Source of the DNA: Oscillospiraceae bacterium
GTDB taxonomy: Bacteria > Bacillota > Clostridia > Oscillospirales > Ruminococcaceae
NCBI GenBank assembly: GCA_016288755.1
Contig: JAEELE010000067.1
Coordinates: 1-35,519 of the forward strand
DNA length: 35,519 nt
Direction of reading: 5' to 3'
Shown: positions 1-35,519 of the stretch, in pieces
How positions within the stretch are numbered: position 1 is the first letter of the stretch
Layout of the letters: every line of letters begins with the position of its first letter
The notes under the pieces: model-generated
Databases searched by the model: none
Told to the model about the DNA's origin: nothing
What the model saw: the letters and a program-made list of their open reading frames with translations, nothing else
Program-made: the position numbers and the translations under genes

Positions 1-201
1 CAGATCGAATTCAACCCCCCGCAGATGCTGCTCGCGGATTACAACAATGACCGCAAGGTCAATGCGGTCGACCTGAGTCTGGTCAAGAAGGCACTCATGA
101 CCGTCCCGGTCACACCGCCGCCGGTCATCATTGATGATCCCATCGTGATCGACGACCCGATCTATATTGACGACCCGGTGCTGATCCCGTCTGAGTCGTA
201 A
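1..201 (+). CDS. C-terminal end of a dockerin type I protein (partial)
   Basis: An open frame enters from the left edge and ends in TAA at 199-201, giving the last 66 residues of a larger protein. Residues 13-24 (DYNNDRKVNAVD) form a calcium-binding dockerin loop with Asp/Asn at the ligand positions, followed by a helix (LSLVKKALM). This matches the second half of a type I dockerin, the module that docks secreted enzymes or adhesins onto cohesin scaffolds in cellulosome or amylosome complexes. After the dockerin comes an unusual acidic tail in which IDDP recurs with short spacing (DDPIVIDDPIYIDDPV). The catalytic or binding part lies outside the window, so the substrate is unknown. The dockerin call is good; the function of the whole protein cannot be given. 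Confidence 0.8.
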   Translation, partial: QIEFNPPQMLLADYNNDRKVNAVDLSLVKKALMTVPVTPPPVIIDDPIVIDDPIYIDDPVLIPSES

Positions 202-324
202 CTGTTTCACAAATGCGTTCCCATAACGGGATTCCAAGTCCCGGCGCGCATCCGATTCAGCACAGGAAGCGTAACTGACGGTACAACTCCTCGCTCCTGC
301 CCGAATATAGATTTACCGCAGATG

Positions 325-356
325 AGAGCCCCTTCCGTTCACCCGGAAGGGGCTCT
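325..356. terminator. Bidirectional hairpin between convergent genes
   Basis: A perfect 12-bp stem (AGAGCCCCTTCC at 325-336 with GGAAGGGGCTCT at 345-356) and an 8-nt loop lie between the dockerin gene (plus) and the CPBP gene (minus), which converge. There is no long T-run on either side, so the hairpin is clear while terminator function is inferred. Confidence 0.7.
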
Positions 357-369
357 TCTGATTGTGATA

Positions 370-1251
370 TCACGCCTTCGCGTCTGCAGACCGCTGTTTC
401 TTCATCAGCATGAGCAACAGCACCGTGAACACCGCCGCGCACAGAATGATCGGAATATACTCGAAAAACTGCTCCTTTGTGAACCCCGGCTGCTCCTCGA
501 TGCCCTGCGTCAGCAGCAGGCGGGCATAGGGCGCGCCGAAATTGAGGCTTGCGTGCATGATCGCCGCGGGATAAATTGAGCCCGTTTTCTCGGTGACATA
601 CATCAGCAGGACGCCGAGCAGCGTGCAGAGGATTGCCATATACAAAAAGCCCGTGTAGGGATATCCCGGATAATCCTTGCCGAAATTATGCCCCTCGACG
701 GTCAGCGGCGCGTGCCAGAGCCCCCAGAGGATCCCGCCGACGACGATCGTGCCGGTCGTGCCGAGGAGCGGCTTCATTTTGTCGTTCATGTAGCCGCGCC
801 AGCCGAATTCCTCGCCGAAGGTGTTGAACGCCAGGACCGGTGCCGCGCCGATCCCGAACAGCACTGTGCCCGCAAGCAGCTTCGGCGAGCCGTAAAGCGC
901 TTTCAGGGCGGCAAAATCCCATTTGCCGTAAAGCGAGGTCGCGAGCGTGCAGCCCAGTGCCGTCAGCGCCGGAATCAGCAGCCATGCCATCAGATAGTAT
1001 TTCACATTGCCCTTCAGCCTGAGGTGCAGCTTCATATCGTGAAAGCCCTCCTTGGTGATCAGCCGCGTCAGGAGATTTGCCAGCGCCGGGCCGTATGTGA
1101 TCGGCAGCGTGAACAGTGCATAGTGTGTCGTCTCAAAGTATTCGTGATAGCCGACCGTGTGATTCAGGATGATCTCGGGGATCCACGAAATGCCGAAGGC
1201 AAGCAGCAGGAAGATCACGAGCCTTTTTGCGTTCTGTGCGTTATTTTTCAT
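370..1251 (-). CDS. CPBP family intramembrane metalloprotease (CAAX protease-like)
   Basis: This is a 293-residue polytopic membrane protein of the CPBP/Abi family. The three family motifs are visible: EExxxR at E147-E148-R152 (in FGEEFGWRGY), a Trp-His motif at W179-H180 and HxxxN at H233-N237. In characterised relatives (Rce1, bacteriocin-linked Abi proteins) these residues form the intramembrane active site. Its ATG at 1249-1251 overlaps the 3' end of the upstream permease gene by 11 nt, so it is the last gene of the GntR-ABC operon. Together with an ABC-2 exporter, a role in peptide processing, self-immunity or envelope stress is plausible, but the substrate is unknown. A second, distant CPBP gene lies at 22234-23160. 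Confidence 0.85.
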   Translation of the reverse strand: MKNNAQNAKRLVIFLLLAFGISWIPEIILNHTVGYHEYFETTHYALFTLPITYGPALANLLTRLITKEGFHDMKLHLRLKGNVKYYLMAWLLIPALTALGCTLATSLYGKWDFAALKALYGSPKLLAGTVLFGIGAAPVLAFNTFGEEFGWRGYMNDKMKPLLGTTGTIVVGGILWGLWHAPLTVEGHNFGKDYPGYPYTGFLYMAILCTLLGVLLMYVTEKTGSIYPAAIMHASLNFGAPYARLLLTQGIEEQPGFTKEQFFEYIPIILCAAVFTVLLLMLMKKQRSADAKA

Positions 1252-2032
1252 ACTGCTCCGCCCCTTTCAGATAGAGTTTGCAGGAGATCTTATAGGAGAT
1301 CACATAGGCGATCACGGCGGCATAGGGCAGAAAGCCGAGCACCAGATAGCCGTATTCCATCAGTTTATTCGGCTGTGTCTGCTCCTCCGCCGCGCCGAGC
1401 ATCAGAGCGGCGAGGCTGTCAAGAAGCTCGTCGAAGGAATCGGGGAGCGGTCCGAACAGCACCCAGACCATAAAGAGGAAGATCAGCGCAAAGAATGCGA
1501 TCAGCCTTGCCGAACTGCCGCGCTTGACGCCGAAGCGCACAAAGAACGGAATCTCAACTGCACGGAACAAAAGCTGCACAAAGAAATCGACCGTGAAAAC
1601 GTAGATGAGCGAGGATGTTTCGATCTTGCACGCGCCGTAGCAGGTATGCTGCAGCACCATCTCCCAGAATGTCTGCGAGAGGAAGAACAGCCCGAGCACC
1701 ATGAAGGTGAACACATATTTCGTGTAGATCACCTTTTCTGCGCTGCCGGGCAGCGAAGCGGCGAAATAGCACCATTTCTTCGATTCGTCCGCATTGAAGA
1801 TCAGCGAGACGATGAAGCCGATGACGAATGCACCGAGCAGCACCATGAGCATGCGCAGCAGCGGCACGTCATTGATGTCTGTCCACACCCTTGCGAATGA
1901 GAATGCGGAAAGATTGCCGAAATCGATGAAGCCGAACATCGGAAGCAGGATCAGACTGAGCAGCGGCACGGCGGCGATCGTGATCAGCACGCCGCGGTTC
2001 TGCCGGAATTCCTTATAGAGCAGACCGTTCAC
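1241..2032 (-). CDS. ABC-2 type transporter permease
   Basis: This 263-residue hydrophobic protein begins with the sequence typical of ABC-2 permeases (MNGLLYKEFRQNRG, a cytoplasmic amphipathic helix before the first membrane helix). About six membrane segments follow. The start is a GTG at 2032 with GGAGG about 8 nt upstream. The GTG overlaps the TGA of the preceding permease gene (GTGA), indicating translational coupling. It is the second of two permeases and probably forms a heterodimer with the product of 2029-2919, driven by the ATPase at 2919-3794. The substrate cannot be told from sequence. YtrA-regulated relatives are linked to cell-wall-antibiotic or bacteriocin response. Confidence 0.8.
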   Translation of the reverse strand: MNGLLYKEFRQNRGVLITIAAVPLLSLILLPMFGFIDFGNLSAFSFARVWTDINDVPLLRMLMVLLGAFVIGFIVSLIFNADESKKWCYFAASLPGSAEKVIYTKYVFTFMVLGLFFLSQTFWEMVLQHTCYGACKIETSSLIYVFTVDFFVQLLFRAVEIPFFVRFGVKRGSSARLIAFFALIFLFMVWVLFGPLPDSFDELLDSLAALMLGAAEEQTQPNKLMEYGYLVLGFLPYAAVIAYVISYKISCKLYLKGAEQYEK

Positions 2033-2919
2033 GGTGTTTCCCTCCTTTCACATGCCTTTTTGCGCAGCCAGAAGCCGAGCACGATCAGAAGCAGCGTTGC
2101 CGGCACGATCCAGACGATATATGCGTGGATAAATTCCGTGAGCATGTCTCTGAAAACGCCGAGCATCATTTTGATGGGGTCATCCTGCGTGATCTCGCCG
2201 TTCAGCAGCATCTGCGCGACCTTTGATTCGCCGTACTGCGCGATATAGCCGTCCATGCGCTGCTGCTCGGCAAGGCCGACCGCATCAAAGCGCTCCCGCA
2301 TGTGGTTCATCATAACCCCGCAGAGCACAATGATTGCCCCCATCATGCAGAAGCCCGCGCACGTCTCCATGATGCCTGCCTTTTTTGCTGTGCGTGCGCG
2401 CAGGACCAGCGCGGATTCGATCGTATCGTAGCAGATCATGAAGAAAGCCGGAATCAGCAGTGCGAGCAGAAATGTGCTGTCGATGCTGACAGGCTCATAC
2501 CAGATCGACGCGAACAGCGCATAGGCGACGGCGATCCCATAGCCGACGACGCGGAAAATGCACATATACGCCGTTTTGACCGCAGCGCGCATCGCCGGGG
2601 TGATCGGCATGGTGTAGGAATAGCGCAGAAAGCCCGACTGGATATCGCCCTTGTGCGCCCCCGCACTCCGCCCGAAGCCGAGCTGAAACATCGACGCAAA
2701 CGTGAAGGTCGTCAGGTAGAACATGAGCTTGAGCGTTGACGAAAGGGTTTCGCCCTCTGCCTCAAGGTCCTCCTGCAGCTCACGCATATTGCCGTAGAGC
2801 ATGCTCCAGCGGAGCATCAGGAGGACGATCCCGAAAAAAAGCCCGGCACAGATCTGTGAGACTGTCAGCTTTCGGGAGATGCGCCATTCACGGTAAAGAA
2901 GCGCCTTGAATTTTGCCAT
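2029..2919 (-). CDS. ABC-2 type transporter permease
   Basis: This 296-residue membrane protein opens with MAKFKALLYREWRISRK, the amphipathic N-terminus usual for ABC-2 permeases, and has about six hydrophobic segments. The frame is open to an in-frame GTG at 2928, but AAGGAG then abuts the start directly. The ATG at 2919 has AAGGAG at a normal 8-nt spacing, so it is chosen. That ATG shares one base with the TGA of the ATPase gene (TGATG). A long loop around residues 190-255 is predicted to be extracytoplasmic. Partner of the permease at 1241-2032; transported substrate unknown. Confidence 0.8.
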   Translation of the reverse strand: MAKFKALLYREWRISRKLTVSQICAGLFFGIVLLMLRWSMLYGNMRELQEDLEAEGETLSSTLKLMFYLTTFTFASMFQLGFGRSAGAHKGDIQSGFLRYSYTMPITPAMRAAVKTAYMCIFRVVGYGIAVAYALFASIWYEPVSIDSTFLLALLIPAFFMICYDTIESALVLRARTAKKAGIMETCAGFCMMGAIIVLCGVMMNHMRERFDAVGLAEQQRMDGYIAQYGESKVAQMLLNGEITQDDPIKMMLGVFRDMLTEFIHAYIVWIVPATLLLIVLGFWLRKKACERRETP

Positions 2920-3794
2920 CACGACCACTCCTTTTTGCCGCGGGTGTAATAGACCATGATATCCTCAAGCGTGGTCGGCTCGATCAGCAGCCCGCTGTAT
3001 TTCCTTGCGGCGGAGGCTCTGTCCGGCACCATGAGCTCGGCGCCGAAATCGGTCAGCCGCGCGCTGACGAAATCCTCCTGCGCGATATTCTGATAATCCG
3101 CCTTGCTGCACTTGAGCACGCCGTGGTGCTCGAGAATCTCGTCCTTGTAGCCCGAGAGCATGATTTTGCCCTTGTCGATGAAGGTCACGCTGTCGGCGAT
3201 CTTTTCAAGGTCAGAGGTAATATGCGAGGACATGAGGATCGAGTGCCCCTCGTCCTGCAAAAATTCGAGGAAGATGTCGAGAATCTCCGCGCGCACAACG
3301 GGGTCCAGACCGGTCGTTGCCTCGTCCATGACGAGCAGCTCCGCGCCGTGCGAGAGCGCGCAGGCGATCTGCAGCTTCATCTTCATGCCCTTGGAAAACT
3401 GCCCGACCTTCTTTTTCTGCGGGAGCTGAAAGCGCTCGAGATACTGCGTAAACCGCGCGTCGCTCCACTGCGGATAGATGCCCGCGAAGATGCGCGCGAG
3501 CTCGCGGGCTGTGAAAATATCGTGGAAGGGCATCTCGTCGAACACGACCGCAATGCGCTCCTTGATCGCGAATTCATCCTTGATATGATCCATGCCGAGC
3601 ATGGTGATCTCGCCGGAATCGATCGCGGTGATATTGAGCAGGCTGCGGATCGTCGTCGTTTTGCCCGCGCCGTTCTGCCCGATAAAGCCCATGATGCTGC
3701 CGCGCGGCACATCAAAGCTGATATTGTCGAGCGTGAAGCCGTCGTATTTCTTTGTGACGCCCTTGATCTCGATGGCATTTGTGTAATCGCTCAT
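2919..3794 (-). CDS. ABC transporter ATP-binding protein
   Basis: This 291-residue nucleotide-binding protein powers the two following permeases. Walker A is GQNGAGKTT (about 39-47), the signature is FSKGMKMKL (about 133-141, with Lys in place of the usual Gly-Gly second position), Walker B is LLVMDEAT (153-160) followed by the D-loop GLDP, and the H-loop is in MSSHIT. A C-terminal extension after the nucleotide-binding domain resembles that of YtrB/BcrA-type ATPases. The start is the ATG at 3794, which overlaps the repressor stop (ATGA). The frame stays open further upstream, but only in the antisense-free shadow of the GntR gene. Drug, lantibiotic or peptide efflux is the likely type of work; the substrate is not identifiable. 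Confidence 0.9.
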   Translation of the reverse strand: MSDYTNAIEIKGVTKKYDGFTLDNISFDVPRGSIMGFIGQNGAGKTTTIRSLLNITAIDSGEITMLGMDHIKDEFAIKERIAVVFDEMPFHDIFTARELARIFAGIYPQWSDARFTQYLERFQLPQKKKVGQFSKGMKMKLQIACALSHGAELLVMDEATTGLDPVVRAEILDIFLEFLQDEGHSILMSSHITSDLEKIADSVTFIDKGKIMLSGYKDEILEHHGVLKCSKADYQNIAQEDFVSARLTDFGAELMVPDRASAARKYSGLLIEPTTLEDIMVYYTRGKKEWS

Positions 3795-4171
3795 GACTCG
3801 TCGCCTCCGTATACGATTTTGAGAATTTCTGTCAGCTCTGCGAGCGTGATGCCGCAGCGCCTTGCTTTTTCGCCTGCCTGCGTGAGCATGGCTTCGATCT
3901 CCTTGAGCTGCTCCTCGCGGAAGAGCTCGGTGTTCTGCGCCTTGACAAAGCTGCCCTTGCCGGTGAAGGACTCGATAAAGCCGTCGCGTTCGAGCTCCTC
4001 GTAGGCGCGCTTGGTGGTGATGACGCTGATTCGGAGCTGCATGGCGAGATTGCGCATGGAGGGGAGCGCGTCGCCCTCCTTCAGGCTGCCGCTGAGAATC
4101 ATGGTCTTGATCTGGGAGACGATCTGCGCATAGATCGGCTCGCCGGATGCGTTGGAAAGAATAATGTCCAT
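3791..4171 (-). CDS. GntR family transcriptional regulator, YtrA subfamily
   Basis: This 126-residue repressor has an N-terminal winged helix-turn-helix (residues about 10-77: EPIYAQIVSQIK, then ALPSMRNLA, VITTKRAYEELERDGFI and a GKGSFV wing) and a short C-terminal helical tail. That size and shape are typical of the YtrA subfamily, which controls the ABC operon it leads. The ATG at 4171 has AAGGAG 8 nt upstream. The same frame is open further upstream, but that stretch covers the promoter and low-complexity DNA. The stop overlaps the ATPase start by 4 nt. A strong promoter and a 19-bp palindrome lie directly upstream, which suggests autoregulation relieved by an unknown ligand. Confidence 0.88.
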   Translation of the reverse strand: MDIILSNASGEPIYAQIVSQIKTMILSGSLKEGDALPSMRNLAMQLRISVITTKRAYEELERDGFIESFTGKGSFVKAQNTELFREEQLKEIEAMLTQAGEKARRCGITLAELTEILKIVYGGDES

Positions 4172-4230
4172 ATGGAATGCTCCTTGCAAGGGGGAACGGC
4201 ACATTCCGGAGTGTGCATATTCCCTAGAGT

Positions 4231-4249
4231 GTGTATATACGTTATACAC
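4231..4249. promoter_or_regulatory. Palindromic operator, probable YtrA/GntR site
   Basis: GTGTATA (4231-4237) and TATACAC (4243-4249) form a perfect 7-bp inverted repeat around a 5-bp centre. It abuts the -10 box and covers the predicted start site of the GntR-led operon. Both the position and the GTnTA...TAnAC form fit a YtrA-type autoregulatory operator; binding by this particular protein is inferred. Confidence 0.65.
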
Positions 4250-4278
4250 ATTATACCACCTTTGCAGCACTTTGTCAA
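4250..4278 (-). promoter_or_regulatory. Consensus sigma-A promoter of the GntR-ABC operon
   Basis: On the minus strand TTGACA (4273-4278) and TATAAT (4250-4255) are separated by exactly 17 bp. The palindromic operator lies at the expected transcription start just downstream. Confidence 0.85.
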
Positions 4279-4315
4279 GGGGGAGGGGAAAAATTTTTTT
4301 TGTGGAATGGAAAGG

Positions 4316-4440
4316 GAGGAATGAGAAGGTAGGAGGCAGAAGGTAGGAGGCAGAAGGTAGGAGGGAGGAGGTAGGAGGTGAATGCGGAATTCCGCATTCC
4401 GCATTCACTTCCCCCCTTCCCCCTTCTCATTTCTAATTTT
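4316..4440. repeat. Purine-rich tandem repeat joined to a palindrome (intergenic 4172-4515)
   Basis: The 344-bp gap between the divergent GntR and EamA genes holds the GntR promoter and operator, then a purine tract at about 4316-4379 in which AGGAGGCAGAAGGT-like units repeat with a 14-bp period. A perfect 20-bp palindrome follows at 4380-4399 (arms GAATGCGGAA/TTCCGCATTC), then a pyrimidine tract to about 4437. The two tracts are roughly complementary, so the whole block could fold back. No gene is seen in it. Confidence 0.7.
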
Positions 4441-4451
4441 TTGCTTTTCTA

Positions 4452-4480
4452 TTGAAAATTTTGTTGAAATGTGCTAGAAT
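4452..4480 (+). promoter_or_regulatory. Promoter of the EamA-NhaC operon
   Basis: TTGAAA (4452-4457), a 17-bp spacer and TAGAAT (4475-4480), with an extended TG at 4472-4473. The transcription start would fall about 30 nt before the EamA ATG. Confidence 0.7.
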
Positions 4481-4515
4481 AAGAGTATCTATTACAAAAT
4501 AACGGAGACGCTTCC

Positions 4516-5430
4516 ATGTTCAAACGCTTCCGCGGCTGCCTGATGCTGCTGCTCACTGCCCTCATCTGGGGCACCGCCTTCGTCGCGCAGAGCGAGGGCA
4601 TGCGCTATGTCCGCCCCTTCACCTATAACTGCATCCGTACCCTCCTCGGCGGCTTCGTCCTCATCCCCGTCATCTTCCTCCTGCGCCGCCTCCGCCGCGA
4701 TGCCCCGCCGCCGCCCGTCAGCCGCAGGCAGACCCTCCTCGGCGGCATCTGCTGCGGCGTGCTCCTCTGTATCGCGAGCGCCCTCCAGCAAGCCGGCATC
4801 GCCAAGACCACCGCCGGAAAAGCCGGCTTCATCACCGCGCTGTATGTCGTTCTTGTGCCGCTGATCGGGCTCTTCACCCGCAAAAAGCCGCCGAAAACCA
4901 TCTGGCTCTGTGTCGCCGCCGCGATCGCGGGCTTCTGGCTGCTCTGCATCAAAGAAGGCTTTTTCCTCGGCACCGGCGACCTGCTCGTGCTCTGCTGCAC
5001 CCTGTTCTTCGCGCTCCACATCATCACCGTCGACCGCTTCTGCGCGCACAATGTCGACCCGACCGTGATGTCCTGCATCCAGTTTTTTACGGCGGGCATC
5101 CTGCTCGGCATCGGCATGCTGCTCTTTGAAACACCCCGTCTGCCCGATATCCTCGCGGCAAAGGGCACCATCCTCTATGCGGGCGTCATGTCCTGCGGCG
5201 TTGCCTATACGCTCCAGATTCTCGGGCAGCGGGAAACGCCCCCGGCGCCCGCCACCCTGATCATGAGCCTTGAATCCGTCTTTGCGGCGCTTTCGGGCTG
5301 GCTGATCCTTCATGAGCAGCTCACACTGCGCGAGGGGATCGGCTGTGCACTGGTCTTTGCGGCAGTCATTGCGGCGCAGCGCCTGACTGCCGTCGGGAAT
5401 AAACCAACTGACAGAAAGGAATCATCATGA
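4516..5430 (+). CDS. DMT superfamily transporter (EamA family)
   Basis: A 304-residue protein with about ten membrane helices arranged as two EamA repeats. The first begins LLLTALIWGTAFVAQ, the motif that opens EamA domains; the second ends with the conserved SLESVFAALSGWLILHEQL segment (about 254-272), also typical. Such proteins are metabolite or drug exporters of the inner membrane; the substrate cannot be predicted. The ATG at 4516 is preceded by a weak purine stretch (CGGAGACG) at normal distance. The stop overlaps the next start by 4 nt (ATGA), so export and the NhaC-type antiporter are co-translated. Confidence 0.88.
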   Translation: MFKRFRGCLMLLLTALIWGTAFVAQSEGMRYVRPFTYNCIRTLLGGFVLIPVIFLLRRLRRDAPPPPVSRRQTLLGGICCGVLLCIASALQQAGIAKTTAGKAGFITALYVVLVPLIGLFTRKKPPKTIWLCVAAAIAGFWLLCIKEGFFLGTGDLLVLCCTLFFALHIITVDRFCAHNVDPTVMSCIQFFTAGILLGIGMLLFETPRLPDILAAKGTILYAGVMSCGVAYTLQILGQRETPPAPATLIMSLESVFAALSGWLILHEQLTLREGIGCALVFAAVIAAQRLTAVGNKPTDRKESS

Positions 5431-7046
5431 AAAAGTATGCAAGCAAAATCATCTTCGCGCTGATCGTCGTCGTCTTTGTCATCTGCTGTGCGATACAGGC
5501 GCCGGTCAGCGACGCGGTCGGGTCACTCTGGTCGCTGCTCCCGCCGATCGTTGCGATCGGTCTCGCGCTCATCACCAAGGAGGTCTATTCCTCGCTGTTC
5601 ATCGGCATTCTCACCGGCGGATGTCTCTACGCGATCACCGAGCACAGCGGCTTCTCAGGCATGTTCAATGCCGTTGTGAAGGAAGGCATCATCGCGAATG
5701 TCGCCGATGCCTACAATGTCGGCATTCTGGTCTTCCTTGTGGTGCTCGGCACGATCGTCGTGCTGATGAACAAGGCAGGCGGCAGCCGCGCTTACGGCGA
5801 ATGGGCGTCGAAGCATATCAAAACGCGCGCAGGTGCATGTCTTTCAACCTTCCTGCTCGGCGTGCTGATCTTCGTCGACGACTATTTCAACTGCCTGACG
5901 GTCGGCTCGGTCATGCGCCCCGTGACGGACAAGCATCAGGTCTCGCGCTCGAAGCTCGCCTATCTGATTGATGCGACCGCTGCGCCGGTCTGCATCATCG
6001 CGCCGATCTCCTCGTGGGCGGCGGCAGTCGCGGGCACGGTCGACGGCGTCAACGGCATTACGCTGTTCATCCGCACGATTCCCTATAACCTCTATGCGCT
6101 GCTGACACTGCTGATGGTCGTCTTCATCGCGCTGACCGACGTCGATTACGGTCCGATGAAAACACATGAGAACAACGCGAAAAAGGGCGACCTCTTTACA
6201 AGCCGCAGCAAGGTCTATCCCGAGGATGCAAAGCCCTCGCACACCCGCGGCAAGGTCATCGACCTGATTCTGCCGGTCGTCATTCTGATCGTGCTCTGCG
6301 TGCTCGGCATGATCTACACCGGCGGCTTCTTCGACGGCGCGGGCTTTATGGATTCCTTCGCGGACTGTGATGCGTCGTTCGGTCTGGCAATCGGCTCGCT
6401 CGGCGCCCTGATCGTGATTATTCTCTATTTCCTCGCCCGCCGGGTGCTCAGCTTCACCGAGTGCATGGATTCGATCGCGGACGGCTTCAAGCAGATGGTC
6501 CCGGCAATTCTGATTCTGACCTTTGCATGGACGCTGAAAACAATGACGGGTCTGCTGCAGGCAGGCGAATTCGTCTCCGGCGTGGTGGAGAGCGCCCATG
6601 CGATGCAGATCCTGCTGCCGATGATCCTGTTTGTCGTTGCGGTCGGGCTTGCCTTCGCGACGGGAACCTCTTGGGGCACCTTCGGCATCCTGATCCCGAT
6701 CGTGACGGGCGTCTTCTCGACACAGCTCGCCTCGACCGCACAGACCGGCGTCATTCCGCCGATGGTCATTATCTGCATTTCGGCATGTCTGGCAGGCGCG
6801 GTCTGCGGCGACCACTGCTCCCCGATCTCCGACACGACGATCATGGCGTCGACCGGTGCGCAGTGCGACCATGTCAACCATGTCTCGACGCAGCTCCCGT
6901 ATGCGTTCACGGTCGCGGGCGTCTGCGCGGTCGGCTATCTGCTCGCGGGCTTCGTGCAGAATGTGTTTGTCGTGCTCGGCGTCAGCGCTCTGATGATGGC
7001 TGCATTGCTGTTCTTCATCAAGCTGCTGTCCAAGGAGCGGAAATGA
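5427..7046 (+). CDS. Na+/H+ antiporter NhaC family protein
   Basis: This 539-residue polytopic membrane protein has about 12-13 hydrophobic segments. It carries the segment LIFVDDYFNCLTVGSVMRPVTDK (about 146-168) and the downstream GTSWGTFGILIPI and GDHCSPISDTTIMAS segments, which are typical of the NhaC/ArsB-NhaT group. The family contains Na+/H+ antiporters and amino- or carboxylic-acid/cation exchangers such as MleN, so the exact substrate is open. AGAAAGGA (5413-5420) lies 6 nt before the ATG, which overlaps the upstream stop. Pairing with a DMT exporter suggests a role in metabolite or ion exchange. Confidence 0.85.
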   Translation: MKKYASKIIFALIVVVFVICCAIQAPVSDAVGSLWSLLPPIVAIGLALITKEVYSSLFIGILTGGCLYAITEHSGFSGMFNAVVKEGIIANVADAYNVGILVFLVVLGTIVVLMNKAGGSRAYGEWASKHIKTRAGACLSTFLLGVLIFVDDYFNCLTVGSVMRPVTDKHQVSRSKLAYLIDATAAPVCIIAPISSWAAAVAGTVDGVNGITLFIRTIPYNLYALLTLLMVVFIALTDVDYGPMKTHENNAKKGDLFTSRSKVYPEDAKPSHTRGKVIDLILPVVILIVLCVLGMIYTGGFFDGAGFMDSFADCDASFGLAIGSLGALIVIILYFLARRVLSFTECMDSIADGFKQMVPAILILTFAWTLKTMTGLLQAGEFVSGVVESAHAMQILLPMILFVVAVGLAFATGTSWGTFGILIPIVTGVFSTQLASTAQTGVIPPMVIICISACLAGAVCGDHCSPISDTTIMASTGAQCDHVNHVSTQLPYAFTVAGVCAVGYLLAGFVQNVFVVLGVSALMMAALLFFIKLLSKERK

Positions 7047-7150
7047 GAAATACAGGCAGCGCGTTCTGCTGCTGTCTCCTGCGGGTCATCCGGATTCCAA
7101 AGTAAAAATGCTCCCTGCTTCCACATGGTCTGTACGCATACAGAAGCTTT

Positions 7151-7180
7151 GCCCCCAAGCGTTTTTCAACGCTCGGGGGC
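7151..7180. terminator. Hairpin terminator between convergent genes
   Basis: GCCCCCAAGCG (7151-7161) pairs with CGCTCGGGGGC (7170-7180) apart from one mismatch. It lies between the NhaC gene and the convergent metallopeptidase gene and is followed by a T-rich stretch on the plus strand. Confidence 0.7.
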
Positions 7181-7198
7181 ATTGTGTTCGTTCGTTTC

Positions 7199-7951
7199 CT
7201 ATGATAAATTGAAATAAGCAGTATCAAATTTCTCGCCGCTGTTCAGCTTATCAATTAATTCTAACAATCCATTCTGCTTATGAAGCTCCATCCAAACGCT
7301 TACCTCATGTTTCGCATTCAGATAACGGAAACGCCTGTCCTCTGCTGTTCCTGCATAAAATTCAGAGGGCGTATCCATATCTTCAAGAGAAAGCGCGTTT
7401 TTTCCGTTATCGGTCTGTTCAGTCCACGCCTCCGGTCCATATTGCGCACGGTAATCATTCTGCGTGGCAAGTCCCTCATCAAACCATGTGGGAATCCTTT
7501 TCAGGGCTTTCATATTCAGGCGGGTGTGCAGCTCCGCATGCGTGAATTCATGTGCTATTATGTCGATATTAAGGTATTCATCTGAAACAGAAATGTAGTT
7601 TTTCTTCGTATATGAGGTTTTCGTATCATGATCTCCGTCAAGCTTTGAAAGCAGCTTATCATCATCGCAGATAATGATAATCGTTGTATCAGTACATTGT
7701 AATTCTCCGAAAAATGCTCTGTCCCGTTCCAATGCTTCTTCCGTGAGCTGAATCGCCTCTTTGATATTCCCGGAATAGTTTTTGTTGACATAGATATAAT
7801 CTGCTGCTTTTTCAAAGAAACTGCGGTACGGAACTGTCATTCGATAGCCTAAACCCGTAAATTGAAAACAACAGACAGCACCCAGTACCAAAAGAAGTAT
7901 CAAAGAAACACAACTGCATAATATGATTTTCTTCTTTCCTTTTGCGTTCAT
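7199..7951 (-). CDS. Membrane-anchored HExxH zinc metallopeptidase-like protein
   Basis: This 250-residue protein has a Lys-rich N-terminus and one membrane helix (about 9-29), so the rest is probably outside the cell. HEFTH at 134-138 is followed by WFDEGLAT with E159, the HExxH-20-E spacing of gluzincin (MA clan) peptidases; a zinc site of H134, H138 and E159 is expected. It resembles the peptidase-MA-like domain, but I cannot name a family member or substrate. The ATG at 7951 has GGGAG about 10 nt upstream. The frame is open further upstream, but that part includes the promoter. Base composition is clearly more AT-rich than in neighbours and codon use is less biased, which suggests later acquisition. 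Confidence 0.75.
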   Translation of the reverse strand: MNAKGKKKIILCSCVSLILLLVLGAVCCFQFTGLGYRMTVPYRSFFEKAADYIYVNKNYSGNIKEAIQLTEEALERDRAFFGELQCTDTTIIIICDDDKLLSKLDGDHDTKTSYTKKNYISVSDEYLNIDIIAHEFTHAELHTRLNMKALKRIPTWFDEGLATQNDYRAQYGPEAWTEQTDNGKNALSLEDMDTPSEFYAGTAEDRRFRYLNAKHEVSVWMELHKQNGLLELIDKLNSGEKFDTAYFNLS

Positions 7952-7988
7952 GTTTATTTCTCCCGTCAATTTCGCTTTTTCAGCTCTT

Positions 7989-8017
7989 ATTATAGCATAA
8001 TTCTGCCCATAAGTCAA
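7989..8017 (-). promoter_or_regulatory. Promoter of the HExxH protein gene
   Basis: On the minus strand TTGACT (8012-8017), 17 bp, TATAAT (7989-7994). It lies about 40 nt upstream of the start codon. Confidence 0.8.
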
Positions 8018-8076
8018 TAAAAACGCCATCGTACTTCCGACTGCACAGGCTTCCAAACTTTATTTCCGCGCTCCCA

Positions 8077-8105
8077 TTGCAATTTCAGCGGAAATGTGCT
8101 ATAAT
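8077..8105 (+). promoter_or_regulatory. Promoter of the 2-oxoacid oxidoreductase operon
   Basis: TTGCAA (8077-8082), 17 bp, TATAAT (8100-8105) with an extended TG at 8097-8098. The leader to the ferredoxin start is about 70 nt. Confidence 0.75.
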
Positions 8106-8179
8106 AAAGAATGAGCTTCAGAGCTGCGCCTGACATGCGCTGCTCTGCTCAATATGCGATAGAAAGGACTGGTAAAGCT

Positions 8180-8386
8180 ATGGCAAAAATGAGCGTCATC
8201 TTCGACCGCTGCAAGGGCTGTGAGCTTTGCACGACGGCATGTCCCAAGCAGATCGTTGCCATTCAGCACGAGAAGCGCAACAAAGAGGGCGTGTTTACCG
8301 CGCATTGCACCGACGAGAGCCAGTGCATCGGATGCGCCATGTGCGCGATGATGTGTCCGGACTGTGCCATCATAATTGAAAAATAA
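8180..8386 (+). CDS. 4Fe-4S ferredoxin, delta subunit of 2-oxoacid:ferredoxin oxidoreductase
   Basis: A 68-residue protein with two CxxCxxCxxxC(P) motifs: C11, C14, C17, C21 and C49, C52, C55, C59. It is a bacterial-type 2[4Fe-4S] ferredoxin subunit that passes electrons from the catalytic subunits to free ferredoxin. The ATG at 8180 is chosen because AGAAAGGA (8161-8168) lies upstream and the protein then starts like other delta subunits (MAKMSVIFDRCKGC). The frame is open back to an ATG at 8111, but that begins at the promoter. It leads a four-gene operon (delta, alpha, beta, gamma) with short or negative spacing. Confidence 0.9.
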   Translation: MAKMSVIFDRCKGCELCTTACPKQIVAIQHEKRNKEGVFTAHCTDESQCIGCAMCAMMCPDCAIIIEK

Positions 8387-8406
8387 ACCAGAAAGGAAGA
8401 TTTTCA

Positions 8407-9467
8407 TTGGAAAAGGTTTTAATGAAAGGCAATGAGGCACTGGCTGAGGCTGCCATCCGTGCAGGCTGCAAATGCTTCTTTGGCTACCCGATCACGCCGC
8501 AGACCGAGCTCTCGGAGTATCTCTCCAAGCAGATGCCCAAGCGCGGCGGCGTATTTCTTCAGGCGGAGTCTGAGGTCGCTGCCATCAACATGGTGCTGGG
8601 TGCAGGCGGCACCGGCACGCGCGTCATGACCTCCTCCTCCTCGCCCGGAATCTCCCTCAAGTCTGAGGGCATCTCCTACATTGCAGGCTCCGATGTGCCC
8701 TGCCTCATCGTCAATGTCGAGCGCGGCGGTCCGGGTCTCGGGTCGATCCAGCCCTCGCAGCAGGACTACTGGCAGGCGACAAAGGGTCTCGGTCACGGCG
8801 ATTTCCGCCTGATCATCCTCGCGCCGAACTCCGTGCAGGAGGTCGTCAACCTCGTCGTGCGCGCCTTTGATCTCGCGGAGAAATACCGCATGCCTGTCAT
8901 GCTGCTCTCCGACGGTCTGCTCGGTCAGATGATGGAGCCGGTCGAATTCCCGGAGATCAGCGCTAAGACCGCCGACAACTCCGGCTGGGCTGCCTGCGGC
9001 ACGAAGATGCAGCGTGAGCACCACATCGTCAACTCGCTCTACATCGAGGCAAACGACCTCGAGGCGCAGGTGAAGAAGCGCTATGAGCGCTATGCCGTCA
9101 TCGAGGAGAACGAATCGGATGCGGAGACCTATCTCTGCGACGACGCCGATATCGTCATCACTGCGTTCGGCGCCTGCTCGAGAATCGCGAAGTCCGCGGT
9201 CAACAAGGCAAGAGCCGAGGGCATCAAGGCGGGTCTGTTCCGCCCGGTCACGCTCTGGCCGTTCCCGAAGAAGCAGCTGCTCGCCGCGACGAAGAACGCG
9301 AAGGCAGTGCTCTCCGTCGAGATGAACATGGGTCAGATGATCGACGATGTCAAGCTCGCACTCGACTGCAGAATCCCGGTGGAGTTCACCGGCAGAACCG
9401 GCGGCGTGATCCCGTCTCCGAATGAGGTTCTGGCAAAGCTCAGAGAGATGAACGGAGGTGCACAGTA

Positions 9468-9468
<1 letters not shown>
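8407..9468 (+). CDS. vorB: 2-oxoacid:ferredoxin oxidoreductase alpha subunit (VorB/KorA type)
   Basis: This 353-residue alpha subunit contains the pyrimidine-binding and transketolase C-terminal-like domains of the enzyme. It has GYPITPQTELSEYL near the N-terminus, SSSSPGISLKSEG (about 75-87) and VERGGPGLGSIQPSQQDY (about 102-119), all typical of the VOR/KOR group. The complex oxidises a branched-chain 2-oxoacid or 2-oxoglutarate with CoA, yielding acyl-CoA, CO2 and reduced ferredoxin. The start is a TTG at 8407 with AAGGAAG (8393-8399) at 7 nt; the next ATG (8422) would be 22 nt away. Substrate preference between VOR and KOR cannot be settled by eye, so the symbol is tentative. Confidence 0.88.
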
Positions 9469-10249
<781 letters not shown>

Positions 10250-10253
<4 letters not shown>

Positions 10254-10786
10254 CCTATGAAATTCTGCTTGCAGGCTTTGGCGGACAGGGCATCCTGTTC
10301 GCAGGCAAGCTGCTCGCCTACTGCGCTCTGTTTGAGGGCAAGGAGATTTCGTGGCTCCCCAGCTACGGTCCGGAAATGCGCGGCGGCAAGTGCAACTGCT
10401 CGGTGTGCATCTCCGATGAGCCGATCGGCTCGCCGCAGGTGCTCGAGCCCGATCTGCTGGTCGTGCTGAACGGTCCGTCCTTTGAGGCGTTCGTGCCGAA
10501 TGTCAAGCCGGGCGGCAAGGTCTTTGCCGACAGCTCGATGATCGATGCCAAGACCGACCGCACCGATATCGAGACCTTCTACATCCCGGCGACACAGCTC
10601 GCGGATGACAACAATCTGCTCAAGGGCGCGAACATCGTGCTGCTGGGCAAGCTGCTCGCCGAGACCGGCATCTTCACCTTCGAGACCGTCCGCAAGGCGC
10701 TCGAAAAGAACACCCCCGCAAAGCGCGCGCATACCATCGACAACAACATGGCTGCGCTCAAGCTCGGCGCCGATTATCAGGCATAA
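10250..10786 (+). CDS. 2-oxoacid:ferredoxin oxidoreductase gamma subunit
   Basis: A 178-residue gamma subunit of the POR/KOR/VOR superfamily. The N-terminus ILLAGFGGQGILFAGKLLA (5-23) is the family hallmark, followed by SYGPEMRGGKCNCSVCISD (39-57). It binds CoA-side elements of the enzyme and closes the four-gene operon. The ATG overlaps the beta-subunit stop (ATGA). Downstream are a tandem-hairpin repeat element and a terminator-like stem. Confidence 0.9.
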
Positions 10787-10808
10787 GCGGTGTCTTAGGC
10801 GGACGCCG

Positions 10809-10884
10809 CCCCGACGGATTTGTAATGGGGCTCCGCCCCAAACCCCGCCAAAGGGACACTGTCCCTTTGGAATCCCGTTTTTTT
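10809..10884 (-). repeat. Tandem-hairpin element, copy 1 (3' of the vor/kor operon)
   Basis: Hairpin 2 (GGGGC/GCCCC with a 3-nt loop, 10827-10839) and hairpin 1 (CCAAAGGGAC/GTCCCTTTGG with a 3-nt loop, 10848-10870) are followed by AATCCCG and seven T. Orientation is given so that hairpin 1 comes first, hence minus. The same order, spacing and flanks occur at 15475-15524, 15585-15633, 22160-22215 and 29322-29390. It begins about 40 nt after the gamma-subunit stop and may terminate that transcript. Confidence 0.8.
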
Positions 10885-10893
10885 GGATAAAAG

Positions 10894-10929
10894 ATCGCCC
10901 CCGGTACCGTGTTTGGTATCGGGGGCGAT
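10894..10929. terminator. Hairpin between vor/kor operon and toxin gene
   Basis: A 15-bp stem (10894-10908 with 10915-10929) has one mismatch and a core of CGCCCCCGGTACC against GGTATCGGGGGCG. It sits 3 nt beyond the toxin stop on the minus strand and downstream of the gamma-subunit gene on the plus strand. The same core, with the same mismatch, recurs at 12076-12110. Confidence 0.7.
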
Positions 10930-10932
10930 TTG

Positions 10933-11246
10933 TTAAAGCACTGCGTCAAGGTCTCTGCGGTTGTAAAGAAAGCGGCGCACTTCCATGACATCATCAATCA
11001 CAACATAGAAAACAGAATAATTGCGAATACTGATGCGGTAGTACGGGTGCGGCCTTTGCTTCGCGGAAGGGTAGGGCTGAAGGCACAGGGCGCGTTCAGC
11101 CGCTCCAAAATGGCCTGTTCCGTATCGTCAACCAGCCTTTCGGCAGCCTGCGGGTTGTGCAGAACCTTTGAGATATAGCTGACTGCTTCTGAAAGGTCGT
11201 CGGCAAAAACCGGCAGATAGCGAAGATGATACTGTTGTTTATCCAA
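10933..11246 (-). pseudogene. RelE/ParE family toxin, frameshifted
   Basis: From a TTG at 11246 the frame reads a ParE/RelE-like N-terminus (YHLRYLPVFADDLSEAVSYI, then NPQAAERLVDD and NAPCAF). Near 11073-11077 it leaves the family sequence and would stop early. One base out of frame, the typical C-terminus continues (HPYYRISIRNY, VFYVVIDDVMEVRRFLYNRRD) to a TAA at 10933-10935. Adding one C in the CCC run at 11074-11076 restores 104 residues. Hence there is a 1-nt deletion, either real or a sequencing error, in a ribonuclease or gyrase-type toxin gene. The start overlaps the antitoxin stop by 8 nt, the usual arrangement. Confidence 0.8.
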
Positions 11247-11493
11247 TTTCGCCCCGTACCTTTCCGAAAACCGCATCATGCGTCATGCGGGCGGAGGTCT
11301 CGGCAGCAAGACGGTCTGCCTCGTCCAGCTTCTGCTCCGTCTCCTCGGTCAGTGCGGCATACTGCTCCAGATTCATCACGACCATTGCGCCGTAGCCGTT
11401 TTTCGTGAGGAAAACCGGATGGCCGCTGCTGACAGCCGCCTCAATCTCTGAAAAATGATTCCGCAGATCGGATACCGGTCGAATATCAATCAT
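11239..11493 (-). CDS. Phd/YefM family antitoxin
   Basis: An 84-residue protein starting MIDIRPVSDLRNHFSEIE, with FLTKNGYGAMVVMNLEQY at about 28-45: the Phd/YefM DNA-binding fold. The C-terminal part, rich in Glu, Ala and Arg, would wrap the toxin. It normally neutralises the toxin encoded downstream and represses their shared promoter. AAAGGAGG precedes the ATG at 11493. The promoter contains three 11-bp direct repeats. Since the toxin frame is broken, the antitoxin may be an orphan or may still neutralise other toxins. Confidence 0.88.
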   Translation of the reverse strand: MIDIRPVSDLRNHFSEIEAAVSSGHPVFLTKNGYGAMVVMNLEQYAALTEETEQKLDEADRLAAETSARMTHDAVFGKVRGEIG

Positions 11494-11505
11494 GGCAATC
11501 CCTCC

Positions 11506-11538
11506 TTTATCAATATTTTATCATAATTTTATCAGAAT
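11506..11538. promoter_or_regulatory. Three 11-bp direct repeats at the antitoxin promoter
   Basis: TTTATCA occurs at 11506-11512, 11517-11523 and 11528-11534, exactly 11 bp apart, with similar AT-rich filler. The repeats cover the -10 box and early leader of the antitoxin promoter. Helical phasing suggests side-by-side protein binding, probably antitoxin autorepression (inferred). Confidence 0.6.
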
Positions 11539-11543
11539 GTCAA
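11515..11543 (-). promoter_or_regulatory. Antitoxin-toxin promoter
   Basis: On the minus strand TTGACA (11538-11543), 17 bp, TAAAAT (11515-11520). It is back to back with the lipoprotein promoter: the two -35 boxes are 7 bp apart. Confidence 0.8.
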
Positions 11544-11550
11544 GAGGTGC

Positions 11551-11579
11551 TTGACATTTTTTGCAGAATATGCTATAAT
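11551..11579 (+). promoter_or_regulatory. Promoter of the Thr-rich lipoprotein gene
   Basis: TTGACA (11551-11556), 17 bp, TATAAT (11574-11579) with an extended TG. It is a full consensus sigma-A promoter only about 27 nt before the start codon. Confidence 0.85.
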
Positions 11580-11605
11580 ATAGCCAGAAAGCGAGGTGTT
11601 CTGCC

Positions 11606-12073
11606 GTGAAACAACGCGCAATGCTGCCGGCGATCTGCGCCGCTGCTCTGCTGACCTCCGCCTGTGCGAACAATTCCTCCTCTGAGCCGGAGACAACGAC
11701 CGCGACCGCTGCGACGACCACGACCACGATCGAAGCGACCACGACCGAAGCGACCACGACCGAAGCGACAACCACAACCGCGACCGAAGCGACAACGACC
11801 GAAGCGACGACCACAACGACCGTCGCGACCGAGACAACAACGACCGCCGCCGGAATGTCTGACAGTGAGATGACGCTGCTCCACGAGCGTATTTCGCGGG
11901 AGGCGGAAGGGCTGTATACGTCTTTCAGCCTGTCCCTGAAGAATCACATGTTCACGGTCGGCTGCGCATCGCAGGAGCAGGAGGACGCTTTTCGCGCAAA
12001 GATCGCCGAGCTGGAAATCGACCCGGAGCTGTTCGTTTATGAACGCTGTACGGGTATCCCTGGGCCGCTATAA
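11606..12073 (+). CDS. Putative lipoprotein with Thr-rich repeat linker
   Basis: A 155-residue protein with a signal peptide (residues 1-19) and a lipobox-like LTSAC ending in C20; Thr at -3 is atypical, so lipidation is probable, not certain. Residues about 28-82 are a low-complexity linker of Thr, Ala and Glu built on a TEATT unit, encoded by a 15-bp tandem repeat. The C-terminal part (about 84-155) is small and globular with two cysteines, and I recognise no family. RBS GCGAGGTG precedes the ATG. Such proteins are usually surface-exposed; no function can be assigned. Confidence 0.65.
   Translation: MKQRAMLPAICAAALLTSACANNSSSEPETTTATAATTTTTIEATTTEATTTEATTTTATEATTTEATTTTTVATETTTTAAGMSDSEMTLLHERISREAEGLYTSFSLSLKNHMFTVGCASQEQEDAFRAKIAELEIDPELFVYERCTGIPGPL
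11695..11845 (+). repeat. Coding minisatellite (15-bp unit) in the lipoprotein gene
   Basis: Units close to GAAGCGACCACGACC repeat in frame and code for the TEATT linker. Copies are degenerate at third positions but the 5-codon period is kept. Confidence 0.75.
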
Positions 12074-12075
12074 GC

Positions 12076-12110
12076 AGCGCCCCCGGTACCGCAAGGGTAT
12101 CGGGGGCGCT
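12076..12110. terminator. Bidirectional terminator hairpin after lipoprotein gene and spoVAC
   Basis: AGCGCCCCCGGTACC (12076-12090) pairs with GGTATCGGGGGCGCT (12096-12110), then TTTGTTT on the plus strand. It separates convergent genes and has the same core as the hairpin at 10894-10929. Confidence 0.8.
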
Positions 12111-12114
12111 TTGT

Positions 12115-12588
12115 TTACGCTGACTGCATCAGCCAGAAAATGATGCCGTAGACCGCGGAAGCCGCTGTGCCGTAGAGGATCACGGGACCCGCAATCGTGA
12201 AGATCTTTGTGCCCACACCGGTGACAAAGCCCTCCGTGCGCGCCTCGATCGCCGCCGCGGAAACCGCATTGGCAAAGCCTGTGACCGGCACGAGCGTCCC
12301 GGCGCCGCCGTGCTTGGCGAGCTTTTCGTAGAGCCCGAGCCCGGTCAGCAGCGCCGAGCAGAAAACCAGCGCGACGGAGGTCCATGTGCCGGCGGTCTCT
12401 GCTTTCAGCCCGGCTGCGAGCAGCATCTGCCGGAGCAGCTCGCCGAGCAGACAGATTCCCCCGCCGATGCAGAACGCCTTTGCCGTGTTGACGGCGGAGC
12501 GGCTTTTGCGCGAGGCGCGGCGCACCATGCTTGCATATACAGCGGGCGCGGGATCGGAGGCGCCCCTTGACTGTACGATCGGATTCAT
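12115..12588 (-). CDS. spoVAC: Stage V sporulation protein AC (SpoVAC)
   Basis: A 157-residue membrane protein with AFCIGGGICLLGELLRQ (about 42-58), LLTGLGLYEKLAKHGGAGTLVPVTGFANAV (about 83-112) and a GVGTKIFTIAGPVILYG segment, all hallmarks of SpoVAC. In spore formers SpoVA proteins move dipicolinic acid across the forespore inner membrane, and SpoVAC itself behaves as a mechanosensitive channel. The ATG at 12588 is preferred to an upstream in-frame ATG at 12606 because AGGGAG lies 8 nt before it. It is the last gene of the suf-DUF3795-ogt operon, 14 nt after ogt. The usual SpoVAD and SpoVAE neighbours are absent here. Confidence 0.85.
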   Translation of the reverse strand: MNPIVQSRGASDPAPAVYASMVRRASRKSRSAVNTAKAFCIGGGICLLGELLRQMLLAAGLKAETAGTWTSVALVFCSALLTGLGLYEKLAKHGGAGTLVPVTGFANAVSAAAIEARTEGFVTGVGTKIFTIAGPVILYGTAASAVYGIIFWLMQSA

Positions 12589-12602
12589 GCAGAACACTCC
12601 CT

Positions 12603-13148
12603 TCACGGGGAATTCTGCCCGTTTCCGCCGAAAATATGTGCATCGGCGGAAATATCTTCGCCCGCCTCGAGCTTCAGCAGCAGGCGTTTTCGTTCAATGC
12701 CGCCCGCATAGCCCGTCAGGCTGCCGTCTGCGCCGATCACCCGGTGACACGGAATCAGGATCATGACCGGATTGCGCGCGAGGGCATTGCCGACCGCCAG
12801 CGGAGACATGCGCGGCTTGCCCTGCGATGCCGCGAGCAGGTCTGCCAGTTCGCCGTAGGTCACGGTACCGCCGCAGGGGATCGACAGCAAAAGCTGCCAG
12901 ACCGACCGCTGAAAGGGCGTCCCGCGCAGATGGATCGGCGGGTGCGTGCGGATGCCGTCCCCGGCAAAATAGCGGTCGAGCAGACGTGCGGTCCCGGTGA
13001 GCAGCGGATGCGGCGCTTCGATATGTACCGGGTCGAGCGTGCTGCGGTCAGCTGACTGTCCGACAAACCGGATGCCGGTCAGCGCACGTCCGTCGCAGGC
13101 AAGCGTCATGTCGCCCAGCGGGGAATGATACCGCGCGGTGTAATCCAT
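12603..13148 (-). CDS. ogt: Methylated-DNA-[protein]-cysteine S-methyltransferase
   Basis: A 181-residue O6-alkylguanine-DNA repair protein. The active-site motif IPCHRVIG holds the acceptor C134, which takes the alkyl group in a suicidal reaction. The DNA-binding part (TPFQRSVWQLLLSIPCGGTVTYGELA, about 77-102) and AVGNALARNP (118-127) are typical. The N-terminal domain is the standard ribonuclease-H-like domain. RBS GAAAGGAG precedes the ATG. It lies between the DUF3795 gene (28-nt gap) and spoVAC (14-nt gap). Confidence 0.93.
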   Translation of the reverse strand: MDYTARYHSPLGDMTLACDGRALTGIRFVGQSADRSTLDPVHIEAPHPLLTGTARLLDRYFAGDGIRTHPPIHLRGTPFQRSVWQLLLSIPCGGTVTYGELADLLAASQGKPRMSPLAVGNALARNPVMILIPCHRVIGADGSLTGYAGGIERKRLLLKLEAGEDISADAHIFGGNGQNSP

Positions 13149-13176
13149 GCCGCACTCCTTTCGCGCAGAAAGCCGG

Positions 13177-13575
13177 TTACCGCTCGCCCGTCCGGATAAA
13201 CCGGATCAGTGCTTCGAGGTCGTCAAATTCGTCGTAATCGCCCATGATGCCGCTGCGGTGATAGACAATCCCCGCCTGTTCATTGCGCTCCAGACAGTCC
13301 AGCAGTGCTTCAACGCCGTATCGCCTTGCAAATTCCGCAAACGCGCGCGCCTTGAGCTTGTCCTGATAGAGCCCCTTGCGGCACTGCGCGGGCTCGCATT
13401 CACAGCACCCCGCAATGCCCTTTTCGAGCACGCATTTCCGGTTTTCGCACCATTCGGCGTCCCTGCACCATGAGAGATCGAGGAAGCCGTCCTGTTTGCA
13501 GCCCTTGCATTCGGCGTTTTCCGAGCACAGACAGCAGGCAAGCCCGCAGCGTGCGATCCCCAGCTCCCGCTTCAT
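13177..13575 (-). CDS. Cysteine-rich DUF3795 family protein
   Basis: A 132-residue protein with 14 cysteines, 13 of them in the first 65 residues (C10, C14, C15, C17, C23, C26, C37, C43, C48, C57, C58, C60, C65). The opening GIARCGLACCLC and the KGC...WC...C spacing match DUF3795 proteins, whose function is not established. The cysteines suggest a zinc or Fe-S site. The ATG overlaps the stop of the SufB/SufD-like gene (ATGA), so it is translationally coupled to an Fe-S assembly operon. That supports an Fe-S-related role, but only by context. Confidence 0.8.
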   Translation of the reverse strand: MKRELGIARCGLACCLCSENAECKGCKQDGFLDLSWCRDAEWCENRKCVLEKGIAGCCECEPAQCRKGLYQDKLKARAFAEFARRYGVEALLDCLERNEQAGIVYHRSGIMGDYDEFDDLEALIRFIRTGER

Positions 13576-14498
13576 TTCAGGAACCCGCTGATGATCTGCT
13601 CCTCGGCTTCGGCTTCGGTCAGACCGAGTGTCATCAGCTTGATGAGCTGCTCACCGGCGATCTTTCCGATCGCAGCCTCGTGCACGAGTGCCGCCTCGAT
13701 GCTGTTTGCCTCGAGCGACGGCACCGCGAGAATGCGCCCCTCATCCATGATGATCGAATCGCACTCGGTATGCCCCGAGCACGCCGCATTGCCGACGACG
13801 CACAGGTCGAGCTTCTGATAGCTCTTGTCACGCGCGACCGAGCGGGACACAACGTCCGCGCTGGAGCCGTCGCCGTTGAGCGATACTTTATAGATGCTCG
13901 ACGCCTCCTGTACGCCGTGGGTCATCAGCCGCTCCCGGACGATCAGCTTCGCATCGGCTTTCAGCTCCGCGACCGTCGTGCGCGCGGTCGAATCGACGCC
14001 CTTGATCTGCACCATCTCGAGCTCGGCGGTCGCGCCCTCCTCAAGATAGAGCTCGGTGACCGGATTCAGGATGCGTTTGCCGGTGCCCTCGCCGGAGCCG
14101 TAGTGCTTTTCGACATAGCGGATGCGCGCGTGTTTGCCGACGAAGAACCGGTGTACGCCGTCGTGCTGCGAATCCTGCGTACCGCAGTTGTCGATGCCGC
14201 AGCCCGCGACGATCAGTACGTCGCTGTCCTCGCCGATATAGAAATCGTTGTAGACCGTCTCCTTCAGCCCGCTCTCGCTCATCACGACCGGGATGTGCAC
14301 GGATTCACGCTTCGTGCCCGGCGCGATGCGGATATCAATGCCGCTTTTGTCGGTCTTCGAGGTGATCTCAATGTTTGCGGTCGACTGCCTGCCGACCGAT
14401 TCGCCGTTCGCGCGGAAATTATAGGCGCCCTCGGGGATATCGTGCAGGTCGGCGACCTCCTGCAAAAGCCGGCGCTGTACTGCGTCCATCTGCTTCAT
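13572..14498 (-). CDS. SufB/SufD family Fe-S cluster scaffold protein
   Basis: A 308-residue protein with the SufB/SufD beta-helix core: VYNDFYIGEDSDVLIVAGCGIDNCG (about 115-139), HFLV-like RFFVGKHARIRYVEKHYG, and the C-terminal AIGKIAGEQLIKLMTLGLTEAEAEEQIISGFL segment. It forms the scaffold complex with SufC on which Fe-S clusters are built. It is shorter than usual SufB (about 470) and close to the single-scaffold minimal SUF systems of anaerobes and archaea. The start is the ATG at 14498, overlapping the sufC stop by 4 nt; the frame continues upstream only inside sufC. No SufS, SufU or second scaffold gene is in the window. Confidence 0.85.
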   Translation of the reverse strand: MKQMDAVQRRLLQEVADLHDIPEGAYNFRANGESVGRQSTANIEITSKTDKSGIDIRIAPGTKRESVHIPVVMSESGLKETVYNDFYIGEDSDVLIVAGCGIDNCGTQDSQHDGVHRFFVGKHARIRYVEKHYGSGEGTGKRILNPVTELYLEEGATAELEMVQIKGVDSTARTTVAELKADAKLIVRERLMTHGVQEASSIYKVSLNGDGSSADVVSRSVARDKSYQKLDLCVVGNAACSGHTECDSIIMDEGRILAVPSLEANSIEAALVHEAAIGKIAGEQLIKLMTLGLTEAEAEEQIISGFLK

Positions 14499-15238
14499 GC
14501 CTGTTCTCCTTCCGTCATGCCGCGGCAGGGGTTCGTCGCATACTGCGAGCCGATGATATCGGGGAGGATCTCCTCCCGGCTGCCCTGCTTCGTCACGCAG
14601 CCGTCCGCGAGCACGATGATCTCGTCTGCGATGCTGAGGATGCGCTCCTGATGGGAGATCACGAGGATCGTGCGGTTGTTCTCGGGGTCGCGCATTTTCT
14701 CGAAGATGCGGATGAGATTGGAGAAGCTCCACAGGTCGATGCCGGCCTCCGGCTCGTCGAAGAGCGCGAGGCGTATGCTTCTGGCGAGCACGGTCGCGAT
14801 CTCGATGCGCTTCAGTTCGCCGCCCGAGAGCGAGGCGTTGACCTCGCGGGAGATATAGTCCTTCGCGCAGAGCCCGACCTCAGAGAGATAGCCGCAGGCA
14901 TCGGAGACCGTCAGGGTCTTGCCCGCCGCAATGCGCAGCAGATCGAGCACGGTGAGCCCCTTGAAGCGCACCGGCTGCTGAAAGGCAAATCCGATGCCCA
15001 TGCGGGCGCGCTCAGTGATGGATTTTTCGGTGATATCCTCGCCGTCGAGGAGAATCTGCCCGTCGGTCGGGCGCTCAATGCCGGCGATCAGCTTGGCAAG
15101 CGTGGATTTTCCGCCGCCGTTGGGTCCGGTGACAACCACGAATTTGTTGTTGTCGACAGTCAGGCTGAGGTCGCGGATGATCTCCTTGTCCTTCCCGTCC
15201 GAATCGGCGGCAAAGCTGAGGTGTCTCAGCTCCAGCAT
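14495..15238 (-). CDS. sufC: Fe-S cluster assembly ATPase SufC
   Basis: A 247-residue ABC-type ATPase. Walker A is TGPNGGGKST (37-46), the Q-loop is FAFQQPV (84-90), the signature is LSGGELKR (137-144), Walker B is LALFDEPEAGID (157-168), and the H-loop is in VISHQE. The FQQP and DEPEAGID forms mark SufC rather than transporter ATPases. It energises cluster assembly on the adjacent scaffold. RBS AAAGGAG precedes the ATG at 15238, which is the first gene of a five-gene minus-strand operon driven by the promoter at 15331-15359. Confidence 0.92.
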   Translation of the reverse strand: MLELRHLSFAADSDGKDKEIIRDLSLTVDNNKFVVVTGPNGGGKSTLAKLIAGIERPTDGQILLDGEDITEKSITERARMGIGFAFQQPVRFKGLTVLDLLRIAAGKTLTVSDACGYLSEVGLCAKDYISREVNASLSGGELKRIEIATVLARSIRLALFDEPEAGIDLWSFSNLIRIFEKMRDPENNRTILVISHQERILSIADEIIVLADGCVTKQGSREEILPDIIGSQYATNPCRGMTEGEQA

Positions 15239-15330
15239 GATGCTCAGCTCCTTTCGGTAATCGTTTTTGCGGCGGTGCCCGGTGAACAGAGTTTTGCCGC
15301 AGTACCGCGGTTTTATGCAGTCTATTCCTT

Positions 15331-15359
15331 ATTATAATACAGATCGTCCGAAAAGTCAA
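15331..15359 (-). promoter_or_regulatory. Promoter of the suf-ogt-spoVAC operon
   Basis: On the minus strand TTGACT (15354-15359), 17 bp, TATAAT (15331-15336). The leader to sufC is about 85 nt. No obvious regulator site is seen. Confidence 0.8.
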
Positions 15360-15374
15360 GACGGCAGAAAAGGG

Positions 15375-15403
15375 TTGACATCGGCGTGAAATCATGGTAA
15401 GAT
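15375..15403 (+). promoter_or_regulatory. Promoter of the HD-GYP gene
   Basis: TTGACA (15375-15380), 17 bp, TAAGAT (15398-15403). It is divergent from the suf promoter, with 15 bp between the -35 boxes. The resulting leader of about 295 nt contains the composite repeat at 15452-15659. Confidence 0.7.
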
Positions 15404-15451
15404 ATCATAGGGATAATACAGGCAGCAGATCTGCTGTTCAGATAAACCGGA

Positions 15452-15659
15452 GTTTGCGGGGCACCGTAAGGTATTGTGGGGGCGCTGCCCCCACACCCCT
15501 GCCTAGGGGATACTATCCCCTAGGAACCCCGCTGCTGCTCGCCGTCCCCCCCTAAAGGGGGGCGCGGTGAGCAGAAATGGGATTCTCAAGGGACAGTGTC
15601 CCTTGAGCGGGAGCCTGAGGGCGGAGCCCTCAGAACATCCCCACAGTACCCCCGCAAAC
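15452..15659. repeat. Composite head-to-head pair of tandem-hairpin elements (copies 2a and 2b)
   Basis: The 468-bp gap 15239-15706 holds two divergent promoters and this palindromic block. Its ends are a perfect 10-bp inverted repeat (GTTTGCGGGG at 15452-15461, CCCCGCAAAC at 15650-15659). Inside are copy 2a in minus orientation (hairpin 2 at 15475-15495, hairpin 1 CCTAGGGGAT/ATCCCCTAGG at 15502-15524), a central inverted repeat (15535-15574) and copy 2b in plus orientation (hairpin 1 CTCAAGGGAC/GTCCCTTGAG at 15585-15607, hairpin 2 at 15615-15633). No credible gene lies in it. Confidence 0.8.
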
Positions 15660-15706
15660 ACTGATTTTGCACTGCGGACGCGGTGCGCTGAAAGGAGCGT
15701 GGTGCC

Positions 15707-17455
15707 ATGCTGGTCAGTCTCATGCAGATCGTCGGGGTGCTGATCCCGCTGGCGGGCTGCATTGCGATGCTGCGCAGCAGATTCGAGAGCAAAACTGCCG
15801 TGCATCTGCTCATGGCGAATTTCGGCTGCATGATCATGAATGCGGGCTGTCTGCTCGTCGTGATCGCCGGGAATTCCTCGGAGGCGATCTCCGCCTTTAA
15901 GACCGAATATCTCGGAAATGCGCTGTTTTACTTCTTTTTCATCATGTTCCTCGCGGAGTTTCTGCAGATCAGGCTGCCGAAGCTGCTGCCGCCGGTCTGG
16001 GCGGGGCTGGAATGTCTGCTGGTCGCAGTCGTCTGGCAGGACAGCCTGCGTGAAAAGCTGATCGGGAATATCTGGTTTGAAAGCGTTGCGGGCTGGAATA
16101 TTCTGTCGGCAGTCGTGCCGCAGTCGGCGCTCTGGCTGATCCGCTGCAGCTGCCTGTGTCTGGTGCTGATCGCCGGGCTGATCTATTCGGCTGTGCGCAT
16201 GGTCCGGACCGATCTGCCCGCCGAGCGCTACACGCTCGCACGGATCACCGGCGCGCAGCTCACGGTCGCGCTCTCACTGCTCATTCAGCTGCTCGCAAAG
16301 CCGAAAGTCGAGATCGTGCCGATCTTTGCGTCGCTCGCGCTGCTGGCGGTGGTCATCAGCGTCTACACGGACGGCTTTTTCGGCATCACCGATTCCGGGC
16401 ACGAGTGGGTCTTCCGGCAGATGGAGGACGCCTACATTCTCACCGATTCGCGCCGCGGCTTCCTCGACGCGAACCCCGCAGCGCTGCGGCTCTTCCCGGA
16501 GCTTGAGAATCTCCGGCGCGGCACGGCACTCCCCGAGCAGATCAATGCCATGCTGGACGAGGAGCACGGGAACGAAGAAGACGGTGCGGAAAGACCCGCT
16601 GCGTCCGGTGTTATGTACGACGGCCGCTTCTACGAGAAAAAGGTCACGCGGCTGGAGAAAAACGGCAGGCTGATCGGCTATGCTCTGCTGCTGGACGACG
16701 ACACCGAGCAGCAGCGCTATTCCAACCTGCTCAGCCGCTACAACAACGAGCTGCAGAACGAGGTCTCCGAGAAGACGCAGCACATTCAGGACGTGCTCAA
16801 TTCGATCATCACCGGCATGGCGAGCGTGATCGAGAGCCGCGACAACTCCACGGGCGGGCATGTCCGCCGCACGAGCCGCGTGGTCAAGGTCTTTGCCAAG
16901 CGGCTGCTGCAGAATGCCGACGAGCTCAATATTGATGCGGCGTTCATCCAGCATGTGATCAAGGCGGCGCCGATGCACGATGTCGGCAAGATCGCCGTCA
17001 AGGACGCGGTGCTGCAGAAGCCCGGGCACTTCACGGACGACGAATTCAACGAGATGAAGCGGCACCCGGCTGCCGGCGCTGCGCTGCTCGAGGAAATTCT
17101 GTGCGAGACCGACGACGAGGAGCTCGCGCGCGTCGCGGTCAATGTCGCGCACTACCACCACGAGCGCTGGGACGGGAGCGGCTATCCGGACGGGCTCAGC
17201 GGGACGGATATCCCGCTGGAGGCGCGGATCATGGCGCTGGCGGATGTGTTCGACGCGCTGGTGAGCCCGCGCTGCTACAAGGAGCCGATGAGCTTTGACA
17301 AGGCGTTTGAGATCATCGCGAAGGGGCTGGGCAGGCATTTTGACCCGGTGCTCGGCGCGATCTTCCTGCAGTGCCGCCCCGAGCTGGAAAAGCTCTACCG
17401 TTCGATGCGCGGCCCTTCGGAATCCGGCTGTGATCCAAACAACGCATCAGGGTAA
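15707..17455 (+). CDS. Membrane-bound HD-GYP domain protein, probable cyclic-di-GMP phosphodiesterase
   Basis: A 582-residue protein with about seven N-terminal membrane helices (residues 1-225), resembling the 7TM sensor region of some histidine kinases. A PAS-like domain follows (about 230-350), then a helical linker and an HD-GYP domain (about 360-560). Catalytic motifs are MHDVGKIAV (about 422-430), HPAAGAALL, and HHERWDGSGYPDGL (483-496) followed by IPLEARIMALADVFDAL. The intact HHE and GYP signatures indicate hydrolysis of cyclic-di-GMP. RBS AAAGGAG precedes the ATG. The mRNA has a long leader with the composite repeat. The sensed signal is unknown. Confidence 0.88.
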   Translation: MLVSLMQIVGVLIPLAGCIAMLRSRFESKTAVHLLMANFGCMIMNAGCLLVVIAGNSSEAISAFKTEYLGNALFYFFFIMFLAEFLQIRLPKLLPPVWAGLECLLVAVVWQDSLREKLIGNIWFESVAGWNILSAVVPQSALWLIRCSCLCLVLIAGLIYSAVRMVRTDLPAERYTLARITGAQLTVALSLLIQLLAKPKVEIVPIFASLALLAVVISVYTDGFFGITDSGHEWVFRQMEDAYILTDSRRGFLDANPAALRLFPELENLRRGTALPEQINAMLDEEHGNEEDGAERPAASGVMYDGRFYEKKVTRLEKNGRLIGYALLLDDDTEQQRYSNLLSRYNNELQNEVSEKTQHIQDVLNSIITGMASVIESRDNSTGGHVRRTSRVVKVFAKRLLQNADELNIDAAFIQHVIKAAPMHDVGKIAVKDAVLQKPGHFTDDEFNEMKRHPAAGAALLEEILCETDDEELARVAVNVAHYHHERWDGSGYPDGLSGTDIPLEARIMALADVFDALVSPRCYKEPMSFDKAFEIIAKGLGRHFDPVLGAIFLQCRPELEKLYRSMRGPSESGCDPNNASG

Positions 17456-17467
17456 ATACCAAGCAAA

Positions 17468-17497
17468 AGCCCCGCAGCTTTATTATGCTGCGGGGCT
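17468..17497. terminator. Terminator hairpin after the HD-GYP gene
   Basis: AGCCCCGCAGC (17468-17478) pairs perfectly with GCTGCGGGGCT (17487-17497), followed by CTGTTTC. It separates convergent genes and probably serves both. Confidence 0.8.
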
Positions 17498-17546
17498 CTG
17501 TTTCGGAAACGGATATGCACATTTCGTTCCGGTGATCGGTCAGGAT

Positions 17547-18002
17547 CTACCGTTCCAGAATGAACCGTACCAGCTTTACGGTTCCGTCTGTTTCTTCGGA
17601 CTGTATCCGGAAGCCGCATTTTTCCGTGTAGAATCTGATATTTTCGGTTTTATCCGCCGGTGTGACCAGTGTAAAGATGCGCCAGTCGGCAAAATATGCT
17701 TTGGCAAATTCCACGGCGGCGGTTCCGATGCCTTTCCCCTGAAACGCCGGGATCACACACAGGCACCCGACCTCATAGATCCCCTTCTGCAGCGACCTGC
17801 ATGAAATGCACCCGACCGGTTTTTCGCTGCACAGGATGACGAACTTCCGGGAATCCAGGATGGACTGTCTCATCATTTCCGCGGTTTTTCCGTATGCCGG
17901 ACATTCGCCGTATCTGATATAATCGTCACGGAACGATGCGTTGTAGATCTCGATCAACAGCTCCGCATCTGTTAAGCCGGCTTCTCTGAATTCAAGCTTC
18001 AT
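17547..18002 (-). CDS. GNAT family N-acetyltransferase
   Basis: A 151-residue acetyltransferase with the acetyl-CoA loop VIPAFQGKGIGTAAVEFA (about 88-105, motif A, QxxGxG/A) and the C-terminal ENIRFYTEKCGFR strand-helix (about 123-135). The acceptor substrate is not predictable. The ATG at 18002 is chosen for GAGGAA about 11 nt upstream; the open frame extends back to 18122 through a terminator hairpin, so those residues are unlikely to be real. Base composition is lower in GC than in neighbours. A strong promoter at 18165-18193 reads toward it through an intrinsic terminator at 18045-18067. Confidence 0.8.
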   Translation of the reverse strand: MKLEFREAGLTDAELLIEIYNASFRDDYIRYGECPAYGKTAEMMRQSILDSRKFVILCSEKPVGCISCRSLQKGIYEVGCLCVIPAFQGKGIGTAAVEFAKAYFADWRIFTLVTPADKTENIRFYTEKCGFRIQSEETDGTVKLVRFILER

Positions 18003-18039
18003 CGGTCGCAATTCCTCAGCGTGCATCATAAAAAAGGCA

Positions 18040-18158
18040 TGAAAAAAGCAGAGCCGCGCTCTGCTTTGAAAATAAAATGAGGTCAAATCAAAATGTGTAG
18101 AACAAAAGAAAGGAGACAACAAAACGAGTGAAAATAACGCAAAACATTATTTATCACC
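18040..18158 (-). ncRNA. Candidate small RNA or regulatory leader
   Basis: A full consensus promoter and an intrinsic terminator frame a segment of about 118 nt without a convincing gene. The RNA would contain UCCUUUCU (complement of 18107-18114), the exact complement of the AGAAAGGA ribosome binding sites used in this window. It also holds a possible 25-codon frame without a ribosome binding site. I do not recognise a known RNA family. It could instead be an attenuated leader of the GNAT gene. Confidence 0.4.
18045..18067 (-). terminator. Intrinsic terminator in the leader of the GNAT gene (attenuator or sRNA end)
   Basis: AAAGCAGAG and CTCTGCTTT form a perfect 9-bp stem with a 5-nt loop, followed on the minus strand by further T residues (TTT, then CATGCC and TTTTTT). 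It lies between a consensus promoter (18165-18193) and the GNAT start (18002), so most transcripts may stop here. Confidence 0.7.
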
Positions 18159-18164
18159 ATAGTT

Positions 18165-18193
18165 ATTATACACCGAATCGGCTGCGGTGTCAA
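18165..18193 (-). promoter_or_regulatory. Consensus promoter reading toward the GNAT gene
   Basis: On the minus strand TTGACA (18188-18193), 17 bp, TATAAT (18165-18170): a perfect sigma-A consensus. The predicted start is near 18158. Confidence 0.85.
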
Positions 18194-18347
18194 CCTTTTT
18201 CACGGAAAAAAATCCCAGGCAGTCAAAATTCGTTATTATGCATAAAAACGGATGACTGATTTTTACGGTTTTGACAATGCGAACGAAAACCCACCGCCGC
18301 AAACTGTGTTCATTTCGTGGAAATTCATCGAAAGTCAGCGAAAATAC

Positions 18348-18376
18348 TTTACAATCCGAGGCATTTGTGATATAAT
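18348..18376 (+). promoter_or_regulatory. Promoter of nifJ with phased GAAA upstream
   Basis: TTTACA (18348-18353), 17 bp, TATAAT (18371-18376). GAAA occurs at 18320, 18330 and 18340, exactly 10 bp apart, just upstream of the -35 box, suggesting a bent UP-like region. The gap 18003-18463 holds this promoter, the opposing promoter and the small-RNA candidate. A 43-codon plus-strand frame from a GTG at 18128 is weak and not called. Confidence 0.75.
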
Positions 18377-18463
18377 AGATTTGTGAAATTCTGCGCAGAA
18401 GCGGAAGACATGCTGCTCTGTGCCGGTTCCAAAAACAAATTCTTTTTACAGGAGGTTTACTCT

Positions 18464-21400
18464 ATGGCAATCGTTCGCAAGAAGAAGTCGATGGACGGCA
18501 ACAACGCCGCGGCGTATGTGTCCTATGCCTTCACCGAGGTCGCGGGCATTTACCCGATCACGCCCTCCAGCCCGATGGCTGACTACGTTGATCAGTGGTC
18601 CGCACAGGGCGTCAAGAACATCTTCGGCACGACCGTCAAGGTCGAGGAAATGCAGTCTGAGGCAGGTGCAGCAGGTACCGTGCACGGCTCGCTGAATGCC
18701 GGCGCGCTGACCACCACCTACACCGCTTCGCAGGGTCTGCTCCTCATGATCCCGAATATGTACAAGATCGCAGGTGAGCTGCTGCCGTGCGTGTTCCATG
18801 TCTCCGCACGCTGCGTCGCTTCCCACGCTCTGAACATCTTCGGCGACCATTCCGACGTCTACGCATGTCGCCAGACCGGCTTTGCCATGCTGGCTGAGAC
18901 CAACCCGCAGGAGGTCATGGACCTCGCAGCGGTCGCACACCTCGCCTCCATCAAGAGCCGCGTTCCGTTCATCAATTTCTTCGACGGCTTCCGCACATCC
19001 CACGAGATCCAGAAGATCGAGACTTGGGATTATGCAGACCTCGCCGAAATGTGCGATATGGACGCTGTCAAGGCGTTCCGTGCACGCGCACTGAATCCGG
19101 AGCACCCGACCATGCGCGGCTCCCACGAGAACGGCGATATCTTCTTCCAGCACAGAGAGGCTTGCAACAGCTACTACAATGCTGTCCCGGCAATCGTCGA
19201 GGAGTACATGGACAAGGTCAATGCCAAGCTCGGCACTGACTATAAGCTCTTCAACTACTACGGCGCTGCGGATGCAGACCGCGTCATCGTGGCAATGGGC
19301 TCGATCTGCGACGTCGCAGAGGAGGTCATCGACTACCTGAACGCACACGGCGAGAAGGTCGGTATCGTCAAGGTCCGCCTGTACCGCCCGTTCTCCGCAG
19401 AAAAGCTCGTCGAGGCGATCCCGGCATCTGCCAAGAAGATCGCTGTCCTCGACAGAACCAAGGAGCCCGGCTCGCTGGGTGAGCCGCTCTATCTGGACGT
19501 TGTCGCTGCCCTGAACGTCACCGGCAGAACCGGTCTGACCGTTGTCGGCGGCAGATACGGTCTGGGCTCGAAGGATACCCCGCCTGCATCGGTCTTTGCC
19601 GTCTACAAGGAGCTGGCAAAGGATGCGCCGAAGCAGCAGTTCACCATCGGCATCGTCGACGATGTCACCGGTCTCTCGCTGCCTGAGGAGGAGGCTCCGA
19701 ACACCGCAGCTGAGGGCACCATCGAGTGCAAGTTCTGGGGTCTCGGCGGCGACGGCACCGTCGGCGCGAACAAGGACTCCATCAAGATCATCGGCGACCA
19801 CACCGACAAGTATGTGCAGGCATACTTCCAGTATGACTCCAAGAAGACCGGCGGCATCACCATCTCGCATCTGCGCTTTGGTGACAAGCCGATCAAGAGC
19901 CCGTACTATATCAATAAGGCAGACTTCGTCGCATGCCACAACCCGTCCTACATCCTCAAGGGCTACAAGATGGTGCAGGATGTCAAGCCGGGCGGCGTCT
20001 TCCTGATCAACTGCCAGTGGAAGCCCGAAGAGCTCGGTCAGCACCTCAACGCTGAGACCAAGCGTTATATCGCTCAGAACAATATCCAGCTGTATCTGGT
20101 CAACGCAATCGACCTCGCACAGGAGATCGGTCTGGGCAAGCGCACCAACACGATCCTTCAGTCCGCATTCTTCTCCCTCTCCAAGGTGCTCCCGGAGGAG
20201 GAAGCCATCGGCTACATGAAGGAAAAGGCACAGAAGTTCATGAAGAAGGGCATCGAGATCGTTCAGATGAACGAGAAGGCAATCGACGCAGGCGCAACCG
20301 CTTACGTCAAGGTCGATGTCCCGGCAGACTGGGCAACCGCAGAGGACAAGCCTGTTGACGAGAAGCTCGAGGGCGCGGAGAAGCTCGTCAAGATGGTCGG
20401 CGGCATCATGAACCCGGTCGGCAAGATGCAGGGCGATGCACTGCCTGTCTCCGCATTCTCCGATCACGCTGACGGTACCTTCGAGCAGGGCGCATCCGCT
20501 TATGAGAAGCGCGGCGTCGCGGTCATGGTGCCCGAGTGGAACGCAGATACCTGCGCAAAGTGTAACCGCTGCGCATTCGTCTGCCCGCACGCAACGATCC
20601 GTCCGTTCGCACTGAATGCCGAGGAAGCAGCAGCTGCTCCGGCAAACATCAAGCTGGCTCCGAAGCCGATCGTCAAGACCGAGTATCAGTATACGCTCGC
20701 TGTCTCCGCGATGGACTGCATGGGCTGCGGCGTCTGCATCGGCGTCTGCCCGACCAGCTCCCTCAAGATGGTCTCCAGAGAGTCTCAGGAGCCGCAGCAG
20801 GCAGTGTTCGATTACTGCGTGGCAAAGGTCTCCGAGAAGCCCGAGGTCGCGACCGACGCAACGGTCATCTCCAGCCAGTACAAGAAGCCGCTGCTTGAGT
20901 TCTCCGGCTCCTGCGCAGGCTGCGCCGAGACCTCCTATGCAAGACTCATCACCCAGCTCTTCGGCTCCAGAATGTATATCTCCAACGCGACCGGCTGCTC
21001 GTCCATCTGGGGCGGTCCGGCAGCAACCTCGCCGTATACCGTCGACGCAAACGGTCACGGTCCGGCATGGGCAAACTCCCTGTTCGAGGACAACGCAGAG
21101 CACGGTCTCGGCATGTATCTCGGTCAGAAGGCGATCCGCGAGAGACTGATCGAGGAGATCAAGGAAGTCGCTGCAAATGAGAACGCTTCCGAAGCGCTCA
21201 AGGCTGCCGCGCAGGCATTCCTTGACACCGCTGAGGACGGCGCAAAGAACGGCGCTGCTGTCGATGCACTGATCGCAGAGCTCGAGAAGATCGCTGACAA
21301 GTGCGAAAAGAGCGCAGATATCATCGCCAACAAGAGCTACCTCGCAAAGAAGTCCGTCTGGATCTTCGGCGGCGACGGCTGGGCATACGATATCGGCTTC

Positions 21401-22000
21401 GGCGGTCTGGATCATGTTCTGGCAACCGGCGAGGATGTCAACATCATGGTCTTCGATACCGAGGTCTACTCCAACACCGGCGGTCAGGCTTCCAAGTCCT
21501 CCAACATCGGACAGGTCGCACAGTTCGCGGCAGCCGGCAAGGCGATCGCGAAGAAGCGTCTGGCAGACATTGCAATGAGCTACGGCTACATCTATGTCGC
21601 ACAGATCGCAATGGGCGCTGACATGAACCAGACCCTGAAGGCAATCAAGGAGGCGGAGTCCTATCACGGTCCGTCGCTCATCATCGGCTATGCACCGTGC
21701 GAGATGCACTCCATCAAGGGCGGCATGACCAACTGCCAGAAGGAAATGGAGAAGGCAGTCAAGGCGGGCTACTGGAACAACTTCCGCTACGATCCGCGTC
21801 TGGCTGCAAAGGGTCAGAACCCGTTCACGCTCGACTCCAAGGCACCGACCGAGTCCTATCAGGACTTCATCATGGGCGAGGCGCGCTACAGTGCACTGAC
21901 CCGTTCCTTCCCGGAGCGTGCAAAGGAGCTGTTCGCAAAGGCAGAGCAGACCGCTCAGGATCGCTACGCTTACCTCACCAAGCTCGCAGAGCAGCAGTGA
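18464..22000 (+). CDS. nifJ: Pyruvate:ferredoxin (flavodoxin) oxidoreductase
   Basis: A 1178-residue single-chain enzyme, the normal length for PFOR. It converts pyruvate and CoA to acetyl-CoA, CO2 and reduced ferredoxin, a central step of anaerobic fermentation. In order: pyrimidine-binding domain (ITPSSPMADY, KVEEMQSEAGAAG near the start), the transketolase C-like and gamma-like domains, two 4Fe-4S motifs (CAKCNRCAFVC at about 694-704, CMGCGVCIGVC at about 750-760), and the TPP domain with GDGWAYDIG (about 969) and YSNTGGQASKSS. The ATG at 18464 is chosen for AGGAGG (18450-18455) 8 nt upstream; an in-frame GTG at 18383 is too early. Strong biased codon use indicates high expression. It is monocistronic between its promoter and the terminator at 22032. 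Confidence 0.96.
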   Translation: MAIVRKKKSMDGNNAAAYVSYAFTEVAGIYPITPSSPMADYVDQWSAQGVKNIFGTTVKVEEMQSEAGAAGTVHGSLNAGALTTTYTASQGLLLMIPNMYKIAGELLPCVFHVSARCVASHALNIFGDHSDVYACRQTGFAMLAETNPQEVMDLAAVAHLASIKSRVPFINFFDGFRTSHEIQKIETWDYADLAEMCDMDAVKAFRARALNPEHPTMRGSHENGDIFFQHREACNSYYNAVPAIVEEYMDKVNAKLGTDYKLFNYYGAADADRVIVAMGSICDVAEEVIDYLNAHGEKVGIVKVRLYRPFSAEKLVEAIPASAKKIAVLDRTKEPGSLGEPLYLDVVAALNVTGRTGLTVVGGRYGLGSKDTPPASVFAVYKELAKDAPKQQFTIGIVDDVTGLSLPEEEAPNTAAEGTIECKFWGLGGDGTVGANKDSIKIIGDHTDKYVQAYFQYDSKKTGGITISHLRFGDKPIKSPYYINKADFVACHNPSYILKGYKMVQDVKPGGVFLINCQWKPEELGQHLNAETKRYIAQNNIQLYLVNAIDLAQEIGLGKRTNTILQSAFFSLSKVLPEEEAIGYMKEKAQKFMKKGIEIVQMNEKAIDAGATAYVKVDVPADWATAEDKPVDEKLEGAEKLVKMVGGIMNPVGKMQGDALPVSAFSDHADGTFEQGASAYEKRGVAVMVPEWNADTCAKCNRCAFVCPHATIRPFALNAEEAAAAPANIKLAPKPIVKTEYQYTLAVSAMDCMGCGVCIGVCPTSSLKMVSRESQEPQQAVFDYCVAKVSEKPEVATDATVISSQYKKPLLEFSGSCAGCAETSYARLITQLFGSRMYISNATGCSSIWGGPAATSPYTVDANGHGPAWANSLFEDNAEHGLGMYLGQKAIRERLIEEIKEVAANENASEALKAAAQAFLDTAEDGAKNGAAVDALIAELEKIADKCEKSADIIANKSYLAKKSVWIFGGDGWAYDIGFGGLDHVLATGEDVNIMVFDTEVYSNTGGQASKSSNIGQVAQFAAAGKAIAKKRLADIAMSYGYIYVAQIAMGADMNQTLKAIKEAESYHGPSLIIGYAPCEMHSIKGGMTNCQKEMEKAVKAGYWNNFRYDPRLAAKGQNPFTLDSKAPTESYQDFIMGEARYSALTRSFPERAKELFAKAEQTAQDRYAYLTKLAEQQ

Positions 22001-22031
22001 TTCGAGCACGATCACACAGCAGACTATAAAG

Positions 22032-22063
22032 ACAGCCGGTATTCCTTCGGGGATACCGGCTGT
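22032..22063 (+). terminator. Intrinsic terminator of nifJ with UUCG tetraloop
   Basis: A 14-bp stem (22032-22045 with 22050-22063) closes on a C(TTCG)G tetraloop, followed by TTTTTGTTTGTT: a strong rho-independent terminator about 30 nt after the nifJ stop. Confidence 0.9.
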
Positions 22064-22159
22064 TTTTGTTTGTTGAAAGAGAAGAACATATTGCGGACAC
22101 TGCCTCTTAAGAATCCCATGATGATGAAATTGACGTATCAGCGTGAAATTCACACAAAA

Positions 22160-22215
22160 TGGGATTCCAAAGGGATATTATCCCTTTGGCAGGGGTGTGG
22201 GGACGGAGTCCCCAC
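22160..22215 (+). repeat. Tandem-hairpin element, copy 3 (3' of the CPBP gene)
   Basis: Hairpin 1 (CCAAAGGGAT/ATCCCTTTGG, 22167-22189) and hairpin 2 (GTGGGGAC/GTCCCCAC, 22197-22215) follow AAAATGGGATT. Read on the minus strand it begins 19 nt after the CPBP stop and ends AATCCCATTTT. A fragment ending TTAAGAATCCCAT at 22106-22120 may be a remnant of another copy. Confidence 0.8.
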
Positions 22216-22233
22216 GAAGATGCGCCGCAGCGC

Positions 22234-23160
22234 TCAGTCACTCGGAGAAAGATTTTTCGCGGTGAAATATAGAATACAGCAGCCGATCAGCAGGACCGCC
22301 GTGACGCCGAGCCCGCCCTCCATGCCGAATTCGCCGCCGTTGAGCAGCTCCTTGCCCGCGACCGGGTCGAACCGGAACAACGTCACGGCGGCGTTGATGC
22401 CGCTGACCTTGATGCCGAAGAAATTGCCCTGCACGAGATTCCAGATCCCGTGCATAGCCGCAGGACCCCATATACTCCCCGTGCGCAGGAACCAGAACGC
22501 CGCAAACACGCCGAACAGCATCAGATTGACAAAGGCAAGCACGCTGATGCCGTGATTGCCGAGGTGGAAGATCGCGAACAGCACTGCGCTTTCGGACACA
22601 GCCCAGACCGGCGTCGAATGCCGCAGCAGCGAGGTCACAAACCAGCCGCGGAAGCAGATCTCCTCGCTGAACCCCTGGATCATCCAGCAGAGCGTCAGAA
22701 CCCCGAGCGACGCCCACGGCGTTTGCGTGTCTCTGCCCGAAAAGGTCAGTCCGCCCAGACTCCACGCGATGCCGACCGCCGCGCTGAATGCCGCAAAGCC
22801 CGATACCAGCCCGATCAGATACTGCCTGCCGCAGCCGCGTGCGACCGTTCCCGCAGTACGCAGCGGGCGGTTTTCGATCGACGTGACATAGATCACCGCG
22901 CAGATGATCTCCGAAACCGTGAGCAGCAGCGTCAGAATCATGCCGTCGGCGGGCTCCGAGCCGAGCTTGTGCAGCCCGGCGGCATCGGTGAGGGCGTGCC
23001 AGACCAGGCGGAACAGGGGCTTCAGGATCAGCCGTACACAATAAGCGGCGATCATCGTCACGCCGAAAACAAAGATGGTGATCTTCGGCGGTATGCGGTA
23101 ATCCCCCGCCCGCATCACATGCACCATAGGGTTTTTCAGCGTCAGAAATGTTTTTTTCAT
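22234..23160 (-). CDS. CPBP family intramembrane glutamic/metallo-protease
   Basis: A 308-residue membrane protein with about eight hydrophobic segments. The family motifs are EExxxR at E166-E167-R171 (FSEEICFRGW), a Phe-His motif at F198-H199 (IFHLGNHG) and HxxxN at H237-N241 (MHGIWN). It belongs to a different CPBP subgroup from the protein at 370-1251, with a longer N-terminal half. GGAGG precedes the ATG. It is the last gene of an operon led by the YfcE-like gene, 12 nt after a small membrane protein gene. The substrate is unknown. Confidence 0.85.
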   Translation of the reverse strand: MKKTFLTLKNPMVHVMRAGDYRIPPKITIFVFGVTMIAAYCVRLILKPLFRLVWHALTDAAGLHKLGSEPADGMILTLLLTVSEIICAVIYVTSIENRPLRTAGTVARGCGRQYLIGLVSGFAAFSAAVGIAWSLGGLTFSGRDTQTPWASLGVLTLCWMIQGFSEEICFRGWFVTSLLRHSTPVWAVSESAVLFAIFHLGNHGISVLAFVNLMLFGVFAAFWFLRTGSIWGPAAMHGIWNLVQGNFFGIKVSGINAAVTLFRFDPVAGKELLNGGEFGMEGGLGVTAVLLIGCCILYFTAKNLSPSD

Positions 23161-23172
23161 GATGTCCTCCGT

Positions 23173-23715
23173 TCAGCCCGTGATGATCGGCAGCAGAAAG
23201 AGATAGGGCATTGTGGCGATCGCGAGCCATTTTGCGGCGTATTCCGCAAAATCATCGCCGAGCTCCGTGCGCTTTCTGAGCATGCGCCGGTTGAAGCGGT
23301 AAATGAGCAGCCCGGCGAGCAGCACGCCCAGCACGGTAATCAGAAACGCCCCGGGGCTGCTCCACGGCGACAGCATCGCATTGCCCGCCCATTTTGCGAG
23401 CGCAAGACCGCGCTCACTGTCACCGGTGTCGATCATGTGCTCACCGAGAAAGCTCAGCGCACCGAACACCGCGAGCAGCGCCGCAGAGCCGATCAGGTCG
23501 GCGAGAAAGCCGAGCAGGCAGGTGCGCCACGCGGTTGTTTTCAGCAGCGGCGCGGTATCTTCAACGCCGTGCTTCTGCATACAGCGGCGCAGCACGAACC
23601 AGTCGAGCGCGAAATTCGCGGGGATGATGAGCAGCCACCACCACCCCGGAAAGAACAGCATGATCCAGATCGGGAAAATCAGATTATAGAGCTTGATCGG
23701 TTTCGGTTGTTTCAT
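23173..23715 (-). CDS. Four-helix membrane protein of unknown function
   Basis: A 180-residue protein with about four hydrophobic segments: LIFPIWIMLFFPGWWWLLIIP (about 12-32, unusually Trp-rich), a second near 66-90, a third near 121-140 and one at the C-terminus. The loops are Arg-rich. I recognise no family. It starts inside the 3' end of the RluA gene (32-nt overlap) with GGGAG upstream, so it is translated with it, and it precedes a CPBP gene by 12 nt. Confidence 0.7.
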   Translation of the reverse strand: MKQPKPIKLYNLIFPIWIMLFFPGWWWLLIIPANFALDWFVLRRCMQKHGVEDTAPLLKTTAWRTCLLGFLADLIGSAALLAVFGALSFLGEHMIDTGDSERGLALAKWAGNAMLSPWSSPGAFLITVLGVLLAGLLIYRFNRRMLRKRTELGDDFAEYAAKWLAIATMPYLFLLPIITG

Positions 23716-24580
23716 CGTTGCATCTCTCCCTCGTAATGTCAGATTCCGGCATGAGCGCCTGCATATCGGTGCGGAGCGGGCATTTCAGCGTGATGCGTCT
23801 GCCGGCTTCCGGCTCGGTGAAGGTCAGCCAGCCGCAGTGCAGCGCGTGGGCGTGCAGCAGCGTGCAGTCGCCGCCGTAGAGGTCGTCGCCGAGCAGCGGA
23901 TAGCCGATATGTGCCATGTGCACGCGGATCTGGTGCGTCCGACCGGTCTGCAGCGTCAGCATGAGGAGCGTGCAGGTTTCGTTCTCGCGGAGCACGCGCC
24001 AGTACGTGACCGCCCGCTGCCCGTCCGAACGGACACAGCGCGTGATGACCGATGCCTGCGCCCGTGCGATCGGTGCGTCGACAGTGCCCTCGCCGTGCAG
24101 CCCGGGCTTGACCAGCGCGAAATAGCGCTTTTCGACCGTTCCGGAGACGGCATTTGCCGCGTGGGCGTCCTTCGCGATGAGGCAGAGCCCCGAGGTGTTG
24201 CGGTCGAGGCGGTTGACCGCGTGAAAGCCGCAGCCGGGGCGGAACGCGGCGAACCAGTTTGCGAGGGTATCACTGCGGTGCAGCATGGAGGGGTGCACGG
24301 GCATCCCGACGGGCTTGCCGCAGACCAGCAGCCCCTCCGATTCATAGGCAACGGGAACGGAAAGTGCCGCATTTGCGTCGAAATCGCAGTGCTCCGTCCA
24401 GCGCAGCTCGAGCGTTTCGCCCGCACAGACCGTCTGGTCGGTGTGTATCTGCACGCCGCCGCGCGTGATGCCGTCGGGGCAGGCTTTGAGCTGCTTTGTC
24501 AGCTGTGCGGAGACCCCCGCGCTGCGCAGGAGCGACCGCACGGTGCAGGTCTGCTGTGCGGGAATCCGCAGAATCGGCAT
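23684..24580 (-). CDS. RluA family pseudouridine synthase
   Basis: A 298-residue enzyme converting specific uridines in rRNA or tRNA to pseudouridine. The active-site motif HAVNRLDRNTSGL (120-132) has catalytic D126, and KRYFALVKP, LQTGRTHQIRVHMAHIGYPLLGDDLYGG (about 210-237) complete the family signature. The N-terminal part (about 10-60) is S4-like (LLRSAGVSAQLTKQLK, GGVQIHTDQTVCAGETL). The exact RNA target is not clear. It lies 34 nt after the YfcE-like gene and overlaps the next gene by 32 nt. Confidence 0.92.
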   Translation of the reverse strand: MPILRIPAQQTCTVRSLLRSAGVSAQLTKQLKACPDGITRGGVQIHTDQTVCAGETLELRWTEHCDFDANAALSVPVAYESEGLLVCGKPVGMPVHPSMLHRSDTLANWFAAFRPGCGFHAVNRLDRNTSGLCLIAKDAHAANAVSGTVEKRYFALVKPGLHGEGTVDAPIARAQASVITRCVRSDGQRAVTYWRVLRENETCTLLMLTLQTGRTHQIRVHMAHIGYPLLGDDLYGGDCTLLHAHALHCGWLTFTEPEAGRRITLKCPLRTDMQALMPESDITRERCNDETTETDQAL

Positions 24581-24614
24581 GCTTCTCCCTCCTTCGCGGT
24601 GACCGCCGATGCCG

Positions 24615-25124
24615 TCAGAACATAGAATAATGCGGGGACTTCAGGTCACCGTGCGAGGTCAGAAAGCCCTCCGGATAGACGTCGATCAGCCCGAAGGACG
24701 GCGGCTTGCCGTCGCGGGGGCGGGCGGCGCTGCCGGGGTTGAAAATGCGGATGCCGTCGACGGTCGTGTCCGTGCGCCGGTGCGTATGCCCGAAGAGCAC
24801 GAGGTCGCAGCTCTGGGAGTGCCCGAGCCGCGCGAGATTCACGGTCAGGTCGCCCGTCATGTACTCATGCCCGTGCACGGCTGCGAGGCGGTGTCCGTGC
24901 GGGAGATCGAGCACAAGGAGCCGCGGGCTGTGCTGTGTCGGGTCGCAGTTTCCGCGCACATGCCAGACGCGCTCTGCAAATTCCGGGTGCACCGTGATAA
25001 AGCGGTTGAGCTCGGTCTCGCCGTCGCCGCAGTGCACGATCATGTCAATATCAGGGTGCGGCAGGATCGCCTGCTCCAGCGCAAGATAGCTGCCGTGCGT
25101 ATCGGATATTGCAAGAATCTGCAT
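24615..25124 (-). CDS. YfcE/MJ0936-type metallophosphoesterase
   Basis: A 169-residue metal-dependent phosphodiesterase. The five metal-binding motifs of the calcineurin-like fold are present: ISDTHG (6-11), HCGDGE, VRGNCD, HGHEY and FGHTHRR. Relatives such as YfcE and MJ0936 hydrolyse phosphodiesters with Mn2+ or Ni2+; the physiological substrate is unknown. AGGAGG precedes the ATG. It is first in the operon with RluA, the small membrane protein and CPBP. Confidence 0.9.
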   Translation of the reverse strand: MQILAISDTHGSYLALEQAILPHPDIDMIVHCGDGETELNRFITVHPEFAERVWHVRGNCDPTQHSPRLLVLDLPHGHRLAAVHGHEYMTGDLTVNLARLGHSQSCDLVLFGHTHRRTDTTVDGIRIFNPGSAARPRDGKPPSFGLIDVYPEGFLTSHGDLKSPHYSMF

Positions 25125-25153
25125 GAAAATTGCCTCCTGTTCTGTTTTCTCAT

Positions 25154-25182
25154 ATTATAGCATAGAAATAGAACAGCGTCAA
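25154..25182 (-). promoter_or_regulatory. Promoter of the YfcE-RluA-CPBP operon
   Basis: On the minus strand TTGACG (25177-25182), 17 bp, TATAAT (25154-25159), about 30 nt before the start codon. Confidence 0.8.
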
Positions 25183-25220
25183 GGTGAGCTGTCCCGAAAA
25201 CCTGATCGGAGGAGATCAAT

Positions 25221-25466
25221 ATGGAAAAACCGAAGAATACCCCGCAGCTGCAGGCGCTGCTGCAAACGGTCAGCAAAAAGCTCGGGATGCCCGCGGAGAC
25301 CCTGCAGGCAGACCTCGAGGCAGGGCGCTTTGACAAGGCGATCGCGGCGATGAGTCCGCAGGATGCGGCGGCATTTCAGCAGGTGCTCAACAATCCGCAG
25401 CGGCTCAATCAGATCATGAATTCCAAGCAGGCACGGGCGCTGTATCAAAAGCTGACCGGGCAATGA
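25221..25466 (+). CDS. Small conserved-looking hypothetical protein
   Basis: An 81-residue soluble, helical protein without signal peptide. Residues 8-35 form an amphipathic helix pair (LQALLQTVSKKLGMPAETL), then DAAAFQQVLNNPQRLNQIMNSKQARALYQKL. The repeated LNNP/QALY-type pattern recalls short alpha-helical Clostridia proteins of unknown role, but I cannot name a family. GGAGGAG lies upstream of the ATG. It leads three small plus-strand genes spaced 22 and 27 nt apart. Confidence 0.7.
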   Translation: MEKPKNTPQLQALLQTVSKKLGMPAETLQADLEAGRFDKAIAAMSPQDAAAFQQVLNNPQRLNQIMNSKQARALYQKLTGQ

Positions 25467-25488
25467 CACAGCGGGAGGGGGCGCGGGC

Positions 25489-25854
25489 ATGGACGATCTG
25501 AGCGGCAAGCTGCAGTCGCTGCTTTCCGACCCGGAGAGCCTGCAGAATCTGGCGGAGCTCGCGCAGATGCTCGGCGGTCCGGCTCCGGAGGGACCGGGCA
25601 GCGGGACAGAGCAGCCCGCGCAGTCCGCGGACGCGCCCCCGCCGATCGACATGACAAAGCTGCTCGCGGTCGGGCAGGCGATGAGCGCCCTGAAGGAGGA
25701 CGAGACGACAGCGCTCCTGCTGGCACTGCGTCCGCATCTGTCGGCGGAGCGGCAGGCGCGCGTGACAAAGGCGGTGCGTCTGCTGCAGATATTGCGGATC
25801 GCGGCGGTGCTCAGGGAGAACGGGATGCTCGGCGAACTGCTGGGCGGCAGCTGA
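25489..25854 (+). CDS. Small hypothetical protein, helical with acidic/Pro linker
   Basis: A 121-residue soluble protein. Residues 1-28 (MDDLSGKLQSLLSDPESLQNL) resemble the helical tail of the preceding protein, with the same leucine spacing and an xDPESLQNL segment. A Pro/Gly linker follows (about 30-55), then a helical C-terminal domain (LLLALRPHLSAERQARVTKAVRLLQILRIAAVLREN). No known domain is recognised. GGGAGGGGG precedes the ATG. It is co-transcribed with its neighbours by spacing. Confidence 0.7.
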   Translation: MDDLSGKLQSLLSDPESLQNLAELAQMLGGPAPEGPGSGTEQPAQSADAPPPIDMTKLLAVGQAMSALKEDETTALLLALRPHLSAERQARVTKAVRLLQILRIAAVLRENGMLGELLGGS

Positions 25855-25881
25855 CGGGGCAGGCGGAAAGGGGGCGGCAGC

Positions 25882-26214
25882 ATGGCAAACGGGTTTCCGG
25901 TGTGGCGCATGGGGCAGATGCAGCGCAATGACAGGCGTCCGGGGATGCAGGGAATAAATGTGCAGCGTCCGCAGCCGGTCACACAGCCGGCGCCGCCGGT
26001 TCCGGTGCCGATGCCGGAGCCTGAGCCGCAGCGGGAGACGGCGAAGGAGGCACAGAAGGAGGCAAAGAAGGAGGCGCAGCGCGGGAGCGGGCTGCTGCCG
26101 GAGGGCTTTCGGCTGGACCGGGACACGCTGCTGCTGCTGGCGCTGGCGTGGTTATTGTGGCAGGAGCAGGCAGACAAGCGGTTGATACTGGCGCTGATTT
26201 ACATTTTACTCTGA
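25882..26214 (+). CDS. Small hypothetical protein with Pro/Lys-rich middle and hydrophobic C-terminus
   Basis: A 110-residue protein: a Met/Arg/Gln-rich N-terminus, a stretch with alternating Pro (about 32-52), a charged EAQKEAKKEAQ segment, and a C-terminal Leu-rich hydrophobic end (DTLLLLALAWLLWQEQ then RLILALIYILL). The two short hydrophobic segments with an acidic break could insert peripherally or form a hairpin in the membrane. AAAGGGGG precedes the ATG. Function unknown; third gene of the small operon. Confidence 0.65.
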   Translation: MANGFPVWRMGQMQRNDRRPGMQGINVQRPQPVTQPAPPVPVPMPEPEPQRETAKEAQKEAKKEAQRGSGLLPEGFRLDRDTLLLLALAWLLWQEQADKRLILALIYILL

Positions 26215-26236
26215 GGAAATGAGGAATGAGAAATGA
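26213..26236 (+). repeat. Purine heptad repeat (GAGGAAT/GAGAAAT type)
   Basis: Short units of seven bases (GAGGAAA, TGAGGAA, TGAGAAA) directly after the third small gene. The same kind of tract occurs at 29247-29275 and 30923-31003. Confidence 0.5.
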
Positions 26237-26256
26237 TTGCGGGGAGTTTTCGGTTT

Positions 26257-26343
26257 CTGTTCTGAATCGTTGTTCCTGCTGTGATTTTCGCGGGTTCGCG
26301 GGGGATTTTAGTACCCTGTTCTTAACCGTTGTTCCTGCTGTGA
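26257..26343 (+). repeat. Pair of 28-bp imperfect direct repeats
   Basis: The segments 26257-26284 and 26316-26343 share GTTGTTCCTGCTGTGA and most flanking bases, with a 59-bp period. They lie in the 600-bp gene-free gap 26215-26814. Confidence 0.65.
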
Positions 26344-26368
26344 ATTCAGCTGGGCGCGGGGCGCGGGT

Positions 26369-26450
26369 TCGAGGGGGAACCACAAGAGGAAGGGGAAGTC
26401 GGCTGCAAAGCAGCCGGTCTCCCCCTCCCTCTTAAGGTTCCCCCCTCGAG
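26369..26450. repeat. Long fold-back element
   Basis: An imperfect inverted repeat of about 80 nt. TCGAGGGGGAACC (26369-26381) matches GGTTCCCCCCTCGA (26436-26449); inner arms are AAGAGGAAGGGGAAG against CCCCCTCCCTCTT and CGGCTGC/GCAGCCG around an AA centre. No gene and no recognised element. Two related GC hairpins (26529-26562, 26630-26659) follow in the same gap. Confidence 0.6.
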
Positions 26451-26528
26451 CTCCCCTTCCTTATCTCTCTCCCTCTCTGTTCCGTAATCTTAAGTATATT
26501 GGTGATCTGTTAAGCCGTGACCATCACT

Positions 26529-26659
26529 CCCTGCGTGCAGGCTAACCGCCTGCAGGCGGGGGTTGTTGTATCTCCGGTGTTCCGATGAATTGTTTTCTGC
26601 GCGCAATACCGGCGGTTACAGCACAACTCTCCCTGCGTGCGGCTAGCACGCACGCGGGG
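26529..26659. repeat. Two related GC-rich hairpins
   Basis: Both segments begin CTCCCTGCGTGC, one at about 26527 and one at about 26629, and each can fold on itself (26529-26562 and 26630-26659). They lie 101 bp apart in the gap before the VanY-like gene. Confidence 0.45.
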
Positions 26660-26765
26660 CGTAAAGATTACCAGTAAACCGGACACCCAGAAACAAAAGG
26701 TTACGGGACAAACGATAAAGAACAGGGAACAAAAGCCCCCGCAATTATTCCGCATTCTGAAAAAT

Positions 26766-26802
26766 CAGCCGCCCCGTCTTACCAGTGAAAACGGAGCGGC
26801 TG
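26766..26802 (-). terminator. Terminator of the cmk-plsC-VanY-like operon
   Basis: CAGCCGCCCCGT (26766-26777) pairs with ACGGAGCGGCTG (26791-26802) with one mismatch; on the minus strand it is followed by ATTTTT. It lies 12 nt after the VanY-like stop. Confidence 0.8.
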
Positions 26803-26814
26803 TGTGCTGCTTGA

Positions 26815-27846
26815 TTATGAAACCGGCTTCGAGCAGGAAACAACAAAGCCCTGCACATTGTCGCCGTCGACCTGAACCTCGGTGTCTGCCGGGTAGTAAA
26901 TCGTCGTGGTCGTCCCCGTCTGCGAGGCGGGCACATAGTAGATCTCATACGCCGTGTCATACGCGGTGAACTTCAGATGCTGCCCGTCCCACGGATGCTC
27001 GTGCACGAGATTGATGTATTCCTCCAGGCAGAGCTCCTCAGACTGCATGTACAGCGCGTGCGGGATGCCGACATAGCGGAAATGCCACTTGAGCTCCTTC
27101 ATGCCGGTGACCGCCTCCTTGTCAGCGGTGTAGCGCCAGATGAAACCGTATTCCGCGCAGTGCTTGGGGAGCCATGCATAGGCGCCGTTGTCGACATAGG
27201 GCGAGTGCGAGCCGCCGGACTCGTTGAGGATCGCCAGATCGACCGACAGACCCGAGGCGCGCTCCGGAATGTTGACCTGATACGCCGGTGCCATCGGGAC
27301 CTGCGTGGTCGCGTAGACCATCACATTGCCCTGCCCGCTGGTGGTGTAGAAGGTGTTGAACATTCTGACCAGACCGTCCGAGGCGAGGGTGTTGAGCTGC
27401 AGGCTCTTGGTCGGCAGGCGGAAGTGATCGTATTTGATGTGGCTGAAATCGGTCAGCTTGGGGTTGGCGACCAGCGGATGCTCCGCATTGATCAGCAGCA
27501 GCGGACCGGTGTAGACGTCGTTGTTCGAGACCGTGATCGTCTGCGCGTTGGAAATGTCCATCGTGACGGTGGTCTGCGTCGTGCTCGCGGTGGTGATGAC
27601 CGCGCCGCCGGAGAATGACGTCGGCTCGGTGGTCGTCTGCGATTCGGAGGTCAGCGTGGTCGTGTCGGGCAGAGAGGTGCTCGGCTCGATATCGAGCAGC
27701 GAGCTGCTGGAGCTGACGACATTCAGCTTGCCGCGTGCGTTGCCCCAGTCGATCCAGAGCCTGCGGAAGAAATCAACGGCGAAAATTCCGAGGATCACTG
27801 CGGTGAGCACCAGCGCAACTCCTCCGAAATTAAAACGGCGATTCAT
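26815..27846 (-). CDS. VanY/M15-like domain protein, predicted catalytically inactive
   Basis: A 343-residue protein with one N-terminal membrane helix (about 9-28), a Ser/Thr-rich linker (45-100) and a C-terminal domain of D-Ala-D-Ala carboxypeptidase (M15B) type. WLPKHCAEYGFIWRYTADKEAVTGM (225-249) and WHFRYVGIPHALYM (254-267) match VanY closely. However, the SEHQTGLAVD zinc motif reads PERASGLSVD (194-203), so its His is R196. The catalytic Glu three residues before H255 is L252, and the SGYRS segment is not recognisable. D203 and H255 remain. It is probably a peptidoglycan-binding pseudoenzyme; misplacement of the alignment is the alternative. The start overlaps plsC by 4 nt. Confidence 0.75.
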   Translation of the reverse strand: MNRRFNFGGVALVLTAVILGIFAVDFFRRLWIDWGNARGKLNVVSSSSSLLDIEPSTSLPDTTTLTSESQTTTEPTSFSGGAVITTASTTQTTVTMDISNAQTITVSNNDVYTGPLLLINAEHPLVANPKLTDFSHIKYDHFRLPTKSLQLNTLASDGLVRMFNTFYTTSGQGNVMVYATTQVPMAPAYQVNIPERASGLSVDLAILNESGGSHSPYVDNGAYAWLPKHCAEYGFIWRYTADKEAVTGMKELKWHFRYVGIPHALYMQSEELCLEEYINLVHEHPWDGQHLKFTAYDTAYEIYYVPASQTGTTTTIYYPADTEVQVDGDNVQGFVVSCSKPVS

Positions 27847-28499
27847 GAATGTAAGTCTCCCTTCTGTTCAGAAGCATTTTTCTTTGCGGGCTGTGCCTCC
27901 TCGGGCAGCAGCGCGCAGACATGCTGCGTCATCTCCTGCCGCACAGACTTGAGCACGGCGACGGAGGGATTTTCCATTGTGGTTTGCTGAATCGTGAATG
28001 GCTCCCCGATCCGCAGGGTGATGCGGCTGCGGAAATGCAGCTTCAGACCCTTGAATGAGATGCCGACGGGCACGACGGGCACACCGGTCTGTGCAGCGAT
28101 CAGCGCCGCACCGGATTTGAACCGCGCGAGCCTGCCGTCCTTCGAGCGCGTGCCCTCGGGGAAGATCAGTGCGTTTTCGCCCTCTCTGAGACGGTCGCTG
28201 AGCTCCTGCAGCGGCGACAGATCGCCCGCGCCGCGGTCAACGGCAACAGCCCCGAGATTCTTGAGCAGCCAGCCGACCGCACCGTGCGAGAAGAGCTCCT
28301 GCTTTGCAAGAATGAAAAAGCGCTTCTTCGGGCAGAGCAGCGGGATGAGGATCGCGTCTGCCATGCTCCGGTGATTGCTGATGAACAGATAGCCGCCCTC
28401 CAGCGGGAGATTCTCGGTGCCTTCGCGTCTGATCCTGAAGCACAGCGGCATCACGATCTGCATCACATGCACGGAGAACCGATAAAATGCGTTGCTCAT
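27843..28499 (-). CDS. plsC: 1-acyl-sn-glycerol-3-phosphate acyltransferase
   Basis: A 218-residue membrane-associated acyltransferase that makes phosphatidic acid from lysophosphatidic acid. NHRSMAD gives the catalytic H43 and D48 (HxxxxD), and FPEGTRS (113-119) binds the phosphate of the acceptor. A further block PVVPVGI (about 140-146) is typical. The cmk-plsC order is common in Firmicutes. The start overlaps the cmk stop by 4 nt, and the stop overlaps the next start by 4 nt. Confidence 0.92.
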   Translation of the reverse strand: MSNAFYRFSVHVMQIVMPLCFRIRREGTENLPLEGGYLFISNHRSMADAILIPLLCPKKRFFILAKQELFSHGAVGWLLKNLGAVAVDRGAGDLSPLQELSDRLREGENALIFPEGTRSKDGRLARFKSGAALIAAQTGVPVVPVGISFKGLKLHFRSRITLRIGEPFTIQQTTMENPSVAVLKSVRQEMTQHVCALLPEEAQPAKKNASEQKGDLHS

Positions 28500-29167
28500 A
28501 ATCCCAGCTTCTCCTGACAGACCGCATAGAGCATGTCCTCGGACTGATCGAGGTCTGCAAAAGAGGTATCGACCACGACCGCGTCCGCAGCCTGCCGCAG
28601 CGGTGAAATCTCACGCTCGGTATCCTGCCTGTCGCGCTGAACGACATCGTGCAGCACCGCCTCGTAGGTCTGCACGCCGGGCTGCTTTTCCTGCAGCTCC
28701 TTAAAGCGCCGCAGCGCACGGATGGCAGCTGAGGCGGTCAGAAAGATCTTGACGTCGGCATCGGGCAGCACGACCGTGCCGATATCGCGCCCGTCCATGA
28801 CGACGGAATGCTCCCTTGCCATGCGCTGCTGCAGATCGAAGAGGAACTGCCGCACCTGCGGGATCGCAGAGACGCGGGAGGCACCCATCGAGACAGCGGG
28901 GGTGCGGATGAGACCGGAAACATCGGTGCCGTTGAGCAGCACATGCTGTGCGCCCTCCTCATAGCGGAGGGAAATATCGAGCGCGGGGAGCAAGGCAATG
29001 ACCGCTTCGTCGGTCTGCGCATCCTGCTCCAGCGCGGCATAGGCAATGGCGCGGTAGAGTGCGCCGGTATCGACATAGATAAACCCGAGACGTGCCGCAA
29101 GGCGTTTTGCCAGAGTGCTTTTTCCGGCGCCGGACGGTCCGTCAACGGCAATGCTGACAGCTTTCAA
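28496..29167 (-). CDS. cmk: Cytidylate kinase
   Basis: A 223-residue (d)CMP kinase. The P-loop is DGPSGAGKST (9-18), YVDTGALYRAIAYAAL follows (about 28-43), and DGRDIGTVVLPDADVKIFL (about 137-155) is the NMP-binding signature. The start is a TTG at 29167 with GGAGGTG 7 nt upstream; the protein then opens MKAVSIAVDG as in homologues, whereas the in-frame ATG at 29197 has no such support. It leads the cmk-plsC-VanY-like operon. Confidence 0.93.
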   Translation of the reverse strand: MKAVSIAVDGPSGAGKSTLAKRLAARLGFIYVDTGALYRAIAYAALEQDAQTDEAVIALLPALDISLRYEEGAQHVLLNGTDVSGLIRTPAVSMGASRVSAIPQVRQFLFDLQQRMAREHSVVMDGRDIGTVVLPDADVKIFLTASAAIRALRRFKELQEKQPGVQTYEAVLHDVVQRDRQDTEREISPLRQAADAVVVDTSFADLDQSEDMLYAVCQEKLGL

Positions 29168-29205
29168 GACACACACCTCCGTCAGTGGATACTCCAATCT
29201 CTATT

Positions 29206-29234
29206 AGTATAACACATTCTGACGGTTTTTGCAA
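29206..29234 (-). promoter_or_regulatory. Promoter of cmk operon
   Basis: On the minus strand TTGCAA (29229-29234), 17 bp, TATACT (29206-29211), about 35-40 nt before the TTG start. Confidence 0.7.
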
Positions 29235-29246
29235 GTGTATTGCGAA

Positions 29247-29275
29247 AAATGAGAAATGAGTAATGAGAAAAGCGG
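29247..29275 (+). repeat. Purine heptad repeat
   Basis: AAATGAGAAATGAGTAATGAGAAA-type units of seven bases between cmk and copy 4 of the tandem-hairpin element. Confidence 0.5.
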
Positions 29276-29321
29276 AATAAGAATTGCGATTTTTGGGCAT
29301 GAGTAAACAGCATTTCTGCAA

Positions 29322-29390
29322 AAATGGGATTCTTAAGGGACTTTGTCCCTTAAGCGGGGCATGGGGCAGAGCCCCATTATAAATCCATCG
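29322..29390 (+). repeat. Tandem-hairpin element, copy 4 (3' of mreB)
   Basis: Hairpin 1 (CTTAAGGGAC/GTCCCTTAAG, 29332-29354) and hairpin 2 (ATGGGGC/GCCCCAT, 29361-29377), then TATAAATCCATCGG, nearly identical to the flank of copy 1. On the minus strand it begins 24 nt after the mreB stop and ends AATCCCATTTTT. Confidence 0.8.
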
Positions 29391-29400
29391 GAGATACCTT

Positions 29401-30417
29401 TTATCCTCGCTCCTGCTGGTAGCCGTCGATGCGCTCGAAGCCGTCGCGGAGAATCTGCTTTTTGCTGAATGCCGCCGCGGTGCCGCGCGCGACGCAGGTG
29501 AGCGGGTCCTTCGCCTTGCGGCAGCTGACGCCCAGTGCGCGCGAGAAATAATCCTCCAGCCCGCCCATCAGCGCGCCGCCGCCCGTCAGCAGAATGCCGT
29601 TCTGGCAGATATCGCCGACCAGCTCCGGCGGGGTCTCCTCGAGCGTGCGGCGGATCATTTCGATGATCGCGGTGATATCCTCCTCGAGCGCCTCGAAGAG
29701 CTCCGCCTCGCTCAGGTCACACTGATCGGGCAGACCGCGCCGCAGATTCTGCCCCTTGACCGTCCCGGTCGCGTCCTCGCGGGGGTTGTAGAGGTTGCAG
29801 AGCGAGATCTTGATCTCCTCGGCGGATTTTTTGCCCAGCAGAATGCCGTATTTATTCTGCACATAGCGGATGATTGACTGATCGAAGCGGTTGCCGGCGA
29901 TTTTCAGTGTCCGCGCGGTGACGATGCCGTTCATCGAGACAACTGCCACATCCGTCGTGCCGCCGCCGATATCGACGACCATATTGCCGACCGGCTTTTC
30001 GATGTGAATTTTCGCACCGAGCAGCGCTGCAAGCGGCTCCTGGATCAGATGGACGCGCCGCGAGCCCGTGCTCATTGCCGCATCGAGGATCGCGCGCTTT
30101 TCGACCTCGGTGATCAGCGAGGGCACGCAGATGATGATGCGCGGCTTGACGATCGGATGCCCTGCCGCCGACCAGATCAGCTCGCGGATCATTGCCTGCG
30201 TCAGAACATCGTCGGAGATCACGCCGTCCGCGATCGGGTGCACGACGGCGATATAGGACGGCGCGCGCCCCTCCATGTTATACGCCTCCGTGCCGACCGC
30301 GACGACGCGCTCGGTGCGCTTGTCGAAGGCGATCACAGAGGGCTCGTTGAGCACGACGCCCTTCTTGTTTTTCGTGATGATGATATTGGCAGTGCCGAGA
30401 TCGATTCCGATATCCAT
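29401..30417 (-). CDS. mreB: Rod shape-determining protein, MreB/Mbl family
   Basis: A 338-residue bacterial actin that guides lateral wall synthesis at the membrane. The actin-fold nucleotide motifs are IGIDLGTANIII (phosphate 1, 3-14), VVDIGGGTTDVAVVS (phosphate 2, about 147-161) and GILLTGGGALMGGLEDY (adenosine, about 285-301). AAAGGA precedes the ATG by 10 nt. It starts 6 nt after the stop of a GNAT gene, and the usual mreC/mreD partners are absent, so this may be a second, Mbl-type copy. Copy 4 of the tandem-hairpin element follows directly. Confidence 0.93.
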   Translation of the reverse strand: MDIGIDLGTANIIITKNKKGVVLNEPSVIAFDKRTERVVAVGTEAYNMEGRAPSYIAVVHPIADGVISDDVLTQAMIRELIWSAAGHPIVKPRIIICVPSLITEVEKRAILDAAMSTGSRRVHLIQEPLAALLGAKIHIEKPVGNMVVDIGGGTTDVAVVSMNGIVTARTLKIAGNRFDQSIIRYVQNKYGILLGKKSAEEIKISLCNLYNPREDATGTVKGQNLRRGLPDQCDLSEAELFEALEEDITAIIEMIRRTLEETPPELVGDICQNGILLTGGGALMGGLEDYFSRALGVSCRKAKDPLTCVARGTAAAFSKKQILRDGFERIDGYQQERG

Positions 30418-30423
30418 GCGGGA

Positions 30424-30903
30424 TTATCCTTTCTGCTGGTCAAAAATATATTCCATTTCGGTATAATGCGATTCCTTCCGGACAAAGCCGAGACGCTCAT
30501 AGACACCCATGCCCGCTTCGGTCGCGGAGAGCAGCACGCGGTCTGTGCCCTGCTGTGCCGCGATATCCAGCAGCAGACGGAGCATGTCCGAGGCGATCCC
30601 CTGCCCGCGGTGCTCCGGCGCCGTGTAGACGCTGTAGACCGTGGCATATTTTCCGTGCGGATAGCGGTTGTTCGGGGGCAGCTCCGCGCAGACGAGCAGT
30701 GCCGCAGCGATCGCTCCCGCTTTTGGCACCTCCGCGATCGCCGCGAAGCAGTCGTGATTCAGATGCGCCGTGAAATAGGGCGCCAGACGTTCGGGGAGCG
30801 CGGGGTCATAGCCGCCGCAGTCCGCTGTCAGATATGCGAGCCGCAGTGCCGACAGCGCGGGGATATCCCCGGCATCAGCCCTGCGGACGGTGAAGTCAGT
30901 CAT
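30424..30903 (-). CDS. GNAT family N-acetyltransferase
   Basis: A 159-residue acetyltransferase. The acetyl-CoA motif is VYTAPEHRGQGIASDMLRLLLDIA (about 92-115, with RGQGIA), followed by GMGVYERLGF (about 130-139). The substrate is unknown. AAAAGGAG lies 10 nt before the ATG. It is coupled to mreB (6-nt gap), an arrangement that may be incidental. Confidence 0.85.
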   Translation of the reverse strand: MTDFTVRRADAGDIPALSALRLAYLTADCGGYDPALPERLAPYFTAHLNHDCFAAIAEVPKAGAIAAALLVCAELPPNNRYPHGKYATVYSVYTAPEHRGQGIASDMLRLLLDIAAQQGTDRVLLSATEAGMGVYERLGFVRKESHYTEMEYIFDQQKG

Positions 30904-30922
30904 GGCTGCATGGCTCCTTTTA

Positions 30923-31003
30923 GAGTAATGAGAAATTAGAGGTTAGAAGTTAGAAATGAGAAGTGAGAAATGTCGGGTTAGCAGTGAGGAGTGAGGAGTG
31001 AGC
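30923..31003 (+). repeat. Purine heptad repeat array
   Basis: About eighty bases of seven-base units (GAGTAAT, GAGAAAT, TAGAGGT, TAGAAGT, TAGAAAT, GAGAAGT, GAGAAAT, then GAGGAGT twice) upstream of the GNAT gene. The gene-free gap 30904-31349 (446 bp) consists of this array plus the 31004-31348 repeats. Confidence 0.65.
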
Positions 31004-31348
31004 AGTTGTTCCGTTACTTTCACTTCTTGAGAAAAGAACTGGGAGAATAGACCTATCGGAAGGCGCGCCAGCGCCGTGTGATTGCACAGCTTGGGAGGCT
31101 CCGCGAAAATGCACCCGGAGGAAAATGCCCGCCCGGGCTCCGGGCCGCCCGCGGGGGCTCCCCGCTGAGGAGTTGTTCCGTTACGCTCACTTCTTCTGCT
31201 GATTGAGAAAAGAACTGGGAGAATTGACCTATCAGAAGGCGCGCCAGCGCCGTGCAGTCACGAAAATTGGGCGAAGGTGCAAAACGGTTCGCGGAGCCAA
31301 AATGCCAGCGCGGGCTCCGCGCCCCGCGGGGGCTCCGGGCCGCCCGCG
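31004..31348 (+). repeat. Long direct repeat, two units
   Basis: Unit A starts at 31004 and unit B at 31171, both with AGTTGTTCCGTTAC. They share GAGAAAAGAACTGGGAGAAT, GACCTATC and GAAGGCGCGCCAGCGCCGTG. Each ends in the same 19 bases GGGCTCCGGGCCGCCCGCG (31135-31153 and 31330-31348). Unit B has a 7-nt insertion (CTGCTGA) and a longer middle. The end of unit B folds into a hairpin (31325-31348) next to the stop of the 31350 gene. Confidence 0.75.
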
Positions 31349-31349
31349 T

Positions 31350-32471
31350 TCAGGGGATTTTGCGGAACTTCACCTGTTCTGACGCGAGGCTGCCGAACGA
31401 AACGTCTTCGCCCTTCAGATACCGATCAAAGAACAACACATGGCATCTGATCAGGTTTTTCAGCATGACCTCCGAATCCAGCTTTCCTGTCAGTGCCCTG
31501 AACGGATAAAAGAACTTTGCATCCGTGAATCCGATGTGCTTCATGTCCTCAAATATCACATGATAGGTGTCTGCGTCCGTCTGAAAAAACGGTCTTGTTT
31601 CATAGTGGATGTTATCCCTGCAGCTGATCTGACAGAACGGCTTTTTCATCACGGAATCGGGATAATCGCCGAACAGCGCGCCGTCAATATTGATCCCGCA
31701 GCAAAACGCCTCATGATACCGGCATAAATAATATGCCAGACAGCCGCCGAGGGAATGCCCGGACGCACCGATTCCGCGGCTGAGATCGAGCGTGCCCGCA
31801 AAGCGTTCCTTCACCGCGTTCAGTGCGGTCAGGATGTCCCGCTCCCACTCGGGCACTCTCCCCTTGAGATAGGGGGCGTATTTGCTCTGAAACCGCTCAA
31901 ACTGCGCGAGAAGCTCCTGATCGGACGCTTTGCTTCTGACCAGCTTTCTCTGCGCGAGCAGCGCACCGATCAGGCTGGTATACATCTTTTTCTGAATGGT
32001 CCTGTCAAAAAGGTCTGTGCTGCCGTCCTCATAGTCATTTTCAATGGCTTCGTAAGCGTGACCGACAGACGCGATGATATAGCCGCGGCTCGCAAGCGCA
32101 CATAACAGATATGTGTTCGATTCCGCATAGGAATTATATCCCATGCTGAACATGATCAGCGGAAATGTCTGTCCCTGTGCGGCGGGCACGTTTTCAAAGT
32201 AATCCGCGCTGCACAGCGCATCCGGGATCGTTTTCAGCCGGAACGCTTTCAGAACCGCCGCTTTTTTTGCTTCGGAAAAGATCGCTGCGCGTTCTTTTCC
32301 TTCGACAGCTGCCGGATCCGCGGGATAATACATTCTGACTGCGATCTTCCTGTCTCCGGTCCCGCTGCCCAGCTGTTCGGTCCTGCCTGTATCCACAACA
32401 GAAAAGCATGCTGTTCCGACGGCATATTTCCCTGCAGCATAGCCCTTCGGCACAAATATCTGTCCTTTCAC
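31350..32471 (-). CDS. Alpha/beta hydrolase, platelet-activating factor acetylhydrolase-like
   Basis: A 373-residue serine hydrolase. GASGHSLGG (235-243) is the nucleophile elbow with S240; the preceding IRMYYPAD-like strand (about 43-52), FPLIMFSMGY (oxyanion side, about 103-112), CGINIDGALFGD (probable Asp) and MKHIGFTD (probable His) fit the PAF-AH isoform II fold. There is no signal peptide, so it is probably cytoplasmic. The GTG at 32471 with GGAGG 11 nt upstream is preferred; an earlier GTG at 32483 overlaps its own ribosome binding site. It is 75 nt after comF. The substrate is an unknown ester. Confidence 0.78.
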   Translation of the reverse strand: MKGQIFVPKGYAAGKYAVGTACFSVVDTGRTEQLGSGTGDRKIAVRMYYPADPAAVEGKERAAIFSEAKKAAVLKAFRLKTIPDALCSADYFENVPAAQGQTFPLIMFSMGYNSYAESNTYLLCALASRGYIIASVGHAYEAIENDYEDGSTDLFDRTIQKKMYTSLIGALLAQRKLVRSKASDQELLAQFERFQSKYAPYLKGRVPEWERDILTALNAVKERFAGTLDLSRGIGASGHSLGGCLAYYLCRYHEAFCCGINIDGALFGDYPDSVMKKPFCQISCRDNIHYETRPFFQTDADTYHVIFEDMKHIGFTDAKFFYPFRALTGKLDSEVMLKNLIRCHVLFFDRYLKGEDVSFGSLASEQVKFRKIP

Positions 32472-32546
32472 GGAACAGTTCACCTCCGATTATTCTGATC
32501 GCCGCAAAGCCTTCCGCGGGAAACCCGTTCTCCCGTCTTCGGGCTT

Positions 32547-33242
32547 TTATCCGGCTGATTGTTCCTTTTCCGCTGAACGGAGCCGCACCGCGGCAACCGC
32601 AGCATAGACATGTGCGGCGCCCGCCTCCCTGAGCAGTGATGCGCAGCGCTTCAGCGTATTGCCGGTCGTGAGCACATCGTCGCAGAGCAGAACGGTCTGC
32701 CCTTTGAGTGATCTGCGCGTGTGCTGAAAGCGCTCCGCAAAGAGCTTTCGCTCCTCCGCATTCAGCTGATGCTGTCTGAGGGCACTGTCGCGCTCGGTGA
32801 GCAGGTCGCCCCGTGCGGGACGGGCAAGCGCCTTCGCAAGGCTTTTGCCCAGCAGCTCCGCATGTGCATAGCCCTGTGCGCGGCGGCGCCGTCTGCCGAT
32901 CGGCACCCATGTCACGCAGCCGATCTGTTCGGGCATGAGCGTCTGCCTGACCTCGTCAGCGAGCAGCTCGCCTGTGCTGATGCCGAAATTCCGGCTTCCG
33001 TCCTTCATCGCGAGCACGCCGCTGCGCGCTGCCCCGCGGTAGGCATAGACACTGAACGCGCGCTCCCACGGGAATTCCTCGCCCGCATGGAGCGCCTCCC
33101 AAGCATCCGCCGATGTGCGCAGCCCTTCCAGCGCTTCGGCGCAGGCATCGCAGAAATATGCGTCATAGGCGACGGTCTCCCCGCAGCAGCCGCAGCGGTT
33201 CGGGAAGAGCAGGTCTGCCAGAAACCACGCGGCGCGGTTCAT
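32547..33242 (-). CDS. comF: ComF family protein (phosphoribosyltransferase-type)
   Basis: A 231-residue protein with an N-terminal zinc-ribbon (CGCC at 17-20 and CDAC at 31-34) and a PRTase domain. The PRPP loop is VLLCDDVLTTGNTL (about 184-197), preceded by YAHAELLGKSLAK and RRRRRAQGY. ComF acts in natural transformation, linked to DNA uptake and PriA. The ATG at 33242 overlaps the recD2 stop (ATGA); the frame extends upstream only inside recD2. Pairing with a RecD2 helicase agrees with DNA processing. Confidence 0.88.
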   Translation of the reverse strand: MNRAAWFLADLLFPNRCGCCGETVAYDAYFCDACAEALEGLRTSADAWEALHAGEEFPWERAFSVYAYRGAARSGVLAMKDGSRNFGISTGELLADEVRQTLMPEQIGCVTWVPIGRRRRRAQGYAHAELLGKSLAKALARPARGDLLTERDSALRQHQLNAEERKLFAERFQHTRRSLKGQTVLLCDDVLTTGNTLKRCASLLREAGAAHVYAAVAAVRLRSAEKEQSAG

Positions 33243-35470
33243 GCGTCCGGCTCCGAACGCAGCGGCGGGATGCCCGCGCGCATCATGTCGCTGAGGCAGG
33301 AATAGCGCAGGGTGCGGCGGTCGTTCTGCACCATCGTGCGCACCTTGCCCGGCGAGCCGATCACGATCAGCAGCCGCTTTGCCCGCGTGACGGCGGTATA
33401 GAGCAGGCTGCGGTAGCTCAGGCGGTCGCGCCCCTCGGGCAGCACCAACAGCACCGCCTCGAATTCGCTGCCCTGACTCTTGTGCACTGTGACGGCATAG
33501 GCAAGCTCGAGCTGGTCGAGCTGCTCGGGCAGATAATGGACGGTCCTGCCGTCGAAATCGACCTTCATGCGCTTGGTGCCGTGCTCGATCTCCAGCACCG
33601 TGCCCATGTCGCCGTTGAAGATGCCCTTGCCGTGCTCGCCGTTTCTGGTCCACTCCATGTCGTACTGATTCTGGATCTGCATGACCTTGTCGCCCTCGCG
33701 GAAGGTGTAGAGCGGGCTTTTCAGCGTGATCTTGCCGTATTCCGGCGGATTGACCGCCTCCTGCAGCAGCCTGTTCAGCGAGACTGACCCGAGAATGCCC
33801 TTGCGGGTCGGGGTGATGACCTGAATGTCGGACTGCGGCGTATAGTCATACGCCTGCGGCAGTCTGCGGGAATAGAGATCGCGGAGCAGTGCCGCAGCCT
33901 CATTCGCATCGCGGCGGTCGAAGAAGAAGAAATCGCTCTCCTTCCCCGGCTGGAGGTCGGGGACCTCGCCCTGCACGATCGCATGTGCCGCGCGGACGAT
34001 CGCGCTCTCCTGCGCCTGCCGGAAGATCTCGGTCAGCCGCACGACGGGCACGCGGCGGCTGTCTATCAGCGTGTGCAGCAGATGCCCTGCCCCGACCGAC
34101 GGCAGCTGATCCGCGTCGCCGACCAGCACGAGCCTGCACGAGAGCCGCAGCGCCCGCAGCAGCCCCTCAAAGAGCAGCGTGTCGACCATCGAGACCTCGT
34201 CGATGATGACGACGTCGGCGTCGAGCGGGTCGTTTTCGTTGTGCTGAAAGGTCAGTGTGCCGTCGTCGCCGTAATCGGTGCCGAGCAGCCGGTGGATGGT
34301 CTTCGCCTCTCTGCCGGTCAGCTCGGTCATGCGCTTGGCGGCGCGCCCGGTCGGTGCGGCGAGCAGAACGGTGCTGCCCGCGCGGCGGCACAGGTGGATG
34401 ACGCCGTTGAGCGCGGTGGTCTTGCCGGTGCCGGGTCCGCCCGTCAGCACCATGATGCCGCGCGAGAACGCCGAGGCGATCGCCTGCTTCTGCATGTCCG
34501 CATATTGGATGCCGGTCTCCTCCTCCTCGCGCGCGATCGCGGCGGTGCAGTCGAAATCCTCCGGCTGCGAGACCGCCATCATTGCGGCAATGCGCGTCGC
34601 GATGAAGTCCTCGGCGAGATAGTATTCCTCGAGATAGATGAAGTCGCCCGAATCGGTGCGGCAGGAATAGAGCAGGCGCTCCGTGATGCACGCGGCGCAG
34701 GCGCTTTCCGCGTCCTCCGGCGAAATCTCCAGTGCCTGCACCGAAAGCCGCAGAAAATCGCCGCGCGGCAGGCAGGTGTGACCCTCCTTCGCGGCAGCTT
34801 CGAGCACCCAGCGGAATCCCGCCGCAAGCCGCATCGGGGAATTGCGCGGGATTTTCAGGTCATCGGCGACCCGCTCCGCCTTTTTGAACTCGAGCCCGAT
34901 GCCCGGACCGCAGAGGCGGAAGGGGTTCTCCTCGATCAGCGACCACGCCGCGACGCCCCATCTGCGGTAGGCGTGCATCGCGATGCCGGCGGGGATCGCA
35001 TAGACCGCGAGCCTTGCCATGAGCGTGCGCAGCCCGAAGAGCTCCTTGGCGGCAGCCGCGATCTCGTCGCATTTTTGTGCGGATATGCCCTTGATGCGCA
35101 GCAGCTTTTCGGGCGATTTCTCGATGACCTGCAGGGTGAATTCGCCGAATTCGTCCACAATGCGCTTTGCCAGCGCCTTGCCGATGCCGGGAATGACGCC
35201 GCTTGCGAGATAGCGCTCGATGTTGACGACGGTCGAGGGGAGCGTGCGCAGGCAGCTCTCGGCGCGGAACTGCTGTCCGAAGCGCGGGTGCGTGACGAAG
35301 CTGCCGGTCAGGTCGAGCTCCTCGCCGGGCTCCAGAAGTCCCAGCTCCCCGACGACCGTGACCATTTCGTCGTCCGTCTCGATGTCTGCGACGATATAGC
35401 CGTCGGACTCGTTGTAATAGAGCACCTCATCGACCGTGCCGTGCAGGCTGAGAACCGTCCTCTGCTGCAT
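33239..35470 (-). CDS. recD2: ATP-dependent RecD2-type DNA helicase
   Basis: A 743-residue superfamily 1B 5'-3' helicase of the RecD2 type, which acts without RecBC. It has an OB-like N-terminal part (about 1-75), helix-hairpin-helix motifs (GVIPGIGKALAKRIV at 91-105 and LLRIKGISAQKCDEIA near 123-138), Walker A GGPGTGKTT (344-352), Walker B VVIIDEVSMVD (about 423-433), LVGDADQLPSVG (motif III), and AVTVHKSQGSEF with LYTAVTRAKRLL at the C-terminus. GGAGATG with AAAGGAG precedes the ATG. It heads the recD2-comF-hydrolase operon. Confidence 0.95.
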   Translation of the reverse strand: MQQRTVLSLHGTVDEVLYYNESDGYIVADIETDDEMVTVVGELGLLEPGEELDLTGSFVTHPRFGQQFRAESCLRTLPSTVVNIERYLASGVIPGIGKALAKRIVDEFGEFTLQVIEKSPEKLLRIKGISAQKCDEIAAAAKELFGLRTLMARLAVYAIPAGIAMHAYRRWGVAAWSLIEENPFRLCGPGIGLEFKKAERVADDLKIPRNSPMRLAAGFRWVLEAAAKEGHTCLPRGDFLRLSVQALEISPEDAESACAACITERLLYSCRTDSGDFIYLEEYYLAEDFIATRIAAMMAVSQPEDFDCTAAIAREEEETGIQYADMQKQAIASAFSRGIMVLTGGPGTGKTTALNGVIHLCRRAGSTVLLAAPTGRAAKRMTELTGREAKTIHRLLGTDYGDDGTLTFQHNENDPLDADVVIIDEVSMVDTLLFEGLLRALRLSCRLVLVGDADQLPSVGAGHLLHTLIDSRRVPVVRLTEIFRQAQESAIVRAAHAIVQGEVPDLQPGKESDFFFFDRRDANEAAALLRDLYSRRLPQAYDYTPQSDIQVITPTRKGILGSVSLNRLLQEAVNPPEYGKITLKSPLYTFREGDKVMQIQNQYDMEWTRNGEHGKGIFNGDMGTVLEIEHGTKRMKVDFDGRTVHYLPEQLDQLELAYAVTVHKSQGSEFEAVLLVLPEGRDRLSYRSLLYTAVTRAKRLLIVIGSPGKVRTMVQNDRRTLRYSCLSDMMRAGIPPLRSEPDA

Positions 35471-35510
35471 GCTGCCATCTCCTTTCGGTTGTGTTTTTTC
35501 CTATCCTTTT

Positions 35511-35516
35511 ATTATA
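35511..35516 (-). promoter_or_regulatory. -10 box of the recD2 promoter (-35 outside the window)
   Basis: TATAAT on the minus strand, about 41 nt before the recD2 ATG. The window ends before a -35 box could be seen. Confidence 0.6.
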
Positions 35517-35519
35517 CTG

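Follow-up and report, generated by a model that had tools for sequence, protein, structure and literature searches.

The window (the whole stretch of DNA analysed, 35,519 nt) contains five copies of a palindromic repeat, all of them present as an earlier note had claimed, and each is either a solo module or part of a larger or decayed element. The module comprises, in order, a mini-hairpin (P0), a hairpin (P3), a pyrimidine strand, a second hairpin (P2) and the motif AATCCC, and modules occur either alone, downstream of a gene, or in inverted pairs. The copy boundaries first proposed were too narrow. Copies 1 and 2 are oriented opposite to copies 3-5. The features, with the five units labelled e1 to e5, are as follows.

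10789-10880, + strand: solo unit e1, without terminal repeat (TIR); covariance-model (R1) match 10816-10877; P3 10826-10840, pyrimidine strand 10843-10846, P2 10848-10870, AATCCC 10871-10876, then a T run
15444-15668, no strand: family C inverted pair (e2, central hairpin, e3), limits approximate; outer ends near AAACCGGAGTTTGCGGGG / CCCCCGCAAACACTGATTT, without an IS1182-like TIR
15468-15531, + strand: unit e2; P3 15475-15495, pyrimidine strand 15496-15500, P2 15502-15524
15535-15574, no strand: central hairpin of the family C pair, its sequence varying between copies
15578-15641, - strand: unit e3; P2 15585-15607, purine third-strand counterpart 15609-15613, P3 15615-15633
22100-22230, - strand: family A MITE relic, TIRs lost, outer limits approximate; R1 match 22160-22223; unit remnant 22100-22117, centre 22118-22159, then full unit e4 (P2 22167-22189, third-strand counterpart 22191-22195, P3 22197-22215)
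29322-29398, - strand: solo unit e5, without TIR; R1 match 29325-29386; P0 29385-29398, P3 29361-29377, third-strand counterpart 29356-29359, P2 29332-29354, AATCCC, T run

Both solo units start two bases 3' of a stop codon, that of ORF 10250-10786 for e1, whose P0 region contains an additional hairpin insert, and that of ORF 29401-30417 (- strand) for e5. At the e4 relic, the centre of a family A MITE and one of its halves survive, and the plan of the family C pair also occurs in three other genomes (G010, G020 and G028). A pattern search of the window contig allowing up to one mismatch detected no TIR near any of the five copies.

The first stem described in the earlier note, here P2, is a perfect 10-bp stem with a 3-nt loop in all five copies, and its columns 2, 3, 5 and 10 do differ among them with matching changes in the opposite arm. 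Stem 2 (P3) has 6-9 bp and a 3-nt loop. The proposed sequence motifs needed amendment in single copies: the GGGATT flank reads GGGGTT in copy 2, and the C(A)GGGG spacer reads CGGGAG in copy 3. Folded as single-stranded DNA, the copies were more stable than their dinucleotide shuffles (z = -3.0, -5.6, -5.4, -6.5 and -4.5).

A 29-base pattern for stem 1 had 38 matches in the 3.47-Mb genome and none when reversed, and the repeat is therefore far above chance expectation. The R1 model, built from 29 units, gave at least 137 matches in this genome at E<=0.01, with no more than 150 candidates scored, of which 21 cover the P2 part only, as does a palindrome read from the other strand. Matches were present in 29 of the 30 genomes of the genus, this one included, and the carriers are uncultured gut bacteria. 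Rfam yielded no match at gathering score anywhere in the window, in keeping with the suggestion that no described RNA family is involved. The view that the copies are not simple duplicates was not supported, as they are members of a repeat family whose subfamilies are near-identical.

For analysis of covariation we used 101 parsed units from 25 genomes, with congener units taken from the best-scoring among the matches listed. The set was filtered for at least 8 of 10 pairable P2 positions (G-T allowed) and a pyrimidine strand of 4-6 nt, a filter that raises pairing, and the parser required arm-to-arm pairing of P3. Units within one genome are related, so that Fisher values lack independence; the shuffles for this set preserve composition, not relatedness. 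The stretch called a spacer in the earlier note is not passive: it is the pyrimidine strand, and in mirror register it covaries with the purine arm of P3. Both elements are 5 nt long in 82 of the 101 units, and the mirror register fits 399/410 cells as against 271/410 for the antiparallel register. Among 64 units that have an A in the arm, all five positions match in 61 in mirror register and in none in antiparallel register. With each type counted once per genome, position 2 gave A-T 14, A-C 0, G-T 0 and G-C 23, and position 5 gave A-T 9, A-C 0, G-T 10 and G-C 18.

This arrangement resembles the intrastrand triplex motifs (BoxC/PIT/TM) of PMC4666352, in which a hairpin with purine and pyrimidine arms is joined by a mirror-related third strand; by the definitions given in the excerpted text of that paper it would be class I on the G-rich strand and class III on the other. 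There is about an even chance that no triplex is involved and that the match goes back to a small number of ancestral types, or to a GAG/CTC duplex in which the strand competes for the purine arm. Only two third-strand columns vary (positions 2 and 5), position 5 has 11 G-T exceptions among 82 units, and the module would have five triads, fewer than the minimum of six searched for according to the same text. GAG and CTC can pair antiparallel, which would account for position 2 but leaves position 5 unexplained, and the preference for the mirror register over the antiparallel, both by cell and by whole unit, argues against this alternative, as does the per-genome table for position 2 with neither A-C nor G-T.

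Covariation of the stem arms was upheld beyond the window and is strong in the larger set, with Watson-Crick pairs at 99% of positions in the P2 stem of 10 bp and pairing of P0 retained just as in P2. Because template switching inside a palindrome can rewrite one arm from its partner, arm-to-arm covariation alone is no proof of selection. A purely mutational origin, in which template switching copies arm changes and transposition spreads the variants, would fit the close agreement of the arms, in which wobble and other intermediates are few, a symmetry that extends through the P2 loop (A-N-T in 87/101 units) and the near-identical subfamilies. We regard this origin as rather unlikely. Arm copying fails to explain the mirror match because the pyrimidine strand, which tracks the purine arm at positions 2 and 5, sits outside the P3 palindrome; the retention of pairing in P0 as in P2 also counts against it.

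Many inverted pairs carry 16-bp IS1182-type ends, in this genome and in at least six congeners (modules with TIRs occur in G004, G005, G008, G017, G023 and G027). These mobile copies follow the plan of TIR, module, short centre, inverted module and second TIR over about 200-265 bp. The 16-bp TIR has the consensus CAGNYTRTMGAWAAAG, with 53 exact matches in this genome; exact and one-mismatch matches together numbered 27 forward and 40 reverse, against 4 and 4 for a backwards-pattern control. As expected of MITEs, the elements are short (204-263 bp in the nine with a duplicated hairpin) and their ends fit the 16-base consensus of an IS. Unit 5' ends without TIR made up 16/38 in this genome (3 more doubtful) and 30/54 in congeners (7 doubtful). 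Judged by eye, most of them show no eroded TIR, and their sequences part just upstream of G(G)TRTC, a point set by the anchor of the search pattern. This is not what random decay would give, and the module may also be a unit in its own right.

Most TIRs abut terminator-like hairpins. With exact TIRs only, a hairpin of score at least 8 ended 0-2 nt from the TIR in 43/50 cases in this genome and 32/37 in congeners, compared with 60/5000 at random positions within the same element-rich loci; 7/50 and 5/37 TIRs, respectively, had no such hairpin at the foot. An A tract lay on the far side of the hairpin in 33/43 and 24/32 cases (control 961/20000), and the 43 cases in this genome comprised 32 distinct hairpins. 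Of 17 candidate TIR pairs for which a single locus contains both flanks, ten have the hairpin directly repeated on the two sides and seven show no duplication; the ten are nine MITEs in the size range above and one IS, from this genome, G005, G007, G023 and G026. Whole-hairpin direct duplications in this genome alone amounted to 13 pairs of 23-35 bp (five also among the ten), of which 11 are mismatch-free and eight span a break between contigs; in every one of the 13, the two end types that are joined differ. At one insertion (L119) with a ScpB (Pfam) neighbour, a contig search with the neighbouring protein found 24 loci; in the 23 scpB loci read by eye (L323, at 56% identity, was omitted) the next gene of this genome was never present, so that these loci offer no empty site for comparison.

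A whole IS with such ends lies at 1269-2904 of locus L164 in G007, with a TIR at each end (one mismatch to consensus at 1269, exact at 2904) and an identical 28-bp hairpin repeat flanking the entire element. Its open frame spans 505 codons (499 if counted from its first Met), and the transposase matches the IS1182 model NF033551 at E=2e-127 and 426 bits (cut-off 270); that of a second locus, L162, scores 332 bits, also above the cut-off. The IS transposase also matches PF13751, PF05598 and PF01609. No complete IS body was found in our own draft genome, where a PF13751 search gave no match; three of its contigs start inside such an IS (one of them was read), and DNA resembling the end of such an IS is present in 17/30 genomes, this one included, some matches being short. 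Locus L121, considered as a further IS end, was rejected as no transposase was seen among its ORFs by eye. The R1 model finds no module within L162 or L164, and the modules are thus not simply a deletion product of the IS.

The explanation that we favour, and consider probable, is that these modules belong to a family of non-autonomous mobile elements (MITEs) found throughout the genus, and that an IS1182-type transposase moves them and in doing so duplicates palindromic terminators. This enzyme, encoded by an IS1182-family element with the same ends, would act on the MITE in trans. Its target would be a palindrome, extruded or recognised in some other way, and in most cases a transcription terminator. 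Strands would be transferred at the 5' foot of both arms and the gaps then repaired, leaving a complete hairpin directly repeated on either side, such that each neighbouring gene would still read into a hairpin and T tract. With a hairpin copy on each side, arrival of the element may therefore do little harm. Old copies would lose their ends and persist, paired or single, in the stretch from a stop codon to its terminator, where the window copies would be examples; as none of the window copies retains TIR ends, we only infer their origin by this route. The inner folds may be kept for a DNA-level step, for example transposase binding or movement as single-stranded DNA. A bolder version, which we consider less likely than not, is structure-guided transposition, in which attack at the 5' feet would copy the terminator and make for a landing near-neutral to both neighbouring genes, and the fold of the MITE DNA would be read by the transposition machinery as shape and not as sequence, its stems being free to drift if paired; this fold would consist of P0, the mirror third strand on P3, and P2, with 3-nt loops.

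It is unlikely that the module instead acts as RNA at the 3' ends of mRNAs, as a terminator or REP-like stabiliser whose covariation stems from RNA folding and for which mobility is secondary. Its position would suit such a role: among 31 units in our own genome with 700 nt on both sides, 28 lie between ORFs by rough heuristic calls and 20 of these 28 follow a same-sense gene, TIR-less unit ends are often within 15 nt behind a stop triplet (11/16 here and 24/30 in congeners, in any frame and with no control), and many copies have a T run after AATCCC. Insertion at terminators, however, would give the same position at gene ends. None of the five window copies was called an intrinsic terminator in a consensus scan of 10500-30000; none meets a simple terminator rule, with about 7 nt from stem to T run. 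Nor is there a sign of the wobble tolerance expected of selection on RNA, since the 1010 stem-1 cells include 2 of G-T type and 5 of A-C type, and the A-N-T loop has the symmetry of double-stranded DNA, needless for an RNA hairpin. Small as the counts are, the pair statistics favour DNA over RNA, and the alternative posed in the earlier note, RNA or a cruciform target, is narrowed towards DNA. Classical REP/BIME/REPIN elements moved by RAYT (a Y1 tyrosine transposase) share the hairpins, the palindromic intergenic modules, single or in inverted pairs, the high copy number and the location 3' of genes (as described in excerpts of PMC3733652), but are a very improbable identity and were set aside, as a search for Y1_Tnp (PF01797) found nothing in our own genome and matches in only 3/30 genomes of the genus whereas modules are in 29/30, the feet of stem 1 in the five copies of the window (GGG[AG]TT and C[AG]GG) show no GTAG/CGTC tag, and the mobile copies have DDE-type IS ends and target duplications.

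Assignment of the proposed system to the IS1182 family rests on the partner transposase scoring above the NF033551 cut-off, with TIRs flanking its gene. Reportedly, target repeats tabulated in ISfinder for this family range from 0 to 60 bp, and long repeats may thus perhaps already be on record without hairpin duplication as their explanation. Searches of the open-access literature gave no report that we recognised as describing this repeat or whole-hairpin duplication by an IS1182 element. The closest known relatives are IS1272 and TnSha1 of staphylococci, which share the IS1182-family transposase, the 16-bp TIRs and the consensus-free hairpin targets, often terminators (excerpts of PMC4923244 and PMC5678879). 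According to the same excerpts, IS1272 deletes or replaces its target hairpin with no target duplication; in contrast, the whole hairpin is duplicated here, an outcome drawn as pathway b of the IS1272 model in the legend to Fig. 13 of PMC5678879. For one Paracoccus member of the family, a table of PMC3281130 gives ends of 16/16 and a repeat of 4 bp. Our elements also resemble bacterial MITEs as outlined in parts of PMC10969869, being short and transposase-less with IS ends and target duplications, often near gene 3' ends, and differ from them in having structured inner modules and a whole hairpin as the duplication.

The elements described here offer a natural example, present in many copies, of a target hairpin being duplicated in full; in the model of PMC5678879, as its legend presents it, this outcome is only a possible branch. 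Such duplication makes recognition of cruciforms by IS1182-type transposases directly testable. The system also puts a mirror-repeat (triplex-like) motif inside a mobile element, unlike the E. coli triplex motif, around which, in the excerpted text of PMC4666352, mobility genes were never found. Finally, this mode of movement could explain how the genomes of one genus come to hold up to a hundred or more modules near gene ends.

The five tandem-hairpin copies claimed in the earlier note are present in the window, and their paired hairpins are real, but inspection outward from them shows that the element as it was then described is one half of a pair. The window contig is one of 141 in a draft genome of 3.47 Mb, whose ScpB has its closest named matches (at most 80% identity) among uncultured members of Ruminococcus and Oscillospiraceae, several of them named after rumen or faeces; the host probably belongs to this group. 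In its own sense, each unit consists of G(G)TRTC, a mini-hairpin (P0) that takes in the TC of this motif, ATT, a hairpin (P3), a pyrimidine strand, a further hairpin (P2) and AATCCC; P3, the pyrimidine strand and P2 were previously termed stem 2, spacer and stem 1. Families A and B are inverted unit pairs around a centre of ~45 bases. The centre of family C, whose plan also occurs in three congeners (G010, G020 and G028), is a hairpin differing from copy to copy, and its outer ends are unlike those of A and B. Some units have a P3 broken up by another small palindrome, inserted around GCTTCGCTATGAGTTTGC and GCAAACTCACC; it seems to be a nested repeat lodged in the loop or arm.

Units in the window (e1 to e5) and units with a split P3
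e1 and e5: solo units, immediately 3' of stop codons
e2 and e3, window 15444-15668: family C inverted pair
e4: decayed family A element
L020, L022, L029, L033, L061 and L083 (own genome), L269 (congener G005): loci of split-P3 units

Two other features of the window were observed. Two promoter-like sites lie back to back at 11515-11579 (12/12 on the plus strand, 11/12 on the minus strand), and two overlapping open frames of >1200 codons each occupy opposite strands at 18383-22153, of which one at most is likely to be a gene.

The stem-1 pattern had 38 matches in the own genome. For 14 of these a contig end is no more than 120 bases away, which fits near-identical repeats that interrupt a draft assembly. 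With at most 150 candidates scored per genome, a covariance model of the module matched at least 137 sites in the own genome and from 3 to at least 149 in each of 28 congeners. Covariation was assessed in 101 distinct units from 25 genomes, parsed from own and congener loci with a filter that itself favoured pairing. P2 was Watson–Crick in 99.0% of cells (77% with shuffled 3' arms, maximum 80%), with all ten pairs intact in 92 units and two-sided changes in columns 2, 3, 5, 9 and 10, and in column 4 of one unit. The non-pairing cells among the 1010 were two of G-T type, five of A-C type and three others, and hence, under a filter that favours pairing, do not point to tolerance of wobble pairs. 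The P2 loop is A-N-T in 87/101 units, so that the DNA palindrome continues across it. For P0, three pairs and a 3-nt loop were kept at 63 of the 70 candidate sites (shuffled mean 24, maximum 35), and some of the remaining seven are apparently fortuitous matches.

In the 82 units whose pyrimidine strand and P3 purine arm have five bases each, the strand covaries with the arm in mirror register. Mirror position 2 is A-T in 23 units and G-C in 59 with no exceptions, and position 5 is A-T in 41, G-C in 30 and G-T in 11. When each type was counted once per genome, position 2 was still clean (A-T 14, G-C 23) and position 5 weaker (A-T 9, G-C 18, G-T 10). Position 2 alone could be explained by a competing GAG/CTC duplex. 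We hypothesize that the pyrimidine strand forms a triplex on P3: the mirror covariation obeys the same rule as the intrastrand triplex in PMC4666352, but the module is one triad below the minimum published there.

Many unit pairs terminate in a 16-bp inverted repeat (TIR), CAGNYTRTMGAWAAAG, with 53 exact matches in the own genome. Where enough flank was available, a hairpin lay immediately outside the TIR at 43/50 own ends and 32/37 ends from other species, compared with 60 of 5000 random positions. The hairpin foot was 0 or 1 base from the TIR in all 43 own cases, which comprise 32 sequence kinds; in 33, an A tract lies on the far side and reads as a T tract when transcribed from the opposite direction. 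At C34:6497-6528 (L015/L040), a family A element begins right against the P2 hairpin of another unit, and P2 itself is therefore usable as a landing site. Two loci of congener G013 (L239 and L242) share the TIR and flanking hairpin around a different inner sequence (TATGGGGGAACCCC...) and may represent additional MITE families of the IS described below.

Of 17 candidate pairs lying in one locus each, 10 had the same hairpin on both sides as a direct repeat of 17–33 bp. Comparison of own-genome ends that included those at contig breaks gave 13 duplicated pairs (23–35 bp, 11 without mismatch), all joining a left-type with a right-type end; five were already among the 10, giving 18 hairpin-duplicating insertions (13 own, five congener). 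Duplication was absent from seven of the 17 pairs (L010, L045, L061 twice, L086, L103 and L231), of which L045 has two unlike hairpins and one of the two at L061 is a mispairing. At L010 (C17:6881-7113), the left copy is cut short at CGGCAGGCT, a sequence that the right copy also contains and that is similar to the TIR start; this suggests that part of the left hairpin was lost by microhomology deletion.

Three own-genome contigs begin within another element bearing the same terminal repeat, and one, read on by eye, continues through a promoter-like stretch into an ORF beginning MLSENRAERNQMEFFCI. This 141-base end has DNA matches in 17 of 30 genus genomes, own included. The element is complete in G007 (1636 bp, a TIR at either end, a 499-aa transposase frame), is flanked by an identical 28-bp hairpin repeat and was assigned to the IS1182 family by profiles; a second ORF, in G026, exceeds the IS1182 profile cut-off, aligning only to profile position 418 of 488. 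The covariance model found no module at either locus. PF13751 had no match in the own draft, perhaps because the multi-copy IS body is unassembled or unbinned. A RAYT-type tyrosine transposase, as in REP/REPIN repeats, was not found in the own genome and is rare in the genus (3/30). The gene adjoining one intact element (L049, 1-1257) ends with what we take to be a dockerin-like repeat, and the ORF ends at L171 and L173 look similar.

MITEs of an IS and hairpin-targeting IS1182 members are already known in kind. As far as literature searches show, two features are new: duplication of the whole hairpin, seen at 18 insertions, and the covarying module of three hairpins and a mirror strand. For IS1182 members, ISfinder reportedly gives repeats as long as 60 bp; the duplication as such would then already be on record in numbers, perhaps unexplained.

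The most likely mechanism combines an IS1182-type transposase, a hairpin target and gap repair. The transposase would cut the ends of IS and MITE alike, the cut ends would be joined to both 5' feet of a terminator palindrome, and gap repair would then duplicate the palindrome. The same outcome appears as pathway b in PMC5678879 (Fig. 13), drawn beside the route taken by IS1272, a staphylococcal relative. Solo units are a puzzle: TIR-less unit starts number 16/38 in the own genome and 30/54 in congeners, and because most lack an eroded TIR remnant, the module may in addition be propagated or maintained independently. Under the proposed mechanism, the outer T tracts would remain in place, so that transcription from each neighbouring gene would still run into a full hairpin and T tract, one element farther along. 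If this is true, landing would be nearly harmless, which could account for the copy number.
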